Origin: Corynebacterium lizhenjunii | GTDB taxonomy: Bacteria > Actinomycetota > Actinomycetes > Mycobacteriales > Mycobacteriaceae | Length of the DNA stretch: 64,000 nucleotides | NCBI RefSeq assembly: GCF_011038655.2 | Contig: NZ_CP064954.1 | Coordinates: 310,001-374,000 of the forward strand | Reading direction: 5' to 3' | Shown: piece by piece, positions 1 to 64,000 of the stretch | Layout of the letters: each line of letters starts with the position of its first letter | How positions within the stretch are numbered: the first letter of the stretch is position 1 | Notes under the pieces: model-generated | Seen by the model: the letters and a program-made list of their open reading frames with translations, nothing else | Told to the model about the DNA's origin: nothing | Databases searched by the model: none | Program-made: the position numbers and the translations under genes

Positions 1-49
1 CAAGATGCTGCGTCGCACCCGCGTTCAGCGTCGCAAGCTGGGCAAGTAA
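1..49 (+). CDS. Small ribosomal subunit protein bS22 (AURKAIP1/COX24 domain), C-terminal end only
   Basis: The window opens inside a gene whose last 15 codons read KMLRRTRVQRRKLGK and stop at 47-49. This highly basic tail is the hallmark of the very short actinobacterial protein first annotated as an AURKAIP1/COX24-domain protein and later found as bS22 on mycobacterial ribosomes. In mycobacteria the same gene (Rv0500B) lies a few genes before the hemA cluster, as here. The start lies left of the window. The identification rests on the tail and on synteny. Confidence 0.8.
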   Translation, partial: KMLRRTRVQRRKLGK

Positions 50-65
50 ATCTTCGCTGGCACTC

Positions 66-91
66 GCGCTCCGGTTTTCCGGGGCGCTTTT
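66..91 (+). terminator. Rho-independent terminator after bS22
   Basis: A 9-bp stem (GCGCTCCGG / CCGGGGCGC, one G-T pair) with a TTTT loop is followed by TTTT, 17 nt after the bS22 stop codon. Confidence 0.75.
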
Positions 92-231
92 GCCGTATAA
101 GGGCTCAGTAGGCTGCATTTGCCCGGCCTGGTAGTAATTCCGGTGGCATAATTGGCTGTGATAGCACAATGTGGGAGGATTGAAGTCCAATTTTCCCTCG
201 TTACGAGTCATTAGAACCAGGAGGAGGAGGG

Positions 232-867
232 ATGACTGATGAGTACTCCACTCACGAGGAAGACAAGCCGCAGTCGAGTGATAGCCCGCTCCAGCGACGG
301 GCGGGTTATCCGAGCAGCTCGGATACACGATCCGATGGAAAACGTGGAGAAAGCCTGGCGACAAACGGGACAGGCTCTCCGGGACGCGATGGACTCTCAA
401 CGCAAGATGAAGTTGTAGAAGCTGAGTTTCTGGACCAGGTGAGTGACCGAGTAACCAGTCAATTGTTGAGTGTTACTCGAATTGCTCCTTTGCCTGAGCC
501 TGGCGAGTTGCAGGCTTATGAAAGAATTCAACAGGGCTTGGCAGATCGAATAGTACAGATGGCGGAGAATTCTGCTGAAGCAGCGAATGCCGCTACGAAT
601 TCAAATGCTGCGGTCAATAACGCCCTTGCCGAGTCAATTCTCGAAGATGGAAGATCACTTCGGCGCGGTCAATGGATGTTTTTTACTTTGGCTGTTTTGT
701 TCTTGGTTACTGCAGTTGGGCTCGAATTTTCTGGCCGAACTCCGTTTGCGACGGGAATGGGAATTCTTGGCTTCCTGAGCTTGGTTGGAGTAGTTATTCG
801 TCCTAAGACGGGTCCACGCTGGAGTTCAACGAGCAAGGACGAATACGATTCAGCTGCGGCCGAATAG
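232..867 (+). CDS. DUF2335 membrane protein
   Basis: A 211-residue protein of unknown function. Residues 1-65 are hydrophilic and probably disordered. From about residue 80 it matches the DUF2335 pattern: a short PLPEPGELQAYERIQQGLAD segment, an Ala/Asn-rich amphipathic helix with RIVQMAEN, then SLRRGQ and two closely spaced membrane helices (about 149-168 and 172-190). DUF2335 proteins often occur in mobile or accessory regions; their role is unknown. The ATG follows a strong purine-rich site (AGGAGGAGGAGG, 219-230). Base composition is visibly more AT-rich than in neighbouring genes (runs such as TTTTTTAC), suggesting horizontal gain. The gene stands alone between bS22 and a convergent HAD gene. 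Confidence 0.75.
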   Translation: MTDEYSTHEEDKPQSSDSPLQRRAGYPSSSDTRSDGKRGESLATNGTGSPGRDGLSTQDEVVEAEFLDQVSDRVTSQLLSVTRIAPLPEPGELQAYERIQQGLADRIVQMAENSAEAANAATNSNAAVNNALAESILEDGRSLRRGQWMFFTLAVLFLVTAVGLEFSGRTPFATGMGILGFLSLVGVVIRPKTGPRWSSTSKDEYDSAAAE

Positions 868-1050
868 CTAGTTCAAGGGGCCCGGAGAATAGCTTCGAGC
901 GTCTTTCGCCTGTTCGAGGGCGGCAGCCCCGTAGAGGGGTGGCGGGCTCTGGTGTCCGGGTGTTCCGGCCGAAAATCCGATAGAAGGGCAGAGGTTGGCT
1001 GCATTTGGCGGGGTTGGCCAAGACCGGCCCTCAAGACTGAAGTGGGTGGC

Positions 1051-2148
1051 CTACTTGCGGGTCAGACGCCAGCCGCCGAAGGAAAAAGCGGCCATGGCCA
1101 ACGCGGGCAGACCGTAGGTCTTGACGGCCTTGCGTACGCTGCGGTAGTCGCGGATGAGCCAGCCGCGTTCCTGGGCAATACGGTGCAGGCGGGCATCGGG
1201 GTTGATTGCCACGGCTGTGCCCACCATGGACAGCATGGGGACATCATTGGCAGAGTCTGAGTAGGCGGTACAGCGGGATAGGTCCAGGCGCTCCATGGTG
1301 GCGAGGGCAGCCACGGCGTGCTTTTTGCCGGGACCGTGGAGGATGTCACCTACCAGGCGGCCGGTGAACTTGCCATCTTTGACTTCGGCGACGGTGCCTA
1401 GCGCGCCGGTGAAGCCGAAGCGGCGAGCCAAGATCTGCGCCAGCTGCACCGGGGTGGCGGTGACCAACCAGACTTGCTGGCCAGCATCAATGTGCATCTG
1501 CGCCAGCTGCTTGGTGCCGGGATAGGCCTTGTGGGCCATGGATTGATCCACGATTTCCTCGCACAGCGCTACCATCTCTTCGACGCTACGGCCTTTGATG
1601 AACTCCAGTGCTTGCACACGCCCGGCGGCGACGTCCTCAGCGTTTTCGTTGCCAGAGACCCGGAACTTTAGCTGCTTCCAGGCAATGGGCACGATTTCAG
1701 AAAACGTAAAGTAGCGGCGTTTGGCCAGGCCAAAAGCAAAGGACACCAGCGAGGAACCCTGAATGAGGGTGTTGTCCACGTCAAAGAAGGCCGCGGCGCC
1801 GACGTCTTGGGGGATGGCTGGGTCCGGGTGATTGAGTTTGTTGGCGCCTGCAGACTCGAAAGAGCCCGCCACGGACTCCACGCCTGCTGAATACGCGTCG
1901 AGGTTGATTCCGAAGAGTTCTTCGACCGCCACAGCAGCAGCGGCCTCGCCCGCAGCGCGCTGGGGGCCTTCGCCCAGCGGAGCAAACGCGGTGGTTTCCA
2001 AAAAATTGCGCAGGTTACCGCGGCTGGCGGTCCAGTTGGCCAGGAAGTCCTGGGGGGACTCCGGCATGGGTGGCGGCGTAGGAGTGGCGGACACGTGGCT
2101 CCCCTCGCGTTGGCGGTACGGTGGACTACTTGGAACTATTGCGTCCAT
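1051..2148 (-). CDS. HAD-IB family phosphatase, SerB1-like
   Basis: A haloacid-dehalogenase phosphatase of 365 residues. Motif I is FFDVDNTL (nucleophile Asp near residue 123), motif II the VTATP segment (about 229-233), a Lys lies in GPGKKHA (about 275), and motif IV is SDSANDVPM (about 297-305). This is the subfamily IB arrangement of phosphoserine-phosphatase-like enzymes, but the roughly 120-residue N-terminal extension is untypical of true SerB, so the substrate is uncertain. The mycobacterial homologue serB1 (Rv0505c) occupies the same place before hemA. I chose the ATG at 2148, preceded by AAAGGG; an upstream GTG at 2187 would overlap the leader of the divergent glutaredoxin gene. The C-terminus ends in a short hydrophobic segment and RLTRK. 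Confidence 0.8.
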
Positions 2149-2208
2149 AGTAAACCCTTTGCTGGCAATTCTGTCAGGCCGAAGCACACAAGGAGGCAGC
2201 CGCTACAC

Positions 2209-2445
2209 ATGGTGGAGTTGATGGTGAGGCAGTCCTGTGGGTCTTGCCAACGGGTGGCGCGCCAGATTGCGCCGGTGGTGGAACAAGCCGGGCATCGGCT
2301 GGTGTTGCAGGATGTGGATGCCACCCCGGAACTGGCCCTGGAGTACGGGGATCGGGTGCCTGTGGTGGTCATCGATGGAGAGGAATTTGCCTGCTGGGAG
2401 GTCGATAACGCTGAGCTGGCAGCAGAGCTGGCGGCTAGGGATTAG
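2209..2445 (+). CDS. Glutaredoxin family protein
   Basis: A 78-residue thioredoxin-fold protein with a CGSC redox motif near the N-terminus and the cis-proline segment VPVVVIDGEEF characteristic of small glutaredoxin-like proteins. It probably exchanges disulfides in the cytoplasm; the partner is unknown. The same gene precedes hemA in mycobacteria (Rv0508). The ATG at 2209 is chosen because AGGAGG lies 12 nt upstream; an in-frame ATG at 2221 is possible. The frame is open upstream to 2095, but that part overlaps the divergent HAD gene. The stop is 189 bp before hemA. Confidence 0.85.
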   Translation: MVELMVRQSCGSCQRVARQIAPVVEQAGHRLVLQDVDATPELALEYGDRVPVVVIDGEEFACWEVDNAELAAELAARD

Positions 2446-2505
2446 TCAACCCTTAGTAGGGGCTGGGCCTGAATAACGGGTAACCTTTTGGATGATTTTT
2501 CTCAA

Positions 2506-2557
2506 CCATTGGTTGGAGCCGTTGGTTGGAGCCATTGGTTGGAGCCGTTGGTTGGAA
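2506..2557. repeat. 13-bp tandem repeat, four units, upstream of hemA
   Basis: Four head-to-tail copies of CC(A/G)TTGGTTGGAG, alternating A and G at position 3, lie 78 nt before the hemA start. The last copy ends in A rather than G. They are not coding. Confidence 0.9.
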
Positions 2558-2634
2558 TCGGGTTGAAAGCAGACTGGAAGGCTGGATTCCGGCCGGGCCC
2601 GGTTGGAAGTTGTGCAGGTAGCTAAGGAGCGTAC

Positions 2635-3954
2635 ATGAGCGTGCTGGTCGTGGGGATGTCCTACCAGTCCGCCCCGGTGTCTTTGCTGGAGCGGCTAAGC
2701 ATGGAGCATGGCATCCAAAACCACGCGTGCGGCAAGCTGGTGGCGGCAGACTCTTTGTCGGAAGCCATGATTATCTCCACGTGCAACCGCCTGGAAGTCT
2801 ATTCGGTTACTAATTCTTTCCATACCGGAGTCCAAGACGTGGTGCGCGTGCTGCAGGAGTCCTCCGGGGTCCCGGAGGAGGAGCTGCGCGGCTACCTCTA
2901 TGTGCGCTATGCGGATGCCGCGGCGGAGCATCTGATGAATGTCACCTCTGGGCTGGATTCGATGGTGCTAGGGGAGCAGCAGATTATTGGCCAGGTGCGC
3001 GCGGCGTATCAGCACGCGGCGGACCAGGGCACGGTGGGTCCGCGTTTGCATGCCCTGGCGCAGGCAGCTCTCCACGCTGGCAAGCGGGTGCACGCGGAAA
3101 CTGATATTGACGAAGCTGGCGCCTCGATGGTCTCCTTCTCCTTTGACCGTGCGCTGGAGTTGCTGGGCACGCACAGTTTGGAGGGCCAGCGGGTGCTGAT
3201 TCTGGGCGCCGGGGCCATGGCTTCTTTGGCGGCCACCCACGCGGGCAGGCTTGGCGCTAGTTTGGTTATTGCTAATCGCACCCGGGAGCGCGCGCAGCGT
3301 TTGGCGGATCACGCGGCGGAGGCTGGCGTGCAGGCTGAGGTAGTGGATTTCGCTTCTCGTGCTACGGTGCTGAGCAGCGTGGATGTGGCGGTGTCTGCCA
3401 CGGGGGCGCAGGGTTTTACCTTGACGCCGGCGGATATGCCCACCTCGGAGCTGATGCTCATTGATTTGTCCCTGCCGCGCGATATTGATGATGACTGCGC
3501 GCACCTGCCCGGCAAGCAGCTGGTCAATATCGAGCGCCTGAGTGAGCAGATTACCGCTGCGGATCGCGGCGATACCCCGCACGCCCAGGCGCAGCAGATT
3601 GTCACCTTTGAGCTGGAGGCTTATTCTTCTGCTCAGCGGGTGCGTGATGTGGCTCCGGCCGTTAGTGCCCTGCGCCAGCATGCTGCGGATCTGGTGGCCT
3701 GCGAGGTCGCCCGTTTGGAGCAGAAGCACCCTGAGCTTGACGATGCCCAGCGTGCCGACGTCCAGCGCGCCTTGCGGCGGGTGGTGGATAAGCTCCTGCA
3801 TGAGCCCACCGTGCGGGCCAAGGAACTGGCTGCCAGCTCGGGTACCGTGAGCCATGAGACCGCTTTGCAGCAGCTCTTTGGCCTGGAGGTGGACTCCACC
3901 ATTGCGGAAGGCGTGGCGTTGCCCGCGACTGATTTGCCCACTACGGTGGGCTGA
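2635..3954 (+). CDS. hemA: Glutamyl-tRNA reductase
   Basis: First committed enzyme of C5 heme synthesis: it reduces glutamyl-tRNA(Glu) to glutamate-1-semialdehyde with NADPH. The 439-residue length is normal. The N-terminal catalytic domain holds STCNRLEVY with the nucleophilic Cys at residue 50, followed by [17 protein letters not shown] Rossmann domain with GAGAMASLA (about 190) and [11 protein letters not shown] follows, then a C-terminal dimerisation helix. The ATG has AAGGAG 8 nt upstream, so it is a leadered gene. It starts the hemACDB run. HemA is usually the control point of the pathway. A tandem repeat occupies the leader region, but I see no recognisable operator. Confidence 0.97.
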
Positions 3955-3998
3955 GTTCCCGGCACGGCTTTACACCGGCACTGCCCTACAGTTTAAGG

Positions 3999-4889
3999 AT
4001 GAATATGTTTAGCATTGGCACCCGCGGTTCTTTGCTGGCCACCACTCAGGCTGGTCACGTGCGTGATTGGCTGGCCCAGGCTGGATACCCGGCTGAGCTG
4101 CACATTGTGACTACTGCAGGGGATGTCAACATGGCCCCGGTGGAGCGCATTGGGGTGGGCGTGTTCACCCAGGCGCTGCGCGATGCCCTGGATGTTGGCG
4201 AGTGCGACATTGCGGTGCATTCCTTCAAGGATCTGCCCACTGCTGCCGATGCCCGCTTCCGGCTGGTAGTGCCCCAGCGCCAGGATCCCCGGGAGGCGTT
4301 GGTGGCCCGCGATGGGCTAAGCCTGGAGCAGCTGCCACAAGGGGCACGGGTGGGGACCTCGGCCCCGCGGCGCATCGGCCAGCTTCGCAGCCTGCGCCCG
4401 GACCTGGATATTCGGCCGCTGCGGGGCAACATTGACACCCGCATGGGCAAGGTGAGCTCCGGGGAGCTAGACGCCGTGGTGCTGGCTTATGCGGGCTTGG
4501 TGCGCGCGGGTTACGCCCAGCGCGCGACCGAGGTTTTCGCTCCCGCCACGTTTGTGCCGGCTCCTGCCCAGGGGGCGTTGGCCATTGAGGCAAAGGTGGG
4601 CACTGCGGCGGATACGGCACTGGATGCCATCGTCGATACCCAGGCCATGGCCGCGGCGGCGGGGGAGCGCGAAGTTCTCGCCCGCCTCGAGGCCGGTTGC
4701 ACCGCACCCGTCGGTGCGTATTCGGTGGTGGACGGGCAACAGCTAACGGTGCACGGGGGCATTTTTGCCCTCGACGGCAGCGCTAGTTTGCGCGCGGAAG
4801 CCACCGGCGACCTCACCCAGGGCCGTGAGCTGGGCGCGCAGGTTGCCCAAGAGCTCCTCGCAGCGGGCGCAGACCAGCTATTGGGCTAA
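3999..4889 (+). CDS. hemC: Porphobilinogen deaminase (hydroxymethylbilane synthase)
   Basis: Condenses four porphobilinogens to hydroxymethylbilane. The 296-residue protein shows [12 protein letters not shown] at the N-terminus, the SFKDLP segment, [23 protein letters not shown], and [10 protein letters not shown] with the dipyrromethane-binding Cys at 234. It lies 44 bp after hemA. A -10-like TACAGT (3987-3992) sits 6 nt before the ATG at 3999, suggesting an additional leaderless transcript. The ATG at 4005 is an alternative start, spaced 6 nt from AAGG. Confidence 0.96.
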
Positions 4890-5001
4890 ACCGCAGCCGG
4901 ATGGGAGCCCGGCACCCCGGCTAATTTCAATCTGGCGACCATTTAAATTAAGGTGGAACTACCATACGGCGTTCTTTGTGAGCGCCTTGCCCCCATTTAA
5001 G

Positions 5002-5023
5002 GCCTGAGTACTACTCAGGCTTT
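5002..5023. terminator. Perfect inverted repeat between hemC and cobA-hemD
   Basis: GCCTGAGT-act-ACTCAGGC is a perfect 8-bp inverted repeat with a 3-nt spacer, followed by TTTAG. It could be a weak intrinsic terminator of the hemAC transcript or an operator for the next gene. The T-run is short, so the assignment is open. Confidence 0.4.
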
Positions 5024-5073
5024 AGCGTTGTGGCACGTTACCGGCCCCGATCAAGCTAGAAAAGAACCTTCCA

Positions 5074-6762
5074 TTGAGCAACCCTTCCATCTCTGACTCC
5101 CCAGAACAGCTGGGGAAAGTGGTCTTTGTAGGTGCGGGCCCCGGCAACCCTGATCTGCTGACCATTCGGGCCCGTGAGGTGCTCGCTCATAACGCCCTGG
5201 CCATCGTGGACCCCCAGGTGCTGGGCGGGGTGCGTGACATTGTCGGCTCCGCTCTGCCGGTCCCGCAGGAGCTTATCGATGCCGCCGAGGCCGAGTATGC
5301 AGAAATTGTCGCCGCCGCCAAGGCTGCCGGAGCTCGCCGTAAGCCGCCTAGGCCACCGGCACCCACTGCGGCGGTGCTGTCGGAGCCTGCGGAGGACCTG
5401 GAGGGCATCGTCAAGCAATGCCAAGAGGCGCTGGCCCACGGTGGGGATGTCATCCGCCTGGTGGCGGGCAATCCTTTAAACCGGGAGTCCATCAAGGCCG
5501 AAATTGCTGCAGTGGCCGCGGCAGGCCTGGAGTTTCACGTGGTGCCGGGCATGTCTTTGCCGTCCACGGTGCCTTCGTTTGCGGGGTTGGCGCTGGGCTC
5601 GACGTACACCGAGGCCGATGTGGCTGACATTCATGATGCCGCAGGCTGGGACACCCTTGCCGCCGCCGCGCAGCCTTTGGTGCTCCAAGCCACGGCGGAG
5701 GACTTGGCGGTGATTGCCCGCGAGCTGGGCAGCCGGGGTATGCCGGCAGATACCGCGGCCTATGTCACGGTGCACGGCACCACCCGCTTGCAGCGCACGC
5801 ACGAAGCCACCCTGGCCACGCTGGGCAAACTCGGTGCGGAGCTGCCGGGCTCCCTGGTGGTCACTCTGGGTCGCAGCTTCGACGACCGCACCAAGTATTC
5901 CTGGTGGGAAAACCGGCCGCTCTACGGCTGGCGGGTACTGGTGCCGCGCACCAAGGAACAGGCAGGGCCCATGAGCGCGCGCCTGGCTGGTTACGGCGCC
6001 ATTCCGCAGTCTGTGCCCACCATTTCGGTGGAGCCGCCGCGGAATCCACAGCAGATGGACCGTGCTATCAAGGGCATAGTGGAGGGCCGTTACAAGTGGA
6101 TCATCTTCACCTCTGTTAATGCAGTCAAGGCAGTGTGGGAGAAGATTTTTGAGCTCGGCCTGGATGCGCGCGATTTTGCTGGCGTGCAGCTGGCTGCCGT
6201 GGGCACCAAGACTGCTGATGCCATCCGCGAGCGCGGCATGGTCCCCGAACTGTTGCCGGAGCGCACCCAGCAAAATGCCGAAGGACTGGTGGCGGCGTTC
6301 CCCAACTATGTGGAGGACATTGACGCCGTGGGCCGGGTGCTGCTGCCGCGCGCTGACTTAGGTGGCGAGGCCCTGGTTACCGGCCTAGAGGCCCTGGGCT
6401 GGGAAGTTGATGACGTGGTGGCGTACCGCACCGTGCGCGCTGCTCCGCCTTCGGCAGAGATTCGGGACTTGATTAAGTCCGGCGGCTTTGATGCCGTGGC
6501 GTTTACCTCTGGGTCCACTGTGCGTAACCTGGTGGGTATTGCCGGCAAGCCGCACCCGCGCACCATCATTGCGTGCATTGGGCCATCGGCCAAGGCTGCT
6601 GCTGAGGAGATGGGCCTGCGCGTAGACGTGGTGCCGGAGGTTGCAGAAGTGCCCGCTTTGGTCGATGCCCTGGCAAGCCACGTGGCAGCGCTGCGTGCGG
6701 CTGGCAATCTGCCGGCCCCGCGAAAGAAGCGCCGCTCCCGCAAGAAAGGAACCACAGCTTAA
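5074..6762 (+). CDS. hemD: Bifunctional uroporphyrinogen-III C-methyltransferase / uroporphyrinogen-III synthase
   Basis: A 562-residue fusion typical of actinobacteria. The N-terminal half is a CobA/SUMT-like methyltransferase fold: VGAGPGNPDLLTIRA near residue 15, a VIRLVAGNP motif, and a VVPGMSLPSTVPSFAGL segment. The C-terminal half (from GWRVLVPRTKEQAG at about residue 286) is HemD, which cyclises hydroxymethylbilane to uroporphyrinogen III, with FTSVNAVKAVWE and FTSGSTVRNL segments. It ends in a basic tail, RKKRRSRKKG. The likely start is the TTG at 5074, without a strong ribosome binding site. The next gene, hemB, begins directly after the stop, so the two are co-transcribed. Whether the methyltransferase half is active cannot be judged from sequence alone. 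Confidence 0.93.
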   Translation: MSNPSISDSPEQLGKVVFVGAGPGNPDLLTIRAREVLAHNALAIVDPQVLGGVRDIVGSALPVPQELIDAAEAEYAEIVAAAKAAGARRKPPRPPAPTAAVLSEPAEDLEGIVKQCQEALAHGGDVIRLVAGNPLNRESIKAEIAAVAAAGLEFHVVPGMSLPSTVPSFAGLALGSTYTEADVADIHDAAGWDTLAAAAQPLVLQATAEDLAVIARELGSRGMPADTAAYVTVHGTTRLQRTHEATLATLGKLGAELPGSLVVTLGRSFDDRTKYSWWENRPLYGWRVLVPRTKEQAGPMSARLAGYGAIPQSVPTISVEPPRNPQQMDRAIKGIVEGRYKWIIFTSVNAVKAVWEKIFELGLDARDFAGVQLAAVGTKTADAIRERGMVPELLPERTQQNAEGLVAAFPNYVEDIDAVGRVLLPRADLGGEALVTGLEALGWEVDDVVAYRTVRAAPPSAEIRDLIKSGGFDAVAFTSGSTVRNLVGIAGKPHPRTIIACIGPSAKAAAEEMGLRVDVVPEVAEVPALVDALASHVAALRAAGNLPAPRKKRRSRKKGTTA

Positions 6763-7752
6763 GTGAGTAGCTTTCCCACCCGCCGGCCCCGGCGCCTGCG
6801 CGCCAACCCCGCCCTGCGGGAGTTTGTGGCCGAGACCCGCCTGCACGCCAGCGATCTGATCTTGCCGGTGTTTATTGCCGATGGCCTCGCGGCCCCCCGG
6901 GAGATTGCCTCCATGCCGGGGGTCTACCAACACACGCTGGAATCCCTGACGCAGTTGGCAGAAGAAGCCATCGCTGTGGGGATCAAGTGCATTGACATCT
7001 TTGGAGTTCCGCGCCCGGAGGACAAGGACGCCACGGGTTCGGCAGCCATTGACCCGGAGGGGATCCTCAACCGCGCCTTGGCGCACTTGCGGGAGCGCTT
7101 CGGCGATCAGCTGCTGTTGATGGCGGATACCTGCCTAGACGAGTTCACAGACCACGGCCACTGCGGCGTGCTGGACGGGCAGGGGCGGGTGGATAATGAC
7201 GCCACCTTGCCGCTATACGCCCAGATGGCGGTGGCGCAGGCCCGCGCTGGCGCGCACATTGTCTCCCCGTCGGGCATGATGGACGGCCAGGTGGGCGTTA
7301 TCCGCGACGCGCTGGATGATGCCGGCTTTGCCGATGTCGCCATCATGGCCTACTCCGCCAAGTATGCCTCGGCTTTCTTTGGGCCTTTCCGCGAGGCCGT
7401 GGGCTCCTCCCTAGAGGGCGACCGCCGCACGTACCAGCAGGATCCCCGCAACCTGCGGGAGTCGGTGATGGAAGCGGAGCTGGATGTTTCCGAAGGCGCG
7501 GACTTCATCATGGTCAAGCCCGCCCTGCCCTACCTGGATGTGCTGAAGACTCTGGCCGAGTCCAGCCCGGTGCCAGTAGCGGCCTACCAGGTTTCTGGTG
7601 AATACGCCATGATTAAGGCAGCCGGTGCCAACGGCTGGGTAGACGGGGATGCCGTGATGTTGGAATCCCTGGCCTCCATCAAGCGCGCGGGTGCGGACCA
7701 GATCTTTACCTACTACGCCATCGAGGCTGCTCGCGCTTTGCGCGAAAGCTAG
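6763..7752 (+). CDS. hemB: Delta-aminolevulinic acid dehydratase (porphobilinogen synthase)
   Basis: Condenses two 5-aminolevulinates to porphobilinogen. It has 329 residues with a TIM barrel. The two Schiff-base lysines are visible in MAYSAKYASAFFGPF and FIMVKPALPYLD. The metal loop reads DTCLDEFTDHGHCG, a mixed form: the zinc type has three cysteines and the magnesium type has none, whereas here the middle position is Asp and two Cys remain. The start is the GTG at 6763, directly abutting the hemD stop, with AAAGGA 12 nt upstream. It is followed at 15 bp by a membrane-protein gene in the same operon. Confidence 0.96.
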   Translation: MSSFPTRRPRRLRANPALREFVAETRLHASDLILPVFIADGLAAPREIASMPGVYQHTLESLTQLAEEAIAVGIKCIDIFGVPRPEDKDATGSAAIDPEGILNRALAHLRERFGDQLLLMADTCLDEFTDHGHCGVLDGQGRVDNDATLPLYAQMAVAQARAGAHIVSPSGMMDGQVGVIRDALDDAGFADVAIMAYSAKYASAFFGPFREAVGSSLEGDRRTYQQDPRNLRESVMEAELDVSEGADFIMVKPALPYLDVLKTLAESSPVPVAAYQVSGEYAMIKAAGANGWVDGDAVMLESLASIKRAGADQIFTYYAIEAARALRES

Positions 7753-7767
7753 AAGGAGCCGGTAGCA

Positions 7768-8499
7768 GTGTCTGATACTCCCCAGAAGACTTCCACAGCA
7801 CCACAAACCCGCAAGTCCCAGCGCCCCGAGGCAGTTGACTACCTGCTGGGGCTTGGGCTCTTTGTCCTGGGTGGTGAGGTGGTCCACCAGGGGCTGCAGG
7901 TGGCCACCAGCCTGTTTAACCGGCACATCATGGTGGGGCAGCTGAGCAAGTCATTGGCGGAGCGCGGCACGGAATACCCGCAGGCGTTTATGGACCTGGC
8001 CTCCTATGCGGCCATTGCGGGTACCACCATGTTCTCCCTGCTCATCATTGGCCTTCTGGCCTGGATGCTGGCTCTTTTGCGCACCCCACAGCGCCATTCC
8101 GGTACCGCCCGGCGGCTGTGGTTCGCCTTTAGTCTCTACTTCACCTTCCGCCTGTTGATGGTGTTTCTGGTCGCCCCTGCTGGCGCCGATGCCCCCGACT
8201 GGCTCTACGTTCTAGACGGCAGCGTCCAAATCCTGGTCGGCTCCGCGGCCGCGATGCTGGTGTATTTCACCTCGAAGGAAGACACCCTCAATTACACCGG
8301 CGAGTTAGAGCAGTTGCGCAAGCTTGAAGCGGAGCAGCGCCGCGAACTGGAGCGCCGGAAAGAAGCCGCCCGCGAGCGCAACAAGCGCGACAAAGGTGAC
8401 AAGCGCGACAAGCAAGGCGAGGGCAACAAGCGCTCTGCGAAAGACCAGGCAGACACCAAGTCCGGGCGCACCTCCGGCCGGGGCAAGCACCGTGGTTAA
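7768..8499 (+). CDS. Four-helix membrane protein of the hem operon, unknown function
   Basis: A 243-residue protein with four predicted membrane helices (about 27-48, 73-100, 113-133 and 150-168) and a long, highly charged cytoplasmic tail of Lys, Arg, Asp and Glu with a repeated KRDKGDKRDK pattern. No enzymatic motif is visible. The GTG start at 7768 follows AGAAGGAGC at a good distance. A hypothetical membrane protein is found between hemB and hemE in other corynebacteria too, so a link to heme synthesis or assembly is plausible but unproven. It overlaps the next gene by 8 nt. Confidence 0.75.
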   Translation: MSDTPQKTSTAPQTRKSQRPEAVDYLLGLGLFVLGGEVVHQGLQVATSLFNRHIMVGQLSKSLAERGTEYPQAFMDLASYAAIAGTTMFSLLIIGLLAWMLALLRTPQRHSGTARRLWFAFSLYFTFRLLMVFLVAPAGADAPDWLYVLDGSVQILVGSAAAMLVYFTSKEDTLNYTGELEQLRKLEAEQRRELERRKEAARERNKRDKGDKRDKQGEGNKRSAKDQADTKSGRTSGRGKHRG

Positions 8500-9007
8500 C
8501 CCTCACCGGCCTTCCCACCAGGCTTCCAACCAGGCTTCCAATCAGGCTTCCCGCCGGCCTTCCCACCAAGCTTCTGGCCAGGCTTCCAATCAGGCCCAGC
8601 GGCGCCGCCCGTCGTTGGCCTACTGGCTATTCGTGGCCGCGGCGGTCCTCATGGTGCTTTCCAGCCTGGCCGGGTTCTTCGGTCCCGCCGCCGGGCCGGG
8701 CCACAGCGCGGGCGACGCCACCGCGCACGACGCCACCGCAAACGAACTTGCCCGCTACCTGCAGACCAACCGCAACGTTGTGGCCTGGGCGAACCTTGGC
8801 GGGGGCATCGGCATAGCCGTGCTGGCCCCACACCTACACCGGCTGCGCTGGGCACGCCACCTGCTGTGCGCACTGGTGGGCCTGGCCTGCTTCATCAACG
8901 TGGCCGCGGTGGCTCTCGGCGTGGGCGGGCTGGTGTTGCTGGCCATCCCCGTGCTGACCCTGGCGGCCACGTTGGCCATGTTCCGCTCACAAGCACAGGA
9001 TAAGTAA
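8492..9007 (+). CDS. Small membrane protein of the hem operon with Ser-His-Gln-rich N-terminus
   Basis: A 171-residue protein starting at GTG 8492, overlapping the end of the previous gene; the longer upstream frame only shadows that gene. Residues 4-40 are a low-complexity tract built on SHQASNQAS units, encoded by imperfect repeats of CAGGCTTCCAAC. Three or four hydrophobic segments follow (about residues 41-67, 91-110 and 120-165). No known domain is recognised. Position between hemB and hemE is conserved in corynebacteria. The first hydrophobic block is preceded by QRRR, fitting a cytoplasmic N-terminus. Confidence 0.65.
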   Translation: MVNPHRPSHQASNQASNQASRRPSHQASGQASNQAQRRRPSLAYWLFVAAAVLMVLSSLAGFFGPAAGPGHSAGDATAHDATANELARYLQTNRNVVAWANLGGGIGIAVLAPHLHRLRWARHLLCALVGLACFINVAAVALGVGGLVLLAIPVLTLAATLAMFRSQAQDK

Positions 9008-9017
9008 AAGGACTCTT

Positions 9018-10046
9018 ATGCGAAACCTTAAGCCCAACGCGCCCCTGGTGGCCGCAGCCCTGGGAGGCACCCCCTCCCGCCCGCCAGTCTGGTTCATGCG
9101 CCAAGCGGGGCGCTCCTTGCCGGAGTACAAGCGGGTACGTGAGGGTATTGGCATGCTGGACTCCTGCTTCATGCCGGAGCTGTTGGCGGAAATTACCTTG
9201 CAACCGGTGCGCCGCCATGACGTAGATGCCGCCATTTTGTTCAGCGACATTGTGGTCCCGCTCAAGGCCGCGGGCGTGGGCGTGGACATTGTGGCAGGGC
9301 GGGGTCCAGTCATGGACCACCCCGTGCGCACCGTGGCTGATGTGGAGGCGCTGCCCATCCTGGACGCCGATGTGCCGCAGGTGCGCCAGGGCATTGAGAT
9401 CATTAACGCAGAGCTCACGCAGGCCCAAGCGCTGATCGGCTTCGTGGGCGCGCCGTTTACCCTGGCCTCCTACCTGGTAGAAGGCGGGCCGTCTCGCAAC
9501 CATGAGCGCACCAAGGCGCTGATGCACTCTGCGCCCGAAACCTGGCACGCACTCATGCGCCGCCTGACACCCACCATCATTAATTTCCTCCAGCTGCAGG
9601 TAGAGGCCGGGATTGATGCCATGCAGCTGTTTGATTCTTGGGCGGGCTACCTCAATGAGGCCGACTACCGGGAGTTCGTCTTGCCGTACTCCACGCAGAT
9701 TCTGGACTCGGTTGCCGGGGTGATTCCGCGCATCCACTTCGGCGTGGGGACCGGGGAGCTGCTCGGCGCGATGTCCGAGGCCGGTTCCGAGGCCATGGGC
9801 GTGGACTACCGGGTGTCCATGGCCGCTGCCGCCCAGCGCGTGCAGGCGAAAGTCTTGCAGGGCAACTTGGACCCCGCCCTGCTTTTTGCCGGCGATTCCG
9901 CCGTGCGGGCCGCCGTGCGCCGCATCCGCGGGGAGGTCGACGCCGCTGGTGTGGGCCACATTTGGAATTTGGGGCACGGGGTTCTGCCCACCACTGACGC
10001 GGATGCCATCACCCGCGCTGTCGCCATTATTCATGAGGAGGGCTAA
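9018..10046 (+). CDS. hemE: Uroporphyrinogen decarboxylase
   Basis: Removes four carboxyl groups from uroporphyrinogen III to give coproporphyrinogen III. The 342-residue protein has the family signatures: RPPVWFMRQAGRSLPEY near the N-terminus, GFVGAPFTLASYLVEGG, FDSWAGYL in the middle, and LGHGVLP near the C-terminus. The ATG has AAAAGGA upstream. The stop codon is immediately followed by the hemY ATG (TAAATG), which argues for coupled translation. Confidence 0.97.
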   Translation: MRNLKPNAPLVAAALGGTPSRPPVWFMRQAGRSLPEYKRVREGIGMLDSCFMPELLAEITLQPVRRHDVDAAILFSDIVVPLKAAGVGVDIVAGRGPVMDHPVRTVADVEALPILDADVPQVRQGIEIINAELTQAQALIGFVGAPFTLASYLVEGGPSRNHERTKALMHSAPETWHALMRRLTPTIINFLQLQVEAGIDAMQLFDSWAGYLNEADYREFVLPYSTQILDSVAGVIPRIHFGVGTGELLGAMSEAGSEAMGVDYRVSMAAAAQRVQAKVLQGNLDPALLFAGDSAVRAAVRRIRGEVDAAGVGHIWNLGHGVLPTTDADAITRAVAIIHEEG

Positions 10047-11429
10047 ATGAAGATTGCCATTATCGGTGCCGGCCTGGCCGGGCTGACCGCAGCGTATGAG
10101 CTGCGCGACCATGAGGTGTATGTCTTTGAGGCGGAAGGGCGTATTGGCGGCAAGCTGCACACCGTGGCCTTCGATGCTGGCCCCACCGATATGGGCGCCG
10201 AGGCCTTTGTCGCACGGCGTGCCGATGCCGTCGAATTCTTCAGCGAGCTGGGACTGCAAGGTAGTCTCGTACGCCCCTCGGGGCTGCGCCCGCGGGTCTA
10301 TTCCGATGGTGCGCTGCACTTGCTGCCAGAAGGCGGCGTGATGGGCATTCCCGCCCGGCCACAGGACTTCTTCACCGAGGAGACCAACGCGCGCATTGCC
10401 GCTGAGCAGCCCTTTGGCTGGACCCCCGGCCAAGACGCCTCCGTGGGGGCACTGGTGCGCGCCCAGTTTGGTAGTGATGTGGTAGACCGCGTGGTCTCCG
10501 CCCTGCTGGGTGGGGTGTATTCCTGCGCTGCTGACGATCTAGGCTTGCGCGCGACAATCCCGCAGCTGGCTCAGATGTTAGACCAGCTCGCCGCGCAGGG
10601 CCCGGTGACGCTGTCCGGGGCGGTCGCCGCACTTGAGCAGGCACGCACCGCCGCCCCTCAAGCTGCTGCGGGGCCGGTCTTTGCCACCTTCCGTGGTGGC
10701 TACGCCGAACTGTATGAGGCCCTGGCGGAGCAATCCGGCGCGCAGATTCATCTGGATACGTTTATCTCCGGGGTGCAGGCCCAAGGCGCGGGCTTCCAGG
10801 TGCATGGTGCTCCAGCGGAACTGGGCACTTTCGACCGGGTGCTTTTTGCCACCCCGGCGCCCACCACGGCGCGGTTGCTGTCCAAGGTGGCCCCGCAGGC
10901 GGCTGCGGAACTCAAGCAGGTCAAGCTGGCTAGCTCGGTGGTGGTGGGCTTTAGGTTCGCCTCTGCCACGGACCCGCAGGGCGCTTCGCTGCCGGAGGCC
11001 ACGGGCATTCTGGTCGCCGCGGATGAGCCCGATATGCGTGCGAAGGCCTTCACGCTTTCGTCAAATAAGTGGCCCCACCTGGGGCAGCGCCCGGGTTGTA
11101 TTGTGCGCGCGTCCTTCGGCCGCTTTGGCGATGACGCCTTGGTGCGCGCCGATGAGGATGACTTGGTGGACTTCGCTCTCGATGACTTGCAGAAGGTCTC
11201 TGGCTTCGATGGCCGCGCGGCTGGTGTGGAGGAGATCTACACGCAGCGGTGGTTCGGTGGCATCCCCTGCTATGCCCCAGGCCATCTGGACATTGTGTCC
11301 AGGGTGGAGGCTTTGCTTGCCGATACCCCCGGCATCAGCGCCACTGGTGCCTGGGCCGGTGGCGTGGGCGTGCCCGCGGTCATCGCTCACGCCCGCGCTA
11401 CCGCTGCCCGCCTGGTGGGCCAGGAATAG
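10047..11429 (+). CDS. hemY: Coproporphyrinogen III oxidase / protoporphyrinogen oxidase family, FAD-dependent (HemY/CgoX)
   Basis: A 460-residue FAD enzyme with the dinucleotide-binding motif GAGLAGLTAAYEL at the very N-terminus and GIGGK-like sequence at GRIGGKLHT, both typical of the HemY family. In actinobacteria this enzyme acts in the coproporphyrin branch, oxidising coproporphyrinogen III to coproporphyrin III. That assignment is by family; the later enzymes (ferrochelatase and HemQ/ChdC) are not in this window. Residues LLADTP near the C-terminus are encoded by a one-mismatch copy of the interspersed word (11315-11330). Confidence 0.92.
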   Translation: MKIAIIGAGLAGLTAAYELRDHEVYVFEAEGRIGGKLHTVAFDAGPTDMGAEAFVARRADAVEFFSELGLQGSLVRPSGLRPRVYSDGALHLLPEGGVMGIPARPQDFFTEETNARIAAEQPFGWTPGQDASVGALVRAQFGSDVVDRVVSALLGGVYSCAADDLGLRATIPQLAQMLDQLAAQGPVTLSGAVAALEQARTAAPQAAAGPVFATFRGGYAELYEALAEQSGAQIHLDTFISGVQAQGAGFQVHGAPAELGTFDRVLFATPAPTTARLLSKVAPQAAAELKQVKLASSVVVGFRFASATDPQGASLPEATGILVAADEPDMRAKAFTLSSNKWPHLGQRPGCIVRASFGRFGDDALVRADEDDLVDFALDDLQKVSGFDGRAAGVEEIYTQRWFGGIPCYAPGHLDIVSRVEALLADTPGISATGAWAGGVGVPAVIAHARATAARLVGQE

Positions 11430-11573
11430 TTGGGGATACCTCCGTGTAGCATCCGGGCATGTATGGCTTGTCTGGGGCGCTCTGCTGGCCGGAGTGGGCT
11501 GCCGGGCGGATTGGTAGTGGTATCGCGCAATATCTTTAATTAGCGCGTTAATCCGCTTGTCTGCACATGGAAC

Positions 11574-12659
11574 CTACACGATGAACGCGGCCAGGAGGCT
11601 GCCCACCACTATGGCCAGGACCACGGCGGCGAAGGCCTTGCCTTGCCAGTGGGCGTAGTTGAAGTCCATGCCCACCCCTGCGCGGCGGTCCACCACGATG
11701 GCCGGGTCTGCGGGGTTGTAGTAGAACAAGCCCAGGCGGTAGTGGTGGTCATTGTTGGGGGACTCGGCGGTACTGTCAGGAAAGTTTTGGTGGGCGAGGT
11801 CCTGCTCCAGCCGGGCGGGCGCGCGCAGGCTGGCGACGAGGGCAATGATGACACCGATGAAGGTCAGGGTCAGCATGAACGCCAGCGCATAGCCCATTTG
11901 CTCCGCGTAGCGCGGTAGTGGGGAGGCCACCTGGAGGACGGCTATGCCCGTGGACATCAGGAAGACAAGTACGCCCAGCCCGCGAATGCAAGCCACTATT
12001 TGGGCGGCGCTGCGCAACTGGCCGCGGGTGGTGCGATCCGTGCGCGGGTGGACCCGCACGGCCCGCATTAGGGCGATCGTTGCGGCCATGACGACGATGA
12101 GGCCAAGATTGACGAACGCCGGGATAAACACGCTGCCAACGGACTTCTCACTCCATGCATCCGGCTGCATGCCTGGACCCCAGTGAGTGGGAATGATACC
12201 CGGAATCTGCTCCCACTGCGCCGCCACGACGTAGACGGCAACGAGCGTGACCAGCACCGAACACGCCATCCAGCCCCAGGGGAAGGAAGCGCGCGGCAAA
12301 TCCTCTGGGGTGATTCGCCCGGCAATGGCAGTGGCCTTGCCCTCAAACCAGCGCCCCGTTTCTTTTAATCGGGCCAGATGAGCGCGTTGCCATTGCCACG
12401 CCACGGCTGCACCTACTAGTGGCAGCGCAATAGACAGGGGAAACGCCGCGGGGTGCTCCCGGAAAACTGCGGCCAACAGTGCTGCCACCATACCGCAACC
12501 CGTCACGGTGAGGCGGTAGGTGCGGATGGGGGCGGAGGCATCGGCAAGATGGGCACGGGGCACGCGCACGCCAAGGGGCGAGGCGGGCTGGAAGGCGGGG
12601 AGGGCGGCCAGCACGCCGGCGGCGAGCAGGACGGCGGCGACCATGATGACAGCAAGCAT
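11574..12659 (-). CDS. DUF1648/DUF5808-type membrane protein
   Basis: A 361-residue membrane protein with about seven hydrophobic segments. Around residue 155-175 it has PGIIPTHWGPGMQPDAW, the P-x-H-W-x-x-G-x-x-D signature of DUF1648. Its C-terminal third carries LGLFYYNPADPAIVVDRRAG and GMDFNYAH, resembling DUF5808. Function unknown. It is encoded as the second gene of a two-gene unit: its ATG overlaps the TAA of the upstream GntR regulator (TAATG), an arrangement common for YtrA-type GntR regulators and the membrane protein or transporter they control. Confidence 0.8.
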   Translation of the reverse strand: MLAVIMVAAVLLAAGVLAALPAFQPASPLGVRVPRAHLADASAPIRTYRLTVTGCGMVAALLAAVFREHPAAFPLSIALPLVGAAVAWQWQRAHLARLKETGRWFEGKATAIAGRITPEDLPRASFPWGWMACSVLVTLVAVYVVAAQWEQIPGIIPTHWGPGMQPDAWSEKSVGSVFIPAFVNLGLIVVMAATIALMRAVRVHPRTDRTTRGQLRSAAQIVACIRGLGVLVFLMSTGIAVLQVASPLPRYAEQMGYALAFMLTLTFIGVIIALVASLRAPARLEQDLAHQNFPDSTAESPNNDHHYRLGLFYYNPADPAIVVDRRAGVGMDFNYAHWQGKAFAAVVLAIVVGSLLAAFIV

Positions 12660-13012
12660 TATAGTTCCTTGATGAGTTTGGCGATTTCGGAGGTGGTGAA
12701 ACCCTGGGCGCGGGCGCGCTGGATTAGTTCTTGGAGGTCGGCGCGGAGTTGTTCGCGTTGTTGCGCGGTGCGGGTGCCCTGGCGGACCACCGAACCGGAG
12801 CGGCCCGCGGTCTCCACCAGGCCATCGCGGACAAGTTGGTCGTAGGCCTTTTTGACGGTGGCGGGGTTGATGCCGAATTCGGCGGCAACCTGGCGCACAG
12901 AGTCCAGGCGTTGTCCGTCGCGCAAGTGCCCCTGTGCAATGAGTGCGGTGATGCCGCGCCGAATCTGTTCGTAGAGCGGTTCTGGCGAATCGGGCGAGAG
13001 AGTCAAAAGCAT
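12659..13012 (-). CDS. GntR family (YtrA subfamily) transcriptional regulator
   Basis: A 117-residue repressor-type protein. Residues 10-75 form the GntR winged helix (PEPLYEQIRRGITALI, then DSVRQVAAEFGINPATVKKA and DGLVETAGRSGSVV). Only about 40 residues of helical tail follow, the short effector region typical of YtrA-type members. The ATG at 13012 has GGAGG just upstream. The frame is open further, but upstream lies the promoter region. It is co-transcribed with the membrane protein that follows and is probably autoregulated through the palindrome at 13049-13069. Confidence 0.9.
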   Translation of the reverse strand: MLLTLSPDSPEPLYEQIRRGITALIAQGHLRDGQRLDSVRQVAAEFGINPATVKKAYDQLVRDGLVETAGRSGSVVRQGTRTAQQREQLRADLQELIQRARAQGFTTSEIAKLIKEL

Positions 13013-13048
13013 GGCGCCTCCTTCTGTACTCCTCACTGTAGCACAGAT

Positions 13049-13069
13049 TGTATTGGTGCTAGTAATACA
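13049..13069. promoter_or_regulatory. Probable GntR operator
   Basis: TGTATT-N9-AATACA is a 6-bp inverted repeat 36 nt upstream of the gntR start. On the minus strand the left arm overlaps a TACAAT -10-like box. Length and position fit an autoregulatory operator of a YtrA-type repressor. The vbhA-like gene starts 73 bp away in the other direction. Confidence 0.55.
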
Positions 13070-13142
13070 CAGCACCCTGGCTGGATGTAACCAGAAAGGG
13101 TAAGCTGTAGCGAAGCAGTCACGAGCAACGAAGGAGAGCGAC

Positions 13143-13337
13143 ATGGCGAATCTTGTGGGAGTTAAATCCGCAGAACAGATCGACCAGATGGTGGCTACCT
13201 GCAACGCGGTCATGCTGATGGCGGGGTTTGATGCTCCGGAACCGGAAATTCAAGCCCTCGGGCGCAAAATCGCTGAAGGCACAATGACCGCCGAAGAAGC
13301 GATCGCCATCGCTTGCAGGCCTAAGCCGGAAGGTTAG
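13143..13337 (+). CDS. VbhA-like antitoxin of a Fic toxin
   Basis: A 64-residue protein resembling antitoxin VbhA, with a short helix, a Gly turn, and a C-terminal helical part ending in GTMTAEEAIAIA. VbhA blocks the partner Fic enzyme by inserting an (S/T)xxxE(G/N) motif into the ATP site, where Glu pairs with the second Arg of the Fic motif. Here the corresponding stretch reads NAVMLMAG, so Ser/Thr appears replaced by Val and the inhibitory Glu by Ala. AAGGAGAGCG precedes the ATG. The toxin ATG lies 9 nt after the stop. Confidence 0.7.
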   Translation: MANLVGVKSAEQIDQMVATCNAVMLMAGFDAPEPEIQALGRKIAEGTMTAEEAIAIACRPKPEG

Positions 13338-13346
13338 GAGAGGATC

Positions 13347-13960
13347 ATGAGTGGGGGGGGTGGGAAACCTACTTCATACCTGGGACACAGGTGCTCAGGA
13401 ATCTCTTTGGAATAACCGACTCGGAAGAGCTCCACGATAGTGAACGGGCCGTTGTTTATTTCCGCATGATGGAGTTTTGTGCCCGGCCGCTGGAGGGGAA
13501 CTTCGATTATGCCCACTTTAGGGCGATACACCACATGCTCTTCCAGGATGTATATGAGTGGGCGGGCCAGGAACGTACCGCGCCCACCGGGCAGTTCATG
13601 GTCAAAGACGGGCATGCGTATTATCCGGCCGGCCCCGAACTGCGCAAGCGTGCTGAAGCGCTTTTCGCGGGGCTGAGGCGGGACGATTTCTTCAGAGGGC
13701 TCGCCATCGAAGACTTTGTCCCTAAACTGGCTGAGTTGTGGGGCGAGCTCAACGTAGTTCATAGCTTCCGCGAAGGCAACACGCGCACACAGTGGATGTT
13801 CTTTAAGGCATTGGTGGAACATGCAGGGCACTCATTGGACATCCATCGCACTGAGAAGGATGCTGAGTATCGTGCGCGGTTTATCGCAGCGCGCTATCAC
13901 AGCCAGGACACTGGCGATAACTCGCAACTAGCCACTGTCCTGCGCGAAGTCATCTCTTAA
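13347..13960 (+). CDS. Fic family protein (toxin), start codon out of frame across a G8 tract
   Basis: A Fic-domain protein of about 204 residues if the N-terminus is restored. The Fic motif is HSFREGNTRTQW. The core H-x-F-x-E-G-N is intact, Gly is Thr as in many members, but the final Arg that contacts ATP phosphates is Trp. A flap-like segment with TGQFMVKDGHAYYPA lies upstream. The natural start is the ATG at 13347 with AGGAGAGG in front. Reading from it runs through G8 (13353-13360) and stops after about 22 codons. With nine Gs the frame joins WETYFIPGTQVLRNLFGI, a typical Fic N-terminus. As sequenced, only the GTG at 13391 opens the frame, losing about 15 conserved residues. Fic enzymes usually transfer AMP to target proteins. 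Confidence 0.75.
13353..13360 (+). repeat. G8 homopolymer at codons 3-5 of the Fic gene
   Basis: Eight consecutive G residues follow ATGAGT. Nine (or six) would put the Fic domain in frame; eight does not. This is either a slippage-prone contingency tract or a homopolymer sequencing error. Confidence 0.85.
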
Positions 13961-14020
13961 CTCGCTTGCGGGAGGCGGGCCCGGCGTTATGTCGCGCGCC
14001 GGGGCGGGCCCAGGCGGCCG

Positions 14021-14860
14021 CTAGGCCCGGTCGCGGTGGACGAAAATGGAACTGAAGTCGGTATTGCCACGGCCGGCGGCTTGCTCGCGCTCGAAACGGG
14101 CAATGGCGGCCTCCACGGCCGGCAACGGTTGCGAAGCGGTGTCGACCATCAGCTTGGAGTCCTTGCATAGGGCATCGACGCTGAAATCACCCGGCTCCGT
14201 ACTGCGCTCGCCGCGGATAAACGGCCCCTTCATCTGCGCCATGAAATTCAGTCCGGTGATGCCAAGCATGTCTAGCACGGCCTCGGCATCAAATCCCTCG
14301 GCCTCGCCCAATGCCAGCGCCTCTGCTACGCCCTCCGCCGTAACGGAAAGCGCCAGGTTAGCCAATAGTTTGCCGGTGGCCGCCGCTGCTGCGGACTCTA
14401 CGCCCAGCAATTTGTCCGGGTGTGCCCAAGGCTTGACGATGCCCATTGCCTCCTCCCGTCGCTTCCCATCCGGGGTTCCCACATACACGCCCAGCTCGCC
14501 TGCGCGAGCTGGGCCCAAGGAACCCACCACGGGGGCATGGACGTAGGAGGGGACGGCATCGGCAAACTCGCGTGCGGCGGCGGGGGAGACTGTGGTGGTA
14601 TCAATCCAGGTCACCCCGGCCGGGATCAGCTGCGGCGTGAGGACTACCTCGCGGACATCATCCGGACCGAATAGGGAGGTGATGATGAGCTCGGCATCCG
14701 CGACGGCCTCAGCAGCGCTTTTGGCTTGGCGTGCACCCCGGTCGACCAGCGGCTGCGCGCGCTCGGGGGTGCGGTTCCACACCGTGACCTCGTGGGGCTC
14801 TATAAGGTGGAGGGCCAACTCCGTGCCCATGCGTCCAGTACCTAAAAGTGCAATCTTCAT
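14021..14860 (-). CDS. NAD(P)-dependent beta-hydroxyacid dehydrogenase family oxidoreductase
   Basis: A 279-residue protein with the N-terminal dinucleotide motif LLGTGRMGTELALHL, a WNRTPERA segment after strand 2 (Arg favours NADPH), and a C-terminal all-helical domain with GKLLANLALSV containing the conserved Lys-x-x-x-Asn-like position of 3-hydroxyisobutyrate/6-phosphogluconate dehydrogenase relatives. The substrate cannot be told. The ATG at 14860 has GGAG close by and a CACACT box 7 nt upstream. Residues EFADA are encoded by a weak copy of the interspersed word (14555-14568). It converges with the Fic gene. Confidence 0.85.
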   Translation of the reverse strand: MKIALLGTGRMGTELALHLIEPHEVTVWNRTPERAQPLVDRGARQAKSAAEAVADAELIITSLFGPDDVREVVLTPQLIPAGVTWIDTTTVSPAAAREFADAVPSYVHAPVVGSLGPARAGELGVYVGTPDGKRREEAMGIVKPWAHPDKLLGVESAAAAATGKLLANLALSVTAEGVAEALALGEAEGFDAEAVLDMLGITGLNFMAQMKGPFIRGERSTEPGDFSVDALCKDSKLMVDTASQPLPAVEAAIARFEREQAAGRGNTDFSSIFVHRDRA

Positions 14861-14883
14861 GCGCTCCAGTGTGCCAAAGATTG

Positions 14884-15393
14884 CTAACGCAGGTGCTTAT
14901 TCAACTCCGCCTGCAGTGGGCCGGGCAATTGCACTGCTGGCTGGGCGGGCAGCGGAATGTTGTAGACCTCCTGCGGCGGGCGCCACACGGGAAGCTCCGG
15001 CACTTGGCCGAGGGGTGGTACCGGCGGCAGTGGCGGCAGGCCGGGAAGCTGTGGCACGGGAAGCTGCGGCAGCCCCGCCGGTGGGCGCGCGGCAGGGGGC
15101 GGAGGTGGCGCCCCGGGGCCTGGCTGCAGGGGTACCGCAGCCCCGGCAGGTTCGGCGGGAGGAGCGGTATCGGCATCGGCAAGCACTGGATTAGCTGGGG
15201 CAGAGGGCTCGGTTGAGCTGGGCGCAGTGGAGGAGACGGCAGGGCGCGGCTGCAAGGGGCGCGGCGCGGCGGACCAAGCGGCGGGCTCCACGGGAGTCTG
15301 GCGGGTGGCGAGCGGTGGCGGCGCACAGGCAACCAAGCTAGTCACACCGATAGAACAGACGGACAGGATAGATATAATTGCCATGCGGTGCAT
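14884..15393 (-). CDS. Proline-rich lipoprotein, unknown function
   Basis: A 169-residue exported protein. Residues 1-23 form a lipoprotein signal peptide ending in the lipobox LVAC, with Cys 23 as the modified residue. The mature part is about one third proline (runs of PPPP and LPxLP units) and probably extended through the envelope; it ends in an Ala/Gln/Leu-rich segment. No domain is recognised. AAAGGGGG lies upstream of the ATG at 15393; an in-frame ATG three codons on is possible. VLADAD (15172-15184) is encoded by a partial copy of the interspersed word. Confidence 0.65.
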
Positions 15394-15538
15394 GAGTTAT
15401 TCCCCCTTTAAAGTGAGTTCCGGGCCAAACCCCCGTCGGGCCCTGGCTCCTAGCCTAACACCCGCTAGCACGCCAAGGGAAGGGTTTGGCGCAAGAATCA
15501 GACTTTCGTATGTGGCGGGAATGGATACAATGGTCAGC

Positions 15539-16867
15539 ATGCCTACTTCCAGCTCCTCAGTTGATACGTCTATTACCACTCAATCGCAGCAGTGGTTCCA
15601 GCGCAGCGCGCGCTCCATCCCGGGCGGGGTGAACTCCCCGGTGCGTGCATATGGCTCGGTCGGCGGCCAGGCCCGCGTGATTGCTCGCGGCAAGGGTTCG
15701 CGCCTGTGGGACGTGGACGGCAATGAGTACGTGGACTTGGTCAGCTCCTATGGGCCGATGTTGCACGGCAACGCCCACCCGCAGATTGTGGAGGCAGTGC
15801 ACAAGGCCGTGGTGGATGGCTTGAGCTTCGGCGCGCCCACGGAGGCCGAGGCCCTGCTGGCGGAAGAGATTATTAAGCGCACGGCCGTGGAGAAGGTACG
15901 CATGGTCAACTCCGGCACGGAGGCCACCATGTCTGCGGTGCGCCTGGCGCGCGGGTTCACGGGCCGGCCGAAGGTGCTGAAGTTCGAGGGCTGCTACCAC
16001 GGGCACGTGGATGCGCTGTTGGCATCGGCAGGCTCGGGCGTGGCCACCTTTGGGCTGCCGGATTCCCCGGGGGTCACGGGCGCCACGGCGGCGGATACCA
16101 TTGTGGTGCCCTATAACGACCTGGAGGCGGTGCGCGCGGCGTTTGCCCAAAACCCGGGGGAGATTGCCTGCATTATTGCCGAGGCCGCGGCGGGCAACAT
16201 GGGCACAGTCGCCCCGCAGGAGGGCTTCAATGCTGCGCTGAAGGATATTGCGCACGCTGACGGTGCGCTGCTGATTTTGGATGAGGTCATGACGGGTTTC
16301 CGCACCTCCTACCAGGGTTGGTACGGCGTTGATGGCGTGGCGGGGGACCTGGTGACCTTCGGCAAGGTGATTTCCGGCGGGCTGCCGGCGGCGGCGTTTG
16401 GCGGCCGCGCGGACATCATGGATTACCTGGCCCCTGCCGGTCCCGTCTACCAGGCAGGCACCCTGTCTGGTAACCCCGTGGCCATGGCTTCGGGTTTGGC
16501 ATCCCTTCAGCTTGCCGATGCCCCCGTTTACTCCCGCTTGGCTGCCCATGCGGACCGTTTGTGCGATCTGATTTCGACCGCCTTGGCTGGGCAAGGCGTG
16601 GAACACCATATGCAGCGGGCGTCGTCGATGTTCTCGGTGCGCTTCGCGCCGGGGCCAGCGCATAATTTTGCCGATATGCAGGCGGGGGAGAACTTCCGCT
16701 TTGCGCCCTTCTTCCACGCGCTGCTAGACCATGGGGTGTACGTGGCGCCGTCTGCGTTTGAGACGTGGTTTGTCTCTGATGCGCTAACGGACGATGATTT
16801 TGAGGTAATCGAGCGCGCGTTGGTGCCGGCTGCTCAGGCTGCGGCTGCCGCGCGGAAGGAGTCTTAA
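15539..16867 (+). CDS. hemL: Glutamate-1-semialdehyde 2,1-aminomutase
   Basis: Second enzyme of the C5 pathway: converts glutamate-1-semialdehyde to 5-aminolevulinate with PLP. It has 442 residues. Signatures are [13 protein letters not shown] near the N-terminus, [26 protein letters not shown], and [17 protein letters not shown] with the PLP lysine. I placed the start at ATG 15539 because a TGGATACAAT extended -10 (15522-15531) would start a leaderless transcript there; ATGs at 15530 and 15521 are in the same frame. The frame is open back to 15227 only because it crosses the divergent lipoprotein gene. An exact copy of the interspersed word lies at 16509-16525 and encodes QLADAP. Confidence 0.95.
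16509..16525 (-). repeat. Interspersed word GGGGGCATCGGCAAGCT, exact copy (in hemL)
   Basis: Exact 17/17 match on the minus strand. The hemL coding strand reads LADAP through it, with the uncommon codon CTT for Leu. Confidence 0.9.
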
Positions 16868-16868
16868 T

Positions 16869-17477
16869 ATGTCTACGACCATCGTGCATTTGGTGCGCCA
16901 CGGTGAGGTACACAATCCGGAGAAGATTCTCTACGGGCGGATCCCGGGCTACCACTTGTCCTCCCGGGGCTTTTCACAGGCAGCGCGCACGGCGCGGTCG
17001 TTTGAGGGCCACGATGTGACCTACCTGGTGGCTTCTCCGCTGCAGCGCACGCAAGAGACCGCGGCGGAGATTGCGAAGGTTGTGGGCCTGGACGTGGACA
17101 CGGATAAGACCGTGATTGAGTCCGGCAACCGCTTTGAGGGGCTGCGGGTCAAGGGTCTGCGGTCCCAGCTGTGGAACCCCACCCGCTGGCCGCTGCTGCG
17201 CAATCCGCTGCAGCCTTCGTGGGGGGAGCCGTTTTCTACGGTGGCAGACCGCATGATGAATGCCGTGGAGCGCGCTCGCCTGGAGGCGGAGGGGCATGAG
17301 GCTATCGTGGTCTCCCACCAGCTGCCCATCGTGATGGTTCAGCGCACCGTGCTGGGCTTGCGCTTGGCGCACGCGCCGTGGAACCGGGAGTGTGACTTGG
17401 CGTCGGTGACGTCCTTGGTGTTCCAGGACGCGGAAATCACAGACATCTTCTACTCTTCGCCTGCACATGCTATCTAA
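16869..17477 (+). CDS. Histidine phosphatase family protein (phosphoglycerate mutase-like)
   Basis: A 202-residue protein of the branch-1 histidine phosphatase family. The catalytic LVRHGEVHNP (His near residue 11) is at the N-terminus and the second His lies in AIVVSHQLPIV. YGRIPGYHLSSRG and SPLQRTQETA are further family segments. The substrate is unknown. The same gene (Rv0525) sits between hemL and the cytochrome c maturation genes in mycobacteria. The ATG is one base after the hemL stop and the gene overlaps the next one by 11 nt, so it is part of one operon. Confidence 0.9.
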   Translation: MSTTIVHLVRHGEVHNPEKILYGRIPGYHLSSRGFSQAARTARSFEGHDVTYLVASPLQRTQETAAEIAKVVGLDVDTDKTVIESGNRFEGLRVKGLRSQLWNPTRWPLLRNPLQPSWGEPFSTVADRMMNAVERARLEAEGHEAIVVSHQLPIVMVQRTVLGLRLAHAPWNRECDLASVTSLVFQDAEITDIFYSSPAHAI

Positions 17478-18138
17478 AGCGGTGCGGTCTAAGGCAGTGT
17501 GGTCTAAAGCGGTGCGGTCTGTAGCGGTATGGTCTTGGGCAGCGCGGCGCAGGGGCGCCGCGGCGGTGCTGGCGGTATCGCTGGCAGCGGGCGTGAGCGC
17601 GTGTACCAGCGAAAATGCCGATAATGCAGTAGCCCAGGGGGAGACCTTTGAGTTCATCTCCCCGGGCGGCCAGCAAGTAATCCGCTACCCGGAGGCAGAG
17701 CGTAAGCCACTGCGGGACTTCAGTGGGGAGTCGCTGCAGGACGACACTAAGGTGCTTAAACTCAGCGACTTCCGGGATCAGATTGTAGTGCTCAACTCCT
17801 GGGGCCAGTGGTGTGCGCCGTGCCGTACGGAATCGGATGATTTGCAGCGGGTCCATGAGGAGTTGCAGGCGCGCGGCACCGGCACTTTGCTGGGTATTAA
17901 CGTGCGGGACTTCAACCCGGACATCGCGCGGGATTTTTTGGAAGACAATGGCATTACGTACCCCTCGGTGTATGACCCACCGTTTAAAACGGCGGCTGCG
18001 TTGGGTGGGGTGCCTACCTCGGTGGTGCCCACCACGATCATTTTGGACCGCCAGCACCGCCCGGCGGTAGTGTTTTTGAAGTCCGTGACGGACCAAGAAT
18101 TACTTGCGGAAATAGATAAATTGGAGGCTGGCGCTTAG
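17467..18138 (+). CDS. ccsX: TlpA/ResA-like thioredoxin lipoprotein for cytochrome c maturation
   Basis: A 223-residue membrane-anchored thioredoxin-like protein. The redox motif WCAPC lies at about residue 115-119 within VLNSWGQWCAPCRTE, and the cis-Pro region is GGVPTSVVPTTIILD. A signal sequence with lipobox VSAC ends near residue 46. It probably keeps apocytochrome c haem-binding cysteines reduced, receiving electrons from CcdA, the next gene. The first 27 residues are unusual: SKAVR, SKAVW, SKAVR, SVAVW and SWAAR, encoded by five 15-bp repeats. The real start may be one of the GTG codons inside the repeat. Confidence 0.88.
   Translation: MLSKAVRSKAVWSKAVRSVAVWSWAARRRGAAAVLAVSLAAGVSACTSENADNAVAQGETFEFISPGGQQVIRYPEAERKPLRDFSGESLQDDTKVLKLSDFRDQIVVLNSWGQWCAPCRTESDDLQRVHEELQARGTGTLLGINVRDFNPDIARDFLEDNGITYPSVYDPPFKTAAALGGVPTSVVPTTIILDRQHRPAVVFLKSVTDQELLAEIDKLEAGA
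17473..17547 (+). repeat. 15-bp tandem repeat, five units, at the N-terminus of ccsX
   Basis: Five units of consensus TCTAAAGCGGTGCGG, each encoding a Ser-x-Ala-x-(Arg/Trp) pentapeptide in front of the signal peptide core. Units 1 and 3 are identical. Confidence 0.9.
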
Positions 18139-18140
18139 CC

Positions 18141-18920
18141 ATGGGTGATGCATTCGCCAACGCAGCGGCCAGTGGTCCACTGCTACTGGGAATCCTGGCC
18201 GCTGCGGCCGCCGGCTTAGTTTCTTTTGCCAGCCCGTGCGTGGTCCCGCTTGTGCCGGGATACATTTCTTACCTGGCTTCCGTAGTTGGTGGGGAGGTCG
18301 AATATGACTCCCGCGGCGTGCGGGTTGCTGGCGGGCGCCATCGCGTTGCTTGGGCGGCCCTGCTGTTTGTCGCGGGCTTTAGCGTGGTCTTTGTGCTGGC
18401 CACGGTATCTGTCTTTGGGGCAATTTCCGCGCTGACCCTTAACGCGGAGGCGCTCATGCGCATCGGCGGAGTGGTTACCATTTTGATGGGCGTGGTCTTC
18501 ATGGGCGTGGTTCCGGTGCTGCAAAAAGACACTCGCCTGGCGCCGAAGCGGGTGAGCACTTGGTTGGGAGCGCCCTTGTTGGGCGGGGTCTTTGCCTTGG
18601 GCTGGACCCCCTGCCTGGGCCCGACCTTGGCGGCGATCGTCTCGGTGTCTGCCGGTACCGAAGGAATGACGGCTCTGCGCGGCACGGTCCTAATCCTGGG
18701 TTATTGCCTGGGCCTGGGGTTGCCGTTTGTGCTGGTGGCGTTGGGTTCGGCACGGGCCGTGGCCTCTGTGGACTGGATGCGGCGGCATTCGCAGACCATT
18801 CAACGCGTGGGTGGGGTGTTGATGATCCTTGTGGGCCTGTGCCTGGTCACCGGCCTGTGGGGGCATTTCATTAGCTACATTCGCCAGTGGACTGTCGAGT
18901 TTGGCGTTACCCTGATTTAG
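18141..18920 (+). CDS. ccdA: CcdA-type cytochrome c biogenesis protein
   Basis: A 259-residue membrane protein with six predicted helices carrying electrons across the membrane for the thioredoxin-like lipoprotein encoded upstream. The two conserved redox cysteines are visible in SFASPCVVPLVPGYISYL (first helix) and LGWTPCLGPTLAAI (fourth helix). It begins 2 nt after ccsX stops. Belongs to the DsbD membrane domain family. Confidence 0.93.
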   Translation: MGDAFANAAASGPLLLGILAAAAAGLVSFASPCVVPLVPGYISYLASVVGGEVEYDSRGVRVAGGRHRVAWAALLFVAGFSVVFVLATVSVFGAISALTLNAEALMRIGGVVTILMGVVFMGVVPVLQKDTRLAPKRVSTWLGAPLLGGVFALGWTPCLGPTLAAIVSVSAGTEGMTALRGTVLILGYCLGLGLPFVLVALGSARAVASVDWMRRHSQTIQRVGGVLMILVGLCLVTGLWGHFISYIRQWTVEFGVTLI

Positions 18921-18988
18921 TCCCGTTTGAGGCCGTGCAAGGCGGCGGAACGGTTGGATAGAGATATGCGTTTGGTGAAGGGATAGTT

Positions 18989-20611
18989 GTGAAGTACCTG
19001 CTAAGGGGCTGGCGGTGGCTGACGAGCATGCGTACCGCGCTCGCGCTGCTGTTCTTATTGGCCGCGGCGGCCATCCCGGGATCGCTGCTCCCGCAACGTT
19101 CGTTGAACCAGGGCAACGTCAATGACTACATCGAGTCCAACGGCACGGTGGCGGAGATCTATGACAAGCTGCAGCTTTTTGATGTCTTCGAATCCGCCTG
19201 GTTCCAGGCCATCTATGTGTTGCTGGCTATTTCACTCATCGGGTGTATTTTGCCGCGTTCTCGGGACCATTATCGGGCGTGGCGCAAGCCGCCAGCGCGC
19301 GCTCCGCGCTACTTGGACAAACTCCCCCACCATGCGGTGGGGGAGACCTCCGCGGATCTTGCCCAGGTCCAAGCTCGGGCCCACAGTGTGTTGCGTTCCT
19401 GGAAAACCGCTGCGACGGACAATGACCGCGCCGGTGCGTATTCAATTTCTGCGGAGCGCGGCTACGGCCGCGAGCTGTGCAACCTGGTTTTCCATATCGG
19501 CCTGGTGGCCATGCTGGTCACCATTGCGGCCGGGCGCATGCTCTCCTATGAGGGGATGGTCATTGTGGTCACCCAATCAGGCTCGTACGCTGATGCCACC
19601 GAAGTGGACCAGTCCACGGAGTTTTGTAATACCTCCACGTCCAATTACGACTCCTTCCGCGCAGGCAACCTCTTTGATGGCACGGGGCTTAACCCCTTCT
19701 GCTTTGTGGCCCATGACTTTAGCGCGGAGTATCTGCCCAATGGGCAGGCGAAGATGTTTAGGTCCAATGTCTCCTACGCCGAGGGCGAGGACATCTTCCG
19801 CGATCACTCGGAATGGACCGACTATGAGCTGGCCGTTAATCACCCGCTGCGCTTAAACAGCGACCGCGTGTATTTGCAGGGCCATGGCTTTGCGCCCACC
19901 GTGACGGTGGAATGGCCCAACGGGGAAAAGCGCACCCAGACCATGCAATTCCAGCCCACGGATCTGGTCAACTTCCTGTCGTCTGGAGCAATGCGTTTTG
20001 ATCCTCCGGCGGGCATGTACCCGGACTTGTTCGAGCGTCGCCAGCACCAAATCGCGCTGCAGGGCCTATTTGCCCCCACTGCCCAGTGGGAAGGTGAAAA
20101 TGGCCAGCTGCTGGTTTCTGGGTTCCCGGCCATGCGTGACCCGGCCTTGGCTATCGACATCTACCGTGGCGACGCCGGACTGGACACCGGCAGCACCCAA
20201 AGCATCTTCTCCCTGGACTCTGGTCTGATCCACTCCGGTCAACTGCAAAAGGTGGAGCGGGTGAACATGGTGGCAGGGGAGACCGTCACGCTCGACGATG
20301 GCACCAAAGTCACCTTCGAGGGCGCCTCCGAGTTTGCTAACTATCAAATCTCCCACGACCCCATGCAGACCCCGCTGCTCGTTTCTGCGCTGACCATGTT
20401 GGCCGCACTGGTGGGCTCGCTGCTGATTAAGCGCCGTCGCGTCTGGGTGCGCCTGGTTCCCATCGCTTCCGGCACTCGCGTGGAGATGGGCGGCCTTGTC
20501 CGCACAGACCGCGCCGGCTGGGAGGCGGAGTTTGATCGTCTCTACCGTCAGATCATGGATCTGCCCCCCTTGGAGGAGGAAGAGGACCAGGACGACATTT
20601 TCGTCGACTAG
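18989..20611 (+). CDS. ccsB: ResB/CcsB cytochrome c biogenesis protein
   Basis: A 540-residue ResB-domain protein with three N-terminal membrane helices (including TALALLFLLAAAAIPGSLLP and AIYVLLAISLIGCILPR), a large extracytoplasmic domain, and a fourth helix near residue 465. With CcsA it forms the system II haem delivery and ligation complex. It has the expected RSRDHYRAWRKPPARAPRYL loop. The C-terminus is acidic (EEEEDQDD). The start is the GTG at 18989 with GAAGGGA upstream. Its usual neighbour ccsA does not follow directly; an HNH gene and repeats lie between. Confidence 0.93.
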   Translation: MKYLLRGWRWLTSMRTALALLFLLAAAAIPGSLLPQRSLNQGNVNDYIESNGTVAEIYDKLQLFDVFESAWFQAIYVLLAISLIGCILPRSRDHYRAWRKPPARAPRYLDKLPHHAVGETSADLAQVQARAHSVLRSWKTAATDNDRAGAYSISAERGYGRELCNLVFHIGLVAMLVTIAAGRMLSYEGMVIVVTQSGSYADATEVDQSTEFCNTSTSNYDSFRAGNLFDGTGLNPFCFVAHDFSAEYLPNGQAKMFRSNVSYAEGEDIFRDHSEWTDYELAVNHPLRLNSDRVYLQGHGFAPTVTVEWPNGEKRTQTMQFQPTDLVNFLSSGAMRFDPPAGMYPDLFERRQHQIALQGLFAPTAQWEGENGQLLVSGFPAMRDPALAIDIYRGDAGLDTGSTQSIFSLDSGLIHSGQLQKVERVNMVAGETVTLDDGTKVTFEGASEFANYQISHDPMQTPLLVSALTMLAALVGSLLIKRRRVWVRLVPIASGTRVEMGGLVRTDRAGWEAEFDRLYRQIMDLPPLEEEEDQDDIFVD

Positions 20612-20886
20612 TCCACTTCCAAACCCGCCAGATTTACCTCCGCTTTCCAAGTGAGTCGGTCCCCACCGGCTCGCTTTCCCCTCCCGTGCCGCCTCCGCTG
20701 CCGCCAACCTCCCAGTCCATGTTCCTCTATTGGGGCTTGCGGCCGAGGCCTCCTCCCCGTTGCTCACTGTCAGCCGCCCGCCCCCTTTTGCCCCGCGCAG
20801 GTGTGCTCGCACCTTTAGCCCCTTCCGCGTGCTTTTGTTGTCGCGGTTGGGGCTGTGTGCTTTCCGATGCCGCCAGCTTCCCACCT

Positions 20887-22053
20887 TCAGCTTTCCGGTG
20901 GTGGTGTTGCCTGGTGGTGGGCTTCCGGTGGTGGTGTTGCCTGGTGGTGGGCTTGCGGTGGGGAGTTGGTGGGTGTGGCTGATGGTGGTGCCGCTGTGGG
21001 CCGGGTTTGTATTGGTGGGGTGCCACCGGGTGCTTGCCACCCAACCCCGGTACCCATGCGTACCATCCGGCCCCGGGTTATCGGGATGCCATCTGGTGGG
21101 TGGTCCTCATTGGCACCGTTATGGTGCGGACACAATGGGGTCAGGTTTGACATGTTGGTCTGGCCACCGTGGTTCCAGGGGTGGATGTGGTGGATCTGGC
21201 ACTTATCAAACGGCAAGTGGCAGCCTATCCAGGAGCATTCGGCACCTTCGGCAAGTAGCAATAAGCGTTGCTTAGAGTTAGCGGTCCGCGAATACCGGTA
21301 CAAGTCCAGAGGACCATGCTCACGCGATAGCGCTGCGATAAACCCGTAGTCCAGACACAACCGCTCGAGGAGGTCTTTACCGGTGAGGATGGCGCCGTTG
21401 GAGGCGCGGACGCGGATATCGGCATCGGTGGGATAGCGCCCCGGGTTGTGCATCCGGTCGACGAACTCACAGATCTGATCCAGGTAGATGGGGATGATCG
21501 GGATGTAGCGTTGTTTGCCAGCACCCCCGCCCCTGAAGGCTGCCAGGAAGCTTTCTACTTGATCTTGAGGATCAACTACGGCGTGGACGTCCATGATGTC
21601 GACAGACTTGCCTGTGGCTTTCAGCGTGGCCAGGCCATTAGCGTGATGGGTAAGGCTTACGCCTTCTTTAACCTCACGTGGCTTGAGCAGTTTCTTCAAC
21701 TGCTCACGCGCAACGGCCTCGATTTGTGCGGCGGGCGTCTTGCAGAGTTTGACGCGTAGTTTCCATTTGGCGAGCTTGTCAGCCACGCGGTTGGTTTTGG
21801 TCTCGATGAGGTCGAGGGCGAAGATGCTGTGGCCTTGGGTGCGGGCGGCGGTGAGTGCTTTGTATTGCAGGCCAGTAAAGGTGGTGGGTCCGTAGTAGGT
21901 GGTATAGAGGGTGATGGTTTTGGCTGCTGCTAGTGGGCACCAGCCTTTAGCGACGAGGCTTTCTACGGTCTCACCGCCAAGTGTGGCGAGACCGTCAATA
22001 AAAGCACCAGGCGCGGTGGGTCCTGGTCCTATTAGCGTCGTCTCGAGGTTCAT
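20887..22053 (-). CDS. DUF222 / HNH endonuclease-domain protein (13E12-like), copy 1
   Basis: A 388-residue protein with an N-terminal DUF222-like helical region and a C-terminal HNH domain: CSWIGCHLPFDKCQIHHIHP, then NLTPLCPHHN, with Cys residues of a zinc knuckle and the catalytic HH pair. Relatives are multi-copy 13E12-type proteins in actinobacteria; their targets are unknown. The C-terminus has repeated His-Gln-Ala-Thr-Pro-Pro units encoded by near-identical repeats at 20900-20960. I start at ATG 22053, where the conserved part begins. A second copy lies at 56609-57688. It sits between ccsB and ccsA, which are adjacent in related genomes, so this is probably an insertion. Confidence 0.85.
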   Translation of the reverse strand: MNLETTLIGPGPTAPGAFIDGLATLGGETVESLVAKGWCPLAAAKTITLYTTYYGPTTFTGLQYKALTAARTQGHSIFALDLIETKTNRVADKLAKWKLRVKLCKTPAAQIEAVAREQLKKLLKPREVKEGVSLTHHANGLATLKATGKSVDIMDVHAVVDPQDQVESFLAAFRGGGAGKQRYIPIIPIYLDQICEFVDRMHNPGRYPTDADIRVRASNGAILTGKDLLERLCLDYGFIAALSREHGPLDLYRYSRTANSKQRLLLLAEGAECSWIGCHLPFDKCQIHHIHPWNHGGQTNMSNLTPLCPHHNGANEDHPPDGIPITRGRMVRMGTGVGWQAPGGTPPIQTRPTAAPPSATPTNSPPQAHHQATPPPEAHHQATPPPES

Positions 22054-22228
22054 GGCATCGACACTAAACCGGCCGGTATTGCCTGCGCAAGGGTTAACTA
22101 GTGAGGTGTCTAATGGAGTGTGCAATGAGGGTAAACTTTGGGACGATCCACCATGGTAATGGGGGCACCCACACGGGGGTAGCGCACTTGCGGCACGCAA
22201 ACAGGTTGATGGTCGCGGTATCGGTGAA

Positions 22229-22356
22229 AGGCGGTAGCGATGGCAGTCGGGGTGTCGGCGCCGGGTCGTAGAGACGGGTCACGTGTAGGCGTCAGGCGGT
22301 AGCGATGGCGGTCGGGGTGTCGGCGCCCGGGTCGAAGAGACGGGTCACGCGTAGGC
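22229..22356. repeat. 62-63-bp direct repeat, two copies
   Basis: Copies at 22229-22290 and 22294-22356 start AGGCGGTAGCGATGGC and end CACG(T/C)GTAGGC. They differ at only a few positions, so the duplication is recent. Confidence 0.9.
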
Positions 22357-22357
22357 G

Positions 22358-22466
22358 GCGGGAGGTGGGGGATGGGGAGCAGTGCATGAGCCACAGGCGG
22401 CAGGCAGCGGGAGGTGAGGGATGGGGAGCAGTGCATGAGCCACAGGCGGCAGGCAGCGGGATGTGG
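22358..22466. repeat. 49-bp direct repeat, two full copies and a partial third
   Basis: Copies start at 22358 and 22407 with GCGGGAGGTG; they are nearly identical over 49 bp (one G/A difference noticed). A third copy diverges after about 10 bp at 22456. Confidence 0.9.
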
Positions 22467-22655
22467 TGCATATGGCGACCGGTACCAGGGGCGGCGTTGA
22501 GGGGTGGGGGCATCGGCAGGCTTAGGCTAGCGAGCGGGGCAACGGGGACGGCGGGATGAAGCTCATAGATGTGGTGCGTATGGTCCATCTTTTGGCCTGC
22601 GCAGCGTCCGACAAAAGTTTGAGTAGGCCCGAATGCGCGGGTAGGGTATCTATTC

Positions 22656-23573
22656 ATGGCTGTTGACCAGAACCTCTCCAATTTCTCGGACCTGACTTTC
22701 CGCACCGCACTGGTGGTCTACGTGGTGGCTCTGTTCATGTCGCTCTATTACTACGGGCGCATGCAAACTGTCATCGATGCCCGCCGTGCTGGCGAGGCGG
22801 ACCAAGCCGCCGAGGATTTCGCCCGCAAGTTGGGGGGAATGCTCCAGGGACTTATTTGGTTAGGCATCATCATCCACTTTGCAGCCATCGTGCTGCGCGG
22901 GTTGGCCGTGCACCGCTTCCCACTGGGCAACCTCTACGAGTACGTTCTCACGGTCACTGCCGGCGCCATGGCTGCAGCTGCCATCGCTTTTCAGCGCAAG
23001 GAATGGCGCACCCTGTGGCCGTGGCTGCTCACGCCAATCCTCCTGCTGATGTTCTACGGCGGCACCAAACTTTACGCCGAGTCCGCCCCGGTGGTACCCG
23101 CCCTGCAGTCCTATTGGCTGCCGGTGCACGTCACCGTGGTTTCGCTGGGCGCGTCCATCGGCCTGCTCTCCGGCTTGCTGTCGATCCTGTACCTGATTCG
23201 CCGGGCTAACCCGCGGGGTGAGGAAAGTGGTATCGGCGGGCTGATAGCCAAGCCCCTGCCCACGGCGAAGAAACTAGACCAGCTGGCTTACCGCACGGCA
23301 ATCATTACCCTGCCTACGCTGGGTCTGGGTATTGTCCTGGGCGCAATCTGGGCCGAAGCCGCCTGGGGCCGGCCGTGGGGTTGGGACCCGAAGGAGACTG
23401 TCTCATTTGCCACCTGGATCCTCTACGCCGCCTACTTGCACGCGCGTTACACCACGTCTTGGCGCAAGGCGGCCCCGTGGATCAATGTTTTGGCTATGGC
23501 TACCATGATTTTCAACCTCTTCTTTATTAACCAAGTGGTCTCCGGCCTGCACTCCTACGCCGGCCTGAACTAG
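22656..23573 (+). CDS. ccsA: CcsA/ResC cytochrome c biogenesis protein (haem handling)
   Basis: A 305-residue membrane protein of the haem-handling family with about eight helices. The tryptophan-rich WWD signature is WAEAAWGRPWGWDPKET (about residue 232-248). Conserved His residues occur in LRGLAVHRFPLGNLYE, in LPVHVTV and in the last helices. With CcsB it attaches haem to apocytochrome c outside the membrane. A TAGGGT -10 box ends 8 nt before the ATG, so it is probably transcribed as a leaderless mRNA of its own. This makes sense since it is cut off from ccsB. Confidence 0.95.
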   Translation: MAVDQNLSNFSDLTFRTALVVYVVALFMSLYYYGRMQTVIDARRAGEADQAAEDFARKLGGMLQGLIWLGIIIHFAAIVLRGLAVHRFPLGNLYEYVLTVTAGAMAAAAIAFQRKEWRTLWPWLLTPILLLMFYGGTKLYAESAPVVPALQSYWLPVHVTVVSLGASIGLLSGLLSILYLIRRANPRGEESGIGGLIAKPLPTAKKLDQLAYRTAIITLPTLGLGIVLGAIWAEAAWGRPWGWDPKETVSFATWILYAAYLHARYTTSWRKAAPWINVLAMATMIFNLFFINQVVSGLHSYAGLN

Positions 23574-23602
23574 CGGACTCTGCGGCGTCCACGGGTCGCC
23601 CG

Positions 23603-23920
23603 TCAGCTTTGGTGGGGGTTGTCGTCTTCTGTGTCCGCCCCTGAGCCGGGTTCTGAGCCGGGTTCTGGACCTGAATCCTGGCCGGACTCTTGATTCGGGT
23701 GCTGCTTGCGTTGGTTTTCTGCCTCGCGCTCGCGGGCGCGACGTTCCTTGAAGCGCTGCTTGTCTAACTCCCAGAGGAAGTTTTCATCATCATCGGGGCC
23801 CTTGATGGCCGGGGGCTGCTGGCGTTGGTCCACGTTGCGATTCCACGTGTGGGGGCCGAAGGCCTTATACACCAGGTAGATGGCAGCAATGATGAGGACA
23901 AGGAGGATGAGGCGACCCAT
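23603..23920 (-). CDS. Small single-helix membrane protein, unknown function
   Basis: A 105-residue protein: one N-terminal membrane helix (LILLVLIIAAIYLVYKAF), a central charged part rich in Arg, Lys and Glu (likely a helix, KQRFKERRAREREAENQRKQ), and a disordered tail with PGSEPGSG units from a 12-bp repeat. The ATG is 7 nt after a TAAAAT box on the minus strand, so it is a leaderless start. Divergent from the DUF4229 gene. No function can be given. Confidence 0.75.
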   Translation of the reverse strand: MGRLILLVLIIAAIYLVYKAFGPHTWNRNVDQRQQPPAIKGPDDDENFLWELDKQRFKERRAREREAENQRKQHPNQESGQDSGPEPGSEPGSGADTEDDNPHQS

Positions 23921-23966
23921 GGCAGCTATTTTAGCGACAGTGTCACCGCCGCGTAGAATTGTTGCG

Positions 23967-24290
23967 ATGACTACTCCGGCTCAGACTCCACAACCTCCCG
24001 CCCCAGATCCCGCTCTACGGGCGAAGGCCCGCCGGGCCATGATCAAGTATGGTGCGGCCCGGCTGGTTCTCTTCTTAGTTCTCACCGCAGTTATCCACGC
24101 CATTGTGTTGGTAGTTGGCGCGCCGGTGATGTTGCTGGCCTCCGCACTGATGGCGCTATTTGTGGCCCTGCCGCTGTCCATGCTGCTGTTTACCAACTGG
24201 CGGGTGGAGGCCACGGAGTCCCTGGCGCTGTATTCCCAGCAACGTAAGGCCCACAAGCAGTGGGTGCAGGCTGAGCTTGCGGGCCGCTAG
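23967..24290 (+). CDS. DUF4229 membrane protein
   Basis: A 107-residue protein with a short Pro-rich N-terminus and two membrane helices (about 35-58 and 60-80), followed by a charged helix with YSQQRKAHKQWVQAELAG. This matches the small actinobacterial DUF4229 family, function unknown. The start is the ATG at 23967: a TAGAAT -10 box lies 7 nt upstream, indicating a leaderless mRNA. The frame is open further upstream only across the divergent gene. Confidence 0.8.
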   Translation: MTTPAQTPQPPAPDPALRAKARRAMIKYGAARLVLFLVLTAVIHAIVLVVGAPVMLLASALMALFVALPLSMLLFTNWRVEATESLALYSQQRKAHKQWVQAELAGR

Positions 24291-24384
24291 CCGCAGCTCG
24301 ATCCGCCAGCCCAAAGCCGGCAAAGCCAGCAAAGCCGACAAAGTCGGATGGTCGGGCGCAACCTAGCACCCATTCAAGCGGCCG

Positions 24385-25284
24385 TTAACGGCCGAAGAGG
24401 GCGGCAATAACCAACATGACAGGTAGCGCGGCAAAGGTCGTGATAAACACCGTATCGCGCGCCACGGTTTGCCCCTTTTGGAATGTCGCCGCGTAGTTGT
24501 AGACCTGCTGCGCGGTAGGAAGGGCCGCCAGGATGGTGGCCGCGTAGACATGATCCGGGCTCAACCCAAATAAACGCGCCAGGAGGAAAGCCACAGCCGG
24601 CATGCCCACTAGTTTGAGGGCAGAGGCGGTGGCGACTTGGGGGCGGACGGCGGCATCGGAAAGCACTGCGGAGGTCTTGAGGCTGGCGCCGAAGCTCATC
24701 AGAATCATCGGAATGGACGCCCCGCCCAGAAGCGCGATGGGCTTGGCCACCGGGTCGGGGATGTTCACGCCCAGGTACGCGACCACAAACCCCAGCATGG
24801 AGGCCACTACCATGGGGCTAAGCAAACCGGTTTTGACGGCGCCTAGCAGGGACTTGCCGCCCAGCGCGCCCAGGATTAGCGGAGTGAACAACACCATCTG
24901 GATGAAAATCATGGGAATGGCGTAGGTGGACTCGCCCAAGACATAAATGGATACGGGCAGCCCAATGTTGACGGAGTTAAAATAGCTGGACGCAGCCGCG
25001 CCCGAGGTGGCATTGGCCAGGCCCGTGCGCCAAAACAGCGCCAGGTAGATGGCAGCAATGACTGCCGTGGCCAGAATGATTATCAGCGTCACAGGGGTCA
25101 ATATGGTCCCCGGGTCGGAGTTAGCCACGGAGTCGAACAGTAGCGCTGGGGTGGCGGCGTAGAAGGCCACCTTGTTAAACATCAGGCGCTCGCGGTCGGA
25201 GCCAATGACTCCGCGCACCGCCAGCAGCCAACCAATAAAAATGACGGCCAGCACAATGGCAAAGCCGGTCAGTACTCCTTGCAT
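24385..25284 (-). CDS. AEC family transporter (auxin efflux carrier-like)
   Basis: A 299-residue membrane protein with about ten helices in two halves, of the AEC family of secondary transporters that export or import organic anions. It starts LTGFAIVLAVIFIGWLL and has NKVAFYAATPALLFD and ALPTAQQVYNYAA segments typical of the family. The substrate is unknown. The ATG at 25284 has GGGAGG 10 nt upstream. The upstream open frame is a shadow of menA. It is 14 bp after the menA stop codon, probably co-transcribed. Confidence 0.88.
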   Translation of the reverse strand: MQGVLTGFAIVLAVIFIGWLLAVRGVIGSDRERLMFNKVAFYAATPALLFDSVANSDPGTILTPVTLIIILATAVIAAIYLALFWRTGLANATSGAAASSYFNSVNIGLPVSIYVLGESTYAIPMIFIQMVLFTPLILGALGGKSLLGAVKTGLLSPMVVASMLGFVVAYLGVNIPDPVAKPIALLGGASIPMILMSFGASLKTSAVLSDAAVRPQVATASALKLVGMPAVAFLLARLFGLSPDHVYAATILAALPTAQQVYNYAATFQKGQTVARDTVFITTFAALPVMLVIAALFGR

Positions 25285-25298
25285 TCGGACCTGCCTCC

Positions 25299-26192
25299 CT
25301 AGATCCCAGTCACAGCCACGGCTACGCCTCCCAGTACGGCCCAGCACAACATGGCCCGGCCGGTGGCCCCCAGGACGGGAATGAGCGCGCGCCCTTGCGC
25401 CCCGCCGCCCACTGTGCGTGCGGCCGGAAGCGCCAGCGCTAGATACACCAGGGCAAAAACTGCCGGCCAGCTGCGTAGCGCCAGGACTAGGGTAAGCACG
25501 GCTGGCAGCAAAACGGCAATGCAAAACAGTACCCGTGCGCGGCCATCGCCTAGGCGCACCGCCAGGGTGATCTTGCCTGCGCCAGCATCGGTGGGCAGGT
25601 CGCGGATGTTATTGGCCAGGTTGACTGCGGCGCTCATCGCGCCAATGCCCACCGCCAGCGCCACACCCGTCCACGACACCGCCAGGGCTTGGGTGTATTG
25701 CGTTCCCAGCACGGCCACGAGCCCGAAGAAGATAAAGATGGCTACCTCGCCTAAGCCCCGGTAGCCGTAGGGCACTGGCCCGCCGGTGTAGAACCAGGCT
25801 GCAGCTATGCACAGGGCGCCCAGCAGGATGAACCACCACGCGCCGGATGCCAGCGATAGTGCCACCCCGGCCACGGCGGCGACGCCGAAGCTGGCAAAGG
25901 CCGCGTATTTGACGTGGGTGGGTTTGGCCAGGCCGCCGCCGGTGAGGCGTTGTGGGCCGGTGCGGTCATCATCGGTGCCGCGGATGCCGTCCGAGTAGTC
26001 GTTGGCGTAGTTCACGCCCACGATCAGCGCCCATGCCACCACGAGGGCGAGCAGGGCGCGCCCGGCGTGGAATCCCCCCAGGTTGGCTGCCGCGCCGGTG
26101 CCAGCGATAACGGGTGCGAAGGCGTTGGCCCAGGTGTGCGGGCGTGCGCCCTGGAGCCAGTCAGTGGCGGTGGCAGGATAGTGTGCATTCAT
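25299..26192 (-). CDS. menA: 1,4-dihydroxy-2-naphthoate polyprenyltransferase
   Basis: A UbiA-family prenyltransferase of 297 residues that attaches the isoprenoid tail to 1,4-dihydroxy-2-naphthoate in menaquinone synthesis. The first Asp-rich motif is [11 protein letters not shown] (about residue 65) and the second lies in [14 protein letters not shown]. About eight membrane helices are visible. A CACAAT box lies 7 nt before the ATG, compatible with a leaderless start. Confidence 0.95.
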
Positions 26193-26215
26193 GCGCTTTA
26201 TTGTGCCACTGCCCG

Positions 26216-27088
26216 CTAGGCCTGCTGCAGTTGCCTAGTCTGCCGATTCCCCCTCTGCCGCACCCCTTTCCCACCGGCCGGGGTGGTGCCGCGGTTGCGC
26301 CAGCGGTAGAGGATGAGGAGGGTGAGGAATATGGTGGCATCGGCAAGCACTATGCCCGCGGCGCTGGCCACGCGTAGGTGGTAGGCCACCCAGAACCCCG
26401 CCAGGGCCCCGGCGGCGCCAAAGAAGGCGGCCCACACCCACATGTGCAGCACGTGGCGGGAGACCAGGCGGGCGGTCAGCGGGGGCAGGACCATGAGGGC
26501 GATGACCAGCATGGTGCCCGCGGTGTGGAAAGCGGTGGTGGTGGTCAGGGCAACCAGGGCCAAAAAGCCCCACTGCCAGACGCCATGGGCGTGGCCGTTG
26601 AAGGCGGCGGCGGACAGGCGCGGCAGCCATAGGCCCAGCACCACGGCGTTGAGCACGGCCACCCCGCCCATGATCCAGATGTAGTCCGGGTCAGACAGGG
26701 CCACCAGGTTCAGATCGCCCACCAGGACCACGTGGACATCGAGGGGGGAGTGCGTCAGCACGGTGGAAATGAGCACCACGCCTATGGCAAAGAGCGTGGG
26801 GAAGATGATGCCCAGTGCGGCATCTTTGGGCAGATGGCGCTGTAGGGCGTAGGTGGCCCACGCCACCAGGATGCTGGCGGTGGCGGCGGTGACTGTGAGC
26901 CAGGGGGAGTGTAGGTCGCCCGCGGCCAGGTAGCCCAGCACAATTCCGGGCAGGACGGCGTGGCCCATGCCGTCGATGAGCATGGCCTCCCCACGCAGCA
27001 CCAGGAAGGTGCCGGGGAGGGCGCAGGCCACCGCGGTGCAAATGGCCAGCAGGCAGGCGCACGCGGCCAGGCTTAACGAGCTAAACAT
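26216..27088 (-). CDS. mntD: Manganese/zinc ABC transporter permease, second subunit
   Basis: A 290-residue ABC-3 family permease with about eight helices and the family hallmark [16 protein letters not shown] near the N-terminus. The start at ATG 27088 overlaps the first permease gene by 16 nt. It is the last gene of a four-gene operon on the minus strand with binding protein, ATPase and two permeases; a two-permease layout is typical of corynebacterial MntABCD. Metal choice is inferred from the MntR box upstream of the operon. VLADAT near the C-terminus is encoded by a partial interspersed word (26336-26348). Confidence 0.85.
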
Positions 27089-27939
27089 GGCAGAACCTTT
27101 CGCAGAAGCAACGCGGCCAGCACGCAGGCGGCCTGGACCAGGATGATGATGGGGCCGGTGGGAAGCGGCCCGCAGGCAATGGAGATATAGCAGCCCACAG
27201 CGGCACTGGCCCCGCCAAGCAGGGAGGAGGTGACAATGAATGGCACCAGGCGGCGGGTGAGTTGGCGCGCGGCCGCTGCGGGAGCGCAGCAAGCGGCAAC
27301 CATAAGCACCACGCCCACGACGGTAATGCCCACCACGGTTACGGTCACCAGCGCGGCGTAGGCGATGGCGTTGACCACGCGCACGGGAACGCCGGTTGCT
27401 TGGGCGAATGCGGTATCCGAGACTGTCACCGCGTGGGCGTGGTGCACCAGGAGCAAACAGCCCACGGCGCCGCCGCCCACTACGGCGATGGTGATTACAT
27501 CCGCCCGGGTGAGGGTGGAAGCATTGCCCAGCAGGTAGTCCGCGAGTCCAGCCTGGCCGGGGAGGGGATGCCGGGAGAGAAACTGCAGGCCCACCATGCC
27601 GAGGGCGAAGAAGCTGCTCAAGGTGGCGGCCAGGACGGCATCGGGATGCAAGGGGGCCAGGCGCGGTAGCAGGCGCACCAGCCACACCGCCAGCAAGCCG
27701 CTGGCCAGGGCGCCCAGCAGCAGGACCGGCGGAATGCGGCCATTGCTGGTGAACAAGGAGGCCACCAGGAAGGCGGCGACAATGCCCGGCAGGCTGGAGT
27801 GGGCGACTACGTCGGTGAGCAGGCTGGTGCGGCGCAGGAAGAGCAGTGGGCCCACTGCCCCGGCGCTCAAGCCCACCACCACCGTTCCGCATAACGCCTG
27901 TGCGTAGGTGTAGTCAGTGAAAAGGTCTAGTGGGTTCAT
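27073..27939 (-). CDS. mntC: Manganese/zinc ABC transporter permease, first subunit
   Basis: A 288-residue ABC-3 permease with about eight membrane helices. The diagnostic segment is SLLTDVVAHSSLPGIVAAFL near residue 40. Its GTG/ATG junction overlaps the ATPase gene stop by 4 nt (27936-27939), so translation is probably coupled. It pairs with the following permease to form the membrane channel. Confidence 0.87.
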   Translation of the reverse strand: MNPLDLFTDYTYAQALCGTVVVGLSAGAVGPLLFLRRTSLLTDVVAHSSLPGIVAAFLVASLFTSNGRIPPVLLLGALASGLLAVWLVRLLPRLAPLHPDAVLAATLSSFFALGMVGLQFLSRHPLPGQAGLADYLLGNASTLTRADVITIAVVGGGAVGCLLLVHHAHAVTVSDTAFAQATGVPVRVVNAIAYAALVTVTVVGITVVGVVLMVAACCAPAAAARQLTRRLVPFIVTSSLLGGASAAVGCYISIACGPLPTGPIIILVQAACVLAALLLRKVLPCLAR

Positions 27940-28631
27940 GAGGCGTACCCATAGGCCTGCGCAATGGCCTCCTCGCTCAGGACTTGCTCGATGGGGCCGG
28001 CAGCACAGGTGCCGCCGGGGCTGATCAGTAGGGCGTGGTCGCAGAGTTTGCGCACCTCGCTGAGGGTGTGGTGCACTACCATGATGCCGCGTCCCTCCGC
28101 GCAGAGTTCGCGCAGGACGGTCTCGATGGCGGCTTGGCTGGCTGCATCAACACCGGCGAAGGGCTCGTCTAGCAGGAGCACGTCTGGCTCGAGTGCCAGG
28201 GTGCGCGCCAGCAGGACTCGTTGGCGTTGGCCGCCGCTGAGCTTGCCGATGTCCTGGTTGTGCAGCGTGTCCATCCCAGTGCGCTTCAGGGCCGCGAGGG
28301 CGATGTCCCGGTCCTGTTTGCCGGGCCAGCGCCACCAGGGCAGGCGCGGGATGCGCCCGTGCAGGGCAATATCGCCCACGGTGGCTGGAAAAGTCCAGTC
28401 CAGCTCCGCGTGTTGGGGCATATAGCCCAGCACGCCTTCGTGGCTGAAACTGCCGCCCAGGCTAGGGGCCACCCCGGCTAGGGCTTTGAGCAGCGTGGAT
28501 TTTCCGGTGCCGTTGGGGCCCACCACGCCGGTGATGCTGCCTGCTTGCAGGGTGAAGTTCACGTCGCGCACGACCGGTAGCTGATAGCCAACGGTGAGAT
28601 CTTCTGTGCGCAACAGCGTGGCGTTATCCAT
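27936..28631 (-). CDS. mntB: Manganese/zinc ABC transporter ATP-binding protein
   Basis: A 231-residue ABC ATPase: Walker A GPNGTGKST (about residue 38-46), Q-loop in GYMPQHAELDW, signature LSGGQRQRV, Walker B VLLLDEPFAGVD, and the switch His in VVHHTL. It overlaps the binding-protein gene by 8 nt upstream. The stretch encoding DIGKLSGG looks like a copy of the interspersed word but is fully explained by the ABC signature. Confidence 0.92.
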   Translation of the reverse strand: MDNATLLRTEDLTVGYQLPVVRDVNFTLQAGSITGVVGPNGTGKSTLLKALAGVAPSLGGSFSHEGVLGYMPQHAELDWTFPATVGDIALHGRIPRLPWWRWPGKQDRDIALAALKRTGMDTLHNQDIGKLSGGQRQRVLLARTLALEPDVLLLDEPFAGVDAASQAAIETVLRELCAEGRGIMVVHHTLSEVRKLCDHALLISPGGTCAAGPIEQVLSEEAIAQAYGYAS

Positions 28632-29559
28632 TCAGCGCCTGCGCGATCGCGTGCGCGTTGTACTCGAAGACTCCCAGGTAGGTGTCGGTGGGAGCGGTGG
28701 CGCCCAGGGTGTCTGCAAAGAGTTCAGCGTCGGAGATTTCCACATTCCAGCCGCGGGACTGCACGGCTTCCTTCAGTGCTTGGATGGCCTGCGGGTTGGC
28801 CTGGTTGTCCTGGAAGATGACGGGAACGCGCTTGGTGGCGATGGTGTCTGCCAGCTTGGAGATTTCCGTCGGCGAGAGGGCGGCGTCGGTGGTGACAAAG
28901 TCCGTCGCGTGAATCTCGAAGTCGAAGGTGCGGCCGAAGTAGTTGAAGGCGTCATGGCCGGAGATCAGCACGCGCGGATTGGCGTCCTTGAGCTCTGCGG
29001 CGGCCTTTTCCTTGGCGGCAGTGATTTTCTCCCCGTAGTCCTTGGCGGCGGCGGTGTAGTCCGCGGCATTATCCGGGTCGATCTCCGCCAGTTTTTGGCC
29101 AATCTCGGTGACCACATCGCGCCAGATGTCTGGGCTATTCCAAATATGGGGGTCGAAAGTGCCGTCGTCTTCCCAGGGCAGCAGGCGGGAGTGCTCGATT
29201 TTCTCGCCGACTGCCAGCTGGCTATCGCCTAGGGACTCCAGTTGGGTTTCCATCTGGTGCTCCAGGTGTAAACCGGTCCACAGCACCAGGTCAGCTTCGC
29301 GCAGCTGGTTGATGTCCTGGGTGGAGGGCTGGTAGGTGTGCGGGTCGCCACCGGGGCCGACGATGGTGGTGACGGTGGCATCTGGGGCGACGTTGCGGAC
29401 GGCATCGGCAAGGTAGCCAGTGGTGGCCACGATGTTGAGGTTGGAGGAATCCCCAGAGGCCGCAGAGTCCGAGGAAGAGCAGGCGCTGAGCGTGGCACCG
29501 GCCAGGATGGCCAGGGCGCTGCAGGCGGCCACGGACAGCCGACGAGTTCGGTTAAGCAT
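28624..29559 (-). CDS. mntA: Manganese/zinc-binding lipoprotein of ABC transporter
   Basis: A 311-residue cluster A-I substrate-binding lipoprotein. The signal peptide ends in the lipobox LSAC (Cys near residue 27). Likely metal ligands are the His in GGDPHTYQPS, the His residues in GLHLEHQME, the His in LISGHDAFNYFGR, and an Asp or Glu near the C-terminus. It captures Mn(II) or Zn(II) outside the cell for the permease. The start at ATG 29559 has TTGGAG 6 nt upstream. The upstream palindrome and the divergent MntR gene argue for manganese. Confidence 0.87.
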   Translation of the reverse strand: MLNRTRRLSVAACSALAILAGATLSACSSSDSAASGDSSNLNIVATTGYLADAVRNVAPDATVTTIVGPGGDPHTYQPSTQDINQLREADLVLWTGLHLEHQMETQLESLGDSQLAVGEKIEHSRLLPWEDDGTFDPHIWNSPDIWRDVVTEIGQKLAEIDPDNAADYTAAAKDYGEKITAAKEKAAAELKDANPRVLISGHDAFNYFGRTFDFEIHATDFVTTDAALSPTEISKLADTIATKRVPVIFQDNQANPQAIQALKEAVQSRGWNVEISDAELFADTLGATAPTDTYLGVFEYNAHAIAQALNG

Positions 29560-29591
29560 GACTAACTCCAAAAGGTAGAGAGAATACGGAA

Positions 29592-29607
29592 GTTCAATAC
29601 ATTGAAC
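29592..29607. promoter_or_regulatory. Probable MntR operator
   Basis: GTTCAATACATTGAAC is a perfect 7-bp inverted repeat with a 2-nt centre, in the 106-bp space between mntA and the divergent mntR gene. It resembles the corynebacterial MntR site as I remember it (TGTTCAAT-N2-3-TTGAACA). It lies 33 nt upstream of the mntA start. Confidence 0.75.
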
Positions 29608-29665
29608 CCAAGTTAATCTACCCTTAGCTAGATAAGTTGGCAAGGGGGTATTTACACTTGCCCCC

Positions 29666-30328
29666 ATGCACCTCAATGACTTGCCTGAACGCAGCCAGGA
29701 ATACCTCAAGGCCTTGTGGGACCTGGTGGAACATCATGGTGAGACGGTGACGGTCAAGGACCTGGTGGCGCGCACGGGGCAGAAGCCGCCGACGGCATCG
29801 GAAGCCATCAAGCGCCTGGCGGCCCAAGGTTTGGTGGAGCATGAGCGCTACGCGGGGGTGTCGCTGACGGCTGCCGGCCGCGAGCTGGCGATGGAGATTG
29901 TGCGCCGGCATCGCCTGCTGGAGACCTTCTTGGTCACCAACCTGGGCTATAGCTGGGATGAGGTGCATGAGGACGCCGATATTTTGGAGCATGCCTGTTC
30001 TGATCGCTTTATCGATCGGCTCGACGCCCTGCTGGGCCACCCGGATCGCGATCCGCACGGCGATCCCATCCCGGATGCTCACGGTCGTATCGCGGACCTG
30101 GGCACAGATACGCTTGCCGATGCCCCCGTGGGCCAGCCCCTAACCCTGCTGCGGGTGTGCGACACGAACTCCGATCTGCTGCGCTACCTGGGCCAACACG
30201 GTGTGCAGCCTGGCGATGAGCTCACCATCCGCGCCGATGTCGCCGGCTTGCTGGAGATTGATGTGCGCGGCGATGTCATTTCCCTGGCCAAGGCGGCTGC
30301 TCACGACGTGACTGTCGCGCCGGCTTAG
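29666..30328 (+). CDS. mntR: DtxR family manganese-dependent regulator (MntR)
   Basis: A 220-residue DtxR-family repressor: winged helix (residues 1-70), dimerisation and metal domain (about 72-140), and a C-terminal SH3-like FeoA domain (about 145-220). Against the DtxR sequence, the position of metal ligand Met10 is Glu here and Cys102 is Asp (ADILEH instead of ACRWEH). Carboxylates at these places are typical of Mn-selective MntR. It is divergent from mntABCD and the palindrome between them is the likely target. A TACACT box lies 7 nt before the ATG (leaderless). A 16/17 copy of the interspersed word lies at 30112-30127 and encodes LADAP. Confidence 0.88.
   Translation: MHLNDLPERSQEYLKALWDLVEHHGETVTVKDLVARTGQKPPTASEAIKRLAAQGLVEHERYAGVSLTAAGRELAMEIVRRHRLLETFLVTNLGYSWDEVHEDADILEHACSDRFIDRLDALLGHPDRDPHGDPIPDAHGRIADLGTDTLADAPVGQPLTLLRVCDTNSDLLRYLGQHGVQPGDELTIRADVAGLLEIDVRGDVISLAKAAAHDVTVAPA
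30112..30127 (-). repeat. Interspersed word, 16/17 copy (in mntR)
   Basis: GCTTGCCGATGCCCCC on the plus strand, lacking only the terminal A of the consensus. Encodes LADAP in the gene frame. Confidence 0.88.
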
Positions 30329-30330
30329 CC

Positions 30331-30398
30331 CCGCGCGGCTTGGGGCTGGGCCGGGCACCCGCGCGGCTTGGGCGCTGGGCCGGGGCATCCGCGCGGCT
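30331..30398. repeat. Three copies of a CCGCGCGGCTT repeat between mntR and menE
   Basis: CCGCGCGGCTT recurs at 30331, 30359 and 30389 (spacing 28 and 30 bp), within longer similar units including GGGCTGGGCCGGG(G)CA. It fills the space between the convergent stops of mntR and menE. Confidence 0.8.
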
Positions 30399-31609
30399 TA
30401 GGGCCTGCTCAGCAGCTCCTGGACCGCGCGGCGGTCTACCTTCCCGGGACCGGTAAGCGGCAGGGATTCGACGCGCCGCAGGTCCTTCGGGATCTGCCAG
30501 CGGGGCAGGTCATCGAGGGCTTCGAGGATGTCCGTGCGCGACGCCCAGCCGCTATAAGCGGCGACGATCATCTGGCCGAGACGGGGGTGCGGCACGCCTA
30601 CTACGCACGCGGCCTCTACACCAGGGATGTGCAGAAGGAGCTGTTCTAGGGCCTCGGGGTGCAATTTGAGGCCGCCGGAGTTGATCATGTTATCGAGCCT
30701 GCCGGTCACCGTCAGTCGCGCGGGTGCTGGGTTGGCCGCATCCGGGTTGGCTGGGTTGGCTGGGTTGGCTGGGTTGGCTGTGGCCGGGGCGTCGGCACTG
30801 GGGGCGAGGTGTCCGGCATCGGCGGTGGCAAACCAGCCATCAACAAAGGCGGAGCTATCGGCATTGCGGTAGCCGTGGGCGATGGTGGGACCACCGAGGT
30901 GGATGCGCCCGGTGTCATCCACGCGGACCTTGACCCCGGGGAGCGGGTAGCCGTCGTAGACGCAGCCGCCCGCGGTCTCCGAGGAGCCATAGGTGGTCAC
31001 GGGGTTTATGCGCAATTTGCGCGCGGACTCGAGCAGCTGCGGGTGGGTGGCGGCGCCGCCAACCAGGATGGCGTCAAACTCACGCAAGGCGTCAATGCCC
31101 TGCAGCGTGTCCATGGCCTTGGCCAGCTGCATGGGGGTCAAGGAGGTGTACATGCGGTCGCCGGTCTCTGCCAGCTCCGCAGCCCCGCGCGCGAACGCCG
31201 GGACGTCGAAGCCGCCACGCAAGTCCATGCACCAGGGGTCCACCCCGGCCACCAGCGAGCGCACTAGGACTTGGATTCCCGCGATGTGGTGGGCGGGCAT
31301 GGCCAGCAGCCACTGCCCGGGGCCGCCCAGGGTGCGGTGGGTGGCATCCGCGCTGGCCACCAGGTTGGCCGGCGTAAGCTGAGCGCCTTTCGGGGTGCCG
31401 GTGCTGCCGGAGGTGGGCACGACCAGGGCGATGTCTGCGCTAATCTCCTCGCCCACGCGCATGTGACTGCGCAGCAGGGAGGATGTGGCGGCATCGGCAG
31501 CGGGAAGGGGGAGAAAACTGCCGTGCCCCGCTATCGCGGCCTCCAGGTCGTCCAGAATCTTGTCCGGGCGGGCGAGGTTTACGGGTAGCGGGGCAAGGAA
31601 GTGGCTCAC
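30398..31609 (-). CDS. menE: o-Succinylbenzoate-CoA ligase
   Basis: An acyl-adenylating enzyme (ANL family) that activates o-succinylbenzoate with CoA in menaquinone synthesis. It has 403 residues, compact for the family. The AMP-binding motif is VVPTSGSTGTPKGAQLTP, with later motifs TTYGSSETAGG and GRLDNMINSGGLKLHPE, and the catalytic Lys in GPGKVDRR near the C-terminus. Between GHLAPSAD and ARLTVTGRLD it carries an expansion of Asn-Pro-Ala units encoded by a 9-bp repeat. GTG or ATG starts are possible near 31609; the assigned start gives a normal N-terminus. Confidence 0.92.
   Translation of the reverse strand: MSHFLAPLPVNLARPDKILDDLEAAIAGHGSFLPLPAADAATSSLLRSHMRVGEEISADIALVVPTSGSTGTPKGAQLTPANLVASADATHRTLGGPGQWLLAMPAHHIAGIQVLVRSLVAGVDPWCMDLRGGFDVPAFARGAAELAETGDRMYTSLTPMQLAKAMDTLQGIDALREFDAILVGGAATHPQLLESARKLRINPVTTYGSSETAGGCVYDGYPLPGVKVRVDDTGRIHLGGPTIAHGYRNADSSAFVDGWFATADAGHLAPSADAPATANPANPANPANPDAANPAPARLTVTGRLDNMINSGGLKLHPEALEQLLLHIPGVEAACVVGVPHPRLGQMIVAAYSGWASRTDILEALDDLPRWQIPKDLRRVESLPLTGPGKVDRRAVQELLSRP
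30744..30779. repeat. 9-bp tandem repeat, four units, inside menE
   Basis: Four identical GGGTTGGCT units (plus strand), a related unit just before. They encode repeated Ala-Asn-Pro on the menE strand in a surface loop before the C-terminal domain. Confidence 0.92.
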
Positions 31610-31620
31610 GCGCAGTGATT

Positions 31621-32037
31621 TTACGCCTGCTGGCGGTTCTTGCGCAGGAAGTGGTCCACGGAGTGCATGCCGGGGCCAGCGGCAACGAGCATCAGGGCGG
31701 CGGTGGCGATGATGCCGACGAGCTCCCAGCCACCGTTGGAGGCGTAGATGCCGTTGGTGAAGTGGCCAGCGAAGATGCCCGCAAAGACCATGGTCACGGC
31801 CACCAGAGCGCCGACGATGCGGGTGCCCAGGCCGACGATGATGAGGATGCCGCCGATGATTTCAATACCGGCGGCGGCCGGGGCGGCGATGCTGGCTGCG
31901 GGCACGCCCATGTTGGCGAAGGATTCGGTGGTGCCGGCGATGCCCCACACGCTGACCTTCTGCCAGCCGTGGGCGATGAGCACAACGCCCAGGATGACGC
32001 GGGCGGCCAGCATGACAAACGAGTTGGTTAAGTTCAT
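31621..32037 (-). CDS. DoxX family membrane protein
   Basis: A 138-residue four-helix membrane protein of the DoxX family, with the conserved N-terminal AARVILGVVLIAHGWQKV and GIEIIGGILIIVGLGTR segments. Such proteins are linked to quinone or thiol redox chemistry and oxidative stress, but the role here is unknown. The ATG at 32037 lies 8 nt after a TAAAGT box, giving a leaderless start; a TTG three codons earlier is in frame. It sits among menaquinone genes, 11 bp before menE on the same strand. Confidence 0.85.
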   Translation of the reverse strand: MNLTNSFVMLAARVILGVVLIAHGWQKVSVWGIAGTTESFANMGVPAASIAAPAAAGIEIIGGILIIVGLGTRIVGALVAVTMVFAGIFAGHFTNGIYASNGGWELVGIIATAALMLVAAGPGMHSVDHFLRKNRQQA

Positions 32038-32147
32038 GCTCGCCAACTTTAGGGTTGAAGTAATCCGGCTGTCTACGTTCGGGCGGTTTTTGGGTCCAAG
32101 GCCTCAGTTTAAGGTTGAGGTGGCGGTAGTCACTTTTAGGGGGCTAC

Positions 32148-33116
32148 CTAATAGTAGTAGGGGAACTGGTCCCAGTTCGGGTCGCGCTTTTCTAGGAAGG
32201 CCTCCTTGCCTTCTACGGCCTCATCGGTCATGTAGGCCAGGCGGGTGGCTTCCCCCGCAAAGACTTGCTGGCCCATCAGGCCGTCGTCAGTGAGGTTGAA
32301 GGCGAATTTGAGCATCCGCTGCGCGGTGGGGGACTTGGTGTTGATCTCGCGGCCCATGGCGATTGCGGCATCTTCTATATCCGCGTGGTCTGCAACTTCA
32401 TTGACCGCGCCCATCTCATACATGTGCTGGGCGCTATAGGTCCGGCCTAAGAAAAAAATCTCCCGGGCATATTTTTGGCCCACCATCTTGGCCAGGTAGG
32501 CCGAGCCATAGCCGGCGTCGAAGGATCCGACATCGGCATCGGTTTGCTTGAAGCGGGCTTCCTGGCGCGAGGCAATGGTCATATCGCACACCACGTGCAG
32601 GGAGTGCCCGCCGCCGGCGGCCCAGCCGTTGACCACGGCGATGACCACCTTGGGCATCGTGCGGATGAGCCGCTGGACTTCGAGGATGTGCAGGCGCCCG
32701 CCTTCGACCTTTTCGCGGGCGGTATCGACGGTATCGGCAGTTTCGCCGTCCGCATAGCGGTACCCGGAGCGCCCGCGAATGCGCTGGTCCCCACCGGAAC
32801 AAAATGCCCAGCCGCCGTCTTTGGCGCTGGGGCCGTTGCCGGTGAGCAGCACCGTGCCCACATCAGGGGTCCGGCGCGCGTGGTCCAACACCCGGTAGAG
32901 CTCATCTACTGTGTGGGGGCGGAAGGCATTGCGCACCTCCGGCCGGTCGAAGGCAATGCGCACAATGCCATCCGCGCGGGTCGTGCCCTTGAGGCGGTGG
33001 TAGGTAATGTCCGTTAAGTCCGCGAAACCGGGAACGGGGGCCCACAATTGCGGCTTGAAGGGGTTGTCGGTGCTGTAGCTGTGGGTCTGGGAAGACTCTG
33101 GCTGCTGTTGGTTCAT
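32148..33116 (-). CDS. menB: 1,4-dihydroxy-2-naphthoyl-CoA synthase
   Basis: A crotonase-family enzyme of 322 residues that closes the second ring of menaquinone. Visible signatures are AFDRPEVRNAFRPHTVDEL, FCSGGDQRIRG and VVNGWAAGGGHSLHVVCDMT (oxyanion hole), and the C-terminus FLEKRDPNWDQFPYYY typical of MenB. ATG 33116 lies 7 nt after a TAGCCT box (leaderless). The longer upstream open frame crosses a 13-bp repeat region and is not part of the gene. Confidence 0.96.
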   Translation of the reverse strand: MNQQQPESSQTHSYSTDNPFKPQLWAPVPGFADLTDITYHRLKGTTRADGIVRIAFDRPEVRNAFRPHTVDELYRVLDHARRTPDVGTVLLTGNGPSAKDGGWAFCSGGDQRIRGRSGYRYADGETADTVDTAREKVEGGRLHILEVQRLIRTMPKVVIAVVNGWAAGGGHSLHVVCDMTIASRQEARFKQTDADVGSFDAGYGSAYLAKMVGQKYAREIFFLGRTYSAQHMYEMGAVNEVADHADIEDAAIAMGREINTKSPTAQRMLKFAFNLTDDGLMGQQVFAGEATRLAYMTDEAVEGKEAFLEKRDPNWDQFPYYY

Positions 33117-33153
33117 GGGCCCTAGGCTAGCGCACGGCCAGAGCCCTGGCGGG

Positions 33154-33218
33154 GTGCCTAGCCGTTGTGCCCAGCTGCCGTGCCTAGCCGTTGTGCCTAG
33201 CCCCCGTGCCCAGCCACC
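33154..33218. repeat. 13-bp tandem repeat, five units, upstream of menB
   Basis: Five units of GTGCC(T/C)AGC(C/T)(G/C/A)(T/C)(T/C): GTGCCTAGCCGTT at 33154 and 33180, with variants at 33167, 33193 and 33206. They lie between menB and the DcuC-like gene. The period equals that of the repeat before hemA. Confidence 0.88.
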
Positions 33219-33258
33219 GTGCCGGAGTGTCCAGCCACAGAGTTCGCGGACGCCAAAC

Positions 33259-34677
33259 CTAGCCGATGAACAGGAAGGAAAAGACCACGTTGAGCACCGT
33301 TGCGGCCACCATGGGTACGATGGTGCGCTTGACCAGCTGGATGGGGTTGACCTTGATGGCGCCGGAGACGATGAGGACTGCGGCATTGACCGGGGAGACC
33401 TGCCGCATCAGGTTCGACGTGCCCCAGATGGCGGTGAGCATCTGCGGGGCGTGAATGGAGGTCTCGGCCGCCAGGCCGGGGACCACCTCGGAGAAAGCGA
33501 AGTAAGGTGCGGTACCGGAGCCAGTCAGTGCGGCCATCGCGGCGGTGGCGCCAACGAAGATGAGCACGATGATGGCAGCCGCCCCCGTCGAGCCCTCCGT
33601 GGCGTTAATCAGCATGTCGATGACGCCCATCTGGGTAATGCCTTCCACCAGCACAGCGGCGGCCACCAACAGGGCCACCACGCCTGCGGCGCCTTCACCC
33701 ATGCCCTTGAAGAAGGTGGCGGTGTCATCCACAGCACCGGTCAGGCTGCGGCGGCGCAGGCCTTCAATAATCATCGCGATGAACAAGGAGACCACGGTTA
33801 CCGGCAAAATGCCCGCCTCAAAGGGAATCACGTCCAGGCGGTTGAGCACGGCCGATAGCACAATCAACAGCAGCGGCAGCAGGGGCAGCACGGCGTAGAA
33901 GCCGGGCAGGCCAGCGGCGCGCTCCAGCGCCTGGCGGGTTTGCCGGTCGGATTCGCTTTCCGTTGCGCCCACTTGTCCCGCATGTTCTTCGGCAAAGTGC
34001 TTAGCGTCGGCCTTGTCGCAGCGGTGCTGCCACCACATGTGCACAAACGCTGTAATCAATAGGGCAGGCACGGTCGCGTGCGCCACGGATCCGTAGACAA
34101 ACTCGGTCACGGACATTTCCGTGAGGTCTGCGCCTTGGATCAGCCCGGCTTCCAGCGGGGTGGGCACAATGGTCGAGGAGGTCACCACAATCGCGCCCAC
34201 GGTCAGCGGGGTTAGCCCCGCGGCAATCAGTGCTGGCAGCAGCGTGGCTACCAGCAGTAGGGATAGTGCTGCGGCCGAAGGGATAACCAGCGACAGCAGG
34301 TTGCCTATCAAAAAGCCCACCGGCACCAGCCAGTATGAGCCGCGGAAGCGCTGCAGGGGAGCGGATAAGACCACCACGGTTTTGGCATCAGCACCAATGT
34401 GGCGCATGTAAGACACGAAGCCGAATAGCACCATGATGGCCATGCCAATTCCGCTAAAACGGGCCTTGAATAGGGCTTCGACTACCAGTAATTGGTCATA
34501 GAAGGCGTTACCGGTGGGGTCGATGTCCGTGGTGCGCATGTCTGCCCGGCCGGTCAGCGCGGCCGCCATGAGCAAGACCACACCCACGCCAAAGATTGCC
34601 GCCGCAGCGTGGACCTTTTTATAGATAAGCCACACCACGGCCACAATGGCCGCCAGGGCGATGAGGAGATATAACAC
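33259..34677 (-). CDS. DcuC family C4-dicarboxylate transporter
   Basis: A 472-residue membrane protein with about twelve helices, resembling the DcuC family of C4-dicarboxylate carriers (fumarate, succinate). Segments such as LFGFVSYMRHIGADAK, NLLSLVIPSAAALSLLL and TSSTIVPTPLEAGLIQ fit this family. A more general organic anion carrier cannot be excluded. The GTG start at 34677 is preceded by GGAAGGAACC. It stands alone between menB and menC. Confidence 0.78.
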   Translation of the reverse strand: MLYLLIALAAIVAVVWLIYKKVHAAAAIFGVGVVLLMAAALTGRADMRTTDIDPTGNAFYDQLLVVEALFKARFSGIGMAIMVLFGFVSYMRHIGADAKTVVVLSAPLQRFRGSYWLVPVGFLIGNLLSLVIPSAAALSLLLVATLLPALIAAGLTPLTVGAIVVTSSTIVPTPLEAGLIQGADLTEMSVTEFVYGSVAHATVPALLITAFVHMWWQHRCDKADAKHFAEEHAGQVGATESESDRQTRQALERAAGLPGFYAVLPLLPLLLIVLSAVLNRLDVIPFEAGILPVTVVSLFIAMIIEGLRRRSLTGAVDDTATFFKGMGEGAAGVVALLVAAAVLVEGITQMGVIDMLINATEGSTGAAAIIVLIFVGATAAMAALTGSGTAPYFAFSEVVPGLAAETSIHAPQMLTAIWGTSNLMRQVSPVNAAVLIVSGAIKVNPIQLVKRTIVPMVAATVLNVVFSFLFIG

Positions 34678-34889
34678 AATGGTTCCTTCCAGAGTTTGCG
34701 CAGCTGGCCATCGGGCCAGGTACGCGGCGAGAACCGCCGGCGGAGTCCATCGTGTAGGGCGGGCTCCCCGGCGTCGAGCAGGGGCGAAGGGTAACCGCGG
34801 TTGTTATAACCTTTCTCCCTAAAGGTACCACCCACGCCGCGTAAGGTACACCCGCGCACCCCGCGCCCTGGCCCGGTACGCTGAGGCTT

Positions 34890-35969
34890 ATGCCCATTAC
34901 CCACCCTGCCGATCCCCACCCTGCCGATCCCCACCCTGCGGAACCTCACCCTGCCAAGCCTGAACTTGCCGATGTCCTCGACCGCGCCCACGTTGTCTCC
35001 CTTCCGCTGGCGGTGAAGTTTCGCGGAGTAACCACCCGGGAGGCTCTGCTTATTGAGGGCCCCGCCGGGTGGGGCGAGTTTGCCCCCTTTGTGGAGTACG
35101 GCCCGGCCGAAGCCGTGCAGTGGTTGCGTGCCGGGGTGGAGGCTGCGTGGGAGGGCTTTCCTGCGCCGCAGCGGGAGCACATTGAGGTCAATGGCACCAT
35201 CCCGGCGGTGCCGGCGTCCCAGGTGCCGGAGGTGATGGCGCGCTACCCGGGTTGTCGCACCTTCAAGATCAAGGTGGCAGAACCTGGGCAGTGCCTGGCA
35301 GATGACATCGCCCGCGTCGAGGCCGTGCGCGCCGAAGTCGCAGCGGCGGGCCGGGCACCAGTGCTGCGTGTGGACGCCAACGGTGGTTGGAACGTGGACC
35401 AAGCCGTGGAGGCCGCCCGGGCATTGATGCCGCTGGACTATATCGAGCAGCCTTGCGCCACGGTTGAGGAGCTAGCCCAGGTACGCCAGCAGCTCATGCG
35501 CGCCGGGCTCTTTGTGCGCGTAGCTGCGGATGAGTCCATTCGCCGCGTGGAAGACCCCTACCGGGTGGCGCAGCTGCGGGCTGCGGACGTGGCGGTGCTC
35601 AAGCCCGCGCCCTTGGGCGGGGTGCGCCGACTCTTGTCACTGGCCCAAGACCTTCACGCACAGCACTTGGACATCACGGTGGCCTCAGCCTTGGACACCG
35701 CAGTGGGCATAGACATGGGCCTGCACGCGGTGGCGGCGCTTCCCGGGTATGTTGATGACGAGGACATTGTGGTCACCCCGCCCGCCGCCGGCCTGGCCAC
35801 GGGATCATTATTCCTGGAGGATGTCTGCCCCCCACGTGACATCGTGGAGGGACATCTGCCGCTAACCCGTACCACCCCGGAGCCCGCCCGTTTAGAGTCC
35901 CTGGCCGCCCCCGGTGCCCGCAAGGACTGGTGGTTTACCCGCCTCCAGGAGTGTTGGCAGCTCCTCTAG
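34890..35969 (+). CDS. menC: o-Succinylbenzoate synthase
   Basis: An enolase-superfamily enzyme of 359 residues that dehydrates SHCHC to o-succinylbenzoate. The catalytic Lys is in TFKIKVAE, metal ligands are in VLRVDANGGW, DYIEQP and VAADESI, and the second Lys in VLKPAPLGGV. The N-terminus carries a HPADP-HPADP-HPAEP-HPAKP tract from a 15-bp repeat, before the first conserved strand. The ATG at 34890 lies 7 nt after a TACGCT box (leaderless), so the tract is translated. Confidence 0.94.
   Translation: MPITHPADPHPADPHPAEPHPAKPELADVLDRAHVVSLPLAVKFRGVTTREALLIEGPAGWGEFAPFVEYGPAEAVQWLRAGVEAAWEGFPAPQREHIEVNGTIPAVPASQVPEVMARYPGCRTFKIKVAEPGQCLADDIARVEAVRAEVAAAGRAPVLRVDANGGWNVDQAVEAARALMPLDYIEQPCATVEELAQVRQQLMRAGLFVRVAADESIRRVEDPYRVAQLRAADVAVLKPAPLGGVRRLLSLAQDLHAQHLDITVASALDTAVGIDMGLHAVAALPGYVDDEDIVVTPPAAGLATGSLFLEDVCPPRDIVEGHLPLTRTTPEPARLESLAAPGARKDWWFTRLQECWQLL
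34902..34961 (+). repeat. 15-bp tandem repeat, four units, at the N-terminus of menC
   Basis: CACCCTGCCGATCCC twice, then two diverged units, encoding four His-Pro-Ala-x-Pro pentapeptides at residues 5-24. Confidence 0.92.
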
Positions 35970-36086
35970 GCCGTGGGTTTTAGACCGTGGTTTTGGAGCA
36001 CGTTTGCCGGGAACCACTTACTGGGAGTAGCACCGGGTGCTATGGTGCGTAGCCATCGGCGCGGAGTTTCTGCCATAGTGGTGAGC

Positions 36087-36764
36087 ATGTCTGAACATTC
36101 TCAGTCCCGCGGTGGGCGCCACTCCGCGGAGAACCGAGCCGAAAGCGGCGCTGACAACTGGGCCGAAACCCGTGCTGACAATCGCACCCCGCGCCACGCC
36201 GAGCGCGAGGAGCACACGCAGCAGATCCCCCGGGTAGAAGACGCTCCCCAGGCCCGGCCGCGCCAGGTATTCCCCGGTGAGGAGACCCGCTATGACGCTC
36301 CCGCCAATCAGGGCCAGTATCAGGGCTCTTATCAAGGTGCGAACGCCGTCCCAGCGGCCTACCCCGCACCCGCACCCGCAGCGCAGCCGGCCCCGCAGCC
36401 GCAAGCCAACTACCCGGAGCCGGCACCGGAGCAGCGGTCGCGCCGGGGCGGATCAGGAGGTTCGCTGGCCGGAATCTTTGGCGGGCTGCTGGCCTTGGCG
36501 CTGTGCGCTCTAGGTGCGCTGGCCTATATGTACACCCAGGCGGCATCGCAGGAACCACCCGCGCCGGAGACCATTACGGAGACCGCAACGGTCACCGAAA
36601 CCACCACTCCGGAACCCGTGACGGAGACGCGCACCACGTCGGTGACCACCACGGAGACCACGACGGTCGACTCTGGCCAGGGCGGTTTCCGGGGGCGGGA
36701 GAGCCTGGAGAACTTCTTCAATGACCTCAATAACAACAATGGGGATGTCCGCCCGACAGAATGA
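36087..36764 (+). CDS. Single-pass membrane protein with Thr/Glu-rich extracytoplasmic tail
   Basis: A 225-residue protein of unknown function. Residues 1-125 are polar, rich in Asn, Arg, Gln and Pro; one membrane helix follows (SLAGIFGGLLALALCALGAL, about residue 131-150); the C-terminal part is a Thr-Glu-Val repeat (TETATVTETTT and similar) ending in Asn-rich sequence. I chose the ATG at 36087, 7 nt after a CATAGT box. It lies between menC and menD, but nothing ties it to menaquinone. Confidence 0.68.
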   Translation: MSEHSQSRGGRHSAENRAESGADNWAETRADNRTPRHAEREEHTQQIPRVEDAPQARPRQVFPGEETRYDAPANQGQYQGSYQGANAVPAAYPAPAPAAQPAPQPQANYPEPAPEQRSRRGGSGGSLAGIFGGLLALALCALGALAYMYTQAASQEPPAPETITETATVTETTTPEPVTETRTTSVTTTETTTVDSGQGGFRGRESLENFFNDLNNNNGDVRPTE

Positions 36765-36797
36765 CGCCACCGCGTCCTCACAGTAGGCTGATTAGCT

Positions 36798-38519
36798 ATG
36801 GCTGCACAGACTGAACCGACCTCAGCAGAGTCCAACCCGGCAGATTCCAACCCGGCAGAGTCCACCCCAGCAGAGTCCAACCCAGCAGATTCCACGCAGG
36901 CACTGGAGCTGGCCCAGGCCGTGGCCGCGCAGGTGGCCCGCCACTGCACGGACGTGGTCATCTGCCCCGGATCGCGCAACGCGCCGCTGAACTTGGCGTT
37001 GCTGGCGCGCGCAGACTTGCGGGTACACACCCGTTTGGATGAGCGCTCTGCGGCCTTCCTGGCATTGGGCATCGCACGGGTGCAGCGCCGCCACGTGGCG
37101 GTGGTAATGACCTCCGGCACCGCGGTGGCCAATGCCCTGCCCGCTGTGGTGGAGTCCCACCACAGCCATACCCCGCTGTTGGTGCTCTCAGCTGACCGCC
37201 CGGCCCGGCTAGTGGGAACTGGGGCCTCGCAGACCATCCAGCAGCAGGGAATTTTTGGCACGTTTGCAGATACGCTGCAGGTGGCGCAGGTGGGGGAGGT
37301 CGGCGGCATCGGCAAGCTACTGAGCCACCAGCGCACCGCCCACGTTAATGTGGCGCTGGATGCCCCGCTGGTGCCAGCCGACCTGCCGTCGGTGCCCACG
37401 GAGCGCACGCTGCGGCGCGCGCCGGGCCCGGCCTGGAGTGACCACGGGACGGTGGATGTGGACCTGAGCCGCAACACCCTGGTGGTGGCGGGCGATGAAG
37501 CCTGGGAAGTGCCGGGCTTGGAGGACGTGCCCACAATTGCTGAGCCCACCGCGCCCGCACCGTATCACCCCGTGCACCCGGCTGCGGCCAGTTTCTTCCG
37601 CCAGGACCAGGTCAGTGCAAACAATTACGTGGTCAATACCCGCGTGGAGCAGGTGATTGTGGTGGGCCATCCCACGCTGCACCGCGAGGTGTTGGCGCTG
37701 CTGGCGGACCCGGATGTGGACCTTATCTGCCTGTCGCGCACCCCGGAGTTTACAAATCCCCGCGGCCAGCACGCCCGCCTGGGCACCACCGTGCGCACTA
37801 CGGGAGCGCCCAGCAAGGACTGGCTGAAGGTCTGCGCCGGTGCTGCCCAGATGGCGGGCGAGGCCGTTCGGGAGGTCTTGGAGGATCCGCGCTTCGGCTT
37901 TAGCGGTTTGCACGCCGCCGCGGCGGTGGCGGACACGCTGGCGGTCGAGGATGCCCTGGTGCTCGGCGCCTCTAACCCGGTGCGCGACGCCTCCCTGGTG
38001 GGCCTGCCCTTTGACGGGGTGTCCGTGTATTCCCCGCGCGGTGCCGCTGGCATTGATGGCACCGTTGCACAAGCCATCGGCGTGGCTTTGGCCACCCAGC
38101 ATGAGCTTGCCGATGCCCCCCGTGCCCCCCGCACCGTAGCCCTCATGGGGGATGTCACCTTCATCCACGACGCGACGGCGCTGGCTATTGGCCCGCACAG
38201 CCCCCGGCCGGAGAACCTGACCTTGGTGGTGGCCAATGACAACGGCGGCGGGATTTTTGAAACTCTAGAGGTGGGCGCGCCCGGACTGCGGGAGCCTTTT
38301 GAGCGCGGTTTTGGCACCCCGCACGATGTGGACATAGAGCAGCTCGTTGGTGCGTTTGGGGTGGACTACCGCCGGGTAGAAAGCGCCCAGGAGTTGTTGG
38401 ACGTGCTCGCGGAGCTCAAGGAATACTCGGTGGGCATGGTGGTTGTAGATGCCCGCACGACCCGGACTACCCGCCGCGAGCTGCACCAGCAGCTGCGGGA
38501 GCGCACCAGTGTCCGCTAG
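36798..38519 (+). CDS. menD: 2-succinyl-5-enolpyruvyl-6-hydroxy-3-cyclohexene-1-carboxylate synthase
   Basis: A ThDP-dependent enzyme of 573 residues that starts the classical menaquinone pathway from isochorismate and 2-oxoglutarate. Signatures are [16 protein letters not shown] with the following Glu-containing [11 protein letters not shown], and the ThDP/Mg motif GDVTFIHD ... [12 protein letters not shown]. Residues 1-35 are a Ser-Asn-Pro-Ala-Asp/Glu repeat. A TAGGCT box 8 nt before the ATG gives a leaderless start. An exact interspersed word (38104-38120) encodes ELADAP in a loop before RTVALMGD; a 14-nt copy in the other orientation (37305-37318) encodes GIGKL. Confidence 0.95.
36831..36890 (+). 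repeat. 15-bp tandem repeat, four units, at the N-terminus of menD
   Basis: Units of TCCAACCCGGCAGA(T/G) encoding [15 protein letters not shown] and SNPAD. Confidence 0.92.
38104..38120 (-). repeat. Interspersed word, exact copy (in menD)
   Basis: Exact 17/17 match; encodes LADAP with a CTT leucine codon. Confidence 0.9.
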
Positions 38520-38961
38520 GGTGCCCTACCGGCGGCTACACCAGCTGATTTTGCTGCTCTACGCCGTGGCGGTGTTGGGTTCAGCGGCGATGGTGGTGGG
38601 TCCGGTGCTCAACGATCGCGCCATTGCCGCCAACCCAGGGCGCGCCCTAGCCACGGTAACCGACGTGGGGCTGCTGCGCACCACCGTGGACTTCCCCGAT
38701 GATGAAGGGGTATACCATTCCCCGCCCACCGGGCTGCTCTATCCCACGGGCTTGGGCGAGGGCCAGCGGGTGTGGGTCAGTTATGACCGCACCAACCCGG
38801 ACGTGGTCAAGGTCGAGGGCCGGGAGTGGACCTTGGCGGTAATTCCGGCGCTGTCAGTGTGGGCGGTGGCGTCCCTGGTCGCGGCAGGGGCATGGTGGTT
38901 GCTGCGGCGGCACAGGCAGGCTCATGCGCCTGCGCGGGAGGAGCCATGCGCGTCGCAATAG
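38509..38961 (+). CDS. DUF3592 membrane protein
   Basis: A 150-residue protein with a membrane helix at each end (about 10-30 and 108-130) and a small extracytoplasmic domain between them, including [23 protein letters not shown], which matches DUF3592. Function unknown. The GTG at 38509 overlaps the menD end; a second GTG at 38521 is possible. The equivalent gene (Rv0556) lies at the same place in mycobacteria. Confidence 0.78.
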
Positions 38962-40058
38962 TTGCTGAGTCTTTCCTGCCCAACGTCAATGGCGTGAGCA
39001 ATTCGGTGCTGCGGGTACTCGAGCACCTCCACGCCACGGGGCACCAGGCCATGGTGGTAGCTCCGGGGGCCCGCGCCGGCCAGGAGGAGATCGCAGACTA
39101 CCTGGGCTTTCCCATCTATCGCGTGCCTACGGTGCGGGTGCCGCTGGTCAATTCGCTGCCCGTCGGGGTGCCCACCCGGGTGCTCGCTAGTTCGATAGCC
39201 GACTTCTGTCCAGACGTAGTGCACCTGGCCAGCCCTTTTGTGCTGGGCGCGGCCGGGGCGCAGGTGGCGCGGCGGCGCGGCATTCCGGCGGTGGCTGTCT
39301 ACCAAACGGACGTGGCGGGTTTTGCCACCCAGTACCATCTACCGTGGCTTGCCGCACCGGCGTGGGGGTGGCTGCGCGCGGTGCATAACTCCTGCCGGTT
39401 GACGTTGGCGCCCTCCTCGGCGACTATTGCCGAATTACAACGGCACCGGATTGGCAACGTGGCCCACTGGGGCCGCGGCGTGGACGCCCAGCGTTTCCAC
39501 CCACGCCACCGCAGCCATCAGCTGCGCGCGCGGTGGGACCCCTCGGGCACCAAGCGCATCGTGGGGTTTGTGGGCCGCCTGGCCGCGGAAAAGGGCCTGC
39601 ACCGGCTTGCGGGACTGCTGGGGCGAGACGACCTGCAAGTGGTGATTATCGGCGAGGGGCCGCTTTTGGGCGAACTACAGTCGTTGCTACCAAATGCGCA
39701 CTTTACCGGCGCCCTGGGCGGGCACGCCCTGGCCCAGGCTTATGCCAGCCTGGACGTCTTCGTCCACCCCGGGGAGTTTGAAACCTTCTGCCAAAGCATC
39801 CAGGAGGCTCAAGCCTGCGGTGTGCCAGCCATCGCTCCGCGCGCGGGTGGGCCCATAGACCTCATCACTCCCGGCTACAACGGCCAGCTGCTGGACGTAG
39901 AGAACTTCGCCCGCGACCTGCCCGCAGCCGTGTCTGGCGTGCTGGCCCCGCGCGTGCACTCTCACATGTGTGCCAATGCGCGGGCCAGCATCGCGGATAA
40001 GACCTGGCAGGCGGTGTGTGAGCAGCTGTTGGGCTATTACCGGCAGGTCCTTGTTTAG
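38946..40058 (+). CDS. mgtA: Glycosyltransferase family 4 (MgtA-like mannosyltransferase)
   Basis: A GT-B glycosyltransferase of 370 residues. The N-terminal domain begins [20 protein letters not shown]; the C-terminal domain has FVGRLAAEKGLHRLAGLL and the nucleotide-sugar motif ESIQEAQA-like FCQSIQEAQACGVPAIAPRAGGP. By synteny (Rv0557 and the corynebacterial mgtA next to menD and menG) it is the mannosyltransferase making a mannosyl-glucuronyl-diacylglycerol precursor of lipomannan-like glycolipids; the precise acceptor is inferred. The ATG at 38946 has GGAGGAG upstream and overlaps the DUF3592 gene by 16 nt. Confidence 0.88.
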   Translation: MRVAIVAESFLPNVNGVSNSVLRVLEHLHATGHQAMVVAPGARAGQEEIADYLGFPIYRVPTVRVPLVNSLPVGVPTRVLASSIADFCPDVVHLASPFVLGAAGAQVARRRGIPAVAVYQTDVAGFATQYHLPWLAAPAWGWLRAVHNSCRLTLAPSSATIAELQRHRIGNVAHWGRGVDAQRFHPRHRSHQLRARWDPSGTKRIVGFVGRLAAEKGLHRLAGLLGRDDLQVVIIGEGPLLGELQSLLPNAHFTGALGGHALAQAYASLDVFVHPGEFETFCQSIQEAQACGVPAIAPRAGGPIDLITPGYNGQLLDVENFARDLPAAVSGVLAPRVHSHMCANARASIADKTWQAVCEQLLGYYRQVLV

Positions 40059-40125
40059 CGTGCCTGTGCTCCCACCAGGTGGTGGCAGAAAATCTTGTCG
40101 GTCCGTTGGCCTACACTAGGCAGGC

Positions 40126-40845
40126 GTGGCTAAGAAGAACTATTCTGCATCCGCAGCGGACCTGGACAAGCAGCCGCTGGACGTGGCGCGCATGTTTGAC
40201 GCGGTGGGCAAGAAGTACGACCTGACCAACACCATCCTGTCTTTTGGGCAGGATGCGCGGTGGCGCCAGCGCACCCGCCACCGGCTGGGGCTGCAGCCGG
40301 GGGAGAAGGTGCTAGATCTTGCCGCCGGCACCGCGGTGTCCACTGTGGAATTGAGCAAGTCCGGGGCCTGGTGCGTGGCCTGCGATTTCTCCCGGGGCAT
40401 GCTGGCTGCCGGGCAGGGCCGCGCCGTGCCCAAAGTCGCCGGCGACGGCATGCGCCTGCCCTTTGCGGATAACACCTTTGATGCCGTGACCATCTCCTAC
40501 GGCCTACGCAACTTCCACGACTTCGAGGCGGGCCTGCGGGAGATGGCCCGGGTGACCAAGCCGGGTGGGCGCCTGGTAGTCGCGGAGTTTTCCACCCCGA
40601 TCATTCCGGTCTTTGGCCGGATATATAAGGAGTATCTGACCCGTTTGTTGCCGCCGATTGCCCGCGCGGTCTCCTCCAACCCGGAAGCCTATGTCTACCT
40701 AGCGGACTCCATTCGGGCGTGGCCCGGCCAGGCCGAACTTGCCCAGGCCCTCAACCGCACCGGCTGGGCGGGGGCCACCTGGGAGAACCTCACCCTGGGA
40801 ATCGTGGCCCTGCACTCGGCAGTCAAGCCGGGGAGCGCAGCCTAG
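40126..40845 (+). CDS. menG: Demethylmenaquinone methyltransferase
   Basis: A SAM methyltransferase of 239 residues, UbiE/MenG family, catalysing the last ring methylation of menaquinone. Signatures are [30 protein letters not shown] (SAM motif I) and [20 protein letters not shown]. The GTG at 40126 lies 9 nt after a TACACT box (leaderless). It overlaps menJ by 4 nt tail to tail. Confidence 0.95.
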
Positions 40846-42089
40846 GACCACAAGGGGGTATTGCGGCGGGCCGCGTGTACCCCGGCACCGGCTAGCCGCC
40901 AGGCGCGGGCCAGGAGATCCTGGTCTTCCTCGGTGACCAGGTTGCCCATCAGCCGGGCGGCCGCGGGCATGAGCAGCTTGCCGGCTGGCCCGCGCAGCGC
41001 CACCGGCCCCGCCACCGGCAGAAATTTCGGGTACGTCAGCAACCGGGCCGCGGTACGCGCCAGGAGAAAGGCCCGGCCATAATGCTCGCGCAGCGTGTGT
41101 GGCCACGCGGTGTCCAGCTCGCCGGGCGCGGACCCGATCAGCTCCACCGCCAGCGCGGCGGTCTCTAACCCATAGTCGATGCCCTCCCCATTGAGCGGGT
41201 TCACGCACGCCGCTGCGTCCCCGATGAGTACCCAGTTCTTCCCAGCCACCCTGGAGACCGCACCGCCCATGGGCAACGCTGCCGATGCCACCTTTACCAC
41301 CGCCCCCAAACCCCACTCGGCGCGCTGCTGCGTGGCATAGGTCTCCAGCAGTTTCTTGGTGTTGATTTTCGCCGGACGTGCCTGCGTGGATAGCGCACCT
41401 AAGCCGATATTGACCTGGCCTAGCTGCTCTCCCAGTGGGAAGATCCACCCATAACCAGGTTGGAGCACACCAGCGTCGTCTTTAAGCTCCACATGGGAGT
41501 GCATCCACGGCTCAGCAGCGCGCGGGGAGGTGGCGTATGCGCGCGCCGCAATGCCATAGACCTCGCCCTTGTGCCACTGCCGCCCCAGCTGCTTGCCAAA
41601 GGTAGAGCGCACCCCGTCTGCGACAATCACCCACTTCGCGCGCACCTCCTGCTCACCCACGTGGAAGCTACGCAGCCGCCCTTGCTCAATGCGCGGCGCC
41701 GTGGCATGGCCCTGGAGGAAGGAAGCACCGGCGGACGTTGCGGTATCGACAAGCAGGGCATCAAACTGCACCCGCGGCAGGGCAGTGCCCACCGTGCACG
41801 GGTAGGACTGCGGCCACGGTGCGGTAACCGAACCACCGAAACCATGCAACTTCAAACCCAGGTTGCGGTACCTCGCGTTCACCGTGATGCCCAGGCGGTC
41901 CAACTGGGCCATTGCGCGGGGAGTTAGACCATCACCACACGTCTTATCGCGCGGGAAACTCGCGGCATCCACTAACACCGTGTCAAAGCCCGCGCGGGCA
42001 GCATGAATAGCAGCGGCGGAACCGGCGGGCCCGGCGCCAATGACGGCGACATCGGCAAGCAAGGCAGAAGCAGAATTGGCATGGGGCAT
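40842..42089 (-). CDS. menJ: Menaquinone reductase (geranylgeranyl-reductase family), MenJ-like
   Basis: A FAD-dependent reductase of 415 residues. Motifs are [19 protein letters not shown] (FAD-binding), [14 protein letters not shown], and [20 protein letters not shown]. In mycobacteria the syntenic MenJ (Rv0561c) saturates one isoprene unit of the menaquinone tail, giving MK-9(H2), and corynebacterial menaquinones are typically dihydrogenated. ATG 42089 lies 6 nt after a TACCCT box (leaderless); the longer upstream frame crosses the divergent synthase gene. Confidence 0.9.
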
Positions 42090-42188
42090 GCTCACAGGGT
42101 ACTCAACTAGGTTTGTAGCCCGCGCGTGCACTAGGTTAGAAGGCGATATATCTGCACGTCTGACGATCCACAAAGGACCTTGGAAAAC

Positions 42189-43184
42189 ATGAGCAACGGC
42201 GACAACACCGTGGATCTGGGGGATCCCCAGCTCACTGCACGTGTGGCCGAAGGTGTAGCCGCTGTCGAGGAGATGCTGCGCGCCGAAACCAACCGCGGGG
42301 AGAGCTTTGTTAGCGAAAAGGCATTGCATCTAACCACCGCCGGTGGCAAACGTTTCCGCCCCATCATGGCGCTGTTGGCCTCTGAGTACGGCACGCAGCC
42401 CGGCTCAGCGCGGGTGATTAAGGCAGCCACCTCCGTGGAAATGGTACACGTGGCCACGCTCTATCACGATGACGTGATGGATGAGGCTGACCGGCGCCGG
42501 GGCGTGGAGTCTGCCAATTCGCGCTGGACCAATTCCGTGGCCATCTTGGCCGGCGACGCCCTCCTGGCGCACGCCTCCCGGTTGATGTCGCAGCTTGATA
42601 CTCACACGGTGGAGCATTTTGCGGAGACCTTTGAGGAACTGGTCACCGGGCAGATGCGTGAGACCATTGGCGCAGGCGAGGCTAACCCGGTGGAGCACTA
42701 CACCGCCGTTATTCGGGAAAAGACCGCAGTGCTGATCGCCTCCGCCGCCTATTTGGGGGCCTACCACTCCGGCGCCAGCGCAGAACACGCTGCGACGCTG
42801 AAAAAGATTGGCGCCGACGTGGGCATGATTTTCCAGATTGTCGATGACATCATTGACATCTTCTCTGCCTCCGAAGACTCCGGTAAGACCCCCGGCACTG
42901 ACCTGCGCGAAGGCGTGTTCACCCTGCCTGTACTCTATGCCCTGCAGGAGGATTCTGCGGTGGGTGCCGAGCTGCGCGGCCTGCTTACCGGCCCCTTGAC
43001 TGACGATGCCGCCGTGGCTCGCGCCCTGGAACTCCTCCACGCTTCCACCGGGCGTGCGCAAGCGTTAGCCGCCGTTCAGTCCTATCTGGACTCCGTCGAG
43101 TCCGCCCTGGACACGTTGCCGCAAAACGCCGCAACGGCCGCCCTGCGCCACTTGGCGGAGTACACCGTGCGCCGCGTGGGCTAA
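42189..43184 (+). CDS. grcC1: Polyprenyl diphosphate synthase for menaquinone
   Basis: A trans-prenyltransferase of 331 residues. The first Asp-rich motif is LYHDDVMDEADRRRG and the second IVDDIIDIF; GGKRFRP is near the N-terminus. It makes the long isoprenoid diphosphate that MenA attaches to the ring. Position next to menJ matches the mycobacterial GrcC1 (Rv0562); chain length cannot be read. The ATG at 42189 has AAAGGACC upstream. Confidence 0.93.
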   Translation: MSNGDNTVDLGDPQLTARVAEGVAAVEEMLRAETNRGESFVSEKALHLTTAGGKRFRPIMALLASEYGTQPGSARVIKAATSVEMVHVATLYHDDVMDEADRRRGVESANSRWTNSVAILAGDALLAHASRLMSQLDTHTVEHFAETFEELVTGQMRETIGAGEANPVEHYTAVIREKTAVLIASAAYLGAYHSGASAEHAATLKKIGADVGMIFQIVDDIIDIFSASEDSGKTPGTDLREGVFTLPVLYALQEDSAVGAELRGLLTGPLTDDAAVARALELLHASTGRAQALAAVQSYLDSVESALDTLPQNAATAALRHLAEYTVRRVG

Positions 43185-43314
43185 ACGGCGCGGCAGTCGG
43201 TCCTGCGTGGCGCAGTGGCCTCTTATGCACGAAGTGGAAAGCATTTCTGAGCTGGAGATTTGCACATCGGTGGCCCCTGTATAGTAAAGTAACTTCCCGC
43301 ACCGCAAGGTGCAC

Positions 43315-43396
43315 GCCAGGTTGCCCGAGCGGCCAAAGGGAGCGGACTGTAAATCCGCCGGCATTGCCTTCAGAAGTTCGAATCTTCTACCTGGCA
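43315..43396 (+). tRNA. tRNA-Tyr (anticodon GTA)
   Basis: Acceptor arms GCCAGGT and ACCTGGC pair over 7 bp. Anticodon GTA lies at 43349-43351 in the loop CTGTAAA with stem GCGGA/TCCGC. The long variable arm marks it as class II. T-loop TTCGAAT. CCA is not encoded. Confidence 0.95.
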
Positions 43397-43403
43397 CAAC
43401 CAC

Positions 43404-43434
43404 AAACCCCGCAGCATCGCGCTGCGGGGTTTCG
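43404..43434 (+). terminator. Terminator after tRNA-Tyr
   Basis: A 12-bp perfect stem AAACCCCGCAGC / GCTGCGGGGTTT with a 5-nt loop, directly after the tRNA. The 3' arm supplies the T-rich end. Confidence 0.85.
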
Positions 43435-43495
43435 CTGTGTCGGGCCGAGCAGCGGCCCGCCCGCCTATTGGGGGTCGAATGGGCTAATGTGGTGC

Positions 43496-43553
43496 ATTTT
43501 CTGCGCGGAAGGCCGCAATTTTCGCAGGATCCGGGGCCTTCCGCGCCGAAAAT
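43496..43553. repeat. 19-bp inverted repeat with one mismatch
   Basis: ATTTTCTGCGCGGAAGGCC (43496-43514) and GGCCTTCCGCGCCGAAAAT (43535-43553) are complementary except for one position, with a 20-nt loop. There is no long T-run, so it is not a standard terminator. Confidence 0.85.
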
Positions 43554-43691
43554 GGGTCAGCGCGCCCTGCATCAACGCGCACCGCATCACCGCATCACCG
43601 CGTCACTGCGCACCGCGCCCCGACCTGTCCTGCGCCACTGCTGCGCCCTGCGCACCGCGCCCTGGGTTGTCGAGGGGTTGGGTGCTGGAGT

Positions 43692-43707
43692 GGGGCATCG
43701 GCAAGCT
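43692..43707 (+). repeat. Interspersed word, 16/17 copy (between tRNA genes)
   Basis: GGGGCATCGGCAAGCT preceded by T instead of G, in non-coding DNA. Confidence 0.88.
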
Positions 43708-43865
43708 GAAGGTGGGGAAAGGGGCTGGGCAAATCTGCGGCAGAATGGGCGAGGAATTTCGGGGTTGACCTGGCGATTTGTGCATGCGTGGGCAAGCAGG
43801 TTAAATTATTGAAGTCCGCAACGGAGAGCACAACGAAATACAGTTGAGTTCAACGGCGAGGATAC

Positions 43866-43941
43866 GCCCCCTTAGCTCAGTCGGCAGAGCGTTTCCATGG
43901 TAAGGAAAAGGTCGACAGTTCGATTCTGTCAGGGGGCTCCA
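43866..43941 (+). tRNA. tRNA-Thr (anticodon GGT)
   Basis: GCCCCCT/AGGGGGC acceptor stem; anticodon GGT at 43899-43901 in loop ATGGTAA with stem TTTCC/GGAAA; T-arm GACAG-TTCGATT-CTGTC. Ends T-CCA at 43938-43941. Confidence 0.95.
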
Positions 43942-43973
43942 TTCATGTCTAGGTGCAGCCTAGATGTGGACAT

Positions 43974-44045
43974 GGCGGTGTAGCTCAGTGGTAGAGCAAA
44001 CGACTCATAATCGTTGTGTCGCGAGTTCAATTCTCGCCATCGCTA
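43974..44045 (+). tRNA. tRNA-Met (anticodon CAT)
   Basis: GGCGGTG pairs with CATCGCT (two G-T pairs); anticodon CAT at 44006-44008 in loop CTCATAA; T-arm GCGAG-TTCAATT-CTCGC. CCA is not encoded. Elongator Met by its place before tRNA-Trp and secE; an Ile2 tRNA with the same anticodon is less likely. Confidence 0.9.
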
Positions 44046-44136
44046 CTGGGAAGGCCTTCGGGCCAGGGCATAGCCCGCGAAGACGCTTTGTCTCGGTCCC
44101 AACCTGCCAGGTATCTGGTAGGGTGTAAAAACGCCT

Positions 44137-44212
44137 AGGGGCGTGGCGCAATTGGTAGCGCAACGGTCTCCAAAACCGTAGGTTGCAGGTTCGAGTCCTG
44201 TCGCCCCTGCCA
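44137..44212 (+). tRNA. tRNA-Trp (anticodon CCA)
   Basis: AGGGGCG/CGCCCCT acceptor stem; anticodon CCA at 44170-44172 in loop CTCCAAA with stem ACGGT/ACCGT; T-loop TTCGAGT; CCA is encoded at 44210-44212. tRNA-Trp immediately before secE is the usual arrangement. Confidence 0.96.
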
Positions 44213-44215
44213 GCT

Positions 44216-44261
44216 GAACCCGGCAGCACCTTGCAGAAGGTAGCCGCCGGGTTCTTTGTTT
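44216..44261 (+). terminator. Terminator after tRNA-Trp
   Basis: A 9-bp perfect stem GAACCCGGC / GCCGGGTTC with a 21-nt loop, then TTTGTTT. Confidence 0.8.
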
Positions 44262-44395
44262 CGCCCGTGTTGTCCAGGTGGTTTCCGGGCTCGAGCCGAT
44301 GGCTAAATCGCCCGGGCACGCATCGTTTGCTAGGCTAGTCAAGGTTAAGCGTCGCCATCAACGGCGACACCCAGTTGTTTCAGGAGGAAATCACC

Positions 44396-44701
44396 GTGAG
44401 TGAGGACCAGCAGCATCGCCCCACTGGCAAGCGCCAGCTCGCGGGGACGGCCACCACCTCCTCGGCCGCATACACGGCCAAGCGCGCCCCGGAGCCGCGT
44501 GATGAGGACAAGCCGGGTGGCGGCGTTGCCGCCTTCCCGGGCGAGGTTGTCTCCGAGATGAAGAAGGTCGTCTGGCCTACCGGCAAGGAGATGGTGCAGT
44601 ACACCCTGGTGACCTTCGCCTTCCTCATCGTGCTGACCGCGCTGGTGTGGAGCGTAGACACGCTCACCGGCCTGGGAGTTGAAGCGGTGCTCGCTCCTTA
44701 G
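44396..44701 (+). CDS. secE: Preprotein translocase subunit SecE
   Basis: A 101-residue protein: a polar N-terminus, the conserved amphipathic segment EVVSEMKKVVWPTGKEM, and one membrane helix (LVTFAFLIVLTALVWSV). It stabilises SecY in the translocon. The start is the GTG at 44396, 9 nt after AGGAGG; a TTG at 44375 in the same frame has no site. It is followed by nusG, as in most bacteria. Confidence 0.95.
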   Translation: MSEDQQHRPTGKRQLAGTATTSSAAYTAKRAPEPRDEDKPGGGVAAFPGEVVSEMKKVVWPTGKEMVQYTLVTFAFLIVLTALVWSVDTLTGLGVEAVLAP

Positions 44702-44809
44702 GTAGAGTGGTTCCATAATCTTGTTATCCCGCTAGTCCGGCCCCGGACGGCGGGATTATTCATTACCCAGCGGCGCCCCGCCGCTTCGTGGCACACCCCA
44801 GGAGCAAAC

Positions 44810-45745
44810 ATGAGTGAAGAAAACACCCAGCCGGATCCCTTCGACGTCAACGAAGTGAACGTATCCTCCTTCGAGGACGACTTGGCGCAGGCGCAGAGCC
44901 AGACGGCGGAGTCCGCAGCTGCTGCCGAGGCCGCCGAAGCTCGCGCCGCCGCCGGCGTTGCTGCAGCGGCAGACAGTCCGGCACCGGCCAATGAGACCAT
45001 CAACACGGACCTGAACACGGAGATTCCGGAGGGGGCATCGGCGGAGTTGACCCAGGCCGTGGAGGCCGTCGCCGCTCCGGAAGGGGAGGAAGCCGACAGC
45101 GAGTATAAGGCCCGCCTGCGCCAGTTCACCCGTGAACTGAAGAAGCAACCCGGCCAGTGGTACATCATCCAGTGCTACTCCGGCTACGAAAACAAGGTCA
45201 AAACCAACCTGGATATGCGCGCCCAGACCCTGGAGGTGGAGGATTCCATCTTCGACGTGGTGGTGCCCATCGAGCAGGTACTGGAGAACAAGGACGGCAA
45301 GAAGAAGCTGGTCAAGCGCAAGCTGCTGCCGGGTTATGTGCTGGTCCGCATGGAGCTTAACGATGCCGCCTGGTCCGTCGTCCGCGACACCCCCGGCGTG
45401 ACCTCGTTTGTGGGCAACGAAGGCAATGCCACCCCCGTTAAGCACCGCGACGTGGCAAAGTTCCTGTTGCCACAGTCCTCGCCGGTCAAGGCAGGCGAGG
45501 CAGCGGCCAACGAGGCAGAGGGCGAGCAGGTTATCGCCATGCCGGAGCAGCAGGCCGCATCCAAGGTTACCCATGATTATCAGGTGGGCGAGGCCGTGAC
45601 CATCCTGTCTGGTCCGCTGGCGTCTGTCTCCGCTACGATTTCTGAGATCGACCCGGAGACCGGCAAGATGCAAGGCCTGGTGTCCATCTTTGGCCGCGAG
45701 ACCCCGGTGGAGTTGACCGCGAGCGAGATTGAGCGCGTGAACTAG
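44810..45745 (+). CDS. nusG: Transcription termination/antitermination protein NusG
   Basis: A 311-residue NusG. The first 110 residues are acidic, Ala-rich and probably disordered, as in other actinobacteria. The NGN domain starts at GQWYIIQCYSGYENKVKTNL, and the KOW domain (VGEAVTILSGPLASVSATI) is at the C-terminus. It binds RNA polymerase and Rho or NusE. The ATG follows AGGAGCAAAC. A degenerate copy of the interspersed word encodes EGASAE (45031-45044). Confidence 0.95.
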   Translation: MSEENTQPDPFDVNEVNVSSFEDDLAQAQSQTAESAAAAEAAEARAAAGVAAAADSPAPANETINTDLNTEIPEGASAELTQAVEAVAAPEGEEADSEYKARLRQFTRELKKQPGQWYIIQCYSGYENKVKTNLDMRAQTLEVEDSIFDVVVPIEQVLENKDGKKKLVKRKLLPGYVLVRMELNDAAWSVVRDTPGVTSFVGNEGNATPVKHRDVAKFLLPQSSPVKAGEAAANEAEGEQVIAMPEQQAASKVTHDYQVGEAVTILSGPLASVSATISEIDPETGKMQGLVSIFGRETPVELTASEIERVN

Positions 45746-45746
45746 C

Positions 45747-45762
45747 GGGGCATCGGCAAGCT
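45747..45762 (+). repeat. Interspersed word, 16/17 copy (just after nusG)
   Basis: GGGGCATCGGCAAGCT, preceded by C, begins 1 nt after the nusG stop. It continues as AAGCTTGG, so that CAAGCT-A-AGCTTG forms a palindrome at the end of the word. Confidence 0.9.
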
Positions 45763-45782
45763 AAGCTTGGCCAAGCAGGGCC

Positions 45783-45833
45783 CGGCCAAGCGCAGCACGG
45801 GCAGGCAAGGCACGGCCAAGCGCAGCACGGGCA
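45783..45833. repeat. 21-bp direct repeat, two exact copies
   Basis: CGGCCAAGCGCAGCACGGGCA at 45783-45803 and 45813-45833, non-coding, between nusG and rplK. Confidence 0.92.
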
Positions 45834-45844
45834 TTTTGTAGCCA

Positions 45845-45882
45845 GCGCACGGTGAACTAAGATGGAACGCCGTGCGCTTTTT
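45845..45882 (+). terminator. Terminator after secE-nusG
   Basis: GCGCACGG / CCGTGCGC perfect 8-bp stem with a 17-nt loop and five Ts. A TTGTAG (45836) and TAAGAT (45858) pair with 16-nt spacing overlaps it and could be read as a promoter; I favour the terminator. Confidence 0.7.
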
Positions 45883-46017
45883 GCATGCCATCATGGCGTG
45901 CGGGCGTGCAAGCAGATACGTTTCATCCCCGGTGGCCTGTATAAGGCGGGCATCCGGACGGGGCCCGGTTATTCATCGTGGCGGGGCGCCCGGTAACACA
46001 GGAATTGAGGTAATTCG

Positions 46018-46470
46018 ATGGCTCCGAAGAAGAAGGTCACTGGCCTGATTAAGCTGCAGATCGAGGCAGGCGCTGCTAACCCGGCTCCGCCGGTGGGCCC
46101 GGCTCTGGGTGCTCACGGTGTGAACATCATGGAGTTCTGCAAGGCCTACAACGCAGCGACTGAGTCCCAGCGCGGCAACGTGGTGCCGGTGGAAATCACC
46201 GTCTACGAGGACCGCTCTTTCGACTTCAAGCTGAAGACCCCGCCGGCAGCTAAGCTGCTGCTCAAGGCCGCTGGCCTGCAGAAGGGCTCTGGCGTGCCGC
46301 ACACCAACAAGGTCGGCTCTGTGACCTGGGAGCAGTGCAAGGAAATCGGCCAGACCAAGTTCGAGGACCTCAACGCTCGCGACATCGAAAACGCTGCCCG
46401 CATTATTGCTGGTACCGCACGTTCCATGGGCATCACCGTGGACGGCGCACCCGCAGACATGCCGCAGTAA
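46018..46470 (+). CDS. rplK: Large ribosomal subunit protein uL11
   Basis: A 150-residue L11 with the typical [20 protein letters not shown] start, [20 protein letters not shown], and the RNA-binding C-terminal domain ending [10 protein letters not shown]. It forms the GTPase-associated centre with 23S rRNA and L10-L12. The ATG has TTGAGG upstream. First gene of the rplKA operon. Confidence 0.98.
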
Positions 46471-46547
46471 AACCCATAATTTCACGTGGTAGGGCCAGCT
46501 TTCGGCCCGTGCTAGACCACACCAATCCAAGAAAAGGAATTGTATAA

Positions 46548-47252
46548 ATGAGCACTAAGTCCAAGGCTTTCAAGGCCGCAGCTGCGCAGGTGGACAAGTC
46601 CCGCTTGTACCGTCCGCTGGAGGCCGCCAAGCTGGCTAAGGAGACCTCCTCCAAGAACTTCGACGCCACCGTGGACGTCGTCTTCCGCCTGGGCGTTGAC
46701 CCCCGCAAGGCTGACCAGCTGGTTCGCGGCACCGTTTCCCTGCCGCACGGCACTGGTAAGGATGTCCGCGTGGCTGTCTTCGCTGAGGGCGACAAGGCAG
46801 CTGAGGCTAAGGCTGCTGGCGCCGACGTGGTGGGCACCGAGGAGCTCATCGCCGCTATCAACGACGGCAAGATTGACTTCGACGTGGCCATCGCTACCCC
46901 GGACCAGATGGCTAAGGTTGGACGCGTGGCCCGCGTCCTGGGCCCGCGTGGTCTGATGCCGAACCCGAAGACCGGCACCGTCACCCCGGACGTGACCAAG
47001 GCTGTGTCTGACGTCAAGGGCGGCAAGATCTCCTTCCGCGTGGACAAGGCTGCTAACCTGCACGCCCTGATCGGTAAGGCCTCCTTCGACGCTGAGAAGC
47101 TGGCGGAGAACTACGGCGCTCTCTTCGACGAGGTCCTGCGCCTGAAGCCGTCCTCTTCTAAGGGTGTCTACGTCAAGCGCGCTACCATCACCACCACCAC
47201 CGGCCCGGGCATCCCGGTCGATCCTTCCGTGGTGAAGGGTTACGCTGAGTAA
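46548..47252 (+). CDS. rplA: Large ribosomal subunit protein uL1
   Basis: A 234-residue L1 of the L1 stalk. Signatures include [34 protein letters not shown] and [27 protein letters not shown]. The stop is followed within 4 bp by an exact copy of the interspersed word, which merges with the operon terminator. Confidence 0.98.
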
Positions 47253-47256
47253 GCCT

Positions 47257-47273
47257 AGCTTGCCGATGCCCCC
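47257..47273 (-). repeat. Interspersed word, exact copy (after rplA, part of the terminator)
   Basis: Exact 17/17 match on the minus strand, starting 4 nt after the rplA stop. Its CCCCC end forms the 5' arm of the terminator stem. Confidence 0.92.
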
Positions 47274-47312
47274 GGTGCCCCAGCTTTCCTGCCTGGGCCC
47301 GGGGGTTTCTTT
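47269..47312 (+). terminator. Terminator after rplKA
   Basis: CCCCCGG pairs with CCGGGGG (7 bp), with an inner CCCAG/CTGGG helix, then TTTCTTT. The first five bases belong to the interspersed word. Confidence 0.85.
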
Positions 47313-47391
47313 GTGGGGGGTGTCTTTTGGCAGGGTGTTGGGCTTTTGTGCTGCTGTGTAGGGCCGGTCTTGGTTCTGTCGGGGCGGGGAT

Positions 47392-47420
47392 TTGCGGGGC
47401 GGGCGAGGGGTGTGTATAGT
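47392..47420 (+). promoter_or_regulatory. Promoter of rplJL
   Basis: TTGCGG (-35, 47392-47397) and TATAGT (-10, 47415-47420) with a 17-bp spacer, about 240 nt upstream of rplJ. Confidence 0.8.
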
Positions 47421-47424
47421 TCCT

Positions 47425-47657
47425 AGCGAAGTTTGAGCGGAATTGCTTCCGCATTCAAAGTTCACCGAAGACCGTAGGTCATCCACACCGGATCGAAGGT
47501 CCCCGCCAGGGGCGGCCCACGCAGGAGACACTTTGCGAAAAGCTGTGATGGTTGTTCATCACCCACTGCGCCCTGTGCTCTTGCACGGGGTTCTTTTTGT
47601 AGAAGGACTCCGGCGGAAAACCTCAAGAGATGTTTCGAAAGGAGGCGAAGACTTACC
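47425..47657 (+). ncRNA. L10-type leader RNA of the rplJL operon
   Basis: The long untranslated leader between promoter and rplJ has the expected architecture of an L10 leader: a structured 5' part, in which the L10-L12 complex would bind, and a terminator-like hairpin before the start. It is assigned from position and the hairpin, not from a covariance match. Confidence 0.65.
47571..47598 (+). terminator. Attenuator hairpin in the rplJ leader
   Basis: CCCTGTGC-TCTT-GCACGGGG (8 bp, one G-T pair) followed by TTCTTTTT, 60 nt before rplJ. Its position inside the leader indicates transcription attenuation, since rplJ must be made. Confidence 0.8.
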
Positions 47658-48179
47658 ATGGCAAACCCGAAGAACACCGCAGACCTCGCGGCACTGAAGG
47701 AGAAGATCGCTGGTGCTAATTCCATCGTTCTGACCGAGTACCGCGGCCTGACTGTTTCCCAGCTCCAGGAGCTGCGTAACAACCTCGGTTTCGATGTTGA
47801 GTACTCCGTCGCCAAGAACACCCTCTTCAAGATCGCTGCCGCTGAAGCTGGCATCGAGGGTCTTGACGAGCAGCTGACTGGCCCGACCGCTTTCGCGTTC
47901 ATCAAGGGCGAGGCTGTGGATGCCGCCAAGGTCATCAAGAAGTTCGCTGATGACAACAAGGCATTCGTCGTCAAGGGCGGCTACATGGACGGCAACGCTC
48001 TGTCCGCTGCCCAGGTTGAGGCCATCGCCGAGCTGGACAACCGCGAGACCACTCTCGCGAAGCTGGCTGGCGCTATGAAGGGTTCTATGGCAAAGGCTGC
48101 GGCCCTGTTCAACGCTCCTGCAACCAAGATGGTCCGCACCGCTGCGGCCCTGCAGGAGAAGAAGGAAGCCGAAGCTTAA
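47658..48179 (+). CDS. rplJ: Large ribosomal subunit protein uL10
   Basis: A 173-residue L10, base of the L7/L12 stalk and likely autoregulator of its operon. It shows LKEKIAGANSIVLTEYRGLT, LRNNLGFDVEYSVAKNTL and a C-terminal helix ending in Lys/Glu that binds L12 dimers. RBS AAAGGAGG. Followed 67 bp later by rplL. Confidence 0.98.
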   Translation: MANPKNTADLAALKEKIAGANSIVLTEYRGLTVSQLQELRNNLGFDVEYSVAKNTLFKIAAAEAGIEGLDEQLTGPTAFAFIKGEAVDAAKVIKKFADDNKAFVVKGGYMDGNALSAAQVEAIAELDNRETTLAKLAGAMKGSMAKAAALFNAPATKMVRTAAALQEKKEAEA

Positions 48180-48255
48180 GTCGCCGCATTCGGCGCACAA
48201 GACAACACATCACCGGGTCGCGCTACGTGGCCCACACTAGGAAAGGATGCCAATC

Positions 48256-48642
48256 ATGGCTAAGCTCACCAAGGACGAGCTCATTGAAGCTTTCAAGGAA
48301 ATGACCCTGATCGAGCTCTCCGAGTTCGTTAAGGAATTTGAAGAGGTCTTCGACGTTGAGGCTGCTGCTCCGGTTGCAGTTGCTGCTCCGGGCGCTGCTG
48401 CTCCGGGCGCTGCTGCTGAGGAAGAGAAGACCGAGTTCGACGTCGTGCTGACCGACGCTGGCGCTAAGAAGATCGGCGTCATCAAGGTTGTCCGCGAGAT
48501 CGTCTCCGGCCTGGGCCTGAAGGAAGCTAAGGAGCTCGTTGAGGGTGCTCCGAAGGCTATCCTGGAGGGTGCTTCCAAGGACGACGCTGAGGCTGCTAAG
48601 GCTAAGCTGGAAGAGGCTGGCGCTTCCGTCGAGCTCAAGTAA
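48256..48642 (+). CDS. rplL: Large ribosomal subunit protein bL12
   Basis: A 128-residue L7/L12: an N-terminal dimerisation domain ([20 protein letters not shown]), an Ala/Pro-rich hinge ([11 protein letters not shown]), and a C-terminal domain ([20 protein letters not shown]). The start is the ATG at 48256, 9 nt after GAAAGG; the ATG at 48247 abuts this site and is too close. rpoB does not follow in this window. Confidence 0.97.
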
Positions 48643-48658
48643 TTTACTTGAACTGGCA

Positions 48659-48690
48659 CAACCCCGCCCCATACGGGCCGGGGTTGTTCC
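48659..48690 (+). terminator. Terminator after rplJL
   Basis: CAACCCCG / CGGGGTTG perfect 8-bp stem, 12-nt loop, then TTCCCGTTTT. Confidence 0.8.
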
Positions 48691-48959
48691 CGTTTTCAAC
48701 GGGTGCAACTTCAGCCCACAATTGTTAGGCAACCCAGGTGAGGGTTGCATCGTCGCACCTCCGGCCCTGAATCCATGCTTGCGCATTCAACACCGCATTC
48801 AACACTGCTTCTAACCGGACACCGGCAATCCGCAATGCCCATGTTGCGTGGCCTAATGGTCAGAATGTGTTGGTGGGGGTCAGTGGATGGTGCCCCCTTT
48901 TCTGGGCCTAACGGTCAGCGGTCCGTTGCGGCCGCTCAAGACGCGGTTAGAGTGTAGGG
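48691..48959. other. Intergenic region between rplL and osmC; likely rearrangement junction
   Basis: No gene is seen. It has a 12-bp duplication (GCATTCAACAC(C/T) at 48783 and 48795) and two GGCCTAA(T/C)GGTCAG words (48849 and 48904). The osmC -10 box TAGAGT is at its right end. Confidence 0.6.
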
Positions 48960-49388
48960 ATGGATTCAGCACAGATTGTCAAGCAATACGCCGTCGACGT
49001 TGAACGCGTGGGCCTGAAGCACTACCGCGCGACCTCGCCCAGCGGGGCGCAGGTGGACTACGGACAGGGGGAGGGGCTGCTTACTCCCGTGGAGTTGCTG
49101 CTTGCTGGCGTCGCGGGGTGTGCGGCGGTGGACGTGGATGTGGTGACTGCGCGCCGCAGCGAGCCGGAGCGCTTCAATGTCCACGTGGAGGGCGACCGCG
49201 TCAATGAGGACGGCGCCTCGCGCCTGTCTGCTGTGCGCGTGAGCTTCGACGTCCAGTTCCCAGATACCCCGGAGGGCCGCCAAGCCCAGAGCATGCTGGG
49301 CCGGCTCATTGAAGTTAGCCACGACAAGGACTGCACGGCTTCCCGCACGGTGGAGCACCCCACCGAGGTCACCTTCGATCACAAATAA
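48960..49388 (+). CDS. OsmC family peroxiredoxin-like protein
   Basis: A 142-residue OsmC-family protein, which reduces organic hydroperoxides through two cysteines. The first Cys is in LAGVAGCAAVDVDVV and the second in DKDCTASRTVEHPT, in the expected order. The ATG lies 6 nt after TAGAGT (leaderless). The last 10 bp overlap the convergent ArsA-like gene. Confidence 0.88.
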   Translation: MDSAQIVKQYAVDVERVGLKHYRATSPSGAQVDYGQGEGLLTPVELLLAGVAGCAAVDVDVVTARRSEPERFNVHVEGDRVNEDGASRLSAVRVSFDVQFPDTPEGRQAQSMLGRLIEVSHDKDCTASRTVEHPTEVTFDHK

Positions 49389-50311
49389 GCGGCGATTTCC
49401 GCGATAGCTTCCGGCGAGCCGGCATCGTGGGGCAGCCACGGCACATTCCACATCGCTAGCCCGGGCAGGCGCTCGCGCAGCAAAGCTATCGCCTCTTCCT
49501 CCGCGGCGCGCCGCCCGCTCAAAAAGGCGTCCGCCCCCTCCGGGACGCGTCGGTTAAGAAAAATCCCGCCCACATGCACGCCGCTGGCGCTTAACTGTCC
49601 GTGAAACTCGACGGACTCCAGCACAGGTAGGCGCTCTGCGGTGGCTACCAGGTAAAACGTGGTGCGCTGCGGGTTGCTCAGCTCGTTGCGCAGCAACTCG
49701 AAGCGCCGCCGCCGTTGCAGCAGCGTGGCCCTAATTTTGCGGTTGCGTTCCTCTACCGGGTCCGGCCCGGACAGGCCGCGCAGCGCAGCACCAAACTTGT
49801 CTGCCTTTTCCCGCCGCGCTAGCAAGCCGTCGGTGTAGGCAGCCATGATTTCCGGCAGTGCCATCAACCTCGCAGTGTGCCCCGACGGTGCGGTGTCAAA
49901 CACGATGTGCGCATAGTTTGCCTGTTCCCCCAGCACCTGCGCCATCCGCTCCAGCAGCGCCGCCTCATGCGTGCCTGGGGACTGGCGAGCTAGCTCAATG
50001 TGCTTGTGCACCTCCCCGCGCAGGTGCCGGGGCATCAGGTCTTCCATAGAGCGCCGCACCCGCGCCAAGTGCTCTTCTGTGGTTCGGGCGGGATCTAATT
50101 CCATCAGGGACAGGTGCGGGCGGACGGGGGTGGGGGCATCGGCAAGCTCAGTGCCCCATACGTGACCCAAATTGTGGGCAGGATCTGTAGACACCAGCAA
50201 GGTCTCCCGCCCGGCGGCTGCCAGGGCGAAGGCGGTAGCGTTGGCCAGGGTGGTCTTGCCCACGCCGCCCTTGCCGCCGAAGAACACGATGGGAGTGGGG
50301 TTTAGCAGCAT
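49379..50311 (-). CDS. ArsA/Get3 family ATPase
   Basis: A P-loop ATPase of 310 residues. It has the deviant Walker A GGKGGVGKTT, STDPAHNLGHVWG (switch I), and FDTAPSGHTARLMALPE (switch II), all diagnostic for the ArsA/Get3 group. No arsenic genes are nearby. It overlaps by 10 nt the gene for a short protein ending in Cys-Cys, itself overlapping cstA, so the three are one unit. I infer a role in handling or assembling membrane proteins or the CC-tail protein, not arsenite export. An exact interspersed word (50142-50158) encodes ELADAP. Confidence 0.87.
   Translation of the reverse strand: MLLNPTPIVFFGGKGGVGKTTLANATAFALAAAGRETLLVSTDPAHNLGHVWGTELADAPTPVRPHLSLMELDPARTTEEHLARVRRSMEDLMPRHLRGEVHKHIELARQSPGTHEAALLERMAQVLGEQANYAHIVFDTAPSGHTARLMALPEIMAAYTDGLLARREKADKFGAALRGLSGPDPVEERNRKIRATLLQRRRRFELLRNELSNPQRTTFYLVATAERLPVLESVEFHGQLSASGVHVGGIFLNRRVPEGADAFLSGRRAAEEEAIALLRERLPGLAMWNVPWLPHDAGSPEAIAEIAAYL
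50142..50158 (+). repeat. Interspersed word, exact copy (in the ArsA-like gene)
   Basis: Exact 17/17 match on the plus strand; the minus-strand gene reads LADAP. Confidence 0.92.
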
Positions 50312-50571
50312 GAGATGTTGTCCAGAGGGGAGCGCTCCAGGCCCATTCGCGTGTGCCACGCGTGGACGTCCTCGTAGATGAGCGGCAGCAGCTCCAAGGT
50401 GTAGAAGGTGGCGGGGTTGTCCAGGCCCAATGCTTCGGAGAAGACCAGCAGCATAAACAGGTCGTCTTCTTGCTGTTGGGCCCGGGCGAAGGTGGCGCGG
50501 TAGGGAGCCTTGTAGTACTCGTCCAGGCCGCGCCCGAAGGCTTTGACCATTAGGCCGAGCTTATCCAGCAT
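50302..50571 (-). CDS. cory-CC-star protein
   Basis: An 89-residue protein that ends in Ile-Ser-Cys-Cys directly before the stop. This is the mark of the small family named cory-CC-star, found beside cstA and an ArsA-like ATPase in actinobacteria. The body is helical and hydrophobic in the middle (LFMLLVFSEALGL) but without a clear membrane helix. Function unknown; the terminal Cys pair suggests metal or thiol binding, or lipid attachment. The ATG at 50571 overlaps the cstA end by 11 nt. It overlaps the ATPase start. Confidence 0.8.
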   Translation of the reverse strand: MLDKLGLMVKAFGRGLDEYYKAPYRATFARAQQQEDDLFMLLVFSEALGLDNPATFYTLELLPLIYEDVHAWHTRMGLERSPLDNISCC

Positions 50572-52267
50572 GAACTGGGGCGGGGGCATCGGTGTCGCTG
50601 TCGCTCCACTGGACCTGCGGGGAGCGGCGGGCGCGGCCGATGGCGGTGAAGGATTCCACAATCACCCACACGGCGGCGATGATGATAATGACGTCAATGA
50701 CCAGCAGCAGCCAGTTCTGTGCCGCCCACAGGGTACGCAGCTGCAGCACTGCCGCCCACAGGGACATCACGGTCACGACGCACAGCGGGATTAGCACCGG
50801 CCACGTGGGGCGGCGCAGGTGGGTGAGGATGACCACCAGGATAGACAAGGTCAGGCCGGCCATGAGCTGGTTGGTGGTGCCGAACAGCGGCCAGATCAGC
50901 ATGCCGCCAGAACCGTCGAGGCCCGTGGAGAACGTCAGGCCAAAAGCGCAACCGACGGCGATGATGGTGGCCACCACGCCGGAGAGCTTGAAGCCCAGCA
51001 GCTCCGCCATCTCCTCGACCACCAGGCGCTGCAGGCGTACACCGGAGTCCATGGTGGTGGCGGCGAAGAGCACCGCCATAGTGGCCAGGATGGTCGCGGA
51101 AAGGGAGGTGGGGATGCCCAGGCCCTCGTTGATCAGCGAGCCGCCGCCTTGAACAAACGCGCCCACACCGCCGGCGTTCCACTCGTGGTAGATTTCCTGC
51201 CAGTTTGCCAGGGTCTTGAAGCCGGACGTGGTGGCAACGATGGTGCCCAGGGCCAGCAGGCCTTCGCCCACGGAACCGAAGTAGCCGACAAAGCGGGCGT
51301 CAGTTTCCTTGTCCAGCTGCTTAGAGGAGGTACCGGAGGACACAATGCCGTGGAAACCAGAGATAGCTCCGCAGGCGATGGTGACAAACAGCAGCGGGAA
51401 GATGGACGGGGTGCCGTCGGGAACGTCCGCGTTGAAAGCGGGGGCGGCGACATCCGGCCGGGTGATCAGGAAGGAAGCATAGAGAATCAGCAGACCCACA
51501 AAGAGCTGAAGGCCGTTGATGTAGTCGCGCGGCTGCAACAGCACCCACACCGGCAGCATGGAGGCCGCAAAGGCGTAGGCGAACAGGATGATGATCCAGA
51601 TGCCCCGGTCCGGGATACCCAGGACAGTCTCCGGCAGGGCCAGCGGGACGCGGTCGCCAATGATCATCAGCGCATAAAGGGCAGTCACGCCCACCACTGA
51701 GACGATGGGCAGGTTCCACTTCAGGCGGTAAATTGCTTGGCCAATCAGCACTGCTACCACGATGGCGCCCCAGGTGGGGATAACTGCGGTGGGCGTGGAG
51801 ATGAGCAGATTTGCAATCACCACCGCGAAGGCCGCGTTGACCATCAGCAGCAGCAGGAAGATAACCACCAGGAACAGGTTGCGCCCGCGCGCGCCAATGT
51901 AGCGCCCGGAGAGCGTGCCGATGGACTGTCCGCGGTGGCGCTGCGACGCCCACAGCGCGCCCAGGTCGTGCATACCGGCGAAGAACACCGTGCCCAGCGT
52001 GACCCACAGGAACGCCGGCACCCAGCCCCAAATCACGGCCACTGCCGGGCCGATAATGGGCGCGGCACCCGCCACGGAGGTGAAGTGGTGGCCCCACAGC
52101 ACGTACTTATTGGTGGGGACGTAGTCTACGCCGTCTTCCATGGTGTGGGCCGGGGTCAGGTAGGACTCCGAAAGCCGGTAGATTTTGGCGCCGAGGAAGC
52201 GCGAATACAATGCGTAGCCCGTCAGCATCATCGCGAGGCCGACGATCACGAGCGCGAGAGAGTTCAT
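50561..52267 (-). CDS. cstA: CstA family transporter (carbon starvation protein; pyruvate/peptide uptake)
   Basis: A 568-residue membrane protein with about sixteen helices. Family segments include [20 protein letters not shown] near residue 55, [14 protein letters not shown], and [12 protein letters not shown]. In E. coli and C. glutamicum related proteins take up pyruvate or peptides under nutrient limitation. Family length is short (no 700-residue C-terminal extension). It heads the cstA - CC-star - ATPase operon and is divergent from lysS. Confidence 0.93.
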
Positions 52268-52471
52268 GAGGCTCCTGCCAAGGGTCGGGGGCGGTCAATG
52301 CGATGTGACGCGCCACCTGAATATACGGGTGCGGCGCATCACAGTGCGCCAAATTATGCCACGGGCATAGATTTTTGGGAAGTGGATCCCACGGTGGGGG
52401 TGCTGTCCGCGCGCCTGTGCCGCGGGCGCCGGGTGTTTATTTGGCCACGTTATCGGCTATTCTGTTACACC

Positions 52472-54142
52472 GTGAGCGAGCACAAGATTACTGAAGCACA
52501 AGACGTCCCCGAGCAGCTGCGTATTCGCCGCGAAAAGCGCGCGCGCCTGCTGGCCAATGGCACGCAGGCCTACCCCGTGAGCGTTGCGCGCACCTTATCG
52601 CTGGCGCAGTTGCGCGCTCAGTACGTGGTGCTTGCCGATGCCCCCTCCGCCGACGCCCAGCCTGCCGATGCCGCTGCTCCCGCCCAGCCTGCCGATGCTG
52701 GCGCAGATTCCAGCGCCGCCGCAGGCGCGTCCGATTCCGCAGACGCCTCTGAGCCTGACGTGACGCACCTGCGAGCTGGCGAGGAGACCCAGGACGTGGT
52801 CTCGATTGCCGGGCGGCTTATCTTCATGCGCAACACCGGCAAGCTGTGCTTTGCCACGCTGCAAGATGGCGATGGCACGCAGGTTCAGGCCATGCTGTCC
52901 CTGGCGGAGGTTGGCGAGGAAGCCCTGGCAGCCTGGAAGGCCGACGTGGACTTGGGTGATTTCATCTCGGTGACTGGGCGGGTCATTGCCTCGCGCCGCG
53001 GGGAGCTGTCGGTAATGGCTAGCTCGTGGGCTATGGCGTCGAAGGCGCTGCGCCCGCTGCCAGTGTCTTTCGCGGAGATGAACGAGGAAACCCGCGTGCG
53101 CCAACGCTATAACGATCTGATTGTGCGTGAAGATGCCCGCAAGAACGCAATGACCCGCATCCAGGTTATTCGCGCCCTGCGCCGCCACTTGGAGGACCAG
53201 GGCTTTAATGAGATTGAAACCCCCATGCTGCAGACGCTGCACGGCGGCGCGGCAGCCCGGCCCTTTGTCACGCACTCTAATGCACTAGATATTGACCTGT
53301 ACTTGCGCATTGCGCCGGAACTATTCTTGAAGCGCGCGGTAGTGGGCGGCATCGACAAGGTCTTTGAGATTAACCGCAACTTCCGCAACGAGGGTATCGA
53401 CAAATCGCACTCGCCGGAATTTGCCATGCTGGAGATTTACGATGCCTGGGGCGACTACACCACCATCGCCCGGACCATCCGCGAGGCCATCCAGGCTGTG
53501 GCACTGTCCGTCTTTGGTTCACACGTGGTCACGCTTGCCGATGGCACCGAGTACGACCTCGGCGGGGAGTCCTGGCCGGAAATTGAGATGTACCCTTCGC
53601 TCAACGAGGCTCTGGCGCGGAAGGTCCCCGGCCAGCCGGAAGTCACCATTGATTCGACGGTGGATGAGCTCAAGGCCTTGGCCAAGGTCATCGGCTTGGA
53701 CGTGCCCAAGGACGGCGGCTGGGGTCATGGCAAGCTGGTGGAAGAAATCTGGGAGCTGCTGTGTGAAGACCAGCTAGAGGGGCCCATCTTTGTGAAGAAT
53801 TTCCCCGTAGAGACCTCCCCGCTGACCCGGGATCACCGCGAGCTGCCGGGCGTGACGGAGAAGTGGGACCTCTACGTCCGCGGCTTTGAGCTGGCTACCG
53901 GGTACTCGGAGCTGGTGGACCCGGTGATCCAGCGCGAGCGCTTCGAGGACCAAGCGCGCCTTGCCGCCGGCGGCGATGATGAAGCAATGGTGCTTGACGA
54001 GGAATTCCTCGCCGCCATGGAACAGGGCATGCCGCCTACTGGTGGCGCTGGCATGGGCATCGACCGCCTGCTCATGGCGTTGACCGGCCTGGGCATCCGG
54101 GAGACGGTGCTCTTCCCGATCGTCAAGCCAGACGCCCGCTAA
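52472..54142 (+). CDS. lysS: Lysyl-tRNA synthetase (class II) with low-complexity insertion
   Basis: A class II LysRS of 556 residues, about 40 longer than usual. Motif 2 is [19 protein letters not shown] and motif 3 [15 protein letters not shown]; the OB-fold anticodon domain is at the N-terminus ([17 protein letters not shown]). Between [10 protein letters not shown] and the OB-fold lies an Ala/Asp/Pro-rich insertion of about 50 residues with QPADA units. It begins with a 16/17 copy of the interspersed word (52630-52645). The GTG at 52472 lies 8 nt after TATTCT (leaderless). The upstream open frame crosses the cstA gene and is not used. Confidence 0.95.
52630..52645 (-). repeat. Interspersed word, 16/17 copy (in lysS insertion)
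   Basis: GCTTGCCGATGCCCCC on the plus strand, encoding LADAP; two decayed relatives (CCTGCCGATGC) follow at 52661-52671 and 52688-52698. Confidence 0.88.
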
Positions 54143-54288
54143 TCGCCCGGCCGCCCGCTTGCGCGCTGCACGCTGACTGCGCGCGCTTATCCGCGCCCGC
54201 CCACTTGCGCGAGCCAGCCGCAGACTGACTGCGCGTTAACCGGCTGCCCGCCCGGACGCCCGCCGACGCGTGCCAGCCGCGGCACGCG

Positions 54289-54318
54289 AAAGCCCCCAAC
54301 CTTGTGGCTGGGGGCTTT
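54289..54318. terminator. Bidirectional terminator between lysS and the CAP gene
   Basis: AAAGCCCCCA / TGGGGGCTTT, a 10-bp perfect stem with A-rich and T-rich ends, so it can work in both directions. It lies between convergent genes. Confidence 0.88.
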
Positions 54319-54330
54319 GCTGTGCGGGCG

Positions 54331-54864
54331 TTAAGCTGCGGGGATACCGAAGTTCTGCACCAACCACACCGAACCATTCGGCGCATAGTACACGCCCACA
54401 CCAATGTGGGTGGCGTTCGGGTCTAGTAGGTTCGCACGGTGAGCGGGCGAGTTCTCCCAGTCCTGCAAGATGGTGTTGAAAGAAATGTGCGTGGTGGAGT
54501 ACGCCAGGTTCTCGCCAACGAAGAACGTCCGGCCGCCCTCAGAATAGGGGCCGATCGGCGCGGCAGCGGCGCCGCGGTGGACCATATGGCCCCGGTTACC
54601 GATCTCGCGAGCCCACTCTTGCGCCTTGTCGTTGAGGTAGGGTGAAGACTGCAGGGCTGGCAGGCCGCGGGCAGTACGCCAGGCATTGGTGGCATCGATA
54701 AGCTGCTGCTGAGGGTTGAAGGCGGGGGCCGCATGCTGGGAGGAAAGCTGCGCGGGCAGCACCTTGTCCAGGGCCGGCAACGGGGGCAGCAGGCCAGCAA
54801 ACATGCTGGTCACGCTGGAAATAAAGGCGGTTATTGCAGCCATGATTTGCTTATCAAGCGGCAC
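54331..54864 (-). CDS. CAP (SCP/PR1/YkwD) domain protein
   Basis: A 177-residue protein with a hydrophobic N-terminus (AAITAFISSVTSMFAGLLP, probably a signal or anchor) and a CAP domain from about residue 55: NAWRTARGLPAL, GHMVHRG, GENLAYS, AHRANLLDPNATHIGVGVY and VQNFG. Such proteins are secreted or surface-bound; their function in corynebacteria is unknown. The GTG at 54864 has AAGGAG 8 nt upstream. Confidence 0.87.
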   Translation of the reverse strand: MPLDKQIMAAITAFISSVTSMFAGLLPPLPALDKVLPAQLSSQHAAPAFNPQQQLIDATNAWRTARGLPALQSSPYLNDKAQEWAREIGNRGHMVHRGAAAAPIGPYSEGGRTFFVGENLAYSTTHISFNTILQDWENSPAHRANLLDPNATHIGVGVYYAPNGSVWLVQNFGIPAA

Positions 54865-55103
54865 GGGGGACTCCTTGTTCTTCTGATAACTACAGACAGT
54901 GTAGTCCCCGGCAGGAATTGTAGGGACGTGTGCGTTATCGTCCAGGTTTAGGCCGGTGTTACACCGCGCGGGTGCCGGTGGAGATGGTCACAAATCCCGC
55001 CGCTGGGATTACGCGCGTGCCTCCCCACGCTGTAGGGTTAGGCGAATTTGCTTGCGCGCGTGATTGCAAGGCGCGCCTATACCTATTTGTAGAAGGGAAT
55101 ACT

Positions 55104-56534
55104 GTGCGCAACTCGGAAACCCCGCCAGAGTCGCAACCTGCCATCGGGCCGGAAACCGTCCGCACGTTGAGCGTGCTCGTCCTGGCGGCGATGATCATGA
55201 TTCTCAATGAGACGTCGTTGTCGGTCGCCCTGCCCGCGGTCATGGCGGACTTTGGCATTCCGGCAACGTCGGCGCAGTGGCTGACCACGGGGTTCATGCT
55301 GACCATGGCGGTGGTTATCCCCACCACCGGTTTCTTGCTGGAGCGGCTGACTACCCGGCACATGTTCTTGGCCAGCACTGGGCTCTTTCTGGTCGGGTCG
55401 CTGGTGGCCGCGCTGGCGCCCGTGTTTGCCATGCTGTTGGCCGGGCGTGTAATCCAGGCGGCGGGAACGGCCTTGATGATTCCGCTGTTGATGACAGTCA
55501 CCATGTCCCTGGTCCCGTCGCAGCGCCGCGGTTCCGTGATGGGCATTATTTCTATTGTCATCTCGGTGGCCCCGGCATTGGGGCCCACGGTGGGTGGGCT
55601 GATTCTCAACTCCTTTACCTGGCATTTCATCTTCTGGTTCATGGTGCCGCTAGTGGCGTTGATAATGCTCTTCGGTCTGTTGAAGCTGCCGAACGTGGGT
55701 CAGACTCGCGCGATTGCCCTGGACGTGGTCTCTGTGTTGCTCTCCGTGGTGGCTTTTGGTGGCCTGGTGTATGCGCTGTCTTCTATCGATGCCATCTTGA
55801 CCGGCGCCAGCTTTGTCCCTGCTGTGGTGGGCGTGGCTGGCGTGGTGGCGTTGGTGGTCTTTGTGCGCCGCCAGACTCAGCTGGCTCAGGAGGACCGTGC
55901 GCTGATGGACTTGCGTCCCTTCCGGGTGCGTAATTATTCGCTGAGCATCGCGCTGATGTTGGTCGCTTTCGGCCTGCTGCTGGGCACGGTGACGGTGCTG
56001 CCGATTTATTTGCAGACGTCGCTGGGGGTGACTGCGGCGGTAACCGGCATGGTGGTCATGCCTGGTGGCCTGGCCCAGGGCCTGATGTCGCCGTTTGTGG
56101 GCCGCCTGTTTGACTCAGTTGGTCCGCGTCCGTTGATGATTCCCGGCGTGGTCATGCTCACCATCGCCGTATGGCTGCTCTCCACGTTGGGGGCAGATTC
56201 TCAGGTTTGGCAGGTTATTGCCATGCACGTGTTGTTGGCCGTGGGCATTGGCTTGATGATGACCCCGCTCATGACCACCGCTCTGTCCTCCCTGCCCGGC
56301 GAGCTCTATGGCCATGGTTCCGCGATTATGAATACTCTCCAGCAGCTAGCCGGTGCTGCCGGCACGGCCTTTCTGGTGGTTTTCCTCACCCGCGGCACGG
56401 CTGCCGGCCTGCAGGCAGGCTTGGACGATGCCGCCGCTACCGCCCAAGGCACCAGCTGGGCCTTCATGTTCGCGGGGGTGCTGGCGCTCGTCGCGTGCGC
56501 CTTGACCCCGCTGATCAAGCGCGTCCACACTTAG
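55104..56534 (+). CDS. MFS transporter, DHA2 (EmrB/QacA) type
   Basis: A 476-residue membrane protein with about fourteen helices, of the drug:H+ antiporter DHA2 family. Family segments are [35 protein letters not shown], and GRVIQAAGTALMIPLLMTV (motif C region). It probably exports toxic or signalling compounds; the substrate is unknown. The GTG at 55104 follows AGAAGGGA. The frame is open further back but lacks conserved sequence. It stands alone, divergent from the CAP gene. Confidence 0.88.
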   Translation: MRNSETPPESQPAIGPETVRTLSVLVLAAMIMILNETSLSVALPAVMADFGIPATSAQWLTTGFMLTMAVVIPTTGFLLERLTTRHMFLASTGLFLVGSLVAALAPVFAMLLAGRVIQAAGTALMIPLLMTVTMSLVPSQRRGSVMGIISIVISVAPALGPTVGGLILNSFTWHFIFWFMVPLVALIMLFGLLKLPNVGQTRAIALDVVSVLLSVVAFGGLVYALSSIDAILTGASFVPAVVGVAGVVALVVFVRRQTQLAQEDRALMDLRPFRVRNYSLSIALMLVAFGLLLGTVTVLPIYLQTSLGVTAAVTGMVVMPGGLAQGLMSPFVGRLFDSVGPRPLMIPGVVMLTIAVWLLSTLGADSQVWQVIAMHVLLAVGIGLMMTPLMTTALSSLPGELYGHGSAIMNTLQQLAGAAGTAFLVVFLTRGTAAGLQAGLDDAAATAQGTSWAFMFAGVLALVACALTPLIKRVHT

Positions 56535-56608
56535 CCCGCACGTCTAGCCCCTCCGGCGGCCTGTTTTCGGCTGCCGTGGGGCTGGGGTGCTGCGCTGCGG
56601 GCGCGGGG

Positions 56609-57688
56609 TTAGTTGGTGGGGCTAGTCGGCACCGGGACACCACCACCGGGCGACTGCCAGGCAACCTGCCCACCAACCCTTACCATCCGGCCGCGGTGGA
56701 TGGGTACTCCTCCCGGCGGGTGGTCCTCGTTGGCACCATTATGGTGCGGGCATAACACTGTCAGGTTCCTGATGTTGGTTTCCCCACCATCAGCCCACGA
56801 CGTGATGTGGTGGATCTGGCACTTATCAAACGGCACGTGACAGTCCAACCAGGAGCACTCAGGGCTTTCCGCGGCAAGGAGGAGGCGCTGCTTGTCGGTA
56901 GCAAAGCGCTCCATACGGTAAACATCCACCGGACCTTGCACCCGGCTAAGGATCGCGACAAACCCATGCTTGAACAAAATGCGCTCAGCTAGTTCTTTCC
57001 CAGTCATCCGTGCCCCATTGTTCGCCCGAACAATAATGTCCGAATCCGCGCCAGCAGGTTGTTCACTGGTGCCGGTGGTGCCGGTGTGGTTGCATTCGTT
57101 AACGGCGAGCAGCTTGGCGAAGGTATCCAGCTGCAGGGTAATCATGGGGATGTAGTTCAACCGCCCGGCACCACCTTCACCACGCACCAGGTTAAAGAAG
57201 CTTTCTGCCGGGGCATCCTGATCGATGGCATCGTAGACATCGGTAAGGTCCACATCGCGTGCGGTAATGGACATGGTGGCTGTGCCGTTGGCGTAGCGAC
57301 GTATAGAGACTTTTTCTACCGGGGTGTCATCCTTTGGGTTCCATTCCCGGCGTAGTTTGCGTGCCATGGTGGTGAATTGGCCTGCGGGTGTAGCGCATAG
57401 GTGTTGGCGCATTCTCCATTGTTGGGTGGTTTTGGTCTTGGTGACTTCGCGTTCTATTTCTTGCATGGCGATAAGCCCATGTCCGTGGCGGCGGGCGCCT
57501 TTAATAGCGCTCCTTTGCCTGCGGCTAGGCTGACCGGGCCCGCAGTACAGCCGGTAGAGGCGCACCAGGAACTCTGCGGTATCTGGTGCAACGCCTAAGC
57601 CCTCCAGGTCTGTGGTGGTGGCATGCTCTAGCTGTGGCAGTGCGTCGATGACGCTGCCTAGCAGGGCGGCGATGTTGATCTCTGTCAT
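56609..57688 (-). CDS. DUF222 / HNH endonuclease-domain protein (13E12-like), copy 2
   Basis: A 359-residue paralogue of the gene at 20887-22053. The C-terminal HNH domain is CSWLDCHVPFDKCQIHHI, then NLTVLCPHHNGANEDHPPGG. The N-terminal DUF222-like helical part is only moderately similar. I start at ATG 57688, 7 nt after a TAGCGT box (leaderless). It lies between an MFS gene and clpC. The two copies share the 3' end of the gene almost word for word, suggesting exchange or recent common origin. Confidence 0.85.
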   Translation of the reverse strand: MTEINIAALLGSVIDALPQLEHATTTDLEGLGVAPDTAEFLVRLYRLYCGPGQPSRRQRSAIKGARRHGHGLIAMQEIEREVTKTKTTQQWRMRQHLCATPAGQFTTMARKLRREWNPKDDTPVEKVSIRRYANGTATMSITARDVDLTDVYDAIDQDAPAESFFNLVRGEGGAGRLNYIPMITLQLDTFAKLLAVNECNHTGTTGTSEQPAGADSDIIVRANNGARMTGKELAERILFKHGFVAILSRVQGPVDVYRMERFATDKQRLLLAAESPECSWLDCHVPFDKCQIHHITSWADGGETNIRNLTVLCPHHNGANEDHPPGGVPIHRGRMVRVGGQVAWQSPGGGVPVPTSPTN

Positions 57689-58041
57689 GGTTTTGACGCT
57701 AAGGCGATTGTGCAACCCTGCGCAAGGGGAATTTTGGAAAAACCCGAAATCTGTGGATAACTCGGCGAAAATGTGCACTCTATTAGACAATTGTCGAAGA
57801 ATTCCACAGGGAGAATGCCACAGACGTGACATAATCTAGCCCCGCACGAGCAAACGGGGTGCTGACGCAGCCCGGGCCGGCAATAAGACATCGGCGCGCG
57901 CACGCGAGGAGGGGCTGCGTGTCGAATCATAGGAAGCAAGAGCGGAGCGTGGCGCAGGTCGGACCGAGGAGCGCGCACGCGGGGAGGGGGGCGCGAACTG
58001 CGTTGCGCGGCGCGCGGGCGGACCGCGGCGGGTGAGGGAAA

Positions 58042-58057
58042 GGGGCATCGGCAAGCT
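58042..58057 (+). repeat. Interspersed word, 16/17 copy (upstream of clpC)
   Basis: GGGGCATCGGCAAGCT preceded by A, 4 nt before the ClgR-like site. Confidence 0.88.
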
Positions 58058-58061
58058 AAGG

Positions 58062-58079
58062 TGTTCGCTACCGGCGTAC
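58062..58079 (+). promoter_or_regulatory. ClgR-like binding site upstream of clpC
   Basis: TGTTCGCTACCGGCGTAC agrees at all but one defined position with the C. glutamicum ClgR consensus I recall (WNNWCGCYNANRGCGWWS). ClgR activates clp protease genes there. It lies 121 nt before the clpC start. Confidence 0.65.
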
Positions 58080-58199
58080 AGTGCCTTGAGCTGGGCAAAG
58101 GGCGGGATTTGCGGGCAGAATGAGGCTGGGTGCGAATGAGAAGTCCACTGGGCGCGTTAGAGTGGGCAGAGTCAAAATTAGCGAAAGAGGTAAGTAGCA

Positions 58200-60899
58200 A
58201 TGTTTGAGAGGTTTACGGACCGTGCTCGCCGCGTCATCGTGCTGGCGCAGGAGGAAGCACGCATGCTCAACCACAACTACATCGGCACCGAGCACATTTT
58301 GCTCGGGCTCATTCACGAAGGTGAAGGTGTGGCCGCCAAGGCGCTAGAGGCGATGGGGATTTCCCTAGAGGACGTGCGCCGCGAGGTGGAGGAGATTATT
58401 GGCCAAGGCACGCAGCCTCCCACCGGGCACATCCCGTTTACCCCGCGCGCTAAGAAAGTGCTGGAGCTGTCCTTGCGGGAAGGCCTGCAGATGGGACATA
58501 AGTACATCGGCACGGAGTTCCTGTTGCTGGGTCTCATCCGTGAAGGCGACGGCGTGGCCGCACAGGTGCTGACCAAGCTGGGCGCGGACCTGCCGCGCGT
58601 GCGCCAGCAAGTTATTCAGCTGCTGTCGGGTTATGAAGGCAACCAGAATGAAGGCGAAGCGGGCGCCCAGGGTCGGCCGGTGGGCGCCGGGGCTGGTCAG
58701 GGTGGTGGACGCACTGCACCCAACGGTGGCGGGGAACGCTCCAACTCGCTGGTACTCGACCAATTTGGCCGCAACCTTACCCAGGCCGCTAAGGAAGGCA
58801 AGCTCGACCCCGTGGTGGGGCGCGAGTCTGAGGTAGAGCGCATTATGCAGGTGCTCTCGCGGCGCACCAAGAATAACCCAGTGCTTATCGGTGAGCCAGG
58901 CGTGGGTAAGACCGCGGTTGTGGAGGGCCTGGCCCTGGACATCGTCAACGGCAAGGTCCCGGAGACCCTAAAGGACAAGCAACTGTACTCCCTGGATTTG
59001 GGTTCGCTGATTGCTGGGTCGCGTTACCGTGGCGACTTTGAAGAGCGCCTGAAGAAGGTGCTCAAAGAGATTAACCAGCGCGGTGACATCATCTTGTTTA
59101 TCGACGAGATCCACACCCTAGTTGGCGCTGGTGCCGCAGAAGGCGCTATTGACGCCGCCTCGCTGCTCAAGCCCAAACTGGCCCGCGGTGAGCTGCAGAC
59201 CATTGGTGCCACCACGCTGGATGAGTACCGCAAGCACATCGAAAAAGATGCCGCCCTAGAGCGCCGTTTCCAGCCGGTGAAGGTGGAAGAGCCCTCACTG
59301 GATGACACCATCTTGATCCTCAAGGGCCTGCGCGATAAGTACGAGGCCCACCACCGCGTGTCTTACACGGATGAGGCGCTCAAGGCGGCAGCGTCGCTGT
59401 CGGACCGCTACATCAATGACCGCTTCCTGCCGGATAAGGCCGTGGACCTGCTGGATGAGGCCGGTGCCCGCATGCGCATCAAGCGCATGACCGCCCCAGA
59501 AGGCCTGCGGGAGGTCGACGAGCGTATTGCGGAAGTCCGCCGCGCCAAGGAAGCCGCCATCGACGAGCAGGACTTTGAAAAGGCGGCCGGCCTGCGCGAC
59601 CAGGAGCGCAAGCTCTTCGAGGAGCGCTCGGAGAAGGAAGAACAGTGGCGCTCCGGTGAGCTGGAGGACATCGCAGAGGTCGGCGAGGAACAAATCGCCG
59701 AGGTCCTGGCCCACTGGACCGGCATCCCGGTGCTGAAGCTGACGGAGAAGGAATCCTCCCGTCTGCTGCACATGGAAGACGAGTTGCACAAGCGAATCAT
59801 CGGTCAGGACGAGGCCGTCAAGGCGGTTTCGCGCGCTATTCGCCGCACCCGCGCGGGCCTGAAGGACCCGCGCCGCCCATCCGGTTCCTTCATCTTCGCC
59901 GGCCCGTCCGGTGTGGGTAAGACGGAGCTGTCGAAGTCCCTGGCAAACTTCCTGTTCGGTTCGGATGATGACCTCATCCAGATCGACATGGGCGAGTTCC
60001 ATGATCGTTTCACGGCCTCGCGCCTATTCGGTGCCCCTCCGGGGTACGTGGGCTACGAGGAGGGCGGCCAGCTGACGGAGAAGGTCCGCCGCAAGCCGTT
60101 CTCCGTGGTGCTCTTCGATGAGATCGAAAAGGCCCACAAAGAGATCTACAACACCTTGCTGCAGGTGCTCGAAGATGGCCGCCTGACCGATGGTCAGGGC
60201 CGCGTGGTGGACTTCAAGAACACCGTGTTGATCTTCACCTCCAACCTGGGAACGCAGGACATCTCCAAGGCGGTGGGCTTGGGCTTTAGCGGTTCTTCCG
60301 CAACTGACTCGGATGCGCAGTATTCACGCATGAAGAACAAGGTCCACGACGAGCTGAAGAAGCATTTCCGCCCGGAGTTCCTCAACCGTATTGATGAGAT
60401 TGTGGTCTTCCACCAGCTGACTCAGGAGCAGATTGTGCAGATGGTGGAGCTGCTCATTGGCCGTGTGGAGAAGCAGTTGGCGGAGCGCGATATGGGCATC
60501 GAGCTGACGCCGCTGGCTAAGGATCTGCTGGCTAAGCGGGGCTTTGACCCGGTCCTGGGTGCGCGTCCGCTGCGCCGCACCATTCAGCGCGAGATTGAGG
60601 ATCAGCTCTCGGAGAAGATCCTCTTCGGCGAACTCGGTGCAGGCGACCTGGTCACTGTTGACGTGGAGGGTTGGGACGGCGAGGCTGCGGATTATTCTGC
60701 TGCGCGCTTTACCTTCACCCCTTCGCCGAAGCCGCTGCCGGAGGGCACCTTCACGGAGGACGACGCTGAGGTCCGCGAGACCGAAGAGGTTGCTGAGTCT
60801 GCCGATGCCCTGGTTCCCGACGCCCTGCCCGAGTCCCCCGCCCCGGCTGAGGGCGGGGATGACACCCCACCGCCGGCAGGCGCTACGCAGCCTGCCTAA
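58200..60899 (+). CDS. clpC: ATP-dependent Clp protease ATP-binding subunit ClpC
   Basis: An 899-residue AAA+ unfoldase partner of ClpP. Order: N-domain ([20 protein letters not shown], two repeats to about 145), Gly-rich linker, AAA-1 with Walker A GEPGVGKT and Walker B ILFIDEIH, a middle domain (about 420-480), AAA-2 with Walker [10 protein letters not shown] and Walker [10 protein letters not shown], and an acidic C-tail ([14 protein letters not shown]). RBS AGAGG. Probably under ClgR control. Confidence 0.97.
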
Positions 60900-60970
60900 G
60901 GCCACGGCGGCTGTGGTTCAGGTTCGTTGCACCGCCTGGTGCTGCCGAATTGCCTAGTGTTGCAGACAAT

Positions 60971-61000
60971 GGGGCTAGCTCGAGAGAGCTGGCCCCTTTT
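60971..61000 (+). terminator. Terminator after clpC
   Basis: GGGGCTAGCTC-GAGA-GAGCTGGCCCC, 11 bp with one G-T pair, followed by TTTT. Confidence 0.88.
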
Positions 61001-61039
61001 GCCGTTGCGCCTTAACTGTTGAACCCTAGCCGTTGTTCG

Positions 61040-62416
61040 TTAGCCGTTGATGCAGTTGCTGGGGGCGGGGCGGTTGTGAAAACGGTCCGCGAGGTAGATC
61101 AAGCCTTTGGGCAGGGTGGTCATTAGCGGTAGAGCATGGCCGGTGCCCCAGCCAAGGCCGGGGCCGTTTTCGATGACGAAGTCTACTGTGCCGCCTTGCT
61201 GGCAATAGGCGCCAGCGAGTTGTTGGGCTTGGGCGAAGGGAATGAGGTCATCGTGAGGGGAGTGGGCGATGTAGATGGGCGCGCTCACGGGGCGTCGGCC
61301 AAGCTGTTGTTCGTCGAGGACGCGGGCGATCTCGGGGATGCGGTGGGAGAGTTCGGCAAAAGATTCACCGGTGCGGGTCAGTTGGCGCGAGTTGACTCCG
61401 CCCCAGTTGAGCACGGATTCGGGAATGCAGGAGTTGGCGGCGCTGCGGACGAACTCGTGCCCGCGTTCGTTGAAGTTATCCATGATGAGCTGCAGGAAGC
61501 GCGGGTCGCGTTCGCCGAAGCCATTGATGGCGTATCCCAGAACGTGGGCGATGGGCGAACCGTCGACAGCGACCATAACCTGGGAGAGGTCAGCGGGCGG
61601 GGCGCCAGCGAAGGTGCCTTTGATGTTGAGCTCGGGGGCGTATTCGGCAACCCGCTCGGCGGCGGAGGCGGCAGCACCGCCACCCTGGGAGTAGCCGGCA
61701 AAGCCGATGGGGGCATCGGCAGGGGCGCCGGTGAGAGTCAAGGCGGCACGGGCGGCATCGATAAGGGCGTAGGCCTGCTCGGCGGCGTGCACGTAGGTGT
61801 GGTGGCCGGGGGTGCCCAGGCCGATGTAGTCCGGCACAATGACGCGAATGCCAAACGCGGCTGCCGCCTGTTGGAATTGGTACTCGTAGTTGACATTGAG
61901 TGACCCTGGTGTTGCGCTGGCTAGCCCCAAGTAAGCGCGGGAGGGGGCGCATTGGTCGCCTTGGCCGCGGGTGCCGGGGGCTAGCACAATGGTGGGCCGC
62001 GGGCCCGGCCCAGCCCAAGGCGCCGTTGGTTCAAAGAGCGTGGCGGTGGCGGTCGTCCGCGAACCATCGGCGCGCGTGGTGGGGTAGTGCACCAGTTGCG
62101 CGCGGGAGTTGAATTCGAGAGCATGCGGTATGGCCGTGGCTGTAGGCGCCTCCGGTACCGGTGCGCTGATGGTACTTGGAGCTTCGCCGGGTTCGGCAGC
62201 TGCAACGGGCGCGGGGGTAAGCGCCCACAATCCCGCCGCTGCCACTGCCGTTAGCGTTGCCGCTGCCACCGCGGATCTTGCTGCCGCTACCGTGGCTCGC
62301 ACCGCTGCGATGGCTTTTGCCGCCGATGCCGCCGATGCCGCTAATGTTGCCGCTGGTGCTACTGGTGCTACTGCTGCCGTTGGTGGTTTTACTGGTGAGA
62401 GTTGAAACATAGGCAT
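61040..62416 (-). CDS. Secreted lipase (LIP family triacylglycerol lipase)
   Basis: A 458-residue alpha/beta hydrolase of the secretory lipase (PF03583) type. The nucleophile elbow is GFAGYSQGGGAA; the Asp is probably in IAHSPHDDLIPF and the His in GWGTGHALPL. The first 75 residues are an unusually long Ala-rich leader with a hydrophobic core ending AVAAAGLWALTPAPVAAAEP, a probable signal-peptidase site. An interspersed word fragment (61709-61721) encodes PADAP. Start ATG 62416 or 62410. Confidence 0.85.
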   Translation of the reverse strand: MPMFQLSPVKPPTAAVAPVAPAATLAASAASAAKAIAAVRATVAAARSAVAAATLTAVAAAGLWALTPAPVAAAEPGEAPSTISAPVPEAPTATAIPHALEFNSRAQLVHYPTTRADGSRTTATATLFEPTAPWAGPGPRPTIVLAPGTRGQGDQCAPSRAYLGLASATPGSLNVNYEYQFQQAAAAFGIRVIVPDYIGLGTPGHHTYVHAAEQAYALIDAARAALTLTGAPADAPIGFAGYSQGGGAAASAAERVAEYAPELNIKGTFAGAPPADLSQVMVAVDGSPIAHVLGYAINGFGERDPRFLQLIMDNFNERGHEFVRSAANSCIPESVLNWGGVNSRQLTRTGESFAELSHRIPEIARVLDEQQLGRRPVSAPIYIAHSPHDDLIPFAQAQQLAGAYCQQGGTVDFVIENGPGLGWGTGHALPLMTTLPKGLIYLADRFHNRPAPSNCING

Positions 62417-62440
62417 AGCGTAGACGCTATGATTCCCCTC

Positions 62441-62611
62441 ATGGGCATTTATTATCGCTCCCGCAAGAAGGTGGGAAAGAACAGCTGGTTGAACTTCTCT
62501 AAGTCAGGAGCTTCGGCGTCGACGAAGATCGGGCCGGTGACGCTGAACTCGCGCGGAGGGGTGTGGGTCAAACTCCCTGGCGGCCTGAACCTGCGTGGCC
62601 GCTGGCGCTAA
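62441..62611 (+). CDS. DUF4236 small protein
   Basis: A 56-residue protein beginning MGIYYRSRKKVGKNSWLNFS, followed by KSGASASTKIGPVTLNSRGG; the N-terminal pattern is that of DUF4236. Function unknown. The ATG at 62441 lies 7 nt after TATGAT (leaderless). Divergent from the lipase. Confidence 0.75.
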   Translation: MGIYYRSRKKVGKNSWLNFSKSGASASTKIGPVTLNSRGGVWVKLPGGLNLRGRWR

Positions 62612-62679
62612 CCAGGCGCTAGCTCTATTCGGACGCTGGCGCTAACCGACCAGCAGCACGCCAACCGGAGTGAGCATGC

Positions 62680-63555
62680 TTAAGCCGGCAGGTGAAAGCG
62701 CTGCTGGGCGTCTTGTTCGGCGAGGCCATCGGCAAGCAGGGAGGCCAACGCACGGGAGCGCTGCGCAGCATCCGGCCACACGACATCGATGGCGCTGCGG
62801 GACACGGGGGTATCGGCACGCCGGAGCACGTCCATGATGAGGCCGCGCACCTGTCGGTCAGTGCCGGTGAACTTCTGCACCCGCATCTTTGCCGCAGCCA
62901 GCTCGTGGCTAGCAGGCTCCGGGCAGCCGGCTAGCTGCCAGGCGCACGTGTCCAGCAAGGGACAGCGCTGGCATTGCGGCGAGCGCGCGGTGCACACTAG
63001 GGCTCCCAGTTCCATCACTGCCACGGAATATAGTGGGCCGTCTTTGGCTGGCAGCAGCTCGGCGGCACGGACAAGCTCGCGTGCTCGCGGCGGTGGCGCC
63101 AGAAAGTCGCCGTCTAGGGCGCGGGCATAGACACGGCGCACGTTGGTATCAACCACCGGCACGTTGCGCCCGTAGTGGAAGCACGCCACCGCGGCGGCGG
63201 TGTACTGGCCGATGCCGGGCAGGGCCTGGAGCTCTTCGATGGTGGAGGGGATGGGGGCATCGGCAAGCTGTTGGGCGCATTCCCATAGCCGCAGGGCGCG
63301 GCGCGGGTAGCCCAGCTTGCCCCAGGCACGCAAGACTTCCGCTTTGCTGGCGGTGGCGAAGTCCGCGGGGGTGGGCCAGCGCTGCATCCATTCCTCCCAC
63401 ACCGGGGCCACCCGCGCGACGGGGGTTTGCTGGCTCATGACTTCGCTAACCAAGACTCCCCACGCGGTTGTTCCGGGCCGCCGCCAAGGCAAGTCGCGGC
63501 GCGCACCGCGGAACCACTCCACAATTTTTTGTGTGTCAATTGCCTGCGTATCCAT
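62680..63555 (-). CDS. mutY: A/G-specific adenine DNA glycosylase
   Basis: Removes adenine mispaired with 8-oxoguanine. The 291-residue protein has the helix-hairpin-helix LPGIGQYTAAAV, catalytic Asp in VPVVDTNVRRV, Glu in SEVMSQQTPVARV, and a [4Fe-4S] cluster pattern CTARSPQCQRCPLLDTC. The usual Nudix-like C-terminal domain is absent; only a short wing-like tail follows. That short form is common in actinobacteria. The ATG at 63555 lies 7 nt after TAAGCT (leaderless), divergent from the carbonic anhydrase. An exact interspersed word (63253-63269) encodes QLADAP. Confidence 0.95.
   Translation of the reverse strand: MDTQAIDTQKIVEWFRGARRDLPWRRPGTTAWGVLVSEVMSQQTPVARVAPVWEEWMQRWPTPADFATASKAEVLRAWGKLGYPRRALRLWECAQQLADAPIPSTIEELQALPGIGQYTAAAVACFHYGRNVPVVDTNVRRVYARALDGDFLAPPPRARELVRAAELLPAKDGPLYSVAVMELGALVCTARSPQCQRCPLLDTCAWQLAGCPEPASHELAAAKMRVQKFTGTDRQVRGLIMDVLRRADTPVSRSAIDVVWPDAAQRSRALASLLADGLAEQDAQQRFHLPA
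63253..63269 (+). repeat. Interspersed word, exact copy (in mutY)
   Basis: Exact 17/17 match; mutY on the minus strand reads LADAP through it. Confidence 0.92.
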
Positions 63556-63580
63556 CGCAGGTAGCTTAGACTTTGAATTT

Positions 63581-64000
63581 GTGGAACCAGACATTGAGCA
63601 CGTCACGCCGCAGCAGGTGTGGGACACACTGCTGGACGGCAATCGCCGCTACGCCGCGGATAAAGCCGAACACCCCAATACTGACATCGCCCGCCGTGAT
63701 TCTCTGCGCACCGGCCAGGCGCCACGCGTAGCTATCTTTTCTTGCGGGGATTCCCGGGTTCCCGCGGAGTTTGTTTTTGATTTGGGCTTCGGGGACGCCT
63801 TCATTATCCGCAACGCTGGCCATATTGTGGATGACTCCATTTTGGCTTCGGTCCAGTTTGCTATTGATGATCTGGGCTGTTCGCTGCTGGTGGTCATGGG
63901 CCATCAACATTGTGGCGCCATCAAGGCCACAGCCCAGTTCTTGGATGAGGACGCCGTGATCCCTTCTGGTTTCCAGCGCGCGATTGTAGAAAAGGTCTCC
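63581..64000 (+). CDS. Beta-carbonic anhydrase, C-terminus beyond the window
   Basis: The first 140 codons of a beta-class carbonic anhydrase. Zinc ligands are Cys in FSCGDSRVPAE and His-x-x-Cys in MGHQHCGAIKA, with the Asp-Arg dyad in the first motif. It interconverts CO2 and bicarbonate, supplying carboxylases. The GTG at 63581 lies 8 nt after TAGACT (leaderless). It shares a 25-bp divergent promoter space with mutY. Confidence 0.95.
   Translation, partial: MEPDIEHVTPQQVWDTLLDGNRRYAADKAEHPNTDIARRDSLRTGQAPRVAIFSCGDSRVPAEFVFDLGFGDAFIIRNAGHIVDDSILASVQFAIDDLGCSLLVVMGHQHCGAIKATAQFLDEDAVIPSGFQRAIVEKVS

What the first reader, a model, noticed from the sequence alone, without database searches (positions are those of the whole stretch)
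16509..63269. An interspersed 17-bp DNA word, GGGGGCATCGGCAAGCT, repeated across the window
Exact copies at 16509, 38104, 47257, 50142 and 63253; 16/17 copies at 30112, 43692, 45747, 52630 and 58042. One-mismatch or shorter copies include 11315, 12537, 14555, 15172, 16021, 22506, 26336, 29401, 37305, 61709. A given 16-mer is expected far less than once in 64 kb. Copies occur on both strands, four of the ten best between genes. The six genic ones all encode Leu-Ala-Asp-Ala-Pro, with the same codons each time including CTT, an unusual Leu codon here, so the constraint is at DNA level. Density (about one per 6 kb strict, about one per 3 kb relaxed), tolerance of decay and placement in loops resemble DNA uptake sequences of Neisseria and Pasteurellaceae. 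No such word is known to me in actinobacteria. Alternatives are a nucleoid, repair or restriction-avoidance signal.
Basis: partly seen in the sequence, partly recalled or inferred. Interest (0 to 1): 0.88.

Follow-up and report, generated by a model that had tools for sequence, protein, structure and literature searches.

The report
Corynebacterium genomes' repeated DNA word
A short DNA word scattered hundreds of times through this Corynebacterium genome turns out to be a widespread signal of the genus, with species dialects and absent from the phage and mobile DNA sampled; it looks most like a tag by which cells recognise and take up their own kind's DNA, something not known to me in Gram-positive bacteria.

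Summary
In detail: 5 exact copies of the 17-mer and 36 with up to 3 mismatches in the window (0.80 expected); 239 copies of its 14-base core in the genome, 119/120 by strand, reversed control 0. It is a discrete DNA word under DNA-level constraint: 75 genic copies against 4.4 expected from the same proteins and codon usage. It shows no replication polarity (172/186).

It is one dialect of a genus-wide word, GGCRTCGNNAAGC. Of 242 Corynebacterium genomes, 157 carry at least 100 copies of the G form, 17 of the A form, none both; 57 have under 30 of each. Sampled class members outside the genus show no comparable excess. C. glutamicum ATCC 13032 (identity partly recalled) has 426 copies; four phages and 120 kb of its mobile DNA have none (25.9 and 15.4 expected).

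Best reading: a DNA uptake sequence, probably read by the Tad pilus/ComEA/ComEC machinery. Uptake is untested, the receptor unknown, and presence of the machinery does not track the word.

The parts
16509..16525 (-). exact 17-mer, inside an aminotransferase class-III gene (15530-16867 +), antisense, QLADAPV
22506..22522 (+). 1-mismatch copy, intergenic, upstream of a cytochrome c assembly gene (22656-23573 +)
30111..30127 (-). 1-mismatch copy, inside an iron-dependent-repressor family gene (29666-30328 +), antisense, TLADAPV
37302..37318 (+). 1-mismatch copy, inside a TPP-enzyme gene (36798-38519 +), sense, GGIGKLL
38104..38120 (-). exact 17-mer, same TPP-enzyme gene, antisense, ELADAPR
43691..43707 (+). 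1-mismatch copy, intergenic, between tRNA-Tyr and tRNA-Thr
45746..45762 (+). 1-mismatch copy, intergenic, directly after a NusG-family gene (44810-45745 +)
47257..47273 (-). exact 17-mer, intergenic, directly after the ribosomal protein L1 gene (46548-47252 +)
50132..50148 (+). exact 17-mer, inside an ArsA-type ATPase gene (49379-50311 -), antisense, ELADAPT
52629..52645 (-). 1-mismatch copy, inside a class II (D/K/N) tRNA synthetase gene (52382-54142 +), antisense, VLADAPS
58041..58057 (+). 1-mismatch copy, intergenic, upstream of a Clp-ATPase gene (58200-60899 +)
63253..63269 (+). exact 17-mer, inside an HhH-GPD DNA-repair glycosylase gene (62680-63438 -), antisense, QLADAPI
11314..11330 (-). 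2-mismatch copy, genic antisense, LLADTPG
12534..12550 (+). 2-mismatch copy, genic antisense, HLADASA
26333..26349 (+). 2-mismatch copy, genic antisense, VLADATI

Best explanation
The word is a DNA uptake sequence (DUS). Proposed mechanism: a surface component of the competence machinery, probably a pilin-like subunit of the Tad (Flp) pilus or a protein beside it, binds double-stranded DNA carrying GGCRTCGNNAAGC. The pilus pulls that DNA through the mycolate layer and cell wall to ComEA, ComEC passes one strand into the cell, and recombination swaps it into the chromosome. Word-bearing alleles are taken up more often, so biased uptake plus recombination spreads and keeps the word wherever the encoded protein tolerates it. 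Phage and plasmid-like DNA lacks it and is discriminated against, and a change in the receptor lets a lineage drift to a new dialect. Shown here: copy number, strand symmetry, DNA-level constraint, dialects and their mutual exclusion, absence from the phage and mobile DNA sampled, and presence of the machinery genes. Inferred: binding, preferred uptake, the identity of the receptor, and maintenance by biased uptake.
For: Copy number far above chance and equal on both strands (the 157 genomes with >=100 G-form copies total 29,675 forward and 29,657 reverse). No replichore polarity in samples of nine species, 172 against 186. Synonymous codons fixed: observed/expected 75/4.4, 47/2.1, 27/2.3, 25/1.8, 26/1.1 and 29/1.1 in six species, reversed controls at background. 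First among spaced words (6 bases, 2 free, 4 bases) in two further species. Two mutually exclusive dialects, the A form clustered on a tree. No comparable excess outside the genus in the class samples. No copy in four phages and in 120 kb of a mobile region of C. glutamicum, where 25.9 and 15.4 are expected. ComEA, ComEC and a Tad locus in this genome; ComEC over its cut-off in 241 of 242 and TadA over its cut-off in 232 of 242 genomes of the genus. In the actinobacterium Micrococcus luteus tad genes are needed for transformation, and that paper reports that tad plus comEA/comEC is frequent in the actinobacterial lineage (PMC4322843, passages read). DUS dialects of Neisseriaceae are barriers to transformation between species (PMC3630211, abstract and outline).
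Against: No uptake or transformation was tested, and no listed paper reports natural transformation or an uptake sequence in Corynebacterium. Presence of the machinery does not discriminate: TadA is found in 26 of 26 word-poor genomes tried (25 over the cut-off), and ComEC in all word-poor ones. The one genome without a ComEC match, G577 (90% complete draft), carries 144 copies. No charge signature of the minor pilins separates word-bearing from word-less species. Copies are fewer than the thousands reported for Neisseria. Absence from phages would also be expected of a Chi-like host signal.
Confidence: 0.7

Rival explanations
1. Chi-like recombination or repair signal: a helicase-nuclease (RecBCD/AddAB/AdnAB type) recognises the word and switches from degradation to recombination; host DNA carries it, phage DNA does not.
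For: Copy density (13-mer about one per 5 kb in G000 and one per 8 kb in C. glutamicum), placement within and between genes, and absence from phages would fit.
Against: No polarity with replication in samples of nine species (172 against 186), whereas well-studied Chi sites are oriented with replication (recalled). Eleven specified bases is long for Chi (5-8 bases, recalled). Two point-exchange dialects inside one genus, and near absence in 57 of 242 genomes, are unexpected for a repair signal. The nuclease genes were not looked for.
Confidence: 0.1
2. Binding site of a chromosome-organising or nucleoid-associated protein, or of a DNA methyltransferase, that needs hundreds of scattered sites.
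For: Spread over the sampled chromosome, both strands, bipartite core with two free bases.
Against: Non-palindromic, so not a typical homodimer site; no clustering at origin or terminus evident in the samples; mutually exclusive dialects and near absence in many species. A methylation or restriction target would not by itself drive enrichment at the cost of rare codons. No candidate protein was sought.
Confidence: 0.12
3. Not a DNA signal: a conserved protein motif or codon-usage side effect.
For: In G000 57 of 75 genic copies share one frame (L-x-D-A) on the strand opposite to the word; the share is 53-85% in the eight species.
Against: Genic copies exceed the protein-and-codon expectation 12- to 27-fold in six species; in G000 57 of 111 peptides able to carry the word in the L-x-D-A frame do carry it, against 0.80 expected. 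Intergenic copies, other frames and unrelated genes; between co-directional genes that orientation is not preferred (29 along, 17 against transcription over six species, summed). The frame bias is explained by which peptides can be encoded.
Confidence: 0.01
4. Remnant of a mobile element or a transcription-terminator or attenuator unit.
For: Dispersed repeat with a few close pairs (3 within 80 bases in 504 kb).
Against: No conserved flank beyond the 17 bases apart from codon periodicity; most copies lie inside genes (86 of 123 at <=2 mismatches); synonymous codons are fixed.
Confidence: 0.03

Closest known systems
DNA uptake sequence (DUS) of Neisseriaceae, with dialects (PMC3630211, abstract and outline seen)
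   Same: Short non-palindromic word in very many copies, dialects differing at a few bases and following phylogeny, competence genes present, copies in genes and between genes.
   Different: Unrelated sequence; two free central bases here; fewer copies (136-578 of the A-form 13-mer in 17 genomes, 100-976 of the G form in 157); Actinomycetota with a Tad (type IVc) pilus, and only one T2SSE-family ATPase in this genome; few close pairs; uptake not demonstrated.
Uptake signal sequence (USS) of Pasteurellaceae
   Same: Hundreds of copies of a roughly 9-base core with flanking preference and preferred reading frames in genes (recalled).
   Different: Different sequence, phylum and pilus type; no AT-rich flank found.
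Chi sites
   Same: Host-genome signal at similar density, missing from phage DNA (recalled for Chi; for the word).
   Different: No replication polarity; longer; dialect exchange within a genus.
Micrococcus luteus Tad/Flp-pilus natural transformation (PMC4322843, passages read)
   Same: Actinobacterial tad locus plus comEA/comEC.
   Different: The text has no hit for 'uptake sequence', 'DUS', 'sequence specific' or 'Corynebacterium'.

Membership tests
DNA uptake sequence (DUS/USS) | short word in hundreds of copies, far above chance | tested here: met
DNA uptake sequence (DUS/USS) | both strands equally, no replication polarity | tested here: met
DNA uptake sequence (DUS/USS) | selection on DNA, not protein; genic and intergenic copies | tested here: met
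DNA uptake sequence (DUS/USS) | related species share the word or a dialect of it | tested here: met
DNA uptake sequence (DUS/USS) | rare in phage and other foreign DNA | tested here: met
   13-mer 0 copies in four phages (201,274 bp; two copies of the shorter 12-mer) and 0 in 120 kb of mobile region; C. glutamicum only
DNA uptake sequence (DUS/USS) | genes for pilus-driven DNA uptake and ComEC transport | tested here: met
   but their presence does not separate word-bearing from word-poor species
DNA uptake sequence (DUS/USS) | specific receptor for the word | tested here: inconclusive
   TadE and TadE-like similarity differs between groups but with exceptions both ways; no charge pattern
DNA uptake sequence (DUS/USS) | DNA with the word is taken up or transforms better | not testable with these tools
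   needs an experiment
Chi site | orientation bias with replication | tested here: not met
   172 against 186 in samples of nine species
FtsK/SpoIIIE-orienting or terminus-binding site | polarity or clustering around the terminus | tested here: not met
   (samples, not whole genomes)
conserved protein motif | all copies explained by the peptide and normal codon usage | tested here: not met

The most novel reading that the evidence does not exclude
Corynebacterium as a genus runs a sequence-gated system of natural transformation: a DNA uptake sequence with two main dialects (GCGTCG and GCATCG, both followed by NNAAGC), read by a Tad-pilus-based uptake machine. It would be the first uptake sequence in Gram-positive bacteria, would mean that C. 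glutamicum is naturally transformable under conditions not yet found, and would include lineages that lost the word.
Probability: 0.62. Interest if true: 0.96.

Novelty: new variant of a known kind. Interest (0 to 1): 0.92.

Why it matters
Uptake sequences are known, to my knowledge (recalled), only from Neisseriaceae and Pasteurellaceae. One spread through a genus of Actinomycetota would be an independent origin of sequence-selective transformation, tied to a different pilus type. It makes a clear prediction for C. glutamicum, an industrial strain that I do not know to be naturally transformable: DNA bearing the word should enter and recombine better. It would change how gene flow, species barriers and phage exclusion are read across a large genus of commensals, industrial strains and pathogens.

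Tried and rejected
Ideas rejected: part of a longer repeat or mobile element (flanks carry no information beyond codon periodicity); one protein motif; Chi- or KOPS-type polarity; terminator pairs (3 close pairs in 504 kb).

Machinery as discriminator: a ComEC match in 241 of 242 genomes; TadA match in 239 of 242, of which 232 over the family cut-off; in 26 chosen word-poor genomes TadA in 26, 25 over the cut-off. So presence gives no receptor. In a chosen set of 20 word-bearing and 20 word-less genomes, G000's TadE finds no tblastn match at E <= 1e-2 in 1 and 13, and the TadE-like protein in 0 and 11. Word-less G523 and G599 have conserved tad loci and word-bearing C. lactis (G484) a diverged one, so this looks like lineage divergence, but it is not settled. 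Pilin charge gave nothing. De novo scans of four word-less species (100 kb each) listed no word of comparable excess.

could not search L067 (not held). My notebook entry after says that class genomes outside the genus all lie at or below the control; that was wrong. By eye several exceed it, at most about 3.3-fold where counts are 10 or more (G146: 50 against 15), and the largest count is 141 (G266, control 107), against 562 versus 16 in G000. An earlier entry gives about 45 species with neither form; the recount gives 57. In one search A-form counts below about 30 were not typed and were taken as under 30 by eye.

Not done: structure prediction, the search for homologous proteins, viral-contig scans, a search for the resident recombination nuclease.
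Full report
WHAT IS THERE. The 17-mer GGGGGCATCGGCAAGCT occurs exactly at 16509, 38104, 47257, 50132 and 63253 in the window. There are 12 copies at <=1 mismatch and 36 at <=3, against 0.80 expected from dinucleotide shuffles. The window lies at 310001-374000 of a single-contig 2,607,882-base genome, in which GGCATCGGCAAGCT occurs 119 + 120 times and its reversed form never. In 464 kb (window plus twenty 20-kb stretches) the word dominates the over-represented k-mers: GCATCGGCAAGC occurs 75 times against 0.94 under a 5th-order Markov model. A position matrix gives G G S G G C A T C G G C A A/G G C T, with flanks uninformative apart from codon periodicity. There are 116 copies at <=2 mismatches in those 464 kb, against 3 in one simulated sequence of equal length.

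WHICH ORGANISM. The genus group held 242 genomes of 1.6-3.8 Mb. One of them, G399, has the same match coordinates as the record named Corynebacterium amycolatum SK46, and G484 shares a listed coordinate with C. lactis, so the genus is Corynebacterium. G458 has a contig of 3,309,401 bases, the length I recall for C. glutamicum ATCC 13032, and its aspartokinase is identical over 421 residues to PDB 3aaw (that 3aaw is the C. glutamicum enzyme is recalled).

DNA-LEVEL CONSTRAINT. With a simple gene caller of my own on 504 kb of this genome, 123 copies at <=2 mismatches fall 86 in genes, 33 between genes and 4 at edges, where 19% of the sequence is called intergenic. Of the genic copies 64 of 86 lie on the strand opposite to the gene in one frame (reading L-A-D-A-P in full copies), and 12, 8 and 2 in the three sense frames. 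Holding each protein and the codon usage fixed, the core GCATCGNNAAGC should occur 4.4 times in the genes and occurs 75 times; in the L-x-D-A frame it occurs 57 times against 0.80, among 111 peptides able to carry it. Five other species give 47/2.1, 27/2.3, 25/1.8, 26/1.1 and 29/1.1; reversed-word controls are 0-2 against 0.1-1.4. Between co-directional genes the orientation is 29 along and 17 against transcription (summed over six species), so the antisense preference belongs to the coding constraint, not to RNA. Genes carrying the best window copies are unrelated: class-III aminotransferase, TPP enzyme, ArsA-type ATPase, HhH-GPD glycosylase, iron-dependent repressor, tRNA synthetase.

NO POLARITY. 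GC skew is positive in the samples up to 1.15 Mb and negative from 1.26 Mb on, close to zero in the last. Taking the G-rich strand of each sample as leading, 172 copies lie on it and 186 on the other, pooled over nine species; single species range from 8/19 to 17/13 (the window itself was not in that count).

GENUS-WIDE WORD WITH DIALECTS. The exact 14-mer is above 30 copies only in G000 (239) and G520 (108) of 242 genomes, but relatives carry variants with a shared core. Genus-wide counts of GGCATCGNNAAGC and GGCGTCGNNAAGC, tallied: 17 of 242 genomes have >=100 A-form copies (136-578), 157 of 242 have >=100 G-form copies (median 393, largest 976), none has both, 57 have fewer than 30 of each, and the remaining 11 are intermediate. 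The 17 A-form genomes hold 1-41 G-form copies. Strand totals over the 157 G-form genomes are 29,675 and 29,657. Reversed-word controls are 0-14 per genome by eye. A scan of spaced words (6 bases, 2 free, 4 bases) puts GCGTCGNNAAGC first in G616 (58 against 0.92 in 200 kb) and in G626 (65 against 1.6), and lists nothing of comparable excess in four word-less species. On a TadA-plus-helicase tree of 41 chosen species (20 word-bearing, 20 word-less, G000) the A-form species sit in one clade with two G-form species nested in it; thirteen word-less species form another clade, the other seven lie elsewhere, and C. lactis (414 G-form copies) stands apart beside one of them. This fits an old word with dialect change and loss, but it is a two-gene, midpoint-rooted tree whose support values I did not read.

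OUTSIDE THE GENUS. In a class sample of 355 genomes GCRTCGNNAAGC reaches 562 (control 16) in G000. Elsewhere the largest count is 141 (control 107), and by eye no genome with 10 or more copies exceeds its control more than about 3.3-fold. The exact 14-mer is at 0-4 in the other 393 class genomes, by eye.

FOREIGN DNA LACKS IT. In C. glutamicum (426 copies of the 13-mer, 213 + 213) the comparison was with phages phi673, phi674 and P1201 (host given as C. glutamicum) and BFK20 (host given as Brevibacterium flavum). Together (201,274 bases) they have 0 copies of the 13-mer where chromosomal density predicts 25.9, and two of the shorter 12-mer GCGTCGNNAAGC. Positions 1,810,001-1,930,000 of G458 have 0 of either where 15.4 of the 13-mer are expected. 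I chose that stretch because I recalled prophage CGP3 there; its proteins include a MobL relaxase, a conjugative coupling domain and phage-type ATPases and helicase (five of the ten proteins scanned against PHROGs had no match). BFK20, phi673 and phi674 are relatives of one another, and G+C is 0.49-0.56 in the phages and 0.45-0.52 in the region, so the nominal probabilities overstate the evidence.

MACHINERY. This genome encodes ComEA (SLBB plus helix-hairpin-helix), a 419-residue ComEC, and a locus with an Ssd/CpaE homologue, TadA, two T2SSF proteins in the TadB and TadC places, a Flp-type pilin (DUF4244), TadE (39.8 bits, cut-off 40) and an Rv3654c-type TadE-like protein. Only one T2SSE ATPase was found, so Tad is the only such pilus motor seen. 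ComEC is found in 241 of 242 genomes; TadA matches in 239, with 232 over the cut-off. [quoted passage not shown] Machinery presence therefore permits, but does not single out, word-bearing species: TadA is also in 26 of 26 word-poor genomes tried (25 over the cut-off). TadE-type genes are more diverged in word-less species (no tblastn match for TadE in 13 of 20 against 1 of 20), with exceptions both ways.

MECHANISM AND RIVALS. The pattern (non-palindromic word, hundreds of copies, strand symmetry, DNA-level selection within what the protein allows, exclusive dialects, absence from phages) matches uptake sequences best. A Chi-like signal shares the density and the absence from phages but should be polar. 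A nucleoid or methylation site does not explain dialect exclusion and rare-codon cost well, but no candidate protein was sought. Binding, preferential uptake and drive are inferred. The receptor is unknown.

PRINT. Ten searches of the held open-access library list no paper whose title or abstract start reports an uptake sequence or natural transformation in Corynebacterium; two of them listed only 20 of 338 and 20 of 42 papers. PMC5217627, a survey of spaced motifs, mentions Corynebacterium only for CRISPR-related pairs in three species in the passages seen. Subscription papers and preprints are not in that library.

Noticed in passing
G000 sample, 464 kb: A second over-represented word around CTAATGGTCAAAAT, 8-10 copies, unrelated to the first; possibly a small repeat element.
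   Followed up: no
L131-L140 (G616): About 30 copies of a word around GGTCGGCTCAGTGGTCGG in 200 kb, perhaps a clustered (CRISPR-like) repeat array.
   Followed up: no
G082 (same family): The reversed 14-mer, used as control, occurs 9 + 8 times there while the word itself occurs once: some other repeat of that genome.
   Followed up: no
G519 and G421: G519 has 23 A-form copies, and 10 of the full 14-mer; G421 has 40 A-form and 7 G-form copies: possible fading or young dialects.
   Followed up: no
L012, 12358 and 12376: Two word copies head to tail 18 bases apart between genes.
   Followed up: no
tad loci of word-poor species: Many word-poor species have clearly weaker TadA, TadE and TadE-like similarity; phylogeny may explain it, but a change in pilus function is possible.
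   Followed up: partly
G577: 144 A-form copies but no ComEC match, in a draft genome 90% complete.
   Followed up: no
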